DNA of 38,159 nucleotides from a virus, in IMG/VR virus record IMGVR_UViG_3300043429_000425, positions 1 to 38,159 of that record; one strand, 5' to 3'. Of this stretch, positions 1 to 38,159 are shown piece by piece; position 1 is the stretch's first letter, and the number at the start of each line of letters is the position of its first letter. The position numbers were made by a program, and so were the translations under genes. The notes under the pieces are model-generated. The model was not told where the DNA came from and did not search any database. It saw only the letters and a list, made by a program, of their open reading frames with translations.

Positions 1-592
1 ATTCTAACTCTGCACTATCTCTATAACTGGCATTTATACCGCCTAGTACTGTAGGAAAAGCATTTATATAATCCCACTTCGCTACTGCATTTTCATATTC
101 GTCTAATGCTAAAACGGTAAACGTCGATGAATACTCTGTTAATCGTCCTGTTGAATCTCTTCCTAGTTGTTTGTAATCAAATTGTGAATTCTCATCATCA
201 TTCTGAATATCCAACCATTTATATAAAATATAATAGTTATCGAACCTATTATCTACTGTAAAATTTATATTTAATGGTGGTGCTGACGGTCTAGATAAAC
301 CAGAAAACTTCATAGTCTGTCCAGAATAAGGAACTTCTATTTTATTTATCTGTAATTCAGGAACAACAAACCCCCATATATTAAGCTGCAATCTTTCTAA
401 ATTTCCCCCATGACAAAATCTGGATTCCTTTCGAAGTAAAGGTTTTAGGATATTTGGTATATCCATGATGAGCCTAAATTTATCTTTCCTAGATACATTA
501 GTAGTGGATTGGGTATCTGTGTAGTGGCCTGTAGATATAATCGCAGGAACAGGACATGATATATCTGGAGGAGTCGGTGTATTATTCGCCAT
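1..592 (-). CDS. 19: Tail tube protein, gp19-like (C-terminus cut off by window edge)
   Basis: The frame is open from an ATG at 592 to the left edge, giving about 197 residues. It begins MANNTPTPPDISCPVP and contains phrases typical of the T4 tail tube family: RPSAPPLNINFTVDNRF, then LALDEYENAVAKWDYINAFP followed by TVLGGINASYRDS. In the family this protein polymerises as hexameric rings into the inner tube of the contractile tail. Gene order fits, since the large terminase lies directly upstream on the same strand, as genes 17 and 19 cluster in T4. A TATAAATA box sits only 6 bases before the ATG and there is no Shine-Dalgarno sequence. The assignment rests on motif resemblance; the C-terminus is not visible. 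Confidence 0.75.
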   Translation of the reverse strand, partial: MANNTPTPPDISCPVPAIISTGHYTDTQSTTNVSRKDKFRLIMDIPNILKPLLRKESRFCHGGNLERLQLNIWGFVVPELQINKIEVPYSGQTMKFSGLSRPSAPPLNINFTVDNRFDNYYILYKWLDIQNDDENSQFDYKQLGRDSTGRLTEYSSTFTVLALDEYENAVAKWDYINAFPTVLGGINASYRDSAELE

Positions 593-598
593 TTGTAT

Positions 599-606
599 TA
601 TTTATA
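599..606 (-). promoter_or_regulatory. T4-type late promoter for tail tube gene
   Basis: A perfect TATAAATA on the minus strand ends 6 bases before the ATG at 592. No -35-like hexamer is seen. The box also overlaps the stop region of the terminase gene. With the usual late-promoter geometry the transcript would start at or next to the AUG. Confidence 0.7.
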
Positions 607-2314
607 AGAAATCCCACCCGCCCCCTGTGACATTCTGTGCATATTTTTCTCTGATATCAATAGGCGTTTCTGTTCCGAAATTGAATACTGCATTATAAAT
701 TCTTCCTCCTCCAATATCACGTATAGGTTTGGATCGATCTAATCCGTTTTTAAAATAATTATCGACCAAATATTGATTAGGATCGCTTATTTTTATAGGT
801 GCGCCTGAATCGTCATATTCTTCAATATCTAAATAACGCTCTGCAATATCTTTTTTAAGGATAACTAGTGCCCATACCATCGCCATAACACGGTCATCAT
901 GGTATCCCTTTTTAGCACCCCAAGTCTTATTTTCTTTACGAATAAATGACTCGAATTCTGTGACAGATTGAAGATCATATATAGATACCGATTGTTTATG
1001 CTCAACATAATATTTGAGATTCTGAATACCTGCATATTTAGAGTTTTGGTGGCAGAAAATACCAGGATTTTGATAAACACCGCGTTTATCATTTTGCATT
1101 GTATAATTTACGATATTATCATAATTATGAACATTTAGTAATGCATCAATTACAGTTGCACCTTCTTTATTTCGTTCAATACACAGGAAAGGTCTTCCCC
1201 AAGAACGAGCAATTTGATTCAATTTTTCTGCAAAAACCCACGGTGCAATTTTATTGGATGCATAAGTTGCACAATGTTGAATATCAAGGGGATCGGTAAT
1301 ATCTAGTACATGCATAACTGTGAAGTCTTGTCCTACACCTTCTGCAATATCGACACCGATAGTATATATTCTTCCGGGTCTTGGTTCTTGCCAAATATAA
1401 TAATCGCCATTATCAAACGAAAATTCGGCAGGGCAGCACATACCCTTCAATTTTTCAATAACCTGTTGATTGATGGCAGCCGTTCCAGTTTCTAAGAATT
1501 GAATTTCAAACTCTTGATTCCAGGTATCTTTATCAAAGTTAATAGATGCGAGAGTTCGCTTTACCCAATCTGCATCTCTTCCAGGAACATCTGAATAATG
1601 AATTTTAACAGGATACCAACCGTTCGAACCTTTTACTGCACCATCCCAGAATTCATAAAATTTTCCTTGTGCGCCTTTGGGCGTACTAACTAAGACAATT
1701 TTTGCACTTTTTGAAGATGAGATTGTAGGCATTATGGATTTTACGAATGGCTCTATAATCTGTGATTGTAAGTGGGCAAATTCGTCCACAAATAAAAGGT
1801 TTACGGATTTACCACGAATACCAGATTCGGATGTGGTTGATATGAATATCTTGGAACCGTTGTCAAACTTAATATTTTCGTTAGTAAATGTAGGAACACA
1901 TGCTTTAAGCCAATTAGGAAGTTCTTCATAACCCAACTTAATACGTTCAAGAATTTCCTTTGCCTGTTCTTCTTTATTTGCTAAAATAGCAATCGTATAG
2001 TCGCTAGTAAACAATGCATACCACAGACATATAATAGTCATGAGTGTACTTTTTCCGACCTGTCTTGATGCACATATAATAGTCATCTTATTATCTAATA
2101 CAGATGTTATTGCATTTCTTTGAGCGGGATATAATTTAATAGTCTGACGACCCTCATCCAAATTGATAATATAAAAATATTTTTCTGCAAAATATAGAAT
2201 ATCTTCGGAACAACGTTTAAGTTCCATTAATTGTTCTGGGGTATAATCTATTGTAATTGATATGGGAAGTGCTTCATTATTATTGAGAAATTTGTCACTG
2301 TTCTTCTTTGACAT
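602..2314 (-). CDS. 17: Terminase large subunit, gp17-like
   Basis: This is the ATP-driven DNA packaging motor and headful nuclease that docks on the portal. The 570-residue product is slightly shorter than T4 gp17 (610). The N-terminal ATPase has Walker A CASRQVGKST at residues 81-90 and Walker B LLFVDE at 173-178. The C-terminal RNase H-like nuclease shows the expected acidic residues: D322 in IGVDIAEG, E380 in CIERNKEG, and D473/D474 in HDDRVMAM. All catalytic positions appear intact and no intein or intron is seen. The start at 2314 is preceded by TATAAGTA 7 bases upstream. The tail tube gene follows 9 bases downstream. Confidence 0.95.
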   Translation of the reverse strand: MSKKNSDKFLNNNEALPISITIDYTPEQLMELKRCSEDILYFAEKYFYIINLDEGRQTIKLYPAQRNAITSVLDNKMTIICASRQVGKSTLMTIICLWYALFTSDYTIAILANKEEQAKEILERIKLGYEELPNWLKACVPTFTNENIKFDNGSKIFISTTSESGIRGKSVNLLFVDEFAHLQSQIIEPFVKSIMPTISSSKSAKIVLVSTPKGAQGKFYEFWDGAVKGSNGWYPVKIHYSDVPGRDADWVKRTLASINFDKDTWNQEFEIQFLETGTAAINQQVIEKLKGMCCPAEFSFDNGDYYIWQEPRPGRIYTIGVDIAEGVGQDFTVMHVLDITDPLDIQHCATYASNKIAPWVFAEKLNQIARSWGRPFLCIERNKEGATVIDALLNVHNYDNIVNYTMQNDKRGVYQNPGIFCHQNSKYAGIQNLKYYVEHKQSVSIYDLQSVTEFESFIRKENKTWGAKKGYHDDRVMAMVWALVILKKDIAERYLDIEEYDDSGAPIKISDPNQYLVDNYFKNGLDRSKPIRDIGGGRIYNAVFNFGTETPIDIREKYAQNVTGGGWDFL

Positions 2315-2321
2315 ATAAAAC

Positions 2322-2329
2322 TACTTATA
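2322..2329 (-). promoter_or_regulatory. Late promoter variant TATAAGTA before terminase
   Basis: TATAAGTA on the minus strand lies 7 bases before the ATG at 2314. The TAAGTA variant recurs before 11324, 11770, 13617 and 25564. Confidence 0.55.
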
Positions 2330-2353
2330 AAATAGCAAAAATGTTAAAAGTTA

Positions 2354-2361
2354 AATAAATA
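2354..2361 (+). promoter_or_regulatory. Late promoter AATAAATA before acidic head-type gene
   Basis: AATAAATA ends 6 bases before the ATG at 2368. A second overlapping TAAATA begins 4 bases earlier. The site is divergent to the terminase promoter at 2322-2329. Confidence 0.6.
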
Positions 2362-2367
2362 AAAGAT

Positions 2368-3162
2368 ATGGAACAAAATAATGATCTAACCTCAATTTAT
2401 GAAAACATGTACCGTCCACAAGGTAATGTAGTTACAGAATCTTCAAATGTTATCGAAGAGGCTGCACCCAAATTTAAGAAAAAGTTTAAAGGAAAAAAAA
2501 GCCGCAAAGGTGGAGATAAAAAGATGATTGGAGCGATTGAACAAGTTAATAGTTCATACAGCTTTGATAATGTTTTTGGTAAACTTCTTCGTGAAATGGA
2601 AGAAATGGGTGGAGAATTTGGTGAAGAAGACGATAATGTTTTCGATGCAGATGGTGGTGAATTTGAAGACGAAATCGGCGGAACAGGTGAATCTATTACT
2701 CTTGATGAGCTTCGTAATATGACCCTCGGGGAGATCGTGGATCTTCTTGCTGGTGGAACAGAAGATGAAGGTGATGAGTTTGGTGATGAAGGTGATGAGT
2801 TTGGATTCGAAAGCGACTTGGATGAAGGTGACGAGATTCCTACAGAAGCCTATGCTTTTGATGGCGGTGAAGGAAATCCAAAAGGTATCCAAGGAAATTA
2901 CGACGGAAAAGCACGTAAACAGGCAAAAACCACTCATGTCAAAGATAATGGTGATATGAAATTTGACCAAGATACTGGATATGATCCAGACGATGTGGAA
3001 GGTTCCGAAGGTTCTGAACACGGAGCACAAGGAAATTATGATGGAAAAGCTCGCGCACTTCCAAAAACTACACACGTAAAGGGAAATGGTGATGCCGACT
3101 TCGGCAAGGCCAAGACTGGAATCAAAACCTCTACAGGGAAGAAAGAGAAGAACTACTTCTAA
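2368..3162 (+). CDS. Acidic, repeat-containing candidate internal head or scaffold protein
   Basis: I do not recognise a named family. The 264-residue product has a short N-terminal stretch MEQNNDLTSIYEN that could be a capsid-targeting peptide with a T4 prohead-protease-like site (I-x-E, residues 10-12), then a basic patch (KFKKKFKGKKSRKGGDKK, 35-52), a strongly acidic middle (about 82-158, with GDEFGDEGDEFG), and two copies of QGNYDGKAR-x3-KTTHVK at about 175-192 and 221-238. A similar GNYWDGKGAR segment occurs in the protein encoded at 11324-11761. The phrase LRNMTLGEI resembles MNLGELRRI in the product of 8747-9400. It is a single-gene plus-strand transcription unit with its own late promoter and terminator. 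A virion or prohead role is inferred. Confidence 0.8.
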   Translation: MEQNNDLTSIYENMYRPQGNVVTESSNVIEEAAPKFKKKFKGKKSRKGGDKKMIGAIEQVNSSYSFDNVFGKLLREMEEMGGEFGEEDDNVFDADGGEFEDEIGGTGESITLDELRNMTLGEIVDLLAGGTEDEGDEFGDEGDEFGFESDLDEGDEIPTEAYAFDGGEGNPKGIQGNYDGKARKQAKTTHVKDNGDMKFDQDTGYDPDDVEGSEGSEHGAQGNYDGKARALPKTTHVKGNGDADFGKAKTGIKTSTGKKEKNYF

Positions 3163-3186
3163 TAAAAAGATAAATTAAACAAAAAA

Positions 3187-3210
3187 CCCACATATAATAT
3201 TATATGTGGG
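3187..3210 (+). terminator. Bidirectional rho-independent terminator
   Basis: A perfect 24-base palindrome (arms CCCACATATAAT and ATTATATGTGGG) is flanked by an A run on the left and seven T residues on the right. It ends the 2368 gene and insulates the tail fibre gene, whose late promoter begins 16 bases later. Confidence 0.9.
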
Positions 3211-3225
3211 TTTTTTTATTTTGTA

Positions 3226-3233
3226 TATAAATA
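3226..3233 (+). promoter_or_regulatory. Late promoter TATAAATA for the tail fibre pair
   Basis: A perfect TATAAATA is followed by 5 bases (TCATT) and the ATG at 3239. It lies directly after a terminator, so the fibre genes must have their own promoter here. Its geometry would place the start of transcription on the A of ATG. Confidence 0.8.
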
Positions 3234-3238
3234 TCATT

Positions 3239-3901
3239 ATGCCTTATTATATTCCTGACTTGACTTCTAGAACAACATGTATAGGAAATACACTATCAAC
3301 TTTTAATATAAGTTTTTCATCTCTAGATACCAATTTATATAATCTATCTTCGTATACTGTTAATAGTGTAAACTATCTGAGTTCTACAATGGTTTCCACT
3401 AGTGCAACATTGAACACTAGGATCAATTATCTGAGTTCTACAATGGTTTCCACTAGTGCAACATTGAACACTAGGATTGATTATTTAAGTTCTACGATGA
3501 TTTCTACTAGTGGCGCATTGTTAAATCATATAAATTTTGTGAGTTCATCAGTAGATTACGTATCGGCAAATGTGGTCAATGATTTTATATTACAGGGTGT
3601 TCTTACTATAAACTCTGCCGCAGAGATTAATTGGAATTTTGATGAAGTTGGTAGTAATGCCATAATACATTTAGAGGGTAAAGCCAAATTAAACAATCCA
3701 ACAGAAATTTTTGCAGGACAGAGCGGGAACCTTATCATAAAAGTGGCCAGTGCGGGTTCTGAATTATCTGCATTTGGGTCTTTGTGGACTTTCGTGGACA
3801 ACAATTCCGCATTTTATACCACACTTTCTGCAAAGAATGTTATCTCATTCTACTATGATGGAGAACAGTTCCTCTCTAATATGAATTTCTTTAACATTTA
3901 A
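3239..3901 (+). CDS. Tail fibre-like protein with coiled-coil repeats
   Basis: The 220-residue product starts at the ATG at 3239 (MPYYIPDLTS). An in-frame ATG at 3206 lies inside the terminator, upstream of the promoter, so I reject it. Residues about 40-115 hold three to four 18-residue repeats of the type INYLSSTMVSTSATLNTR with a hydrophobic periodicity expected of a trimeric coiled coil. The C-terminal half looks like a beta-rich fibre tip, ending in VISFYYDGEQFL, a phrase common at the ends of phage fibre proteins. The next gene starts one base after its stop codon. The role (fibre shaft or connector) is inferred; the receptor is unknown. Confidence 0.75.
   Translation: MPYYIPDLTSRTTCIGNTLSTFNISFSSLDTNLYNLSSYTVNSVNYLSSTMVSTSATLNTRINYLSSTMVSTSATLNTRIDYLSSTMISTSGALLNHINFVSSSVDYVSANVVNDFILQGVLTINSAAEINWNFDEVGSNAIIHLEGKAKLNNPTEIFAGQSGNLIIKVASAGSELSAFGSLWTFVDNNSAFYTTLSAKNVISFYYDGEQFLSNMNFFNI
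3374..3481 (+). repeat. 54-base tandem repeat in the fibre shaft
   Basis: Bases 3374-3423 are repeated exactly at 3428-3477 (period 54, 18 codons). A third, diverged copy follows from 3482. In protein terms this is the coiled-coil unit of the fibre. Confidence 0.95.
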
Positions 3902-3902
3902 T

Positions 3903-5033
3903 ATGTCATTAATCGTTCCTATTGCTCTTAGATTTACTACTGCTAGATTCCCTGAATTGAATATCAGTGGGGCAGTGTATAGCGTAATAACAGATTCGGC
4001 AGATAATAATTTTATATTTGGTGATTTCCTTTCTGTGCAAGGTAACACTCGTTATAATATGGCAAAGCTGTCTAATGGCAATGTTCTTGATGGCGGTTTT
4101 GGTATCACAAATGTATATGGCGTAACATATTCATGTTCGTCTGGATTTGATATTGCTACTAATCAGGAGATATTTTTTATACCATCTAATGGATTGGATA
4201 AAATTAAAAAATCTGATTCGTCTGTCGTGCAAGTCGGAACACAATATATAAATGGATTAGTTTATAAAATCATTACTGATACTGATAATTCTGGTGTTTT
4301 CTTGTTAGGCTCCTTCACAAAAATAGGAACAACTCCCAGAAATAAAATAGCAAAAATAAATGCTTCGGATTTATTGGTTTCGACATGGAATTGCAATCCG
4401 CCCACTGGATACGGAGTATTTTCTATGGGTCTGTGTAAAACTACTAGCCATCTTTATGTGGTTGGTAATTTTACATCGATAAGAAGTGTTGCCAGGAAGT
4501 TTATCGCCAGAGTTAGGAAAGATACTGGTGCAGTTGATCTTACTTTTAATGCAAATACTTCAGTTTCAGGTATGGACTCCGTTTCGGATTTATACATTCT
4601 CCCAGATGATTCCATCATCGTAGTCGGAACTGCAACGAACAAAAAACATTTAAAGCTTCTAAGAATAAGTTATACAGGAGCCACAATATGGTCCCATACT
4701 ATAGCAACAACTTCTTCGAATTTCGAAGGTCTGAAAATTAGAGGAAAGGGAGAAAATATATTCATATACTATTATGTGTCGCCAATAGTATCTTCGACGA
4801 AATACGGAACCTTGTATAATTATACATCTGGCGGGACACTTAATACAGCGTTTAATTCTCCATCGGGATATATAAGTATAGAATACACAAGCCCAACTGT
4901 ATACCCTATTATCCAAGATATGACTATAAATTCAACTGGGCATATAACTTTGGGAGGAAAATTTGATAAAGTCAATAATATAGCTAAAACGAATTACACA
5001 GTTCTAGAACCTACGGGAACAGTACTGTATTAG
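3903..5033 (+). CDS. Beta-propeller adhesin-like protein (delta-60/DUF5122-type repeats)
   Basis: The 376-residue product has recurring blades with phrases such as FIFGDFLSVQGNTRYNMAKL, LLGSFTKIGTTPRNKIAKI, YVVGNFTSIRSVARKFIARV and ITLGGKFDKVNNIAKTNYTV, roughly every 55-90 residues. This is the pattern of delta-60 (DUF5122) beta-propeller repeats: a hydrophobic strand, G-x-F, basic/Asn turn, then A-x-L/V. Such propellers occur in phage tail fibres and bacterial surface proteins. No signal peptide is seen. Start and stop of the preceding fibre gene are coupled (TAATATG), so the two are probably translated together and may act as shaft and tip, which is inference. It runs convergently to within 2 bases of the next gene's end. 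Confidence 0.7.
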   Translation: MSLIVPIALRFTTARFPELNISGAVYSVITDSADNNFIFGDFLSVQGNTRYNMAKLSNGNVLDGGFGITNVYGVTYSCSSGFDIATNQEIFFIPSNGLDKIKKSDSSVVQVGTQYINGLVYKIITDTDNSGVFLLGSFTKIGTTPRNKIAKINASDLLVSTWNCNPPTGYGVFSMGLCKTTSHLYVVGNFTSIRSVARKFIARVRKDTGAVDLTFNANTSVSGMDSVSDLYILPDDSIIVVGTATNKKHLKLLRISYTGATIWSHTIATTSSNFEGLKIRGKGENIFIYYYVSPIVSSTKYGTLYNYTSGGTLNTAFNSPSGYISIEYTSPTVYPIIQDMTINSTGHITLGGKFDKVNNIAKTNYTVLEPTGTVLY

Positions 5034-5035
5034 TA

Positions 5036-5338
5036 TTAAAAATTATACTTAGTGACTTCTATACAAATAGAATATACTTCCTGAATTAATTTATCAAAAT
5101 CTAATTCAGCAACATCACATCCACCCTTATGTCGTGTAGTATATAGCGGTGTCACGTTTCCATGCTCTTCATGAGCAAGGATTATATGTTTTTTATTTAT
5201 CTTATAATCCTTTAGAAACTTATTGAATAATATGGACTCATAATACTGTTTCTGTTCAGTGTATAAAGATATAAACACTACGGTATCCTCGTCCTGGATA
5301 TATAAAAATCCATTTATTATCTTATCAGGGTTTTTCAT
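5036..5338 (-). CDS. Small conserved-type phage protein, function unknown
   Basis: This 100-residue product (MKNPDKIINGFLYIQDED) is not recognised. It has no evident motif and no membrane segment. It is the last gene of the minus-strand block 5036-8693 and overlaps the preceding gene by 14 bases, so its translation is probably coupled. Its stop codon is only 2 bases from that of the convergent propeller gene, and I see no clear hairpin terminator between them. Confidence 0.75.
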   Translation of the reverse strand: MKNPDKIINGFLYIQDEDTVVFISLYTEQKQYYESILFNKFLKDYKINKKHIILAHEEHGNVTPLYTTRHKGGCDVAELDFDKLIQEVYSICIEVTKYNF

Positions 5339-5564
5339 TTAATAATTTATTATAATCTATATATTTTTTTGCACACCTAGGGCATATATCAAACTTTTTA
5401 TTAGTTAGATCGTAATGAATATAGAAACAACCCTTACATTTTCGACACCCTTTGGGTCTCATTTTTAAAGGTATTTGAAAGCTGTCTAATGCTTTCTCGT
5501 CTTCGGGCATAATTTCATATATGTCTCCGCTAAAAATAGAAAAATATAATAATTTCGTATTCAT
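5325..5564 (-). CDS. Small zinc-ribbon protein
   Basis: A 79-residue product with two CxxC knuckles, C40-x2-C43 (GCRKCKGC) and C61-x2-C64 (CPRC), separated by 17 residues, suggesting a single structural zinc site. The phrase RPKGCRKCKG resembles small zinc-finger proteins seen in other T4-like phages from my recollection. It overlaps both neighbours (4 bases with the gene upstream, 14 with the gene downstream), indicating tight translational coupling. No specific role can be given. Confidence 0.75.
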   Translation of the reverse strand: MNTKLLYFSIFSGDIYEIMPEDEKALDSFQIPLKMRPKGCRKCKGCFYIHYDLTNKKFDICPRCAKKYIDYNKLLNEKP

Positions 5565-5935
5565 TTAAACTTAAATTCTAATATATTATCAAATAATTTT
5601 GATGGAATATTATTATAATTGGTAATAATTCCGTCTATTGCTGATCTTTTTATATTCGAGTATTTTATAAGGGTGTCTATCCTATAATCAAAATACATTA
5701 TTCCTTCTGACGAATGTTCTTCTACATGGAAAGGAAATGGAATTTTTATAACATCTATCTTTTTAGTTCTTTCTAGAAGTAATTCATAATAGTAATTATT
5801 ACCTGTTATTTTATTATCTACTAGGATAAAACGTCCTTGTTTAAATAGCACATCTTTAATATAAATCTCTAAATATTTTTGAAAATATTTCTCAAAGATA
5901 TTTTCAATTTTTTCAGAAGAAGAATCGGGAAACAT
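5561..5935 (-). CDS. Hypothetical protein, 124 residues
   Basis: Not recognised. The product (MFPDSSSEKIENIFEKYF) has a helical, charged N-terminus and a mixed alpha/beta remainder without cysteine pairs or membrane segments. The start at 5935 is supported by a promoter-like TTGAAA-N16-TAAATA with the -10 box 6 bases before the ATG. It begins a three-gene overlapping set (5935 to 5036). Confidence 0.7.
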   Translation of the reverse strand: MFPDSSSEKIENIFEKYFQKYLEIYIKDVLFKQGRFILVDNKITGNNYYYELLLERTKKIDVIKIPFPFHVEEHSSEGIMYFDYRIDTLIKYSNIKRSAIDGIITNYNNIPSKLFDNILEFKFK

Positions 5936-5941
5936 AAAAAC

Positions 5942-5969
5942 TATTTAAAATACAAAACAAGTATTTCAA
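5942..5969 (-). promoter_or_regulatory. Sigma-70-like promoter TTGAAA-N16-TAAATA
   Basis: On the minus strand, TTGAAA (5969-5964) is followed after 16 bases by TAAATA (5947-5942), which lies 6 bases before the ATG at 5935. Confidence 0.5.
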
Positions 5970-6478
5970 GGTTTTTTGTTAAAAAATTGCGAAATACCTG
6001 ATTTAAATTTATCGTATATATTTGATAGCTTGTTTGGAATTTTATCGGGTGTGTTTTGTGCAACTTGCCCAGGAATGATCATATTTCCGACGTATCCCAT
6101 AAAATCAATCTTTTGTTGATTAGACATACCTATTATATAATCATAAAAATACTGCATGAATTGCTCTTGTTCTTCAGGAGTGTTAAGTGGAAATTGTTTT
6201 CTAATTTCCACTTGCTCTGCACCAAATACCCGGTATTCTTGTCGAAACATATCCCACACAACGCATAGATTATATGCTTTATAATTATATCCCATTCCAA
6301 CACCTTTAGGAGGGTGGAAGTGTAAAACCTGTGAACCAAAATCCCCATTAAGAAGGGGGAAGTTCGTGGTTCCGAACATCCCCCTTATATCTGACCATCC
6401 CAATTTTGGGTGTCTTCTAACAAATGTCAATTCTACTACATTAGTTCCTAAGATAGATTGAAGTTGACTGTTGTTCAT
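5966..6478 (-). CDS. Conserved T4-like phage protein of unknown function
   Basis: The 170-residue product contains VVELTFVRRHPKLGWSDIRG, then YNLCVVWDMFRQEYR. I recall this arrangement (VVEL-x-F-x-RR ... N-L-x-V-x-WD-x-F-x-Q-x-YR) from widespread hypothetical proteins of T4-like phages of marine and soil bacteria; their function is not known to me. The C-terminal third is rich in Gln/Asn/Lys and ends in an amphipathic stretch. The stop codon of the upstream gene is part of the TGATAAATA box that lies 5 bases before this gene's ATG. Confidence 0.75.
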   Translation of the reverse strand: MNNSQLQSILGTNVVELTFVRRHPKLGWSDIRGMFGTTNFPLLNGDFGSQVLHFHPPKGVGMGYNYKAYNLCVVWDMFRQEYRVFGAEQVEIRKQFPLNTPEEQEQFMQYFYDYIIGMSNQQKIDFMGYVGNMIIPGQVAQNTPDKIPNKLSNIYDKFKSGISQFFNKKP

Positions 6479-6483
6479 TCATA

Positions 6484-6491
6484 TATTTATC
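6484..6491 (-). promoter_or_regulatory. Late-type box GATAAATA with embedded stop codon
   Basis: GATAAATA on the minus strand ends 5 bases before the ATG at 6478. The TGA stop of the upstream gene (6490-6492) overlaps it, so stop, promoter and start are packed in 17 bases. Confidence 0.55.
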
Positions 6492-6717
6492 AACAGAGTG
6501 GTGTTGCACTCACTCCTGTATGTCCTGTAAATAATTTATGATACCCTAAGTTGGAATGATCGGGAGAACAATAAGAAGGTTCTAGAACGGGTGTAACCTT
6601 TTTAAACACCAAATTGAGATGATTCTTAATCTCTTGTACTTGATTTTCATCCAAAGTTTTTGGATTACTAAGTTCAAAAAAACCTTGCAGCCAATAACAA
6701 AATTGTAACTCGTTCAT
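6490..6717 (-). CDS. Small conserved phage protein (NELQFCYWLQGFFE type)
   Basis: A 75-residue product beginning MNELQFCYWLQGFFELSNPK with a predicted amphipathic helix, then TLDENQVQEIKNHLNLVF. The FCYWLQGFFE opening is one I recall from small uncharacterised proteins of many tailed phages; no function is established. The start is one base after the stop codon of the co-chaperonin gene (TAATATG), a coupling pattern used repeatedly in this genome. Confidence 0.75.
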   Translation of the reverse strand: MNELQFCYWLQGFFELSNPKTLDENQVQEIKNHLNLVFKKVTPVLEPSYCSPDHSNLGYHKLFTGHTGVSATPLC

Positions 6718-6718
6718 A

Positions 6719-7162
6719 TTACTGTAATAAAACGTTATCCTCTATACTTCTCTTAATTTCATCTTCAGAACCATCAAATTCCACAACCATCATAACTTGT
6801 TCTTCGCGGATTAACATGGTTTTATAACCACCAACTTTTTGTTCAAATGGGGAGCCAAGTCCATTAGCAAATCTGATGTATTCTCCTATTTGGGCATGTT
6901 TAACATCGGGTCCAGCCATAAGAATTTTTCCTAGACGATAAAGACCCTTTGATTGACTAATTGGGATGCTGATGCCGTTGCGTATGATAGTATCCGCATC
7001 AGGATCATCAATCATTTGTACCCAGAGCGTATCTTTATATAATTTTTTAATATTCCATCTAGAAAAGTCTAGATCATAATTTACAATCTTTTCCGTTCTA
7101 AAGTGCTTTTGAATAGCATGTGATATAGTGTGCTGAGTTAATTTAGTAAGTTCTTCTGACAT
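6719..7162 (-). CDS. 31: GroES-like co-chaperonin (gp31-like)
   Basis: The 147-residue product resembles phage co-chaperonins. A GroES beta-barrel pattern is visible: DTLWVQMIDD, a loop with GISIP (mobile-loop-like position), YRLGKILMAGP, IGEYIRFANG, and the closing strand MLIREEQVMMVVEFDG. In T4, gp31 replaces GroES on GroEL to fold the major capsid protein gp23; the same role is inferred here. The N-terminal 40 residues are extra relative to bacterial GroES (about 97 residues). A promoter-like TTGCAA-N16-CTAAATA region lies 6 bases upstream of the start, and the gene is followed by coupled small genes. Confidence 0.65.
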   Translation of the reverse strand: MSEELTKLTQHTISHAIQKHFRTEKIVNYDLDFSRWNIKKLYKDTLWVQMIDDPDADTIIRNGISIPISQSKGLYRLGKILMAGPDVKHAQIGEYIRFANGLGSPFEQKVGGYKTMLIREEQVMMVVEFDGSEDEIKRSIEDNVLLQ

Positions 7163-7168
7163 TTATTT

Positions 7169-7196
7169 TATTTAGGCACTACTTTTGTTCTTGCAA
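7169..7196 (-). promoter_or_regulatory. Promoter before co-chaperonin gene
   Basis: TTGCAA (7191-7196, palindromic) is followed on the minus strand by 16 bases and TAAATA (7174-7169), 6 bases before the ATG at 7162. The box can also be read as the CTAAATA late motif known from T4-like cyanophages. Confidence 0.5.
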
Positions 7197-7586
7197 GATT
7201 TTTTCAGAAGTTTCTGTATAATTATCAACCAAATCAGGAAAAATATCAATTAAATCCTCTAATTCTCTCTTAGATATTTCCAGATTTTCTGCTACTAATC
7301 CGATATCAAATGGAGGATCTTTATATTCTTTCTTCTGCCAGATATAAGGCATATAGGCACTCTTAACTTTAGGGATTAAGCATTTTAAAAAGTTATAAAT
7401 CTCTTGATCATCGTCCCACCCCTTCAATTTCATATTCAACGTACTGTTTATTAGATTACAGTGTGTCATTGATGCGGTTGATAAATATCTTTGGATCAGA
7501 AATTTAACAAAAGAATCACATGGAAGAATTGGATGCTGTTCTTTTTCGGTTAAAATTTCTCTTGCGAATTCAAGTGGATTTTTCAT
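7179..7586 (-). CDS. 62: Clamp-loader small subunit, gp62-like (tentative)
   Basis: The 135-residue product has the order of features of T4 gp62: a D-x-F-V-K-F-L-I-Q-R-x-L-S segment, an N-x-x-N-S region, then DDDQEIYNFLKCLIPKVKSA and a tail IGLVAENLEISKRELEDLID. T4 gp62 (187 residues) shows the analogous KFMVENALSQ, then an AHFNYLMAAVPRGKR segment. gp62 with gp44 loads the sliding clamp at primer ends. The gp44 ATPase is not in this window, and the gene sits apart from the other replication genes, which lowers confidence. It overlaps the upstream gene by 17 bases. It could instead be an unrelated helical protein. Confidence 0.5.
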   Translation of the reverse strand: MKNPLEFAREILTEKEQHPILPCDSFVKFLIQRYLSTASMTHCNLINSTLNMKLKGWDDDQEIYNFLKCLIPKVKSAYMPYIWQKKEYKDPPFDIGLVAENLEISKRELEDLIDIFPDLVDNYTETSEKILQEQK

Positions 7587-7953
7587 ATATAATTTTTAAA
7601 ATTTCATCAGGAGGTCTAAGGCCATGATCTTTTATATAATGGGACAGACCTTCAGGAAATACTAAGCCATTTATCTCCATACATTTAGACCCATTCATTA
7701 TACCACATATACGGCAATTAGACCATCCAAGCCAGTATTCATCCACATTAGCAGTCTTCAAAATGTTCAGCAACTTATTTCTGAAAGAAATATCCCAGGA
7801 AGTATCTATAAAATCTGTGGGGAACGGTAAATCGCTATGATCGATCCTCAATGAACGTCGCCAATATCCGAAAGTTTTTCGATTTATATTTCGATGTTTC
7901 CAGAACTGTTCATCAATAGTGCTAATGCTATTATCTAGTAAAGATATACTCAT
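7570..7953 (-). CDS. Putative metal-binding phage protein
   Basis: This 127-residue product is not assigned to a named family. Its second half has C-R-I-C-G, then NGS, and later PEGLSHYIKDHGLRPP, giving a C-x2-C ... H-x4-H set that suggests zinc binding. The N-terminal half contains aromatic/basic residues (WKHRNINRKTFGYWRRSLR). Its start overlaps the end of the glycosyltransferase gene by 4 bases, so it is translated as part of that operon. Confidence 0.7.
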   Translation of the reverse strand: MSISLLDNSISTIDEQFWKHRNINRKTFGYWRRSLRIDHSDLPFPTDFIDTSWDISFRNKLLNILKTANVDEYWLGWSNCRICGIMNGSKCMEINGLVFPEGLSHYIKDHGLRPPDEILKIIYEKST

Positions 7954-8693
7954 ACTTCTGTTTTGTAATTACTATATTTTTGTTTAAATTTTTCTGCCAT
8001 GAGATGCCACGTTTTATCATTAGCATATTCTCCTAGTCCATGGTGTATACAGAATATAGGATATACTCCCATAGTTAGGCTCATTATGTTAGCACGCACA
8101 GCCATTCCCATATCATAGTGGTGAAACGTAAAATCTCTGTCAAAAACTTCATCTTTTTCTTTCAACGATTCCATTTTAAAAGACATGAACAGGCCATCTA
8201 TAACAGCCACCCTACAAGGAGTTGGCCCGAAGTAGGCTGAATTGATGTGGCTGAATTCGCATCCATTAAATCCTTTAGGTATCGTATGTGAAACGATACC
8301 CCGTCCGTGCTCAGGTTTCGTTTTCCGTAGATGCCAGACTAAGGGAAGTTCTTGTCCACTAGGCATGATAATAGTAGAATAGTCTTGACTGGTCGCCCCC
8401 GCAAGACCTACTATATCATATTGTTCATGAGCTTTTATAAGCTTCTCGAAAAAGAATTGATCATGTATTTCTAGGTCGTCGTGCATGAAAATGACATAAT
8501 CATATTTTGAACTTTTATTTAAACAGTTTTGATATAACTCGGATAAACTCGTTTTATTCTCACAGAATAATTCTATAGATACATCATATTGTTCGGAGTT
8601 GTCATTTTCGAGCTTATCGATACATTCGAAAAAGTGACTATTTCTATATTCCTCAACGGTCTTCATTGTAGGGACTACTATTTTAAATCGCAT
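7950..8693 (-). CDS. Glycosyltransferase, GT-A fold
   Basis: I start the gene at the ATG at 8693 (MRFKIVVPTMKTVEEYR, 248 residues), because the protein begins like a GT-A Rossmann strand there; upstream in-frame ATGs to 8804 would run into the opposite gene. Features: IVVPTM (5-10), the DXD-like acidic site FMHDDLEI (69-76), GLAGA (97-101), IDGLFMSF (165-172) and FHHYDMG (190-196), all characteristic of cytoplasmic family-2-like glycosyltransferases that act on cell surface glycans or phage targets. The substrate is unknown; modification of phage DNA, a virion protein or host surface are all possible. It is the first gene of the minus block ending at 5036. Confidence 0.8.
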   Translation of the reverse strand: MRFKIVVPTMKTVEEYRNSHFFECIDKLENDNSEQYDVSIELFCENKTSLSELYQNCLNKSSKYDYVIFMHDDLEIHDQFFFEKLIKAHEQYDIVGLAGATSQDYSTIIMPSGQELPLVWHLRKTKPEHGRGIVSHTIPKGFNGCEFSHINSAYFGPTPCRVAVIDGLFMSFKMESLKEKDEVFDRDFTFHHYDMGMAVRANIMSLTMGVYPIFCIHHGLGEYANDKTWHLMAEKFKQKYSNYKTEV

Positions 8694-8699
8694 ATAGCA

Positions 8700-8727
8700 A
8701 TTTAACACATTGTAGAAAAATACGCAA
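8700..8727 (-). promoter_or_regulatory. Weak sigma-70-like promoter before glycosyltransferase
   Basis: On the minus strand TTGCGT (8727-8722), 16 bases, TTAAAT (8705-8700), then 6 bases to the ATG at 8693. It lies in a 53-base divergent spacer facing the late promoter at 8734-8741. Confidence 0.4.
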
Positions 8728-8733
8728 GAAATA

Positions 8734-8741
8734 AGTAAATA
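8734..8741 (+). promoter_or_regulatory. Late promoter AGTAAATA
   Basis: AGTAAATA is followed by 5 bases (TACAT) and the ATG at 8747. No -35-like hexamer is evident. Confidence 0.6.
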
Positions 8742-8746
8742 TACAT

Positions 8747-9400
8747 ATGAACTATAATGAATTATTTCGATCTGTACTTCTGGAACTTGCACAGACACCA
8801 TCAAGCACCACTCCAGCAGGAACCCCTAAAACTTCTAGACCTCGTTACGATACTCCCTCTGGTGCAATCGATTCTTTTCTGGATGACGACACCAATCCCG
8901 CTGAATTTTCTACAGATGATGGTGGGTTGAAAGAAAAGATCGAAGAAATTCGTAACGGATTTGAACAGGAGGTCGCACGAATGGCGGAAGCTTTCTCACC
9001 TGAGAAGTTATCAGACATGAATCTTGGAGAACTTAGACGTATCTCTGATAATGCAACATCCGCTCTCGGATCTATTCAGAACCATTTCAAACCTAAACCA
9101 GGAGAAGAATATAAACGCTCGGCAGTTATTGCCAATGATATAACCCGTAATGCTGATAAAGAAACCGCATTCAACGATCTTACTAACATTTTAACAGAAT
9201 TTAATGCATCTATCTCAGAACTTGAGGTTGCCATTAATAATGTTAGTACTAAATTCGGTGTGTTTATTAAAACCCTGCAAAAACCTATGAGTGATGAAGA
9301 GTTGGAAGATCTCATCCCAGATCAAGAACAAGGATTAAACGATTCACCAGAAACGGGCGATAGTTCCTTAGGAAAACCACCAGCATCTCCTCTTAGATAA
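8747..9400 (+). CDS. Candidate internal head protein
   Basis: The 217-residue product is not recognised. It begins MNYNELFRSVLLELAQTP, an amphipathic peptide with an L-x-E site (residues 11-13) like the capsid-targeting peptides cleaved by the T4 prohead protease. A Pro/Thr/Ser-rich linker follows, then a long helical region (about 60-190) including LSDMNLGELRRI, similar to a phrase in the 2368-3162 product, and an acidic tail. It is a lone plus-strand gene between minus-strand genes, with its own late promoter and a terminator lying inside the opposing primase gene. The head role is inferred. Confidence 0.75.
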   Translation: MNYNELFRSVLLELAQTPSSTTPAGTPKTSRPRYDTPSGAIDSFLDDDTNPAEFSTDDGGLKEKIEEIRNGFEQEVARMAEAFSPEKLSDMNLGELRRISDNATSALGSIQNHFKPKPGEEYKRSAVIANDITRNADKETAFNDLTNILTEFNASISELEVAINNVSTKFGVFIKTLQKPMSDEELEDLIPDQEQGLNDSPETGDSSLGKPPASPLR

Positions 9401-9402
9401 AT

Positions 9403-11277
9403 TTATAGTCTCACAAGGCCCGCAGAGCCTTTATAAGAATGTTGCAAAACTAAAGCAGGGTCTATCTGGTCCTGCTTTTTTTCTACACAATAATCATTAA
9501 AATCTTTAAATTCACTGAATTCATTCTCAAATAAAAAGACAGTCTGATTGTTTTTTAATTTATCTTCGATTATTTTCCTAACTTCATCACCTTCTAGTGT
9601 ATAATTATCTAATACCCATATCAGTTGATGAAATGGAAATAATCGTAACAATGTCTCTTCTTGTGATTCAGTCAGTCGTGTCCCCGCTACAGATACGCCA
9701 TTTCTAACAAACATACAATCTATCTGTCCCTCAAATAAGAATATATATGGGAAATTTTCATCAATTTTGTCTAAATTAAAGATGGGTTTATTTGATCCAA
9801 ATTTTATCAAATACTTCGCTTTACTATCTGAATCTAAAAGTTTTCGGGAAATATAACTTTCTATTTTTCCATGATTATTATAAAAAGGAATGATTAATCT
9901 ATTTCCATGAAACTTATCATTTAGACATACATAATAAGTCTTTGGAGCGTTCAGTGCAGAAAATAAACGTCTCTCGTTACAAACCTCCAATGCAATATTA
10001 ACAACTGGATAATTCTTAAAATATTCTATTTGTAATGAATCTTTTAAGTTTACACATTCTCCTGGAAGAGTTGGCAAATCAAAAACACGTTCTTCAGCTT
10101 TATCTATAATTAGTTTATATTTAGAATCATAGTCATAATCCTTTAACTCTGTGAATATTTCTTTAAAAGTTAATCCCGTAACTTCCTTTATCCAAAAATA
10201 CGGAGTCCATGAACGGGCGCAATTTCCTGTAAGAATATTATCATCCAAATAAAACCCACCAGTAATCGGCTCTTCTAAACAAAAAACTTCTTCAGAACCT
10301 ATAAACTTCTTACTTCTAAGAATAACATCTGAATTTGTTTTCAATTTGATACGATATATAGGTTTAGCATTAGCATAACAGTTTTTTCTTGTGCGGGGAT
10401 ATATATTATTTACTATTCTATATCCCCCCATTGCTGCAAATGTAGTTATCCATTCGACTAAATCTGACCGAACTGTAGCTATTTCATATAGATTATTAGC
10501 GTATCCATCTGTCAACCATAATCCATAAATGAACCCGGAAATATAACTTGGATTTATTGTATTTGGAATATCTTTTAAATGTTCGACACGACCTATATTA
10601 ACATACGCATCCCCTTTTAAGTTTTTAGGATAAGTTACTTTATACCCCGCCATTCGCAATATTTCTAATATTGTGTCTTTTCGGCTATCTTGCTTACATA
10701 CTCTGATAATAGCATATCGTTTTTCTCCTTTATATTTTCTATAAGTTCCATCACCAAAAATAATACCATGAACAATACCCATAATATCTCTCTCTTCAAC
10801 AGTTGGTGTAGTATCTAATCTATCGCCTAGTTTTAATTCAGTAGTAGTATCATACTTTCTTCTTTTATTATCTCTTTTTATAAACCATTTATGATTCTCT
10901 GTAGCTTTTATAGTATATCTTTTATTTGAAAATCCTAGATTACCAAATTGATATTCGAACACGTTTTGGTGTCCATAGCTTAATATCTTTCTTTTTCTCC
11001 AAACACCATCCTTACATCTTATAGTAACCAATAAATCTTTTATTTTTCTAAATTCTATAGGGCCATACTCCAGTGTTAATATTTTAACATCTCCAGAGAA
11101 ACAGTTATGGCAGTATAAATAATCATCATTTTTAAAATAAAAAAGCCGCCTCTTTTTACCCCAACTATCCCCCTCTTTGCAAATAGGGCAACTACCATTC
11201 AAATAAGAAGAAGTTTCTCTTATCGAAGCAGAGTAGTAATTGAATTTATTTATCAAATATGCTTGGGGTAATTCCAT
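9403..11277 (-). CDS. 61: DNA primase (gp61-like) interrupted by an intein
   Basis: This gene encodes the primase that makes RNA primers at the replication fork with the gp41-type helicase. I choose the ATG at 11277 (MELPQAYLINKF, 624 residues) because a TTGAAA-N17-TATATT promoter places its -10 box 6 bases upstream; an in-frame ATG at 11325 precedes that promoter. The N-terminal zinc-binding domain has C30-P-I-C33 and C56-H-N-C; the fourth cysteine position is split by an intein (residues 59-352). After splicing, the sequence reads CHN-CARSW. The C-terminal half is a TOPRIM domain with FEGQID (515-520) and VLDN (555-558). The last 30 codons overlap, on the opposite strand, a terminator for the convergent gene. 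Confidence 0.85.
   Translation of the reverse strand: MELPQAYLINKFNYYSASIRETSSYLNGSCPICKEGDSWGKKRRLFYFKNDDYLYCHNCFSGDVKILTLEYGPIEFRKIKDLLVTIRCKDGVWRKRKILSYGHQNVFEYQFGNLGFSNKRYTIKATENHKWFIKRDNKRRKYDTTTELKLGDRLDTTPTVEERDIMGIVHGIIFGDGTYRKYKGEKRYAIIRVCKQDSRKDTILEILRMAGYKVTYPKNLKGDAYVNIGRVEHLKDIPNTINPSYISGFIYGLWLTDGYANNLYEIATVRSDLVEWITTFAAMGGYRIVNNIYPRTRKNCYANAKPIYRIKLKTNSDVILRSKKFIGSEEVFCLEEPITGGFYLDDNILTGNCARSWTPYFWIKEVTGLTFKEIFTELKDYDYDSKYKLIIDKAEERVFDLPTLPGECVNLKDSLQIEYFKNYPVVNIALEVCNERRLFSALNAPKTYYVCLNDKFHGNRLIIPFYNNHGKIESYISRKLLDSDSKAKYLIKFGSNKPIFNLDKIDENFPYIFLFEGQIDCMFVRNGVSVAGTRLTESQEETLLRLFPFHQLIWVLDNYTLEGDEVRKIIEDKLKNNQTVFLFENEFSEFKDFNDYCVEKKQDQIDPALVLQHSYKGSAGLVRL
9452..9482 (+). terminator. 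Rho-independent terminator inside primase 3' end
   Basis: On the plus strand AAAGCAGG (9452-9459) pairs with CCTGCTTT (9471-9478), extendable by three pairs (two of them wobble) to a 5-base loop, and the T run continues to 9482. It would end transcripts of the 8747-9400 gene, although it lies within the coding sequence of the convergent primase gene. Confidence 0.8.
10222..11103 (-). mobile_element. Intein with LAGLIDADG homing endonuclease in primase
   Basis: A 294-residue in-frame insertion. Block A is CFSGDVKILTLEYG, starting with the nucleophile Cys; block B is TIKATENHKWF with the T-x-x-H pattern; blocks C and E are the two LAGLIDADG helices IVHGIIFGDGTY and ISGFIYGLWLTDGY, each keeping its acidic residue; block F/G is EEVFCLEEPITGGFYL, then DDNILTGN followed by Cys. 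The penultimate His common in inteins is Gly here, a variant known from active inteins. The endonuclease looks intact, so the element may still be mobile. It sits exactly before the fourth zinc cysteine of the primase. Confidence 0.93.
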
Positions 11278-11283
11278 CCATAC

Positions 11284-11312
11284 AATATAGCGAGTAAGCC
11301 CACATTTTTCAA
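11284..11312 (-). promoter_or_regulatory. Sigma-70-like promoter for primase
   Basis: On the minus strand TTGAAA (11312-11307), 17 bases, TATATT (11289-11284), then 6 bases to the ATG at 11277. The -35 box overlaps the late box of the divergent gene at 11311-11318. Confidence 0.65.
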
Positions 11313-11318
11313 TAAGTA
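11311..11318 (+). promoter_or_regulatory. Late promoter variant AATAAGTA
   Basis: AATAAGTA is followed by 5 bases (AATAC) and the ATG at 11324. Confidence 0.5.
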
Positions 11319-11323
11319 AATAC

Positions 11324-11761
11324 ATGACCCCTGAATTTGATCAATTTTGTGAATCTCTTATTCGTGAATATACAACTGCGAAATCCAAACGTAGAGAGTC
11401 GCGCTATTGGGCAGATACCATGTTTCCCAAGTCGGGTGTTAGACAGGTACGCTCCCTAAATAATCATTCAGACTCGCAAAAAACCAAGTTAGGAAATCAA
11501 CAATATATAGGAAATTATTGGGATGGAAAAGGTGCTAGGGGACAGAATAAATCCCAAAAAGATCATGCACAGGCAGGTATTGCAAAAGGTCTAGGAGGTC
11601 ATTTAAGAATAAAAGGTGTGAACCCTAAAAAGCCAGGAGCAAGAGTAAACTCTAAACAAGGAAATATGGAGGTTAAATATACATTAAAGAATGGTGTTTC
11701 TAAAATAGGCTCCGTAGGTAAAACAGATTTTCAATTCCTCGAACCTAAACATTACAAGTAA
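11324..11761 (+). CDS. Basic candidate internal head protein
   Basis: The 145-residue product is not recognised. It begins MTPEFDQFCESLIREYT, resembling a capsid-targeting peptide with an I-x-E site (13-15), followed by a Lys/Arg/Gly-rich body that could bind DNA. The segment YIGNYWDGKGARGQNKSQKD resembles the QGNYDGKAR repeats of the 2368-3162 product. The stop codon TAA is part of the AGTAAGTA box used by the next gene. The gene is divergent from the primase, and its promoter overlaps the primase -35 box. A role as a DNA-binding protein packaged in the head is inferred. Confidence 0.75.
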   Translation: MTPEFDQFCESLIREYTTAKSKRRESRYWADTMFPKSGVRQVRSLNNHSDSQKTKLGNQQYIGNYWDGKGARGQNKSQKDHAQAGIAKGLGGHLRIKGVNPKKPGARVNSKQGNMEVKYTLKNGVSKIGSVGKTDFQFLEPKHYK

Positions 11762-11764
11762 GTA
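11757..11764 (+). promoter_or_regulatory. Late promoter variant AGTAAGTA with embedded stop codon
   Basis: AGTAAGTA contains the TAA stop of the upstream gene (11759-11761) and ends 5 bases before the ATG at 11770. Confidence 0.5.
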
Positions 11765-11769
11765 ATTGA

Positions 11770-12624
11770 ATGATAAATGGAATTGTTAGTAACTGTGGAA
11801 TTATAACACCTCAAGTATTTCAGACATGTGATTTCGGGGGTCTACCTGCCGTAACTCACAACCATATTCCATATTTCAATAAAATGTTATGTCAATGGGC
11901 ATATAATGTTCCTATGCGATTTTCGTGGGTCATGATTATAAATGCTCATAACAGGAATTATTTAATTAATAAAATTAAGAACGTTGTACCTAACTACGAA
12001 CCTCCGGGATGGAATATAGCATCAATGACTGATGCAACTTGGACAACTGCAACTCAAGATGTCGTAGGTTGTATTTTTGCACATGCAGTTGGAATTCCTG
12101 GAGAAAATATAAATGTTGATTATGCAGGAATAACAGAAGGTTCTAACAATGGATTCATTAATGCGCCCATTATAAATGGTAGGTCTAATTTTGAACAACT
12201 TACTACTGGTTTCTTAGAAACTAATAAATCTTTCGTAGACGGTGTAATACGTCCTTGGGCTATTCTAGCTGCACATGAGGGATTAATAGCAACTCCTAGA
12301 GATAGGAGTATAAAAGCTGATATTTTTATATATCAGCTTGCACGAAATGGTGAATGTTCTCCTAATATCATTAGGAAGGCATATATTTTTAAAGATTGTG
12401 TACCTGTTAATATTCCTAGAGAAGAAATGGATTATACCTCAAGTTCAGATTTTCCTAAAATGCAGGCCAATTTTGTATATAATAGTTATTCGATTGATGG
12501 ATTTGTTGGTCAATCTTCGGCAGCAACGAAGTCTACCATCACCAATTCTACACTTCAAGGGGAAATCGCTATGAGTCAACAATTCATAAATCAACAAAAT
12601 AAACTTGTGCAAGGTTTGGCATAA
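11770..12624 (+). CDS. 54: Baseplate tail-tube initiator-like protein (gp54-like)
   Basis: The 284-residue product has the tail-tube-fold signature shared by gp19, gp48 and gp54 of T4: FLETNKSFVDGVIRPWAILA, then SIKADIFIYQLARNGE, RKAYIFKDCVPVNIPREEMD and FPKMQANFVYNSYSI. In T4, gp54 sits on the baseplate hub and nucleates tube polymerisation; T4 gp54 is 320 residues, close to this length. Its place in a baseplate operon ahead of two hub-assembly proteins agrees. Assignment to gp54 rather than another tube-fold baseplate protein is inferred. Confidence 0.6.
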   Translation: MINGIVSNCGIITPQVFQTCDFGGLPAVTHNHIPYFNKMLCQWAYNVPMRFSWVMIINAHNRNYLINKIKNVVPNYEPPGWNIASMTDATWTTATQDVVGCIFAHAVGIPGENINVDYAGITEGSNNGFINAPIINGRSNFEQLTTGFLETNKSFVDGVIRPWAILAAHEGLIATPRDRSIKADIFIYQLARNGECSPNIIRKAYIFKDCVPVNIPREEMDYTSSSDFPKMQANFVYNSYSIDGFVGQSSAATKSTITNSTLQGEIAMSQQFINQQNKLVQGLA

Positions 12625-12638
12625 GTGTAGATTAATAC

Positions 12639-13601
12639 ATGACATCTAAAAAAATTTGGATACCTTCTATCCAAGAATTCATATTATTCAAAGAATTAAC
12701 AGTAATCCAGTATAAAGACCTACACAAGCAAATGAGTGACAAAGAGGACTTTATTAATATGCTCAATTCATTACTAGCAGCAAATGGTCCTTGGCGATTT
12801 AATACAGACTCCTTAACTATTATAGATCGGTTTGTTATATTCTTGTATTTAAAGATATATTCGTGTGGAAAAGACCTTCCATTCACCCGAATATGCGATA
12901 AATGTAAGACTGAAACTAGCAAGTCCTTTGACTTGAATAATATGTTGGATACAATTGCACCCGTTATAGATAGATCATTTAAACATATATTTTCATTTAA
13001 GAATTATCAAATAATATGTGATATACCGAATATACTATGTGCGGACTCATACATTCGAGATATAGAGGATATTAATGATCAATTAGATGATTATCTTTTT
13101 AGTCACATACGAGGTATAATAATAAATGGTAATACGTTTCATACAAATACTCAAGAGGATATGAAAATAGTTCTTCCGCATATACAAATGGCAGATATTT
13201 TAAGTATTAAGGATAAGTTCATCGATCCGTTGTATAAGAGTTTCACTGATTTATCATTAATGGAGATGCACTGCTCCAACGATAAATGTAAATCGGAAAT
13301 ATTTAAGTTAAACTTTAGCACAGGTAATATAACGGATATAATAAAAATATTATATAATGACGATAGTCTGGATAATATTTTATCGGTTATAGCCGATGTG
13401 TCCGCCAATTATCATTTAGATTATAAATTTTATGAAAATATAACACCTCTTGAATTAGATATTATATTTGCTAAATTGATAAAAGCACATCAATCCGAAT
13501 CACCTAAAGAATCAATACAAGAGAATCAAACAACTGATTTATTTGATCAGTATCGCTCTGAAACAAAAGGAATGGTTGAACAGCCATCAGAATTCATGTA
13601 A
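12639..13601 (+). CDS. Baseplate hub assembly protein with zinc-finger pairs (T4_baseplate family, gp26/gp51-like)
   Basis: The 320-residue product opens IWIPSIQEFILFKELTVIQYKD, a pattern of the T4 gp26-type baseplate family (proline-serine start, aromatic strand, then L-T-x-x-Q-Y-K). Two cysteine pairs follow, C-D-K-C in RICDKCKTET and HCSNDKC later, suggesting a zinc site inserted in the middle. The C-terminal 40 residues are polar and probably disordered (KESIQENQTTDLFDQYRSE). The next gene looks like a second member of the family. In T4, gp26 and gp51 act in hub assembly. No clear promoter box is seen before it, so it probably depends on read-through from 11770. Confidence 0.55.
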   Translation: MTSKKIWIPSIQEFILFKELTVIQYKDLHKQMSDKEDFINMLNSLLAANGPWRFNTDSLTIIDRFVIFLYLKIYSCGKDLPFTRICDKCKTETSKSFDLNNMLDTIAPVIDRSFKHIFSFKNYQIICDIPNILCADSYIRDIEDINDQLDDYLFSHIRGIIINGNTFHTNTQEDMKIVLPHIQMADILSIKDKFIDPLYKSFTDLSLMEMHCSNDKCKSEIFKLNFSTGNITDIIKILYNDDSLDNILSVIADVSANYHLDYKFYENITPLELDIIFAKLIKAHQSESPKESIQENQTTDLFDQYRSETKGMVEQPSEFM

Positions 13602-13602
13602 G

Positions 13603-13609
13603 TTAAGTA
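13603..13609 (+). promoter_or_regulatory. Late promoter variant TTAAGTA
   Basis: TTAAGTA lies 7 bases before the ATG at 13617. Weaker than the other boxes. Confidence 0.35.
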
Positions 13610-13616
13610 TTATATT

Positions 13617-14429
13617 ATGGAACCCGAAATTCCCCTAAATCAACAAGAAATTCTAGCACTCTTAAAAGAATCAAATAAACAATTTGAATCTAACACATAC
13701 ATTCCTTCTTTAAATAAAGAGGTTCATATTAAGCCTATGAATGCATTGCATTTGAAGAGTATTATTAAAACTGCTCTCGCAGGCTCGTTTGTAGACAATC
13801 AGTTTAACCAAACTATGTTTGTTATTCTAAAAGACATACTCGATCCGTCTATACCTACTTCAAATATAAATATATTCGATAAAATTTCAATTCTGTTGGA
13901 CTTGCGAAAAAAGAATGTCAAATCCACAATAGATGTGGAAGTTTTTGCAGAAACTGGAAAGATTATCCAAGTAGATATCGACCGTATATTGCGTTCTATT
14001 AAAAAGTCTAAGAAATCTTTCTCAGATCAAACAGTGAAAGATGGAACCTATGAAGCTACTCTGAACTTTCCGTCTTTAGATCAGGAGTTTATTTTTGATA
14101 GAGATTTTGAACAAACAAAAATTAAAAAGATTGATGAAAGGAATAAGGATTCTATGAAAGATATTCCAGGTGTTATGTTTATGTACTACCTGTCACAATT
14201 TATAAAATATATAAAAATTGGAGAGACGAATATAAATCTAGTTGCAAAAAATGTCCAGGATAGGTTGACGATTGTTGAGAATCTTCCTAGCAATCTGATT
14301 AATAAAATTATAGAAAAAATCGATTCTGAATTTGGAAAAAGAATAACAGAAGTATTAACTGTCGAAGAGATGATAGATGATGTGTCTCATAGAGGAGTAA
14401 TAGAAATATCTCCTGCACTGTTCTCCTAA
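13617..14429 (+). CDS. 26: Baseplate hub subunit, gp26-like (T4_baseplate family)
   Basis: The 270-residue product contains YIPSLNKEVHIKPMNALHLK, then FNQTMFVILKDILDP and IFDKISILLDLRKKNVKST, in the order seen in the T4_baseplate (gp26) family: a conserved proline start, a basic strand, K-x-L/I and a D-x-I-x-L-L-x-x-L-R-x-x-x-V motif. The T4 protein is a baseplate hub assembly component. The gene ends the plus-strand operon begun at 11770 and is followed by a strong terminator. Confidence 0.6.
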   Translation: MEPEIPLNQQEILALLKESNKQFESNTYIPSLNKEVHIKPMNALHLKSIIKTALAGSFVDNQFNQTMFVILKDILDPSIPTSNINIFDKISILLDLRKKNVKSTIDVEVFAETGKIIQVDIDRILRSIKKSKKSFSDQTVKDGTYEATLNFPSLDQEFIFDRDFEQTKIKKIDERNKDSMKDIPGVMFMYYLSQFIKYIKIGETNINLVAKNVQDRLTIVENLPSNLINKIIEKIDSEFGKRITEVLTVEEMIDDVSHRGVIEISPALFS

Positions 14430-14437
14430 TAAAAAAA

Positions 14438-14456
14438 CCCTCAGATTATCTGAGGG
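14438..14456 (+). terminator. Bidirectional terminator between convergent genes
   Basis: CCCTCAGA (14438-14445) and TCTGAGGG (14449-14456) form an 8-base-pair stem with a TTA loop, preceded by seven A and followed by six T residues. It can stop transcripts from both the 13617 gene and the convergent 15194 gene. Confidence 0.9.
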
Positions 14457-14465
14457 TTTTTTATT

Positions 14466-15194
14466 TTAAGCATTTCTTATCTTGTTCGCTAAGGTGTTTC
14501 TTGGTTTGACTAAGCCTTGGGCCTTTCTCTGTGCATAATCCCGTCTTCTCTGTGTGCTACGGTGACTTGCGCGAGAGGCCGGATTAGCGACATCTTCTGC
14601 ACCTACTTGTGCGTCCAAACTCTTCTGGCGTTCGGCCTGTTTAGCCATTTCCTGTTTTTTCCATTCAGGTGTGTATGATGGATCGGTTTCAACGTTGAGT
14701 TGTGGATATTTAACAGAGAGGTAATGTTGAAGATCTAAGAATGTCGAATTAATATAAGCAAGTGCTTGATCTACATATTTATCCTGTCCATTGAAACCCT
14801 TTCTAAAAGCTTCCATTTGTTCGAATAAGCGACTGTTGGTGACGGTTCGATCTATTTTCTGCCACTGTTTACCTATATTATTTGCATGATTATTATATTG
14901 GGTCTCCTGTCTACCTTGTTGATATGCATTTTTAGCACGACCCATCCAATCTTTACCAGCCTTGTCTAGTCCTTGTGTTCTGGCTTGTTTAAATGCACCT
15001 CCTATGTTACTACCTATCTTAGATGCAACGTTTTTGAGTCCACCTAACACAGGAGCAAGTTCTTGGATTATTCTAATCTGACCATCACTCAGTTGGTTAG
15101 ATTCGTAAAGATGTATTAGTGTTTCTTCAGAATACACACCAGAAAGTAATTGTCTTTGAAAATGTTCAAGCTGCTCTTGTTCGTAAATAGTCAT
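14466..15194 (-). CDS. Basic Gln/Ala/Arg-rich protein of unknown function
   Basis: A 242-residue product, not recognised. It is mostly helical and polar, rich in Lys, Arg, Gln and Ala, with a hydrophobic glycine-containing stretch (LGGLKNVASKIGSNIGGAF, about 50-68) and a strongly basic C-terminus (SHRSTQRRRDYAQRKAQG). It is a lone minus-strand gene in a plus-strand virion region, with a late-type promoter that is divergent from that of the tape measure gene. A virion or DNA-binding role is plausible but only inferred from position and charge. Confidence 0.75.
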   Translation of the reverse strand: MTIYEQEQLEHFQRQLLSGVYSEETLIHLYESNQLSDGQIRIIQELAPVLGGLKNVASKIGSNIGGAFKQARTQGLDKAGKDWMGRAKNAYQQGRQETQYNNHANNIGKQWQKIDRTVTNSRLFEQMEAFRKGFNGQDKYVDQALAYINSTFLDLQHYLSVKYPQLNVETDPSYTPEWKKQEMAKQAERQKSLDAQVGAEDVANPASRASHRSTQRRRDYAQRKAQGLVKPRNTLANKIRNA

Positions 15195-15201
15195 ATTGTA
15201 T

Positions 15202-15209
15202 TATTTACC
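15202..15209 (-). promoter_or_regulatory. Late-type promoter GGTAAATA
   Basis: GGTAAATA on the minus strand lies 7 bases before the ATG at 15194. One base separates it from the plus-strand TATAAATA at 15211, so two divergent late promoters abut. Confidence 0.5.
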
Positions 15210-15210
15210 G

Positions 15211-15218
15211 TATAAATA
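15211..15218 (+). promoter_or_regulatory. Late promoter TATAAATA for the tail operon
   Basis: Perfect TATAAATA, followed by TAAATA (6 bases) and the ATG at 15225. Confidence 0.75.
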
Positions 15219-15224
15219 TAAATA

Positions 15225-17216
15225 ATGGCTACTACGATAAATGATGCACTTTCTGCAATAGATGATTACATGTCTAAGAATGGTAAGGGACAGTCATATC
15301 TTGCAAAAAAATTTATAGATCTATTCGAAAGCAAAAATTCTCCACTTAATGTGGTTGATGGGCCAATGAAATTAGTTTCAGATAAATTTAATAAATTAGG
15401 AAAAAAGGTAGATGATTTGACCTTGTCCGTAGGTAGTTTCAATACAAAGGTCAGAATATTGATGGCAGCAATAAAACCTAGTACATTCAATAAATTGAAT
15501 ACTGCTGCGGAAGATTTGACAAAAAGGTTGAATAATTATGTATTAAAATTTCCCAAAGTTGGCGCAGGTACAAGAAACAGAACACCTACTATTCCTAAGA
15601 CTTTATTGGATAATGTTAATAAAATTCGTATTAATACGAATGGTTTACTGATGACCAATAAACTTCTAAGGAATATTGAAAGATTATTAAGAGATTCGTT
15701 GCAAGAAAAAGCCTTGCAGAGCAATTCAACCCAACCCAGCCAAATTAATAAAAAAATGGTTCTTAATTTATTTTCCAACAATACTAATAATTCTGCAAAC
15801 AACCTGGGAGATGATAAGAAATCCGGTATATTCGGGAAGATGTTTAAATATGCAATGCTCGGAACGGGTGTTTATCTATTAGGAAAATTTAAGAAATACT
15901 TAGACGAAACCGCGACTGGAAGAGCAATACAAAGCATCTTATCAGGAACATTTCAATCTATTTTAACTTCTATAACAGACTTTGTAAAATCCGAAGAAAC
16001 TTGGAAGACCTTTGGACGTTCTGCATTATTTATAATTGATGGTATCAAGGCTATATCTGATAATATATTCAAATATGTCGTAGAGCCTATTGCTGATAAA
16101 GTGAAAACCACTGATTGGGGCAAGGTTGCTAATTATATGGGTGATAAAGTAATATGGGTCTCGAAGAATATATTAGAGCCTATATTTACTAGTATTGGCG
16201 AATCTATGAAAAAGGATTTTGAAAAAGGAGAATATGGTTCGTTAGGGGTTAAGATACTAGGGTCGGCAGGAATTTTATCTCTATTGAAATTTGTTCCAGG
16301 TATTGGACTCGCTCTCAGAGGAATATCAACTATTTTTAAAGGATCGTGGAAGATATTATCAGGACTATTCAGTATTTTAGGTAAATTACCACTAGGAACC
16401 GCTGCATCATTCGTTCAAGGAATAAAGACTTTTGGATTGGCCGTAGGAAGATTTTCTATAATTGGAGGAATCATATCTGGTATCGCATATACTTTATATA
16501 AAATTCCGGGTATATTAAAAGAATTTCCTCTTATGATGAATGATGTAATAGATTTATTCACTACATCAAAGGAGATGCTCGCTAAAAATAATGCAAGCAT
16601 GTCTAATGCTATTAAAAAATCTATATCTACTCAAGACGAAATTATTAAGAATCTCGAAGAGAAGAAGAGAAATGTTGGACTGTCTTGGAAAGAAGAAAAT
16701 GAGTTAGCTATTGCAAGATATAAGAAAGATATATCAAATATAAACAACGAGCGTTCAGTTATCAACAAACGTTCTGGCGATCAAGGATTTCTTGGGAGTA
16801 TTATAGGTAATCCTAGTCAAAAACTTCGCGATCAAAGATTAAAAGAATTACAGGATAGGGAAATATCAACCGCAAAAGCTATTAATATTTTAACCAATGC
16901 AAATAAGACTAAGGTCCAAGATGCTGAAATTATTATACCGAATAAAAAGGATGCACATATCTTTGCAAAAGGTGGTGGACCATTCGACCAAGCTCTTAAA
17001 GATGTTAATAAAAAAATAGACACGATTGTAGCCGTTTTAAGCAATGGTTTCAGCGGTTTGGCGGCTGTGACTGCTCAGAGTAGCGGAAACGTCGCACAAG
17101 CGGTTATTGCGAGCGCAGGAGCCTCTAAGCAACCTCATCCTACCATCATTGGAGGAAGTAACCCTATCCAACGTCATAGAATTAATACTGGGCGACATAT
17201 TGAGTTCGGTCAATAA
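15225..17216 (+). CDS. 29: Tail tape measure protein, gp29-like
   Basis: The 663-residue product is close to T4 gp29 (590). It has a long helical N-terminus (about 1-190), a central hydrophobic region with several glycine-rich membrane-like segments (YAMLGTGVYLLGKF near 210; ILGSAGILSLLKFVPGIGLA near 345; IIGGIISGIAYTLYKI near 408), a charged coiled-coil section (about 450-560), and an Ala/Gly/Ser-rich tail. In the family the protein sits inside the tube, sets its length and may help DNA cross the inner membrane. Its place at the start of the operon leading to the tube cap and hub proteins supports the call. Confidence 0.65.
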   Translation: MATTINDALSAIDDYMSKNGKGQSYLAKKFIDLFESKNSPLNVVDGPMKLVSDKFNKLGKKVDDLTLSVGSFNTKVRILMAAIKPSTFNKLNTAAEDLTKRLNNYVLKFPKVGAGTRNRTPTIPKTLLDNVNKIRINTNGLLMTNKLLRNIERLLRDSLQEKALQSNSTQPSQINKKMVLNLFSNNTNNSANNLGDDKKSGIFGKMFKYAMLGTGVYLLGKFKKYLDETATGRAIQSILSGTFQSILTSITDFVKSEETWKTFGRSALFIIDGIKAISDNIFKYVVEPIADKVKTTDWGKVANYMGDKVIWVSKNILEPIFTSIGESMKKDFEKGEYGSLGVKILGSAGILSLLKFVPGIGLALRGISTIFKGSWKILSGLFSILGKLPLGTAASFVQGIKTFGLAVGRFSIIGGIISGIAYTLYKIPGILKEFPLMMNDVIDLFTTSKEMLAKNNASMSNAIKKSISTQDEIIKNLEEKKRNVGLSWKEENELAIARYKKDISNINNERSVINKRSGDQGFLGSIIGNPSQKLRDQRLKELQDREISTAKAINILTNANKTKVQDAEIIIPNKKDAHIFAKGGGPFDQALKDVNKKIDTIVAVLSNGFSGLAAVTAQSSGNVAQAVIASAGASKQPHPTIIGGSNPIQRHRINTGRHIEFGQ

Positions 17217-17219
17217 ATA
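17212..17219 (+). promoter_or_regulatory. Late promoter AATAAATA
   Basis: AATAAATA lies 6 bases before the ATG at 17226. It overlaps the stop codon of the tape measure gene (17214-17216). Confidence 0.55.
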
Positions 17220-17225
17220 TTATAA

Positions 17226-18341
17226 ATGAAAATCCAATACAAACAATCTGATAAAGATTCTAGATTTCTACAACCTGTAGGAGATGGGATTATTGACGTA
17301 TTGGATATGGCATGGACTCTTTCTCCTAAAGCTGCGAGAAAGGAAGTGCCATACGTTAGACTTACGGAATATCAACAAACAACAGGACAACTTATTGCAT
17401 CTATTGTTTATTATGGACGTGTTGCAGCAAGATTAGTTAATAATGGAGTAACATCTGTTGCACAGGCAGACCGTGATCCATTCGATGTCTATAAATACAA
17501 ATATTTTGCGGAGCCTACTGGATTTACATATAAGTTTCCATACTTTAACACAAAAAAAATATCTCGTCAAAATACATTTGATGATGTTTCCGCAAATCCT
17601 ATTAATGATCTTGCGGGTATGGGTGCCGCTATGAGGTCTTTCCCTGGTGTGGAGAGAGGCTTTAATGCATATACAGAAGGTATTTCAAAAATAAAATCCG
17701 CCAGAGATTTAATGACTGGCATTGCTAATGTGATTCTTCCAGGAAGAGTAGGCTTTGAAATGCCTAAATCTTGGACAGATACTACAACAGAATCATACAC
17801 TGTTACATTTGATCTTTTTAATACTGGAACTCTCGAAGATGTAGAGAATAATAGAAATCTATGCCATTTATTATCTTATCAGAACTCGCCATCTCGTAGA
17901 AATTTTGCGATTATTGACCCACCTGTTATATATTCACTGACCATTCCTGATGTAGTTCATATGCCTGCGTGTTGGATGTCAAATTTAGAAATTACAAACT
18001 TAGGAAATACCAGAGTAAAATATCTAGCATCTTCGGACGGAAGTACTAGTGTCCCAAGAACTATTCCTGAAGCATATAGAATAACTATGGAATTTACATC
18101 ATTACTGATGCCTTCTAGAAATATACTTCTTGCGCTTGATAAAGGAGTAAGTGTAGAAGCTATTAGTGATATTACTCCATTTGAACCTGCGATAAGAAAT
18201 TATGCGAACGAATTAGTTAATTTCGAGAATTTGAAAAGAAACTCGGACGGAACTCCTGTAAACGTTATGAATATAAACTCTCGGGATAGGTTAACTGCTG
18301 CCGAGGGTAATTTAAATGAGGTTTTTAGACTGAATAATTGA
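17226..18341 (+). CDS. 48: Baseplate tail-tube cap, gp48-like
   Basis: The 371-residue product matches T4 gp48 (364) in length and in style. Key segments are ARKEVPYVRLTEYQ with YYGRVAARL in the N-terminal region, and a C-terminal tube-fold half with SYTVTFDLFNT, IDPPVIYSLTIPDVVHMPAC, WMSNLEITNLGN and AYRITMEFTSLLMPSRNIL. In T4, gp48 caps the hub together with gp54 before tube polymerisation. The gene lies between the tape measure and the gp53-like gene, as expected for a baseplate cluster. A late box stands 6 bases upstream. The next gene begins one base after its stop. Confidence 0.75.
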   Translation: MKIQYKQSDKDSRFLQPVGDGIIDVLDMAWTLSPKAARKEVPYVRLTEYQQTTGQLIASIVYYGRVAARLVNNGVTSVAQADRDPFDVYKYKYFAEPTGFTYKFPYFNTKKISRQNTFDDVSANPINDLAGMGAAMRSFPGVERGFNAYTEGISKIKSARDLMTGIANVILPGRVGFEMPKSWTDTTTESYTVTFDLFNTGTLEDVENNRNLCHLLSYQNSPSRRNFAIIDPPVIYSLTIPDVVHMPACWMSNLEITNLGNTRVKYLASSDGSTSVPRTIPEAYRITMEFTSLLMPSRNILLALDKGVSVEAISDITPFEPAIRNYANELVNFENLKRNSDGTPVNVMNINSRDRLTAAEGNLNEVFRLNN

Positions 18342-18342
18342 T

Positions 18343-18669
18343 ATGGCAAACAATTTACATCCTTACGACTATGCAAATATATTCTCAACTTATACAGATG
18401 AGGATGGATACGAATTTTATAATCTTTCAAATGCAATTAACATTTCTGGTGATATAGATGAAGGTTTGGTAACATATGATACTATCTATTCCTTTTCGGA
18501 TTGGTATTCTTTATCATTTAAGCATTATGGAACTACTCGTTTGTGGTGGATTATATTAGTTGCAAATAATATTTCAAATCCGTTTGATGTAATCGAAGGA
18601 CAGCGTGTTAAAATTCTAAAAAAAGAGATAGTATCAGAAGTTCTTAGTCAAATAAATAACACCAAGTAA
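18343..18669 (+). CDS. 53: Baseplate wedge protein, gp53-like
   Basis: The 108-residue product contains YDTIYSFSDWYSLSFKHYG followed by TTRLWWIILVANNISNPFDV and IEGQRVKIL, a LysM-like fold typical of gp53 of T4-like phages, where it clamps neighbouring wedges together around the hub. It is shorter than T4 gp53 (196 residues). Its ATG follows the gp48-like stop by one base (TGATATG), and its own TAA stop is embedded in the AGTAAATA box of the next gene. Confidence 0.7.
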   Translation: MANNLHPYDYANIFSTYTDEDGYEFYNLSNAINISGDIDEGLVTYDTIYSFSDWYSLSFKHYGTTRLWWIILVANNISNPFDVIEGQRVKILKKEIVSEVLSQINNTK

Positions 18670-18672
18670 ATA
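18665..18672 (+). promoter_or_regulatory. Late promoter AGTAAATA with embedded stop codon
   Basis: AGTAAATA contains the TAA stop (18667-18669) of the gp53-like gene and lies 5 bases before the GTG start at 18678. The spacing supports that GTG start. Confidence 0.6.
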
Positions 18673-18677
18673 TAAGG

Positions 18678-20228
18678 GTGAACGAACAAGATAATCAATA
18701 TAATTTTAATCAACAGGATTATGAAATGACTGTTAGGATATATAATGGTTACAATAACGTATATCTCACAAACGAATCATGGGAAGATTTAGTAATTGAG
18801 GAAGATATTTTTGATTGGAAAATCAAGGGTAGTTTAGTTATAAAGACTCCCTATGAATCTTTCGAGCGGGATAGTGATACCTCATTAAACAAAAAAGAGA
18901 ACGATATATATAAATTCCGAAATGACGGCAGGGACACTATTTTCATAAGTATAAAACCTAAAACATCTTCTGTTCCTGGATTGGTTGATGATATACTATT
19001 TGAAGATAGTAAATGGTTGATCGAATTTGAAGGTGTTATATATGATACCGAAGATTTATCAGGTGCAGACTTTTCTAATAAAATGAAAAAGGTTTTCTTC
19101 TGGGAGAAGGTATATCAATTAATGATTGAACGGGATTCGGAGTTTTCAACTGCAAACACTGGTAAAAATAAAGGAAAGGGAAATCTAAGTCAGTTAGATA
19201 ATTCTGAAAAAAGTTTAAAAACTGGTGATTCTGTGGGAGAGCTTCTAAAATCAGCCCCTGAATTTACAAAATATACTAAAAATGTAGGGAAAATTGCAGA
19301 ATGGGACGCGGGTAGTGACGATAATATGATATTTTATTCGTCGCCCGTTCATGCTAAGTTTATAGATGATCTAGAATATCTTTTAAACTATACGACATCA
19401 TCGGAAGAGAATGATTATCAACCATGTATTTTCAAACTTGAGAGATCACAGGAAAAAATGAAACCTAAACAGTTTTCGTTAAAATCAATTAAGAAATACT
19501 TCGAAAAGGCCGGAAAGGATACGGCAAAAGACTTTCAAATAGAGCATTTCTTTATAGAGGAACATTCAGAGAATAATCAAAGTCCTTATATTAAAAAAGC
19601 ACCGATCAATGATAGTCCTATATTAGAAGTTAAGGCCGATCAATACAACACCATCAAAGAATATCAACTAATTGATATGAGTGGACTGACATATTCTCAA
19701 AATCTGGCTAATTATCGAGTAGTGTCTTATAATTCATCTGGTGGCCAATTTAATGAAGAGGGAATGACTCATAAAGCAGAGGAATATAGAAAGTTTTACA
19801 ATAATAGTATATCCAAAAATATATTGACTAATAATACACAAGATCGGCTTAATCTAACACCATATATTAGGGACGGATTAAATACGAGAACTGTTTATTC
19901 CTTGCGAAGTGATGATTTAGGTCGGTTAGCTGATGGAAGAAATCGCCTATTAAAATATTATCTATTTTCAAATCTGGGTATTGCATTTACTATACAAGGT
20001 TTAACTATCAGACAACCTGGAAGATTTTTCGGATTATCCAAGCTAACTGGAAATGATAAAGAATACGACTCAAAGTTAGAAGGTCAATACTTTGTTACGA
20101 ATATAATACATCATTTTAATAATACTACAAAGACATATCAAACACAAATTACAGGAATAAAAACTCATACCTATAAAGAGATGACCACATTTGAACCAAG
20201 TGACGTGGATATAATTAGCAGTAAATAA
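18678..20228 (+). CDS. 27: Baseplate hub protein, gp27-like
   Basis: The gene starts with GTG, 5 bases after a late box. The 516-residue product has an N-terminal domain with EMTVRIYNGYNNVYLTNESW and DIFDWKIKGSLVIKTPYESF, then FEGVIYDTEDLS and KKVFFWEKVYQLMIERDSEF, and a C-terminal part with GRLADGRNRLLKYYLFSN, LTIRQPGRFFGLSK and GQYFVTNIIHHFNNTTKTYQ. This sequence of ring-forming beta domains is what I expect of gp27-type hub proteins (T4 gp27 is 391 residues), which form the trimeric cup above the gp5 spike. The extra length lies in a polar insertion around 145-290. The downstream OB-fold and spike genes support the call. Confidence 0.6.
   Translation: MNEQDNQYNFNQQDYEMTVRIYNGYNNVYLTNESWEDLVIEEDIFDWKIKGSLVIKTPYESFERDSDTSLNKKENDIYKFRNDGRDTIFISIKPKTSSVPGLVDDILFEDSKWLIEFEGVIYDTEDLSGADFSNKMKKVFFWEKVYQLMIERDSEFSTANTGKNKGKGNLSQLDNSEKSLKTGDSVGELLKSAPEFTKYTKNVGKIAEWDAGSDDNMIFYSSPVHAKFIDDLEYLLNYTTSSEENDYQPCIFKLERSQEKMKPKQFSLKSIKKYFEKAGKDTAKDFQIEHFFIEEHSENNQSPYIKKAPINDSPILEVKADQYNTIKEYQLIDMSGLTYSQNLANYRVVSYNSSGGQFNEEGMTHKAEEYRKFYNNSISKNILTNNTQDRLNLTPYIRDGLNTRTVYSLRSDDLGRLADGRNRLLKYYLFSNLGIAFTIQGLTIRQPGRFFGLSKLTGNDKEYDSKLEGQYFVTNIIHHFNNTTKTYQTQITGIKTHTYKEMTTFEPSDVDIISSK
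20220..20227 (+). promoter_or_regulatory. Late promoter AGTAAATA with embedded stop codon
   Basis: AGTAAATA holds most of the gp27-like gene's stop region (TAA at 20226-20228 and an out-of-frame TAA) and ends 7 bases before the ATG at 20235. Confidence 0.5.
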
Positions 20229-20234
20229 CCATAT

Positions 20235-21275
20235 ATGCCAGAAGTCGTAACAGAGGATTTTCATAAATCCCTAAAATCAAGTCCAACAGGAAAACGTAAA
20301 TCAGGAACAATTTTTGATGAACTATACGGTTCATTAGAAACGTCTGATAAGCCTTTGGATAGGATAGTTCAACTTATATCAGAATTTCACGGTCCTTGGA
20401 ACGGAAGTTCTCAGCAATTAACCGATTTTACCGCATTTCTTGCATCTGCAACAAATTCTAGTGGGTTGAAAAATCTCGCAATACAGAAGGGGACTTCGGC
20501 GTGTAGTATAACCCAAGCAATATCTCTATTACCTAAATCCTCTGTTAATAAACAAGATCCTAGAACATTTGCAATAATGCCTACACCTCTTCTACGGGAG
20601 TTCATAAATCGTTCCCAAAAAATACATCCTGCAATAAACATGTATATCCAAATGCACATAGGAACATTTCCATATTATCAACAAGTTAGCGAAGATATTG
20701 GACAATATTCCAGTATTGTGATGCAATCTACCGAAATCGATCCGATGAAATGGATGGGGAATGATGGTGTAAACTGTCTAACTACTAATAGCAGGATGAA
20801 TAAAAATATATTCCTTAAAATGTTTCCTGAAATGTTTGCACTAATGGATGGTGCGCAGAATTTGACAAATAGTTTATTCGTTAGAGCACTTCCTACTGAT
20901 AATACTATGAGTAAATTACATCCTAATTATTCATCAGAAACGCCTATATCTCATGGACATAATTTTACGATGGATGTTCATAATGCACAAAGAAAACGCA
21001 ATGCTGTAGCACCATGTACAGCAGCGGTGATAAATCTTGCACAAGATGCCCTGAGGCTCATCAACAAATTCTTTTGCATTAAAGAGTTGGCAAGGTATGA
21101 GGTGGAAGGGTTTCAAATATCTATGAATGAAGGACCAAATGGTGAACCGATAACATATATCGTCGATCAATCAGGTCGCCCATTATTAGATGGAGAAACT
21201 ACAAATGATATCAACGATCCTACTAACGATAAAATCGTCGGATCTAAAGTAGAATATAAAAAGGAAAAACAATAA
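20235..21275 (+). CDS. Unrecognised protein within the hub/spike operon
   Basis: I do not recognise this 346-residue product. It starts MPEVVTEDFHKSLKSSPTGK, has a helical middle with ISEFHGPWNGSSQQLTDFTA, FAIMPTPLLREFINRSQKI and NMYIQMHIGTFPYYQQ, and a polar C-terminus (NEGPNGEPITYIVDQSGRPL). There is no signal peptide or clear enzyme motif. It lies between the gp27-like hub and the OB-fold hub genes, so a hub or hub-assembly role, or a muralytic or chaperone function for the spike, can be guessed but not shown. Confidence 0.8.
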   Translation: MPEVVTEDFHKSLKSSPTGKRKSGTIFDELYGSLETSDKPLDRIVQLISEFHGPWNGSSQQLTDFTAFLASATNSSGLKNLAIQKGTSACSITQAISLLPKSSVNKQDPRTFAIMPTPLLREFINRSQKIHPAINMYIQMHIGTFPYYQQVSEDIGQYSSIVMQSTEIDPMKWMGNDGVNCLTTNSRMNKNIFLKMFPEMFALMDGAQNLTNSLFVRALPTDNTMSKLHPNYSSETPISHGHNFTMDVHNAQRKRNAVAPCTAAVINLAQDALRLINKFFCIKELARYEVEGFQISMNEGPNGEPITYIVDQSGRPLLDGETTNDINDPTNDKIVGSKVEYKKEKQ

Positions 21276-21278
21276 TAT

Positions 21279-22727
21279 ATGAAATATACCGAAACATATA
21301 GAGGGATAGTTATTCAAAATAATGACCCAAAGCAAGAAGGACGGGTCAAAGTGTTTGTGCCAGGAATAAATCTTCAACAATTAAAGAATTGGAACCAGAA
21401 AAGAGAAGAAGATAAGATGTTTAAGGTTATGGGACAGAATACAAAATCGTCCTTGACCGTAGATATATTACAAAATCAGAAAGATAAATTGTTTTGGGCA
21501 GAAGTTATGCTTCCTTCTATAGGTATGTCTGCACCTGGATTTTATCATGCATCTTCCGATGTATATTATATAGGAAATGATTCTGATTTCATATTCCAAG
21601 GCGATAACAAAACAGTATCATTTTTCAAAAAAGATGAATCGGATGCTGAAAAACGAAGGGATCAACCTATAACATTTAATAGTATTTCTGTTCCTCCTAG
21701 AACCTCTATTTTACTAAATTTTAAGGTAGGGGGTAGAAAATTCTGTTTTAATACAGGATGTGACGGAAATACTAATATTCCTGCATTCTGGGCCAATTCA
21801 TACGGAAATACATGTTTAACAAATCTTAAAAATTCATTACCTAGTGTTTATGATGTCAAGCCTCTATCTTCTTTAGAAATTATAGATGATACGAATGAAA
21901 CGAACAATACTATAGAGAGTATCCAAATCGACGTTACTTCACCAAATATTCTAATAAATGACGTTCTCGTAAATAACACAAGCCCTTTATATAATACATG
22001 TGAGGAGCCAACACTATCGTCTGACAAACTATCTTACTCTCCACCTATTTTATTTGAGAATTCTAATACATCTGTTTCTGGTTCGTTAGAATCTTTCCCT
22101 GTTAACATACTTATAAATGGCAAAGATACCTTGAATAAGAAATTTAAATTAGAAACCAGCGATGAAACTAGTATAACATATAAGTCTGACAATGTGAGAG
22201 TAGTGGTTCCTATAAGTAATATCAACTATGTAAAAATAAAAGGGAAGAATAATAATTTCGACATCTCAAAGATATTAGCATTAGTTCCTATAGTTACCAG
22301 TATCATAGGGGGAATTATTATGCCAAGAGCGCCTATGTCTAGGGGGAGTACTATGCTTTCTAGGGGAGGAGGTGGAGGTGAGATATATAACAATGTCACA
22401 ACAGGTCTACTAGATGAGCAACAGCGCAGAAATAGTCATATCGGTGGAGCAAACAATCAATCTAAGTATACGACCAACCATGGCCGAAAATCCTTAAACG
22501 ATCCTAATAATACCAAAGGTTCTAACATTCAAACTAATGCAACACAAATATATAGAGGACCAGCCAGAGCGCCTGATTACAACAATGATTGGAAGGGAAT
22601 AATATCTATTCCTGGTGTAGGTTCACATGTGTGGGTTCGGTTCGAAAATGGAGATCCGTTATATCCTATTATCATAGGAACTTTTGCGTCCCGTGCTGAT
22701 TATAAAGGTATATTCGAGCTGAAGTAA
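21279..22727 (+). CDS. Hub protein with gp5-type OB fold and large insertion
   Basis: The 482-residue product begins YRGIVIQNNDPKQEGRVKVF, the first strands of the gp5/VgrG OB fold, and ends (434-482) with DWKGIISIPGVGSHVWVRFE and NGDPLYPIIIGTFASRADY, the closing strands. About 400 residues are inserted between, including a hydrophobic helix-length segment ILALVPIVTSIIGGIIM (332-348) next to a Gly-rich stretch. In T4, gp5 combines OB fold, lysozyme and beta-helix; here no lysozyme domain is visible and the spike is a separate gene just downstream. It should sit between the gp27-like ring and the spike. The hydrophobic segment could interact with membranes, which is speculative. Confidence 0.7.
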   Translation: MKYTETYRGIVIQNNDPKQEGRVKVFVPGINLQQLKNWNQKREEDKMFKVMGQNTKSSLTVDILQNQKDKLFWAEVMLPSIGMSAPGFYHASSDVYYIGNDSDFIFQGDNKTVSFFKKDESDAEKRRDQPITFNSISVPPRTSILLNFKVGGRKFCFNTGCDGNTNIPAFWANSYGNTCLTNLKNSLPSVYDVKPLSSLEIIDDTNETNNTIESIQIDVTSPNILINDVLVNNTSPLYNTCEEPTLSSDKLSYSPPILFENSNTSVSGSLESFPVNILINGKDTLNKKFKLETSDETSITYKSDNVRVVVPISNINYVKIKGKNNNFDISKILALVPIVTSIIGGIIMPRAPMSRGSTMLSRGGGGGEIYNNVTTGLLDEQQRRNSHIGGANNQSKYTTNHGRKSLNDPNNTKGSNIQTNATQIYRGPARAPDYNNDWKGIISIPGVGSHVWVRFENGDPLYPIIIGTFASRADYKGIFELK

Positions 22728-22729
22728 CA

Positions 22730-22737
22730 TCTAAATA
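22730..22737 (+). promoter_or_regulatory. Late promoter TCTAAATA
   Basis: TCTAAATA lies 6 bases before the ATG at 22744. The CTAAATA form is the late motif described for T4-like cyanophages. Confidence 0.55.
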
Positions 22738-22743
22738 TTATAT

Positions 22744-24780
22744 ATGAATTATCCAGGAAAATATAATAACGACAACGAAAATAATGATGAAATATTCAAA
22801 GATAAAGTCGTTCTCAATCAACCAGCGGGAAATATAGAGTTTATTAATACCAAAGATCAAGAGAGTGTAACTATCACTCATAAAAACGGAACCTTTGAAA
22901 AGTTCGATAAAAATGGACAGGATATCTTAATCACCCGTGATAAAAGGGAGAATATCATGGGTGATTCTCTTTTGAATATAGGCGGAACTCATCTAGAAAT
23001 AATTGACGAAAATAAAGAAGAAATCACATTAGGAGATATAATCGAAAAGGTCGGAGATATTGATAAATGGCAAAAGCCTATGGAAGATATTAAAAAATCC
23101 CAGAGAGAATTGCATGATATTAAACGAAAATTCGAAGTTCGAAGAACGAATAGATACAATTCTATAGATCAAGCACCAGACCAAGTAAAATCGGGAACGA
23201 ATAAAAGGTATGATGGTATATCTTCGAAAGTAATTATTTCTACAAGTACATCGAAAGTAAAAAAGATAAAGAAAAACAGCGGCACTGTTGTCGAAATAAC
23301 AGATGGTAAAGACTCTTATAAAACTGTAGGTAGTGCGGGTAAGACGTGCCTTACTTGCTGGGGTAAGCTACTAAGTCCTTCATCACAAGACGGTAATTTT
23401 GTCAGGGAAATAACAAAAGATCAAATAGTTCAGAAGAGAGAGCAAATACAAAAAACTATCTATGAATATGAGAAACAATTAGGACAAAATAAGCATCCTG
23501 AGGGTGGATCGCATATAAGAACAATCGCAAAGAATTTTATAGATAATATAGGTCTTGTGTTTAATGATTTTGAATCATTTAGAAAAGACCCCAAGGGTAA
23601 ATTAGTTCCATACGGAGTTAAAATAGACCCATTAGGAACAACCATTTATACACAATATAGAGAATCTTCTCTTATCGAAAATGTTGATGTTGAGAAGTTT
23701 CCAGGAGGATCTTATGAATTGAATATCTGTGATGGCTGGAATGTTACAGTAGGTTCAAATGGAATAAATTTTAAGACGACGGGTCCATTGAATATATATG
23801 GAACAATCGTAAATCTTCTAGGTGAGCAAGTAACTATAAATTCTCGGGGTGAAACTTCTATAGGTGGTGAGAGAGTTGATATATCTGGCGAAGTCATATC
23901 ACTACGTCCTAAAAAAGTAGCCAGAGACTTGGATACTGGCGGAAAAACTGAAGAAGAGCAACAGGTTTTAGTAGACGGTAATTTAAATGTTGGACTTAAT
24001 GCAATAATACGAGGTGGTGCTCATATCGAAGGGGAGTTATCGGTGCATCATATTACGGCCCCTTGTGAATATCATATAACCGAGACCAATTTTTCTTGGG
24101 GAATGGCACAAGAACCACAGAAGTTACCAAATCCTGATCCAGAGTTGTGCTCATATGGAATCAATGGAATTAGTAATATTATGGAACCTAGTCCGACTAC
24201 GACTCCTCCAAAAATTCCTACATATGCGACTTTATTAGCTGGTGCATATTTGGGTAAAGCTGTTGGACGTGATTCACAAGGAAATCCATTATGCTTGGAT
24301 GTTTATTCTGAAAATTCTCCAAATTTTGCTGTTGTTGATCCACATGTTCATCCTTTCAAAGCTATTGCTAGTAAATTAGTCGAATCTGATACTAAACTAA
24401 CTTCGCAGTCTGGATCTATCGGAGGCTCTACTAGTGCAAATCCGCATGATGTTATCCGTGCCGTAGGATCAAGAAACAATTGGGCAATGCCAGTTATGGC
24501 TCTCCCTGTAAAAAACTCTAAAACAGAACTAACAGTCGTTGAAAAGTTCGGCGGAACTTCTGAACAAATGGCAATCAATAAAACTGATTGGGCTGATGCA
24601 AGTTCTGTGGATGATACTCGTCCTTCTGGAGAAGGTGTGAGGACATCGAATTATACAGATGAGTCCTTGAAACAGAAAATGCAACAATTAGAGACGGAAT
24701 TGGAATCTAAGTATAAAGAAATTCAAGCAGCATTAGCAGATTTGTCCAAACTTAAAGAACAAATAGGGAATATAGCCTAG
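22744..24780 (+). CDS. Central spike / gp5 C-terminal-like baseplate protein
   Basis: The 678-residue product opens with strands like the gp5 beta-helix entry: GNIEFINTKDQESVTITHKN and GTFEKFDKNGQDILIT. A coiled linker (about 100-250) follows, then repetitive strands INFKTTGPLNIYGTIVNLLG, VTINSRGETSIGGERVDISG and VLVDGNLNVGLNAIIRGGAH, ending in EGELSVHHITAPCEY. A later segment has VVDPHVHPFKA (an H-x-H that could bind a metal ion, as spike tips often do), and the C-terminus is a coiled coil (QKMQQLETELESKYKEIQAA). In the family it pierces the outer membrane or cell surface. It ends convergently, 13 bases from the endolysin gene. Confidence 0.7.
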   Translation: MNYPGKYNNDNENNDEIFKDKVVLNQPAGNIEFINTKDQESVTITHKNGTFEKFDKNGQDILITRDKRENIMGDSLLNIGGTHLEIIDENKEEITLGDIIEKVGDIDKWQKPMEDIKKSQRELHDIKRKFEVRRTNRYNSIDQAPDQVKSGTNKRYDGISSKVIISTSTSKVKKIKKNSGTVVEITDGKDSYKTVGSAGKTCLTCWGKLLSPSSQDGNFVREITKDQIVQKREQIQKTIYEYEKQLGQNKHPEGGSHIRTIAKNFIDNIGLVFNDFESFRKDPKGKLVPYGVKIDPLGTTIYTQYRESSLIENVDVEKFPGGSYELNICDGWNVTVGSNGINFKTTGPLNIYGTIVNLLGEQVTINSRGETSIGGERVDISGEVISLRPKKVARDLDTGGKTEEEQQVLVDGNLNVGLNAIIRGGAHIEGELSVHHITAPCEYHITETNFSWGMAQEPQKLPNPDPELCSYGINGISNIMEPSPTTTPPKIPTYATLLAGAYLGKAVGRDSQGNPLCLDVYSENSPNFAVVDPHVHPFKAIASKLVESDTKLTSQSGSIGGSTSANPHDVIRAVGSRNNWAMPVMALPVKNSKTELTVVEKFGGTSEQMAINKTDWADASSVDDTRPSGEGVRTSNYTDESLKQKMQQLETELESKYKEIQAALADLSKLKEQIGNIA

Positions 24781-24793
24781 AGCAGATGAATTA

Positions 24794-25564
24794 CTAGCAA
24801 GTGAATATGTCGTCTATTTCAGATTTAGGTGCTACTGTTGACTGTGTTACAGTATCAAAATGCGCAAACTCTAGTAAATGTCCGTCATATAAAAATACAT
24901 TACCAGATTTTTTAAGTTTTGTAATTGCCTCTTTATAAGGAACTTGTTTTTCTTCTGTTAGATATTTCACAACAGGTACGAAGACTTTATCATCTTTAAC
25001 AACTGATTGTTTAATATCTATATTGGTTGATTTATTGACTAGAGATAAGAACCAGTCTTTGGAGATTTTTGTTCCTGGACATGATTTTTTTGTTGTTCGT
25101 TTTGTCACTGCACATTCCCTATGGAATACAATAGTTTCGTCATTTATAGGAATATTTAACCATTTTATTAATACTCGAACAGATGCCGCTGTATTTTCCC
25201 AGCATTGCAAACCTCTACCGCTTTTAGGATCTTCGGAGTCATAATCACCTAAAACTTCAATACCTATAGCATTTGAGTTGAAGGATGGTGCATGAATGCC
25301 TTTTTCTGTAAATGGTGTCATACCGAATAATTGATCTTCATCAACAAATAGATGCGGTCCCCTATTCCATTTCAGATCATTCTCATAAAAACTTTTAATA
25401 TTCTCTATGTGCTGCATAGTAAATCCCTTAGGACGTTGTGCCAGTGATGGGCTTGCAGTGTGATGTATACATATTTTTGTTGCCCATTCGGGTGCTTTTA
25501 TTTTAGATAGATATAAAGAAAGTGTATCAGGAGTCCAAACTTTATTTAAATTAGAGAATGACAT
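24794..25564 (-). CDS. N-acetylmuramoyl-L-alanine amidase endolysin (Amidase_2/PGRP fold)
   Basis: This 256-residue enzyme would cleave the amide bond between muramic acid and the peptide stem at lysis. The zinc site is visible as ICIHHTAS (His 34 or 35), FHRECAVT (His 148) and KSCPGTKI (Cys 162), with HLFVDEDQLFG and SNAIGIEVLGDYD in between, as in T7 lysozyme and AmpD-type amidases. Residues about 175-256 form a C-terminal extension (FVPVVKYLTEEKQVPYKEAI) that may bind the cell wall. No signal peptide is present, so a holin is needed; none is seen in the window. The gene is bounded by a terminator upstream and a GTAAGTA box 6 bases before its ATG. Confidence 0.9.
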   Translation of the reverse strand: MSFSNLNKVWTPDTLSLYLSKIKAPEWATKICIHHTASPSLAQRPKGFTMQHIENIKSFYENDLKWNRGPHLFVDEDQLFGMTPFTEKGIHAPSFNSNAIGIEVLGDYDSEDPKSGRGLQCWENTAASVRVLIKWLNIPINDETIVFHRECAVTKRTTKKSCPGTKISKDWFLSLVNKSTNIDIKQSVVKDDKVFVPVVKYLTEEKQVPYKEAITKLKKSGNVFLYDGHLLEFAHFDTVTQSTVAPKSEIDDIFTC

Positions 25565-25570
25565 ATACGA

Positions 25571-25578
25571 TACTTACA
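25571..25578 (-). promoter_or_regulatory. Late promoter variant TGTAAGTA for endolysin
   Basis: TGTAAGTA on the minus strand lies 6 bases before the ATG at 25564, directly after the T run of the upstream terminator, so the endolysin is an independent transcription unit. Confidence 0.5.
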
Positions 25579-25583
25579 AAAAA

Positions 25584-25601
25584 CCCCAGCATATGCTGGG
25601 G
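25584..25601 (-). terminator. Terminator ending the 25609 gene
   Basis: A perfect 18-base palindrome (arms CCCCAGC, ATAT centre) flanked by A and T runs on both sides. It separates the replication block from the endolysin gene. Confidence 0.92.
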
Positions 25602-25608
25602 TTTTTTA

Positions 25609-25947
25609 TTATTCTAAATCTTCATCTTCTCCGAATGGATCGGGCGTATCTATTAAAATAGACTCATTGACGAATTCCATTAAAAGATCTGATAATGCTC
25701 TATATTCAAGATTGTTTGCTGAATTGATTAGGAGAATAGGATTACCATTTGTATCGAACCCGAACAACATATAACAATCACAATATTCCGATAATCTATT
25801 AGCAATGGCAGTGCTCAGTTTTACTTGTTCTGTTACTGTTTTATTCTTACCTTTGCGTCGAATTTTAGGGTTTAACTTACCTGTTACTTTTCGTAACTTA
25901 TCAATTTCTTTATTATCCGAATCGGACGGCATAGAATTTTCTTCCAT
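25609..25947 (-). CDS. Hypothetical protein, 112 residues
   Basis: Not assigned to a named family. The product has a basic N-terminal section (KLNPKIRRKGKNKT), a central region LSEYCDCYMLFGFDTNGNP followed by ILLINSANNLEYRALSDLL, and an acidic tail. The centre suggests a small alpha/beta domain. A perfect TATAAATA lies 5 bases before the ATG, so it can be made late independently of the upstream clamp genes. Confidence 0.75.
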   Translation of the reverse strand: MEENSMPSDSDNKEIDKLRKVTGKLNPKIRRKGKNKTVTEQVKLSTAIANRLSEYCDCYMLFGFDTNGNPILLINSANNLEYRALSDLLMEFVNESILIDTPDPFGEDEDLE

Positions 25948-25952
25948 ATAAG

Positions 25953-25960
25953 TATTTATA
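25953..25960 (-). promoter_or_regulatory. Late promoter TATAAATA
   Basis: Perfect TATAAATA on the minus strand, 5 bases (CTTAT) before the ATG at 25947, in the 13-base gap after the upstream gene's stop. Confidence 0.75.
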
Positions 25961-26281
25961 CTATGCTGGAATATTCCTTGGTTTTCCGTAGAGATAATGT
26001 TTATAAATCAAACCTCTTTCGTTTAGAAAATCTATCAGAACTTCCACGCTATCGGTATTCAATTTTTCTTTGGTGTTTATGTATCTGCCTCCGTCATAGA
26101 GACTGATAGTTTCGTCCTTGTTGCATGTAAGGAAAATAGACATGCCACCTGGATCAATAATAGCAGTCCACTTACGTGAATCATCTTCGGAGTACTCAAT
26201 TGAGTCGATTTTATCCACATAGTATCCGCAATCACGGAGACGTTTAATACAGTATGATTTTGAAGTTATTTTATTAGACAT
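25961..26281 (-). CDS. Small protein, paralogue of the adjacent gene
   Basis: The 106-residue product contains RLRDCGYYVDKIDSIEYSED, then DSRKWTAIIDPGGMSIFLTC and YDGGRYINT. The first two thirds align with the product of 26274-26576 (NGHTVHKMDISYP, DTRCWTAQINPG, ILITLN). I recall similar D-x-R-x-WT-x-x-I-x-P proteins from T4-like phages, without known function. It overlaps the neighbouring paralogue by 8 bases. Confidence 0.75.
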   Translation of the reverse strand: MSNKITSKSYCIKRLRDCGYYVDKIDSIEYSEDDSRKWTAIIDPGGMSIFLTCNKDETISLYDGGRYINTKEKLNTDSVEVLIDFLNERGLIYKHYLYGKPRNIPA

Positions 26282-26576
26282 TGTCGCTGAAGTATGTTGT
26301 TTCTAAAGGTTCTCTTACGAGAAGATTTACAGTATCGTAAATATCATCTATATACACATCGGTTATGTTTTTTGTATCAGAGAGAATATCGAAATATTGA
26401 TTTCCGACCTGATATCTATTAACATTTAATGTTATTAAGATATTATCTGTTCCTGGGTTAATCTGTGCTGTCCAACATCTGGTATCTGCTAGGGGATAAC
26501 TGATGTCCATCTTATGTACAGTATGCCCGTTAGATTTCATTCTACTGGCAAATGTTTGGTAGTCTATATATTCCAT
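26274..26576 (-). CDS. Small protein, paralogue of the adjacent gene
   Basis: A 100-residue product with the same central pattern as its downstream neighbour: MKSNGHTVHKMD, then ADTRCWTAQINPGTDNILIT. It diverges at the C-terminus (NITDVYIDDIYDTVNLLVRE). Start and clamp stop overlap as TAATG, so it is translationally coupled to the sliding clamp. A replication- or clamp-related role is only suggested by position. Confidence 0.75.
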   Translation of the reverse strand: MEYIDYQTFASRMKSNGHTVHKMDISYPLADTRCWTAQINPGTDNILITLNVNRYQVGNQYFDILSDTKNITDVYIDDIYDTVNLLVREPLETTYFSDNV

Positions 26577-27322
26577 TATTTTTTAAGTGGAGTTGTTATG
26601 TATGCTAAGTTTGAGTTATTATTTTGTATCTCTATAAACATAATACCATTATTGTTTAAGTTTATAGAAAAATCGTTTTTTGTTTTCAGAATCAATTTAA
26701 GAATATCTATATCATAAATATGAGATGGGATATTATTGCTGATACCCTCAGAGATTAAAACCCTAATAGAGTCCGTGTGATTAGAAGTAGTACTCTTATC
26801 TCCGAAGAATAGGTAAACATCGGTTCCCTCTTGTTCAATATAAAACTTCTCAGTTTCGGATGAGAAATCTAATGCACGTTTAATGTTAATTACAGATTCA
26901 GCATCTACTGCGATAGTATGATCTACGGAAAATTTCCTAAAAACCTCAACATTAAACTTTGGCACTGTTACCATTTTATCATCAATAAGCCTAATGTTGA
27001 ACTTTATATCTTTTGAAGTAAAGGAGCAAGATTTATTCGAATTATTTATGTCCAAATCTATTACTTGCTCGCTAGCGCCAACACATTGCAAACCTTTTAC
27101 AAGGCGTAAGACATTCAGCGAAATTCTATTACACGGATCAATCACATCAAAACATTTATATGTATTATACAATCTTATCGATTCTGTTTTTGTTCCTGAT
27201 ACAGAATAAATTTCTTTACGATTTTCATCGTAAAATACCGCCATCCTCCCTTCTTTATTTATTTCAACAACTGGATTTATAAACTCTGTTATAAACGTCT
27301 TAGGATTTATCTTTAACTTCAT
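26576..27322 (-). CDS. 45: Sliding clamp (gp45-like)
   Basis: The 248-residue product is close to T4 gp45 (228). The fold pattern is a repeated beta-alpha-beta arrangement: MAVFYDENRKEIYSVSGT, LNVLRLVKGLQCV, VIDLDINNSNKSCSFTSKDI, a linker, then VINIKRALDFSSETEKFYIE, DVYLFFGDKS, and the closing FSINLNNNGIMFIEI. A homotrimeric ring on DNA, tethering polymerase and, in T4, enabling late transcription, is expected. Position beside the SSB-type gene and T4-like late promoters fits. The polymerase in this window ends in a T4-type clamp-binding peptide. Confidence 0.7.
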   Translation of the reverse strand: MKLKINPKTFITEFINPVVEINKEGRMAVFYDENRKEIYSVSGTKTESIRLYNTYKCFDVIDPCNRISLNVLRLVKGLQCVGASEQVIDLDINNSNKSCSFTSKDIKFNIRLIDDKMVTVPKFNVEVFRKFSVDHTIAVDAESVINIKRALDFSSETEKFYIEQEGTDVYLFFGDKSTTSNHTDSIRVLISEGISNNIPSHIYDIDILKLILKTKNDFSINLNNNGIMFIEIQNNNSNLAYITTPLKK

Positions 27323-27935
27323 CTATTATATTTTCAGGTATGGGTTCAGGTTCTAATTCTATTTTAAGCTTTTCGGCCATCTCTTTGATCTTAGCAGTGA
27401 GAGTGTCTACTGTTAGTATAAGTTGCTCATTAGTCTTAATCAACTTATTTAATGACTTTTTCTGTGATTTAATTTCTTTAATAAGAGCATCGCGAAATTC
27501 TTGTTCATCTTCGAGGTACACTTTTTGAGATGAGGCATTGTAATTAGGCATCACAAATCCTCCAGAGGGTTCCATCATAGGTGCTACTTGTGGTCCACCT
27601 TGATTTGGGAGTTGTAAATGCGCAGGAACGACGTATTGCTTTATAGGTCCATTCAAAGTTCCCTCAGGAATAACCAAATCATCTCCTCCTTGTGGGGGCG
27701 GTAATCCCTGTTGCGGATAATATTGTTGCGGAGGAGGACCGTAATTATGATTATACTGCCCATGATATTGATGCGCAGGGTGCATCGGTTGTGGCTGTTG
27801 GACATTAGGATGCCCATTTAAAAAATTTCTAAAATCTGTGCGATTATATCGCAGACCTTGGCTTCCTGCCAGACCTTGGCGCATCTCTCTTTCAACAGAA
27901 GCGGCTAATATTGCAATATCGGTGTTATCATCCAT
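27300..27935 (-). CDS. Pro/Gln/His-rich protein with C-terminal coiled coil, between SSB and clamp
   Basis: I start at the ATG at 27935 (MDDNTDIAIL, 211 residues). A TTG start 9 bases upstream is possible. Residues about 45-85 are rich in Pro, Gln, His and Tyr (HQYHGQYNHNYGPPPQQYYP), then a linker with PNQGG, then a charged coiled coil (about 140-195, ALIKEIKSQKKSLNKLIK) and an acidic tail. The family is not recognised. It overlaps the clamp start by 23 bases. Promoter and start codon lie within a strong inverted repeat. A regulator or clamp partner (for example a gp33-type coactivator) is speculation from position. Confidence 0.75.
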   Translation of the reverse strand: MDDNTDIAILAASVEREMRQGLAGSQGLRYNRTDFRNFLNGHPNVQQPQPMHPAHQYHGQYNHNYGPPPQQYYPQQGLPPPQGGDDLVIPEGTLNGPIKQYVVPAHLQLPNQGGPQVAPMMEPSGGFVMPNYNASSQKVYLEDEQEFRDALIKEIKSQKKSLNKLIKTNEQLILTVDTLTAKIKEMAEKLKIELEPEPIPENIIDEVKDKS

Positions 27936-27955
27936 ATATTGCAATATTTAGCCGC
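27901..27955 (-). repeat. Near-perfect inverted repeat with start codon in the loop
   Basis: Left arm 27901-27919 and right arm 27936-27955 are complementary over 19 of 20 positions (one inserted base). Each arm contains the 12-base palindrome ATATTGCAATAT (27908-27919 and 27936-27947). In the minus-strand RNA the arms form a long stem with the ATG at 27935 in the 16-base loop. The TAAATA -10 box lies in the upstream arm. There is no T run, so it is not a classical terminator. Confidence 0.9.
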
Positions 27956-27973
27956 TTTTGCGATTTTTATCAA
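27945..27973 (-). promoter_or_regulatory. Sigma-70-like promoter TTGATA-N17-TAAATA
   Basis: On the minus strand TTGATA (27973-27968), 17 bases, TAAATA (27950-27945), then 9 bases to the ATG at 27935. The -35 box overlaps the end of the SSB gene; the -10 box lies in one arm of the inverted repeat. Confidence 0.6.
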
Positions 27974-27976
27974 ATA

Positions 27977-28906
27977 TTATTTAATGCTTGCTAGCATTTT
28001 ATCTAGAGCGTCTTCACCTGAATCCATAGGGATATCAGTATCATCTTCATCTTTCAGGATATTAGATGGTTTTTCGTCGTCTTCTAGTTCATCCTCAAGA
28101 TTTGAGGACTTTCCGTACCAATGATCGTCAAGGAATTTCTTGATTTCATCATTAGTTTTAACTTCTGGGACGAATTCACGAAGATCGTGAACACTCTCAG
28201 AAATAGTTTTGATCTGTTCAGCAGAAAGTTTAATTTCTGATGCATCATCCCATTCACTATCTGAATAGTCAGCCCAACCACCATTATTCTTTACAACTTT
28301 TACGATAAGTTCTTTACCGTTAGTAATAAGTTTACCCTTTTCATCTAGAAGAAAAGCTCTTTTACCAATCTTCGCAGCCTTATCTCCGATAACTGCTTGT
28401 TTGATCTTCTTATAAAGATCAGATGTAGGATTTCCATCTTTATCAGTTTGTGCGGCGTATTTAACAACCACTACGGTTCCTTCGAGTTTTTTAGCATCGT
28501 CATCACCAGTAACACTTACAAGATATGCATTAACAAGTTGATTTGCTTGAGGGAATAGTTTATAAGACCATTTCTTTTCTGCTTCATCATTATTTGCAAC
28601 AGCTTTGGAATAATGATCCCATTGCGTATCTTTGAAGAGATCGGTTTTCATTCCTGCGTCCGAAGGCGCACGTCCCCCAAACACATATTTACCAGTTACT
28701 CTGCTAGTAAACCCGATAGATTTGTAAGTTACAAATAACTTATCGCCACCTTCTGCTTTTAGATTAAAAAGCAATCGTAGAACATATGTTCCACCAACCT
28801 TAAATTTAAGAATTCGAGGGTCTGGTGTAAATCCACCACGCTCTTGTTTAATTCTTGTTTCTTCTGTGTCTTTTACTAATCCTAGTATATCGTCTACTGT
28901 TTCCAT
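27977..28906 (-). CDS. 32: Single-stranded DNA-binding protein, gp32-like
   Basis: The 309-residue product matches T4 gp32 (301) in length and layout: an N-terminal basic/helical section (KDTEETRIKQERGG), an OB-fold core from about 30 (RILKFKVGGTYVLRLLFNL, FVTYKSIGF, NQLVNAYLVSVTGDDDAKK, GTVVVVKYAAQ) and a very acidic C-terminus (SNLEDELEDDEK to EDALDKMLASIK) as used in T4 to recruit replication partners. The zinc ligands of T4 gp32 (His/Cys cluster) are not seen. It coats ssDNA during replication and recombination. The leader upstream contains a GAAA-loop hairpin, a possible autoregulation site. Confidence 0.75.
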   Translation of the reverse strand: METVDDILGLVKDTEETRIKQERGGFTPDPRILKFKVGGTYVLRLLFNLKAEGGDKLFVTYKSIGFTSRVTGKYVFGGRAPSDAGMKTDLFKDTQWDHYSKAVANNDEAEKKWSYKLFPQANQLVNAYLVSVTGDDDAKKLEGTVVVVKYAAQTDKDGNPTSDLYKKIKQAVIGDKAAKIGKRAFLLDEKGKLITNGKELIVKVVKNNGGWADYSDSEWDDASEIKLSAEQIKTISESVHDLREFVPEVKTNDEIKKFLDDHWYGKSSNLEDELEDDEKPSNILKDEDDTDIPMDSGEDALDKMLASIK

Positions 28907-28937
28907 ATTTTTATATTTTATTCTAATTATTCTAACA

Positions 28938-28953
28938 AACGTATTTCTACGTT
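28938..28953 (-). promoter_or_regulatory. GAAA-tetraloop hairpin in the gp32-like mRNA leader
   Basis: In the minus-strand RNA, AACGUA pairs with UACGUU around a GAAA tetraloop (a G-U pair extends it by one). It lies about 32 bases upstream of the SSB start and is followed by an unstructured AU-rich stretch, the arrangement seen in the T4 gene 32 operator, which there is a pseudoknot. Function here is inferred. Confidence 0.45.
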
Positions 28954-28959
28954 CTTCTA

Positions 28960-29658
28960 CTACTTATCCAAAATTCTCTTATTTTGAAGAGTTTTTTGAA
29001 CAAAAAGTGAAACTTTTTTATGCATTTCTGCTAGTAAATTCTGCGTTTTTGTACTATTTTTAAAATTCGTATAAAGTTCTACTAAATCTATATCCGAACC
29101 ATAATACAACTCAAATTCATCCTTTGGCATATTAAATAATAGGTCATAAAATTGAGGTATTGTGAATACAACATACCAAGAAATCTTATGCTCCTTCAGG
29201 TGCTTTAGGCAGTCGTTTTGAGCTATTGAACAGTAACCTGTGTACTCTCTCAATTCAAGCCCTTTTTCTATACAAAATTCTGCAATAAACTTATAAGACG
29301 CTTTAAAAAATTCAAACTGCTTCTCGGGGTCGGATTTAAGAAGAATCTTATAATATGCAATACAAGTGCCTATACCCTTCTGAGATGAGAAAAATTTTAG
29401 AGAGAAGTATTTCTTATCATCAGGATAGATGATATAAGGAGCATTGAAGTAGGTATCGTTAAAAAATGCAGGATATTTACAGAACACATTCTCTAATTTT
29501 TTAAGATACAAAAGTATCTCCTCATCAGATTCTACGTCTTTGAAGTTCTTTTTCGCACGAAAAGGTTGACCGTTATTTGTGCGATATGCTCGTAGGTAAA
29601 GATTATATATTCTTTTCTGATTATCGTTCAACATCATTCCATCTTTGGTAGAATTCAT
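28960..29658 (-). CDS. Conserved-type phage protein upstream of SSB, function unknown
   Basis: The 232-residue product has an N-terminal section with NDNQKRIYNLYLRAYRTNNG, PFRAKKNFKDVESDEEI and LKKLENVFCKYPAFFND, then APYIIYPDDKKYFSLKFF and CLKHLKEHKISWYVVF. I recall similar proteins (a YLRAYR-x-x-x-G-x-PF-x-x-KKNF start) in other T4-like phages, unnamed. Its position directly before gene 32 corresponds to gene 59 (helicase loader, 217 residues) in T4, but I see no convincing gp59 signature. M8 or M9 may be the true start. It overlaps the upstream gene by 38 bases. Confidence 0.75.
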   Translation of the reverse strand: MNSTKDGMMLNDNQKRIYNLYLRAYRTNNGQPFRAKKNFKDVESDEEILLYLKKLENVFCKYPAFFNDTYFNAPYIIYPDDKKYFSLKFFSSQKGIGTCIAYYKILLKSDPEKQFEFFKASYKFIAEFCIEKGLELREYTGYCSIAQNDCLKHLKEHKISWYVVFTIPQFYDLLFNMPKDEFELYYGSDIDLVELYTNFKNSTKTQNLLAEMHKKVSLFVQKTLQNKRILDK

Positions 29659-30052
29659 TCACCCTCTCAATAAATTTTCTATCAATGAGTATATTCTTTC
29701 TTAGGATATCTGAATATATACTATGTCCGTTTCTATATAGATGAGCCCTGATAATATATTCAGCAGTTTCGATATTTCGGCAATGCATATATACGGCAAT
29801 GATGAGGAGATTGTTCAATTTATTCGGATATAATGCATATGAATATTTAAATTTCTGAAATTCTCGTATCCAACCTAATGCAACCGTCGATTCCGCAACG
29901 TCTTGTAGAGCACAATGACAGTCACTATTAATTATAGAGAAAACTGCATTATGTATATGGGTCGTATCCTCTTCCATTAGGACATTTTCTGCAAAATCTA
30001 TTAAGTCAAAAACCCATCGTTCTGCAATTATTTTTATATAGTCGGGAGCCAT
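29621..30052 (-). CDS. Hypothetical protein, 143 residues
   Basis: Not recognised. The product is helical with conserved-looking aromatics (AERWVFDLIDFAENVLM, VALGWIREFQKFKYSYAL, MHCRNIETAEYIIRAHLYR). No membrane segment or metal site is evident. It starts one base after the upstream stop (TAATATG) and lies in the operon between the helicase and SSB genes, hence a replication accessory role is possible. Confidence 0.7.
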   Translation of the reverse strand: MAPDYIKIIAERWVFDLIDFAENVLMEEDTTHIHNAVFSIINSDCHCALQDVAESTVALGWIREFQKFKYSYALYPNKLNNLLIIAVYMHCRNIETAEYIIRAHLYRNGHSIYSDILRKNILIDRKFIERVNEFYQRWNDVER

Positions 30053-30053
30053 A

Positions 30054-30317
30054 TTACTTTATCTTTTTAGATTTATTCAATACAGGATATCGATATGCCA
30101 TGTATTCAACAATAGAATACCACGATGCATCAGTCAGATCAATCAAAATCTGTCGAAGTTCTGGACTTTTTTGGATAATCATAAACATAGTTACGCAAGA
30201 AACAGGTTTATTGGTGAGAAGAGTTATGAATGAACCGAACTTGTTAATAGTTTCTTCTAACTCTTCTCTACTAATTTGGGTATTTGCACAAGGGGCAACA
30301 AAATCTTCGGGAATCAT
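30054..30317 (-). CDS. Hypothetical protein, 87 residues
   Basis: Not recognised. The product (MIPEDFVAPCANTQISREEL) is mainly helical, with a possible hydrophobic helix FGSFITLLTNKPVSCVTMFM (about 27-46) and a basic tail (LNKSKKIK). It follows the helicase gene; the helicase stop codon lies within a TAAATA box 6 bases before the ATG. Confidence 0.7.
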   Translation of the reverse strand: MIPEDFVAPCANTQISREELEETINKFGSFITLLTNKPVSCVTMFMIIQKSPELRQILIDLTDASWYSIVEYMAYRYPVLNKSKKIK

Positions 30318-30323
30318 TCATAA

Positions 30324-30352
30324 TATTTAACTATCTCCCACTAACTTATCAA
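30324..30352 (-). promoter_or_regulatory. Sigma-70-like promoter inside the helicase 3' end
   Basis: On the minus strand TTGATA (30352-30347), 17 bases, TAAATA (30329-30324), 6 bases, ATG at 30317. The TAA stop of the helicase (30329-30327) is part of the -10 box. The same hexamers and spacing occur at 27973-27945. Confidence 0.6.
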
Positions 30353-31682
30353 AGTTTAAAATGTTATTTATACTTCTCTGATCATTATTATTGTCTGCAT
30401 AAGCCATCATATCATCTTCCTCAGTCAGTTTTAGGGTGTCATAATCAATAGTAAGAAATCCTTCTGCTCCTTTTGCACCGTCTCTAGCTTTCTTACCACC
30501 AAAGCGAATGATATTCGCTTCCCGATCTTCGTCTGTTTGCCAGATATTAACATGTCCGTCAAGATCCGCAATTGAGTCCCAGCTACCACTTAAACTATCC
30601 AATCCAGGATTATTTGTTTTATGGGCAGTTCTATTCAATTGGGCAACTGTCAATACTGGTGCGGGAAATACATAACTTATACCCCGACACTCTTGAACAA
30701 TATATTGAATATTAGCATGTGTACTCCCTTGATTTATACTAGGTTTCAACAATGCATGTCCATCAATACATATAAGGTTGGGAATAAATCCTTTACGATT
30801 CTTCAATTTAAGTAGATATCCTAAGATATTCTTTGCAGATACCCCTTTAGTAGGGACTTCTTTAATAATAAGACGAGATTCATATTTTTTTACAAATTCA
30901 TCGACCTTTTCATCAAAATTTTCTATATTATCTGCGAGTGTGTTGATAGCAATTCCTGTTAAAATACCAGAAATACGCTTTGCATATCGCATTTCCGACA
31001 TCTCAGGAGATATAATGACAACTTTCTTATTCTGCATAAGAACATTGACCACAATGTTAGCAAGGAAAATGGATTTTCCTACATTGGTTTCTCCTCCAAT
31101 ATCATAAATAGCCTTTCCTTCTGCTTGGAATCCTCCACCAAAGGCTTCATCCAATCCTTTATATCCAGTAGATAATAAGTTATCTTTCTTCTGGAGGTAT
31201 TCTTTAATTCTATGTTGATCTTCGAAATAATCTAATCCTAAGTCATCGATCAAACATATAGAATGAATTTTTTCCGATTCCGCCTGAAACTCTTCAATAG
31301 AGTACTCCTTCTCAGAAACTTTCTTATCAATAGTAGTTTCCATAAGCTTACCAAACTTTCTCTGTTTGATAAATGTTTCAGTATTCGCGATTAATTCATC
31401 TTCGTTATATTCACTATCCAATTTCTTAATAAAGCCTACGACAGTCTGTAAGGATTCTTTAAGAGAGCTTGTTGTGATTCTTGCTGCAAGTTCTGTTAAT
31501 GTGGGAATTGATGATCGTTCTATATAGAAATCTTTTATAATATTGATAATATTTGCAATATCATTGTTCTTGAAGAGGTCTTTATCTAAATAATCTATAA
31601 TATTCGCTACATAATTGGAATCTTTTTTAAGGCATTGTTGAATTATAATTTTTTCGAACAGGTCTAGGTCTAGTTTTGCCAT
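30327..31682 (-). CDS. 41: Replicative DNA helicase, gp41-like (DnaB/RecA fold)
   Basis: The 451-residue product (T4 gp41 475) has an N-terminal helical collar domain (1-160), a linker, and a RecA-type ATPase: TGYKGLDEAFGGGF (172-185), Walker A GGETNVGKS (196-204), the H1a-like VVIISPEMSE (221-230) with the catalytic Glu, Walker B NLICIDGHAL (302-311) and AQLNRTAHKT later. It unwinds the lagging strand template as a hexamer and works with the primase. The acidic tail (LTEEDDMMAYADNNND) is typical for phage helicases. Its start follows the upstream stop by two bases. Confidence 0.92.
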   Translation of the reverse strand: MAKLDLDLFEKIIIQQCLKKDSNYVANIIDYLDKDLFKNNDIANIINIIKDFYIERSSIPTLTELAARITTSSLKESLQTVVGFIKKLDSEYNEDELIANTETFIKQRKFGKLMETTIDKKVSEKEYSIEEFQAESEKIHSICLIDDLGLDYFEDQHRIKEYLQKKDNLLSTGYKGLDEAFGGGFQAEGKAIYDIGGETNVGKSIFLANIVVNVLMQNKKVVIISPEMSEMRYAKRISGILTGIAINTLADNIENFDEKVDEFVKKYESRLIIKEVPTKGVSAKNILGYLLKLKNRKGFIPNLICIDGHALLKPSINQGSTHANIQYIVQECRGISYVFPAPVLTVAQLNRTAHKTNNPGLDSLSGSWDSIADLDGHVNIWQTDEDREANIIRFGGKKARDGAKGAEGFLTIDYDTLKLTEEDDMMAYADNNNDQRSINNILNFDKLVGDS

Positions 31683-31684
31683 CT

Positions 31685-32149
31685 TTAAATGTCGGCTAGG
31701 GTGTGGTCTAAATCAAGAAGATAGTCATAAATACCGTTGGTTGTTTTCTCGTAGTTGTTCAGCCACTCAATATAAGAGTTATATCTCTCAAGAAGTTCTG
31801 CCATCTCCAAAACACACTTTCCTGAATCATGTAATTCATTATCAGCCCAATCCCAATGATTTACATAGTTCGGCTGACGCACCGACAAGCCACCCAATCG
31901 GACGACTAGTTTGTCTGCAAGCCTATGATGTGACGAGGCTACCACGGCAGCGAGATCATCGCCTTGCTCTTTTGCTCGAAGTTCCAATTGACGAAACCCC
32001 TCTCGAAGTTCCTCAACAGCCGAACAAGAAAAATGCAGGCAACCATTCGATGGCTGTCTGTCGTGTTGGTCTAGTCTGCGCTCATGGTGCCTGATTTTAA
32101 TCTTATCACAATATCTACATTTCGATCTATTTTCGTTAAATACGCTCAT
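31685..32149 (-). CDS. Putative zinc-ribbon protein with high-G+C section
   Basis: The 154-residue product begins SKCRYCDKIKIRHHERR with C11-x2-C14 and later C37-x4-C42 (GCLHFSC), a likely zinc site. The middle is Leu/Arg/Glu/Ala-rich (EELREGFRQLELRAKEQGDD) and helical; the C-terminus is polar. No family is recognised. Bases about 31861-32100 are 51% G+C by my count (122 of 240), against roughly 25-35% around them, and use codons unlike neighbouring genes, which suggests recent acquisition of this part. It overlaps the upstream gene by 14 bases. Confidence 0.7.
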   Translation of the reverse strand: MSVFNENRSKCRYCDKIKIRHHERRLDQHDRQPSNGCLHFSCSAVEELREGFRQLELRAKEQGDDLAAVVASSHHRLADKLVVRLGGLSVRQPNYVNHWDWADNELHDSGKCVLEMAELLERYNSYIEWLNNYEKTTNGIYDYLLDLDHTLADI

Positions 32150-32441
32150 AACTTATTGAAATTAATCGAGTTTCTATTCCCGTTCCTCGTATATATTTGT
32201 TCATAAACCATGTCTCCCATAGATCAGTAGTTATAGGATTTTCATTATCTCCCATGCGCTGTTCATAAGAAGAATTTTTACTATAAACATCGAACAATTC
32301 AGAAATAGTGAATTGTTCGACCTTATTAGTATCTTCATTTTTTCGTCGTATTGCAATATGCGATTCGTCCTCGACATCTATAAAAGATATTCGAGGACGA
32401 TTCACTAATGCACCGACAGTCTTAACTGTTGCTCGTATCAT
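32136..32441 (-). CDS. Hypothetical protein, 101 residues
   Basis: Not recognised. The product (MIRATVKTVGALVNRPRISF) looks like a small alpha/beta protein with ESHIAIRRKN and WETWFMNKYIRGTG segments. A CATAAATA box lies 6 bases before its ATG, within a 7-base inverted repeat (32435-32441 with 32453-32459) that includes the start codon. It overlaps the genes on both sides. Confidence 0.7.
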   Translation of the reverse strand: MIRATVKTVGALVNRPRISFIDVEDESHIAIRRKNEDTNKVEQFTISELFDVYSKNSSYEQRMGDNENPITTDLWETWFMNKYIRGTGIETRLISISYERI

Positions 32442-32610
32442 CTTTTTTATTTATGATACCTTTAAGAACCTTTGCACAATATTCAAAAACTTTACGTTCT
32501 TGTTTAATGGCATTATCATTAGTCCCTAAAGAAACCAATGGTACTGTTTTCGATCCTTTTGCAACATTACTCCATTCATCAACTATAATTTCTAATTCAT
32601 GTTTATTCAT
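32422..32610 (-). CDS. Hypothetical protein, 62 residues
   Basis: A small product (MNKHELEIIVDEWSNVAKGS) not recognised. I take the ATG at 32610; an upstream TTG is less likely. GGAGG lies 8 bases before this ATG, one of the very few Shine-Dalgarno-like sites in the window, but the same bases encode the Gly-Gly end of the preceding protein, so it may be incidental. The gene overlaps its neighbour downstream by 20 bases. Confidence 0.6.
   Translation of the reverse strand: MNKHELEIIVDEWSNVAKGSKTVPLVSLGTNDNAIKQERKVFEYCAKVLKGIINKKDDTSNS
32435..32459 (-). repeat. Inverted repeat around a promoter and start codon
   Basis: GTATCAT (32435-32441) and ATGATAC (32453-32459) are perfect 7-base arms separated by 11 bases. 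The repeat encloses the TAAATA box and includes the ATG at 32441. It could be an operator or a small hairpin at the start codon. Confidence 0.6.
32448..32455 (-). promoter_or_regulatory. Promoter box CATAAATA
   Basis: CATAAATA on the minus strand, 6 bases before the ATG at 32441. No good -35 hexamer at 16-18 bases, so it reads as a late-type box. Confidence 0.45.
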
Positions 32611-32614
32611 ATTT

Positions 32615-33046
32615 TTATCCTCCAAAGCCTAGTGGCTTCTTATTAGGTTCGACTATAAACTCTGTATTGTCAAGGATAAAGTTGTATGGAATCGACATAC
32701 ACGTTGAGTGGAAATCTGGAACTACTGCTAGACCAATATCATTCAATTTTCCCATCATAAAACATACAATAAGATTATTTTCAATCTGAAATATATAATT
32801 TTGTGCAACATTTCCACCTATGGAAAATGGAATCGCTTTCAGAAACTTATCTTTATATTTATCTAATATATCTAGTTTGAAAAACACTCCAGAGCATATC
32901 ATTTGTTTATATAATTGTTGATTGAATTTCTTATTCAGACCTTCGAGATGGGCATTGAAATCACTTATATTGTGCTGGATTTCTCCTAACCAAGGGTATT
33001 TTGACAATAATTCTAATATCGGATTTTCTTCTAATAATTTACTCAT
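32615..33046 (-). CDS. Hypothetical protein downstream of UvsX
   Basis: I choose the ATG at 33046 (MSKLLEENPILELLSKYPWL, 143 residues), one base after the uvsX stop (TAATATG). The product has an N-terminal helix with a GEIQHNISDFNAHLEGLNKK section and a beta-rich C-terminal half (FFKLDILDKYKDKF, NYIFQIENNLIVCFMMG). It is not recognised. T4 uvsY, the UvsX mediator, has a similar length (137), but no sequence resemblance is visible, so this is only an idea from position. Confidence 0.7.
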   Translation of the reverse strand: MSKLLEENPILELLSKYPWLGEIQHNISDFNAHLEGLNKKFNQQLYKQMICSGVFFKLDILDKYKDKFLKAIPFSIGGNVAQNYIFQIENNLIVCFMMGKLNDIGLAVVPDFHSTCMSIPYNFILDNTEFIVEPNKKPLGFGG

Positions 33047-33047
33047 A

Positions 33048-34121
33048 TTAATCTTCTGTTTCTTCCTCCTCGTCTGTATCACGGTCCACGGATAACATAT
33101 CAACCTGACTAATAGAATAGGTATCTTTTACCCATTCCTTGAATGATTCTTCTTTCAGAATATCTCCCCAAAATTCTTCTGAAAAAGTATTTTTCATACG
33201 ATAGAGCTTTTCTTCGGTGACACCATTTATAACACGACTATACCATCCCATTTTTGGTTTAACGACGTGCTTAGACTCTAATGCCATATCTAGTAAACCG
33301 CTCCATTTACTAATACCACCATCAAAGGTGACAGTAATAGGAATTCGTGATCTTTCCTTGACAGATCGGCTTTTTTCGACTATGATGTTGAAGTTGTAAC
33401 CAATCAATTCATCACCATCCTTTTCTTGTGAACGAGAAACGAAGAACACGTTATCAGATGATAACATACCACCTTGTCCACCACCCATGATTTGTCTTCC
33501 GTGAAGTTTTTGTTCATCATAAACATGATTTACAACTATCAGTGGAATATCTTTAAGAGTTAGATGTGGAGTTACCATTCTCCAGAGAGATTTTAATTGT
33601 TTTGCACGGGTCATGTCCGCAGCAGAGTTCCCTTCTAGGGCATCTTCTACTTCTTTTTTACTTGCAAGATTTCCAACAGAGTCGATAACACCAATAACCT
33701 TCTCACCACGTTGAATAGCCTCCAATTGTTTCATAATATCAAATTTTAATTCTTCGATATTAGTGATCGGGGTATGTAACACACGTTCTTTATCAATGCC
33801 AAATGCATCAAAATAAGATTCAGGTGTTCCAAATTCTGAATCATAGAACAGAGAAATAGAATCTTTAAAGTGATCCAAGTATGCCCTAGTCATAACTAGG
33901 GTAAATGCCGTTTTAAAGTGTCGAGAAGGTGCTGCCCACATAGTAAGCCCTGAACTCATACCACCATCTAATCTGCCAGATAGCGCAACATTTAGTGCGG
34001 GGATTCCGGTATCGATATACTTTTTCTCTTTGAAAAATTTAGAATTTGAAAGAATTGATGATTCTTTAATAGTTGAGTTCTGTTTGAATTTCGCAAGTAA
34101 TGCGTTTTTAATATCAGCCAT
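33048..34121 (-). CDS. uvsX: RecA-like recombinase UvsX
   Basis: The 357-residue product (T4 UvsX 391) carries a RecA core with the phage-type Walker A APSRHFKT (64-71; T4 has GPSKSFKS), SLFYDSEFGTP (90-100), Walker B VIGVIDSVG (142-150), IPLIVVNHVYDEQ and MGGGQGGMLSS (DNA-binding loop), then IPITVTFDGGISKWSGLLDM. It drives strand exchange for recombination-dependent replication and repair. The acidic tail (DTDEEEETED) is common in RecA proteins. The gene is the first of a transcription unit; a TTGAAT-N17-TATAAT promoter sits upstream, and a 9-base inverted repeat covers the -10 box and leader. Confidence 0.93.
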   Translation of the reverse strand: MADIKNALLAKFKQNSTIKESSILSNSKFFKEKKYIDTGIPALNVALSGRLDGGMSSGLTMWAAPSRHFKTAFTLVMTRAYLDHFKDSISLFYDSEFGTPESYFDAFGIDKERVLHTPITNIEELKFDIMKQLEAIQRGEKVIGVIDSVGNLASKKEVEDALEGNSAADMTRAKQLKSLWRMVTPHLTLKDIPLIVVNHVYDEQKLHGRQIMGGGQGGMLSSDNVFFVSRSQEKDGDELIGYNFNIIVEKSRSVKERSRIPITVTFDGGISKWSGLLDMALESKHVVKPKMGWYSRVINGVTEEKLYRMKNTFSEEFWGDILKEESFKEWVKDTYSISQVDMLSVDRDTDEEEETED

Positions 34122-34123
34122 AA

Positions 34124-34149
34124 GTTCCTATATTATACCTTATAGGAAC
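34124..34149 (-). promoter_or_regulatory. Operator-like inverted repeat over the uvsX promoter
   Basis: GTTCCTATA and TATAGGAAC are perfect 9-base arms 8 bases apart, covering the -10 box and the predicted transcription start. A protein bound here would block RNA polymerase; alternatively the symmetry is incidental. Confidence 0.55.
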
Positions 34150-34160
34150 ATTCAATTCAA
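34132..34160 (-). promoter_or_regulatory. Sigma-70-like promoter TTGAAT-N17-TATAAT for uvsX
   Basis: On the minus strand TTGAAT (34160-34155), 17 bases, TATAAT (34137-34132), 10 bases to the ATG at 34121. It follows a terminator. AGGA lies 4 bases before the start. Confidence 0.7.
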
Positions 34161-34163
34161 TAA

Positions 34164-34195
34164 AAAATGCGAAAGAAATCAATCTTTCGCATTTT
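34164..34195 (-). terminator. Rho-independent terminator upstream of uvsX
   Basis: AAAATGCGAAAG (34164-34175) and CTTTCGCATTTT (34184-34195) make a 12-base-pair stem with an 8-base loop; the minus strand continues with T residues. It ends the transcript of the 34215-35425 genes. Confidence 0.8.
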
Positions 34196-34214
34196 CCGTG
34201 CAGGTATACTAATA

Positions 34215-34433
34215 TTAGATTATATCTGCTACAAAGGCATTGATACGCTCGTCCAGAATTTGAGAATATTTTGCCATTACCTCTGATTGCTGTATTAAAC
34301 GTCCTTGCTCTGTTGCATCCAATGTGTTAAATATGGGGTTACTTTGTATAAAGGTGCGGAGGTTATTGAGCTTTTCTTCTAGCTCGAAAAGCTCGTTGAT
34401 AACTCTCTGTTGATGTGGAGGCATGTGTTGCAT
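34215..34433 (-). CDS. Small helical phage protein
   Basis: A 72-residue, all-helical product (QQRVINELFELEEKLNNLRT, then LIQQSEVMAKYSQILDERI). I recall very similar small coiled-coil proteins (a V-x-E-x-x-E-L-x-x-K-L-x-x-L-x-x-F-I start, ending YS-x-I-L-x-x-RI) in many tailed phages, where their function is unknown. It is the last gene of its transcription unit before a terminator. Confidence 0.8.
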   Translation of the reverse strand: MQHMPPHQQRVINELFELEEKLNNLRTFIQSNPIFNTLDATEQGRLIQQSEVMAKYSQILDERINAFVADII

Positions 34434-34435
34434 AA

Positions 34436-34687
34436 TTATAAAGATGTAATTTTTACCTGTTTTGCTGCTCTGCGTTCGGCGACCTTTGCTACCTTATCTT
34501 TCTGAATTCCTTTTCTTACAGGTTTTGCAAGATGAGATAATTCTGAAAGTTTTTTGCGTGCTCGGGCAGCAGCGGATGCTGTTCCTTTTGTTCTGAACTT
34601 TAGAAGGTCTTTGAGGTATGATTTAAATAGCTCAACACTCTCTTTTTCAATATCAGATAGTATTTCTAGTTGTGTATTATGTTCCAT
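34436..34687 (-). CDS. Histone H1-like (Hc1-type) basic protein
   Basis: The 83-residue product contains FRTKGTASAAARARKKLSEL followed by SHLAKPVRKGIQKDK, resembling the core of bacterial histone H1-like (Hc1) proteins (K-G-x-A-A/S-x-A-A-R-A-R-K-x-x-x-x-L-x-K). These bind DNA non-specifically. The start overlaps the end of the preceding operon gene region by coupling (TAATAATATG). In a phage it might compact or protect DNA or alter the host nucleoid; this is inference. Confidence 0.6.
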   Translation of the reverse strand: MEHNTQLEILSDIEKESVELFKSYLKDLLKFRTKGTASAAARARKKLSELSHLAKPVRKGIQKDKVAKVAERRAAKQVKITSL

Positions 34688-34691
34688 ATTA

Positions 34692-35069
34692 TTAAAATAG
34701 TTTTACGATATTATCATCAGGACGTACTATACTTTTATCAGGAGTGATAATAGGCGATCTATTAACCAATTGCTTATAATTAGTGAGAACGTTATCGGAT
34801 AACACTAAATCATATTTAAGTAATGATTTTTTATCAAAAGTCCATGTTAGGTCTTGGGTCGGATCTGCAAGTAAATTGCGGATGTTGACTGGTGGATTGA
34901 GACTTAGCATTTCAATGGGGATAAAGTTAATATTAACTTGCCCGTTTTGTCCACTTATACCCAAAAATGCAGCATCTTTTACTGTAATTTCTGTTTCTGT
35001 TTCGTTTACGAGAGTAGCAACAAATAGTTCGCTAACACTCTTGAGAATTCCTATGATTTTTTCTTCCAT
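34692..35069 (-). CDS. Hypothetical protein, possible Sm-like fold
   Basis: The 125-residue product begins EEKIIGILKSVSELFVATLV, followed by NETETEITVKDAAFLGISGQ and FIPIEMLSLNPPVNIRNLL. The succession of short strands around a conserved T-x-x-x-x-x-VK-x-x is reminiscent of Sm-like proteins found in other T4-like phages. This is a weak resemblance. It has its own promoter-like TTGATT-N17-TTAATA, 5 bases before the ATG, within a palindrome-rich stretch. Confidence 0.7.
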   Translation of the reverse strand: MEEKIIGILKSVSELFVATLVNETETEITVKDAAFLGISGQNGQVNINFIPIEMLSLNPPVNIRNLLADPTQDLTWTFDKKSLLKYDLVLSDNVLTNYKQLVNRSPIITPDKSIVRPDDNIVKLF

Positions 35070-35074
35070 ATTAA

Positions 35075-35103
35075 TATTAATGGAAAGACTGTATAAAAAT
35101 CAA
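35075..35103 (-). promoter_or_regulatory. Sigma-70-like promoter TTGATT-N17-TTAATA
   Basis: On the minus strand TTGATT (35103-35098), 17 bases, TTAATA (35080-35075), 5 bases, ATG at 35069. The imperfect palindrome TTCCAT ... ATGGAA spans the -10 box and the start codon. Confidence 0.5.
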
Positions 35104-35110
35104 CAAAATT

Positions 35111-35425
35111 TTACATTTTTCCCTGATTTTTTCTTTCTAATAAATGATAATTTGAAAGTGCATTCATATTGAATCCTGATAAAAGATCGAGATATTGTCC
35201 ACGCAAGAGTTGATATTCTTTTATAAACTCTTGCGTTTCCCATTCTTTCAATCTCATAAGTTCTTCTTTGGAAATCCACAACCCTCTTAAATAATCATTT
35301 CGAATATCTTCTATAGATCGTTCTTCAAAAATTATATTCCATCTACGTTTAAATTCAACCGAAAAGGTCGTCCAACGAATACTCAAGTTGTTTTTTAGGG
35401 TTTGGTACATTCCATTTAAGAGCAT
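35111..35425 (-). CDS. Hypothetical protein overlapping the polymerase 3' end
   Basis: Not recognised. The frame is open for about 104 residues from an ATG at 35425; other ATG at 35410 is equally possible. The convincing part begins near WNIIFEERSIEDIRNDYLRG and continues with WISKEELMRLKEWETQEFIK, a charged helical sequence that resembles a small replication-accessory or structural protein. The 5' third (35355-35425) overlaps the polymerase gene on the same strand in another frame, which is unusual for this genome and makes the true start uncertain. Confidence 0.6.
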   Translation of the reverse strand: MLLNGMYQTLKNNLSIRWTTFSVEFKRRWNIIFEERSIEDIRNDYLRGLWISKEELMRLKEWETQEFIKEYQLLRGQYLDLLSGFNMNALSNYHLLERKNQGKM

Positions 35426-37937
35426 CAAATATAGGTTCTAAACATTTAACCACACATTTATCAAACATAGCCTCTCTGTCAATTTCCAATTCAAATTCTT
35501 CGGGAAGCTCGTCCAGATATGCAATTCCTGCAATATTATATTTATTAGGTTTAACATATGCTAATTTTATTTTTTTACCACCTTCAATTAAAGGATATTT
35601 ATTATCAAGATTTAGCAATTTCACCAAATGATTGTAATATAAAGAGAATTTAACATGTTGTGGGCAACCAGAGCCAGTATCAAGACCATTAGAAGATGCT
35701 TCCCATTTATCTAAAACCTTAATAGATGAGCGGGTTGACACATCATTCTGGGGCATAGTAAAAAAGTCATCATAGGATTTGAAAAAATGGTCATCTGCCA
35801 CCTTCTTATCAGGTGCATCGAAAATACCCTTCACGATAGATTTGGTGATATTACGAGTTTTTTCTGAAAAGGACGACTTAACTACAGAAAGCCCTTTATA
35901 TTTGAATTTATTCATTTTCACACCTTCGGAATTACGAATATCCATAACATAATGCTTTTTAGCTACCCAAATAGCTTTTGGACATGCAGATTCGCGTTTA
36001 AATTCAAATCTACAATCCTTAGTATTGAGGGTTTCTTCTGCCCATTTTACTACACCTTTATTGAGGTTTTCAGTTATTTTATTTTCAATTTCAATAAATT
36101 CAGGAGTTAAATCTCCGTTACTATCGACGATTGTAGAGTTTGATAACTTCAAAATATCATCAATACAAATAATCGCAGAGTCGGTATCTTCGGCAATCAC
36201 ACGGTCCTTCTTCTCTAAATTCCACTCCTTCTGAACATATTCGTTGGCTATTTTATCAGATTGCTTAATAAGGGCTTGACCCGTGAGCGTGATACTTTTT
36301 GCACAATCTAGGTCGTACAGAGGAAAGAATCGATTTGCAAGAACACCATAAGTAGAATTTAACAAAATCTTATAAAGATACTGCTCAGTATCTAATTGAG
36401 AAATCAATTTTTTTATGGATTTATACTCATCGCTACCCTTTTCTATAGTAGATAATTTATTCTCCCATTTAAACATTTCCTTTTTAACCTTTTTGCGCTT
36501 CTGGTAAAGACCGTCTGCGAATTCTGCACATAACCCTTTCTTATCCTGACTGAATAGAATTCCAGCGGCAGATAATGCCCATCCCTTCTCTTCGATAAGA
36601 GGTAAGAACTTATCTTTTGGTATATCTATAATTTTGCGAGCTTTTACAAAATCAACTTTAACAATAGAATCATCCTGTTTTATAACACGTCCTACCTTTG
36701 TTTCAGGTGAAATATTAAGAGTGATAATTGTATTCGGATAAAGTGAATTTAAATCCATAACTACAATATTTTCATACATTCCAGGCTCGGGATCTTTCAC
36801 ATATCCACCAGGAATAGTCTGTTGCTCACCCCCACTTTGGGTGGTTATGATTTGATTATTCATTAAACCTTGCTTTGCAATAATACCACCGATAATAGCA
36901 ACCTTCCCTAGTGCTTTATCAACGTTACAGAATCCGCTGAATGCAGAGAATCGTGCAACATCAAGATATTTCCTCTTTTCATCAATGAGCATAAGAATCT
37001 TTACGTCCCATATGTTATAATTGATGAATTTATTCCAATCTTTGTTACATAATTCGTTTAAAGACATGGAACCATAATCAAGTTTACCACCAATATCTTC
37101 TTCTTTTGCAACATAATCTAAAGAATCACTTTCGCGTTCACCCGGAGTAAATGTTTTGTACAAAACCATATAATCAAGGTGAGAAATTCCGCCTATGGTA
37201 TATTCTGTATAAACTTGCGAGAATTTATTCTCTTTCTCTTGACCATACAAATAATCCACGGGCGATAATACCGAACCTTTTCCTGGTTCAAAAACTTGGT
37301 CTATTCTATGAATGATGTAAGGAATATCGAAACTATAAGAATTGTACCCAACTATTAAATCTGGAAAATTTGCTCTCCAAAATTTAATAAGTTTCTTTAA
37401 TAGATCGGTTTCTGAAATACAATATGTATATACGATTTCTTCGGGTTCTATTCCTTCTAGGTGATCTTTACATGAATAATGATCATATCGCTTAGTTCCC
37501 CATACATAATACTTTTTGGTTTTAGTATCATATATTGTAATAGATGTTAATGGGAACTTGGCATCTTTCGGATCGGGAAATTCATCAGCAATAACCTCGA
37601 TGTCAAAAAAGAAGGTTCTTAGAGGTTGACTGGTTAATTCCTGAATATCTTTTGTATAATATTTTTCTAAAAGATATTGTTGTGTTGGAGGGAGATTAAA
37701 ATACGGAACACCTTTATAGGTTTTGAGGAAATCATTACGTTCCCATTCAGAGATGAATTCTCTTCTAGTCAACGGCTTGTCATCAATACCATAGGCATCG
37801 ATCTTTTTAGGATCAACCGATGGAATATATAAAAATGGTTTAAATTGTTCTTTACGATATACAGGTTCTCCGGTTTCGTCATATAACCAGTGATGAATAA
37901 CTGATCGTCTTCTGTCATAGAAAGTATTTCTTAGCAT
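35355..37937 (-). CDS. 43: DNA polymerase, family B, gp43-like
   Basis: The 860-residue product (T4 gp43 898) has the 3'-5' exonuclease motifs FFFDIEVI (109-116, D112/E114), YNSYSFDIP (198-206) and NYNIWDVKI (306-314), and the polymerase motifs A DLNSLYP (395-401), B KILLNSTYG (523-531) and C AEDTDSA (582-588). Motif C has Glu in place of the usual Gly before DTDS. The C-terminus SLDDLFG (854-860) resembles the T4 clamp-binding tail SLDFLFG. It is the replicative polymerase of the phage. The first gene of the replication block, preceded by TTGCAA-N17-TATCTT, 6 bases before the ATG; the -35 box is shared with the divergent gene at 38000. Confidence 0.95.
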   Translation of the reverse strand: MLRNTFYDRRRSVIHHWLYDETGEPVYRKEQFKPFLYIPSVDPKKIDAYGIDDKPLTRREFISEWERNDFLKTYKGVPYFNLPPTQQYLLEKYYTKDIQELTSQPLRTFFFDIEVIADEFPDPKDAKFPLTSITIYDTKTKKYYVWGTKRYDHYSCKDHLEGIEPEEIVYTYCISETDLLKKLIKFWRANFPDLIVGYNSYSFDIPYIIHRIDQVFEPGKGSVLSPVDYLYGQEKENKFSQVYTEYTIGGISHLDYMVLYKTFTPGERESDSLDYVAKEEDIGGKLDYGSMSLNELCNKDWNKFINYNIWDVKILMLIDEKRKYLDVARFSAFSGFCNVDKALGKVAIIGGIIAKQGLMNNQIITTQSGGEQQTIPGGYVKDPEPGMYENIVVMDLNSLYPNTIITLNISPETKVGRVIKQDDSIVKVDFVKARKIIDIPKDKFLPLIEEKGWALSAAGILFSQDKKGLCAEFADGLYQKRKKVKKEMFKWENKLSTIEKGSDEYKSIKKLISQLDTEQYLYKILLNSTYGVLANRFFPLYDLDCAKSITLTGQALIKQSDKIANEYVQKEWNLEKKDRVIAEDTDSAIICIDDILKLSNSTIVDSNGDLTPEFIEIENKITENLNKGVVKWAEETLNTKDCRFEFKRESACPKAIWVAKKHYVMDIRNSEGVKMNKFKYKGLSVVKSSFSEKTRNITKSIVKGIFDAPDKKVADDHFFKSYDDFFTMPQNDVSTRSSIKVLDKWEASSNGLDTGSGCPQHVKFSLYYNHLVKLLNLDNKYPLIEGGKKIKLAYVKPNKYNIAGIAYLDELPEEFELEIDREAMFDKCVVKCLEPIFDALKWNVPNPKKQLEYSLDDLFG

Positions 37938-37943
37938 CGTACT

Positions 37944-37972
37944 AAGATAGCGGTGAAAGAAAGACCTTGCAA
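37944..37972 (-). promoter_or_regulatory. Polymerase promoter TTGCAA-N17-TATCTT
   Basis: On the minus strand TTGCAA (37972-37967), 17 bases, TATCTT (37949-37944), 6 bases, ATG at 37937. TTGCAA is its own complement and doubles as the -35 box of the divergent promoter. Confidence 0.55.
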
Positions 37973-37994
37973 GAACAAAGATCGAGTATATAGT
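37967..37994 (+). promoter_or_regulatory. Divergent promoter TTGCAA-N16-TATAGT
   Basis: TTGCAA (37967-37972), 16 bases, TATAGT (37989-37994), then 5 bases (GTGTC) to the ATG at 38000. It shares the -35 hexamer with the polymerase promoter. Confidence 0.55.
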
Positions 37995-37999
37995 GTGTC

Positions 38000-38159
38000 A
38001 TGGATTTACCATATCTTATAAAATTTATAAATTCAAAATTAAACTTAAAATCTCCCACATCCAAGGAATTACGGGCAGAAATCGTATGTATGAGTGCTAT
38101 TCGTGGATTTGATGCCAAGTATATATTTGGAGACTTTTTTGGAAGTAATAGTGTATTTC
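38000..38159 (+). CDS. Unknown gene, start only (cut by right window edge)
   Basis: A frame opens at ATG 38000 and runs to the edge, giving 53 residues beginning MDLPYLIKFINSKLNLKSPT and continuing ELRAEIVCMSAIRGFDAKYI. The sequence suggests a helical start (possibly a helix-turn-helix-like RAEIVCMSAIRGFD) but no family can be named. It is transcribed away from the polymerase gene and its promoter shares the -35 box. Full length and stop codon are outside the window. Confidence 0.6.
   Translation, partial: MDLPYLIKFINSKLNLKSPTSKELRAEIVCMSAIRGFDAKYIFGDFFGSNSVF

Follow-up and report, generated by a model that had tools for sequence, protein, structure and literature searches.

Among lytic phages T4 is the textbook example, and its late genes are the standard illustration of a phage sigma factor that serves leadered mRNAs. 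The T4-type late promoter system comprises gp33 and gp45 together with gp55, and transcripts of T4 and of bacteria start about 6–7 nt after the promoter box. T4 itself uses leaders, as the preliminary description of the DNA studied here had stated: its late boxes (TATAAATA) lie 12–35 nt from the ATG, and 22 of 24 genes have a Shine-Dalgarno (SD) site. The T4-like cyanophage Syn9 has a T4-type late box as well, with ATAAATA at 15–39 nt and none at 5–7 nt. Bacterial and archaeal leaderless mRNAs have a -10 box about 6 nt before the start, no SD site and an ATG start codon. Such mRNAs are known from cellular genomes, whereas the candidates described below belong to a phage lineage and to two promoter classes. 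For Prochlorococcus, one study gives 6–8% of primary transcription start sites as lying within 10 nt of translation starts (PMC5607370).

Here we analysed a 38,159-nt stretch of viral DNA (the window) from a T4-like genome about 157 kb in size. T4-like core genes were matched in the window and in the related contig G001 with PHROG and Pfam, and by phmmer to T4 proteins (gp17, gp43, gp41, UvsX, gp23, gp20 and tail tube/sheath). Judging from sequence comparison, the promoter-proximal genes of this lineage are very probably translated from leaderless or near-leaderless mRNA, and the others perhaps by coupling.

Results

Under fixed rules, 16 of the 50 curated window genes have TAAATA ending 4–8 nt before the start codon (the gap), 4 have a TATAAT-like hexamer (at most one mismatch) in the same range, and 5 further genes have the variant TAAGTA at gap 5–7 (Table 1). 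The total, 25 of 50, agrees with the earlier estimate of about 25 genes with a near -10 or late box. All 13 box-to-start distances listed with that estimate (11 examples and two exceptions, 27935 with gap 9 and 34121 with gap 10) were re-read from the sequence and gave the same box, start and gap. With a simple gene caller (first ATG, at least 60 codons), TAAATA stood at gap 5–7 in 14 of 47 window ORFs, compared with a mean of 0.57 and a maximum of 4 in 200 dinucleotide shuffles. SD-like 4-mers at -18 to -5 were present in 6 of the 47 ORFs versus 38 of 54 in a T4 late region. In 2 of the 14 window late boxes at gap 4–8, the TAA comes from the stop codon of the preceding gene. One start codon of the window is a GTG.

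Table 1. Boxes and associated elements in the window; the gap is the number of nucleotides between box and start codon.
Feature	Position	Strand	Gap (nt)	Start	Remark
Late box TATAAATA	599..606	-	6	ATG 592	tail tube gene, PHROG phrog_45
Variant late box TAAGTA	2322..2327	-	7	ATG 2314	terminase large subunit gp17; position counted
Late box AATAAATA	2354..2361	+	6	ATG 2368	
Terminator-like hairpin and T run	about 3187-3217				just upstream of box 3226..3233; judged by eye
Late box TATAAATA	3226..3233	+	5	ATG 3239	
Late box TTTAAATA	5942..5949	-	6	ATG 5935	
Late box GATAAATA	6484..6491	-	5	ATG 6478	
Late box CCTAAATA	7169..7176	-	6	ATG 7162	
Late box AGTAAATA	8734..8741	+	5	ATG 8747	
-10 box TATATT	11284..11289	-	6	ATG 11277	primase-like gene
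Variant late box TAAGTA	11313..11318	+	5	ATG 11324	position counted
Variant late box TAAGTA	11759..11764	+	5	ATG 11770	position counted
Variant late box TAAGTA	13604..13609	+	7	ATG 13617	position counted
Late box GGTAAATA	15202..15209	-	7	ATG 15194	divergent pair with 15225, starts 30 nt apart
Late box TATAAATA	15211..15218	+	6	ATG 15225	
Late box AATAAATA	17212..17219	+	6	ATG 17226	
-10-like AATAAT	18333..18338	+	4	ATG 18343	weak
Late box AGTAAATA	18665..18672	+	5	GTG 18678	
Late box AGTAAATA	20220..20227	+	7	ATG 20235	
Late box TCTAAATA	22730..22737	+	6	ATG 22744	
Variant late box TAAGTA	25571..25576	-	6	ATG 25564	endolysin-like; position counted
Terminator-like hairpin					just upstream of box 25571..25576; judged by eye
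Late box TATAAATA	25953..25960	-	5	ATG 25947	
-10-like TAAAAT	28915..28920	-	8	ATG 28906	weak
Late box GTTAAATA	30324..30331	-	6	ATG 30317	
Late box CATAAATA	32448..32455	-	6	ATG 32441	
-10-like TATCTT	37944..37949	-	6	ATG 37937	DNA polymerase gp43; 2 mismatches, outside the count of 25
Palindromic -35-like TTGCAA	37967..37972	both			register fits the divergent promoters on either side, with 17 nt to TATCTT (-) and 16 nt to TATAGT (+); positions counted
-10 box TATAGT	37989..37994	+	5	ATG 38000	

The arrangement extends to a group of seven related contigs (the clade), in which 110 of 560 ORFs have TAAATA at gap 5–7, where shuffled sequence gives 4.9 on average; the same count in seven control contigs was 6 of 901, with 6.1 in shuffles. 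Among 826 distinct ORFs of 74 further contigs, TAAATA was found at gaps 5, 6 and 7 in 193, 72 and 30 cases and at gaps 8, 9 and 10 in 17, 19 and 8. In the window, the clade and the new loci the box distances cluster far more tightly than AT content would produce. Without gene selection, an ATG at gap 5 follows 72 of 714 clade TAAATA sites, and 57 of these 72 open a frame of at least 100 codons, versus 0 of 12 at gap 8 and 0 of 9 at gap 12. Such openings at gaps 5–6 begin with ATG (96), GTG (3) or TTG (4). The 74 new loci were drawn from a set of 80, of which five had already been sampled and one (L363) was omitted as part of G004; removal of near-identical contigs was incomplete.

The clade shares with T4 the late box, homologues of gp18, gp20 and gp23, and a gp55 homologue. 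The NATAAATA box, a T4-type late promoter feature, is present upstream of structural genes; the clade also uses NNTAAATA and TAAGTA, the last being a second accepted late-box form, unlike in T4. Among the 22 clade homologues of T4 late genes listed, 14 have TAAATA or TAAGTA at gap 5–7, including gp20, gp13, gp25, gp23 and gp18, and 8 have neither there. The clade's ATAAATA boxes number 56 at gap 5–7 and 7 at 10–40; in seven other T4-like contigs the relation is the opposite, with 4 boxes at 5–7 nt and 90 at 10–40. An HMM of four known gp55 proteins matched G003 (7.6e-17), G002 (8.9e-17; the genome of the window, with the gene lying beyond it) and G005 (1.1e-12), and listed no match for G001, G004, G006 or G007.

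In the terminase tree the near-box trait is characteristic of a single clade. Twelve rows labelled low-SD (SD below 20%), each with at least two near TAAATA boxes, lie on one side of a branch with support 100/100; near TAAATA boxes in other rows number 12 in HTVC008M, 6 in RHph_I1_18, 3 in G011 and 2 in G015. The tree holds 31 of 52 extracted terminase matches. Short rows were mostly dropped, as were some near-copies, whereas two fused readings (G004 and L012) and several other near-copies were kept. G003 and G005 are absent from it and were placed by DNA polymerase identity (71% and 60%). An arrangement that had been called unusual for a T4-like phage is common to one clade, absent in T4 and nearly absent in the other T4-like phages tested, apart from the mixed HTVC008M and RHph_I1_18, which has a few such boxes. 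This comparison used 14 of the 17 related contigs with handles (G012, G013 and G016 were left out), with partial sampling of G008, G009, G011, G015 and the isolates T4, KVP40, ACP17, DLP_6, phiM12 and XG4; RM378 and S-PM2 contributed pattern counts only.

SD sites, described at the outset as nearly absent, are at chance in the clade (32 of 560 genes versus 36.9 in shuffles), where boxes lie mainly at 5–7 nt and a T4-type leader with an SD site after the late promoter was not found. The control contigs have 556 of 901 in sum. In the 74 new loci the overall count is 85 of 826, with less than 20% in 55 loci and 20% or more in the other 19, which are small samples. Some boxes stand at gap 8–11 and would leave leaders only a few nucleotides long; one shared gene has gap 11 in L003, L004, L011, L012 and L037, and in L385 distant boxes outnumber near ones. 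The term genome-wide, as first applied, holds for genes adjoining a promoter but not for the genes that have no recognised box at gap 4–8, which number 25 of 50 in the window and 366 of 552 in the clade (TAAGTA left out of the latter count).

Host-type promoters show the same shift toward the start codon as late promoters. The best sigma-70 match fell at gap 5–6 in 38 of 173 clade promoters versus 3 of 101 shuffled, 6 of 201 in controls and 6 of 269 in isolates. TTGAC occurs 38 times ahead of the 427 clade genes that lack TAAATA, and in 12 of these cases it ends 29 nt before the ATG. Furthermore, a -35 element is in register with the TATAAT-like box in 26 of 73 clade genes, while a control position gives 5 of 73. 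The scan also gave an unexplained clade excess at gap 0–4 (29 versus 8 shuffled). In box position (about 5–7 nt), SD absence and AUG start, the clade is like bacterial and archaeal leaderless genes.

The cultured Pelagibacter phage HTVC008M, like the clade, has ATAAATA at gap 5 before some genes (8 boxes). Genes with a gap-5 box include those starting at 6280, 7562, 18916 (minus strand), 31132 and 49760, whereas the genes at 36520 and 46310 have theirs at gap 18. Unlike the clade, it keeps distant boxes with SD sites at other genes, has SD sites in 96 of 178 genes overall and shows no gap 5–6 peak of sigma-70 boxes. SD sites accompany 2 of its 9 genes with ATAAATA at gap 5–7 and 4 of 4 at gaps of at least 10. 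The corresponding numbers are 1 of 10 and 21 of 21 in 25 pelagimyophage-like loci, and 5 of 13 and 31 of 36 in 55 more distant loci.

Discussion

These comparisons support the leaderless interpretation first put forward. We propose that promoter and start codon have become fused into one module in the clade of T4-like phages to which the window belongs. The polymerase would be that of the host, directed by phage gp55 to the late boxes (TATAAATA or TAAGTA) and by host sigma-70 to the TTGACA, 16–18 nt, TATAAT boxes. Because the box is so close to the start codon, the mRNA 5' end should lie at or near the AUG; by analogy with the start distance of T4 and bacteria, and from the base preceding the ATG, transcription would begin on the A of AUG or 1–2 nt before it. 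The 5'-terminal AUG of such leader-free mRNA would then be recognised directly, through the leaderless pathway. The absence of SD sites would explain why about a third of clade genes, even in co-directional runs, have their own box while most boxless genes, perhaps translated by coupling, overlap or abut the preceding gene. A wider reading, plausible but somewhat short of an even chance, is that the lineage has left SD altogether, with early and late promoter-proximal genes leaderless and internal genes coupled, either because host ribosomes ignore SD or because the phage makes a switch that turns ribosomes to 5' AUGs during infection.

Transcription might also start 1–3 nt upstream of the AUG in most genes and leave a very short leader, which we consider unlikely, if credible. 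An A precedes the ATG at gap 6 in 16 of 38 and 32 of 72 cases, which fits a start at box +6, and boxes at gap 7–11 occur. However, gap 5 is the commonest in the new loci, and there a pyrimidine precedes the ATG in 177 of 193 cases (38 of 72 at gap 6). A pyrimidine in this position is frequent even where there is no box (300 of 428), and its excess at gap 5 is marginal in the seven-contig clade (45 of 54, p 0.054).

It is very improbable that the AT-rich box is a translation-initiation signal, an unstructured A/T-rich site used with ordinary leaders in an SD-ignoring host. The chance level of SD sites across the clade's genes, the majority of which are boxless, and AT-rich start regions would suit such a signal, but the box has the sequence of the T4 late promoter and at gap 5–6 is more frequent than its anagrams (94, versus 38 for ATAAAT, which overlaps it with a shift of one base, and no more than 14 for any other). 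Moreover, with so few late boxes elsewhere in the clade, structural genes would lack late promoters if the near boxes were not promoters. The -35 elements in register and the pelagimyophage box, mostly with SD when far and mostly without when near, likewise argue for promoters. Because ATAAATA is its own mirror image, the reversed motif is a weak control, as is the box part of the backward control; both were replaced by anagrams, shuffles and comparison with other phages. Chance or misannotated starts in AT-rich genomes (G+C 28–41%), including preceding-gene TAA stops, which form part of 21 of 115 clade late boxes, can practically be dismissed given the shuffles, the anagrams, the control phages, several of which have a similar G+C content, and the selection-free test.

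If promoter-proximal genes are indeed leaderless, with the promoter kept and the leader dropped, translation initiation would be rewirable across a whole phage genome, and the clade would offer hundreds of candidate leaderless genes as natural material for studying how ribosomes select a 5'-terminal AUG. The question is testable now because the cultured HTVC008M has a mixed state. The arrangement could account for failed promoter searches in some phages; a pelagimyophage survey describes middle- and late-promoter prediction as unsuccessful (PMC7029224).

The putative leaderless trait also bears on the host. For an rmlB-like gene from the window's genome, the matches among 80 retained loci had 41–48% identity and were spread over many phyla, so that it was set aside as carrying no host signal. 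Photosystem family PF00124 was found in 0 of 16 clade records (some fragments) and ribosomal protein S21 in 0 of 7. Four phage tRNAs called tRNA-Met by ARAGORN were judged by eye, on features that we take to be diagnostic, to be non-initiator. Single genomes of other phyla, scanned with a looser promoter pattern, gave nothing decisive. Patescibacteria are a lead only: in 59 genomes, TTGACA-TATAAT-4..7-ATG had 41 matches versus 0 for the control, with none in 35 genomes, and one genome sample had SD sites in 9 of 103 yet no gap-5 peak. In the phage clade the same pattern has 1 exact match in 445 kb and 17 with TANNNT, the latter form occurring 11 times in about 1.17 Mb of nine isolates.

Late boxes adjoin start codons

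The window, a 38,159-base IMG/VR virus record, encodes a terminase large subunit, tail tube, baseplate-like parts, an endolysin-like protein, primase, DnaB-like helicase, UvsX and a T4-type DNA polymerase. Because it matches contigs G001 (66.6 kb) and G002 (90.4 kb) at 100% identity, and these overlap by 127 bases, we placed it within a genome of about 157 kb. Matches in G001 include gp23, gp20, the prohead protease and the sheath. Among the matches listed, no close database phage was found, with terminase and polymerase at 31-37% identity; UvsX reached up to 59%. ARAGORN placed 21 tRNA genes inside about 25 kb of G005 (L067-L069), versus 3 in the window's genome.

A preliminary description had reported promoter boxes 5-7 nucleotides before start codons. 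All 13 of its box-start pairs were exact on re-reading, and its figure of about 25 genes was reproduced under fixed rules (25 of 50 window genes: 16 TAAATA and 4 TATAAT-like boxes at a gap, from box end to start codon, of 4-8, and 5 TAAGTA boxes at gap 5-7). The distances, checked against shuffled controls as had been proposed, are far from chance: TAAATA occurred at gap 5-7 in 14 of 47 ORFs, compared with a mean of 0.57 and a maximum of 4 in 200 shuffles.

Features located in the window and in related records
Feature	Location	Detail
Divergent starts	window 15194 / 15225	30 nt apart; both boxes side by side
Terminator-like hairpin and T run	window, gene 3239	ends directly ahead of the box; judged by eye
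Terminator-like hairpin and T run	window, gene 25564	ends directly ahead of the box; judged by eye
Exact direct repeat CTGAGTTCTACAATGGTTTCCACTAGTGCAACATTGAACACTAGGAT	window 3240-3540	inside gene at 3239
Palindromic -35-like hexamer TTGCAA	window 37967-37972 (in 37937-38000)	apparently shared by two divergent promoters, that of the DNA polymerase gene and that of gene 38000; 17 nt to one -10 box, 16 nt to the other
Gap-11 gene	L003 4037-5026	
gp55 homologue of G002	L052:15244-15978	
Length like that of G002 gp55 homologue	G003:24504-25235	
Length like that of G002 gp55 homologue	G005:77512-78249	
Ribosomal protein S21 of HTVC008M	W04:C1:91237-91392	E 4.8e-19

The proposed comparison with relatives separated two placements. 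In the clade of seven related T4-like contigs (G001-G007, with the window contained in G001 and G002), ATAAATA was found 56 times at gap 5-7 and 7 times at gap 10-40, whereas seven other T4-like contigs (controls) had 4 and 90, respectively. T4 itself uses leaders, as had been stated, with boxes at gap 12-35, none at 5-7, and Shine-Dalgarno (SD) sites in 22 of 24 genes. A profile scan for relatives then supplied 80 loci, the best 80 of 529, of which 74 were new. Across 826 distinct genes of these new loci, TAAATA stood at gap 5, 6 and 7 in 193, 72 and 30 cases; 72 of the 74 loci had at least one TAAATA at gap 5-7, and near boxes outnumbered distant ones in 67 and the reverse held in one. Furthermore, ATAAATA-(5,6)-ATG matched 212 times in twelve of the larger records, versus 21 for the backward-read pattern. 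Of the 31 rows in a terminase tree, the 12 with SD below 20% fell together on one side of a branch supported at 100/100.

TAAGTA is a real late-box variant: at gap 5-7 the clade had 29 occurrences (elsewhere, 1.4 per three positions) and the new loci from the best 80 of 529 relatives had 9 (1.8 elsewhere), compared with 3 in controls (3.6 elsewhere). The 5-7 nt placement has a conserved exception, a gene of 330 codons common to five closely related loci (L003, L004, L011, L012 and L037), with TATAAATA 11 nt before ATG; these loci carry other boxes at gap 5-8.

In T4 gp20, TATAAATA is followed by a leader and GGAG, whereas clade gp20 reads TATAAATA-5-ATG. TAAATA or TAAGTA lies at gap 5-7 in 14 of 22 printed rows of T4 late-gene homologues, some of them weak matches; the other eight are gp18 of G001 (TAAGTA, gap 8), gp21 (gap 9), gp17 of G006, gp4, gp53 and three uvsW rows. 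These homologues show the shift of the box toward ATG. The gp55 homologue of G002 has about 45-50 additional residues ahead of its conserved NPFxYF block, absent in T4, HTVC008M, phiM12 and RHph_I1_18.

Host-type promoters share the position

In the 427 clade genes that lack TAAATA, the 5-mers most strongly tied to one position were CTTGA and TTGAC, whose ends lie 30 and 29 nt before ATG, respectively; a -35 box would be expected there if the -10 box ended 5 nt before ATG. With up to 3 mismatches allowed, a sigma-70 scan put 24 and 14 of 173 clade promoters at gaps 5 and 6, compared with 1 and 2 of 101 after shuffling, 2 and 4 of 201 in controls, and 6 of 269 for both gaps together in isolates. 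An unexplained clade excess also stood at gap 0-4 (29 vs 8 shuffled). A perfect TTGACA-17-TATAAT-5-ATG was found in G003. An in-register -35 accompanied TATAAT-like boxes in 26 of 73 clade genes (5 at the control position) and 32 of 115 in the new loci (best 80 of 529; 6 at the control position), and late boxes in 30 of 138 and 32 of 304 genes, respectively. The TTGAC position, the gap 5-6 peak and the in-register -35 therefore indicate that host-type and gp55-type promoters both lie at the start codon.

The preliminary finding was right, and understated: near-start placement is a property of an entire T4-like lineage and of both promoter classes, and this lineage occurs in many metagenomes.

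In 59 genomes of Patescibacteria, the phylum of G018, TTGACA-16..18-TATAAT-4..7-ATG occurred 41 times, spread over 24 of the genomes, whereas the backward control had 0 matches; this is a hint of leaderless genes in these bacteria.

Predicted transcription start and translation

Since the T4 late box covers about -13 to -6, a 5-nt gap would place +1 at the A of AUG. For bacterial polymerase, the favoured bases are a pyrimidine at -1 and a purine at +1. In the new loci (best 80 of 529), the base preceding ATG was a pyrimidine in 177 of 193 gap-5 genes and in 38 of 72 gap-6 genes (p 1e-11), A being common among the latter. This pattern fits transcription that would start at box +6 or +7, on AUG or 1 nt upstream. 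In the clade, A at -1 was more frequent at gap 6 (16 of 38) than at gap 5 (8 of 54; p 0.004), but the pyrimidine preference at gap 5 was marginal (45 of 54 vs 300 of 428 box-less genes, p 0.054).

SD sites were nearly absent, as first described: 32 of 560 clade genes had SD-like 4-mers (36.9 expected from the same 14 bases shuffled), compared with 556 of 901 in controls and 770 of 1558 in nine isolates. The new loci (best 80 of 529) had 85 of 826, with less than 20% in 55 of 74. Start codons after a box were ATG (96), GTG (3) and TTG (4). G017 (L084-L085) is a case of low SD use without leaderless placement: just 9 of its 43 genes have SD-like sites, although most of its late boxes are 22-29 nt upstream.

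Of divergently led clade genes, 35 of 88 had a box at gap 4-8, as did 151 of 464 co-directional ones; the corresponding counts were 7 of 84 and 27 of 810 in controls, and 13 of 260 and 39 of 1293 in isolates. Among co-directional clade genes, 178 of 313 without a box overlapped or abutted the preceding gene (≤3 nt) versus 31 of 151 with one; box-less genes did so in 290 of 783 cases in controls and 520 of 1254 in isolates. This would fit translational coupling of box-less clade genes, spacing and box presence not being independent. Divergent starts lay 0-40 nt apart in 15 of 44 clade pairs and 48 of 123 pairs of the new loci (best 80 of 529). Short spacing alone is weak evidence, because pairs below 45 nt, which number 19 of 44 in the clade, are frequent in controls (12 of 42) and in isolates (48 of 130) as well.

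Relation to cultured phages and the literature

Among the titles listed, none dealt with leaderless late promoters in T4-like phages; a Syn9 transcriptome study reportedly exists outside them. Two papers mention NATAAATA in cyanophages (PMC2984593) and, in passing, phage transcripts as 'often leaderless' (PMC5312081); PMC9004378, PMC5607370 and PMC2704228 are further sources. A pelagimyophage survey describes unsuccessful prediction of middle and late promoters (PMC7029224), for which the unusual box position could be the reason.

The Pelagibacter phage HTVC008M is a cultured relative of the mechanism, also with near late boxes: 8 ATAAATA boxes lie at gap 5, another 3 at gap 7-8, and 5 at the longer distance of 18-36. 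The sigma-70 peak at gap 5-6 was not found in it. Ribosomal protein S21, encoded by HTVC008M, had no match in the seven clade records. SD sites accompanied 2 of 9 HTVC008M genes whose box lay at gap 5-7 and all 4 of those whose box lay at gap 10 or more; in 25 pelagimyophage-like loci these figures were 1 of 10 and 21 of 21 (p 5e-7), and 55 more distant loci had SD with 5 of 13 near and 31 of 36 distant boxes. This is good internal evidence from pelagimyophages that a near box would accompany leader loss. In Rhizobium phage RHph_I1_18, SD accompanied none of the 4 near boxes but 8 of the 11 genes with distant boxes.
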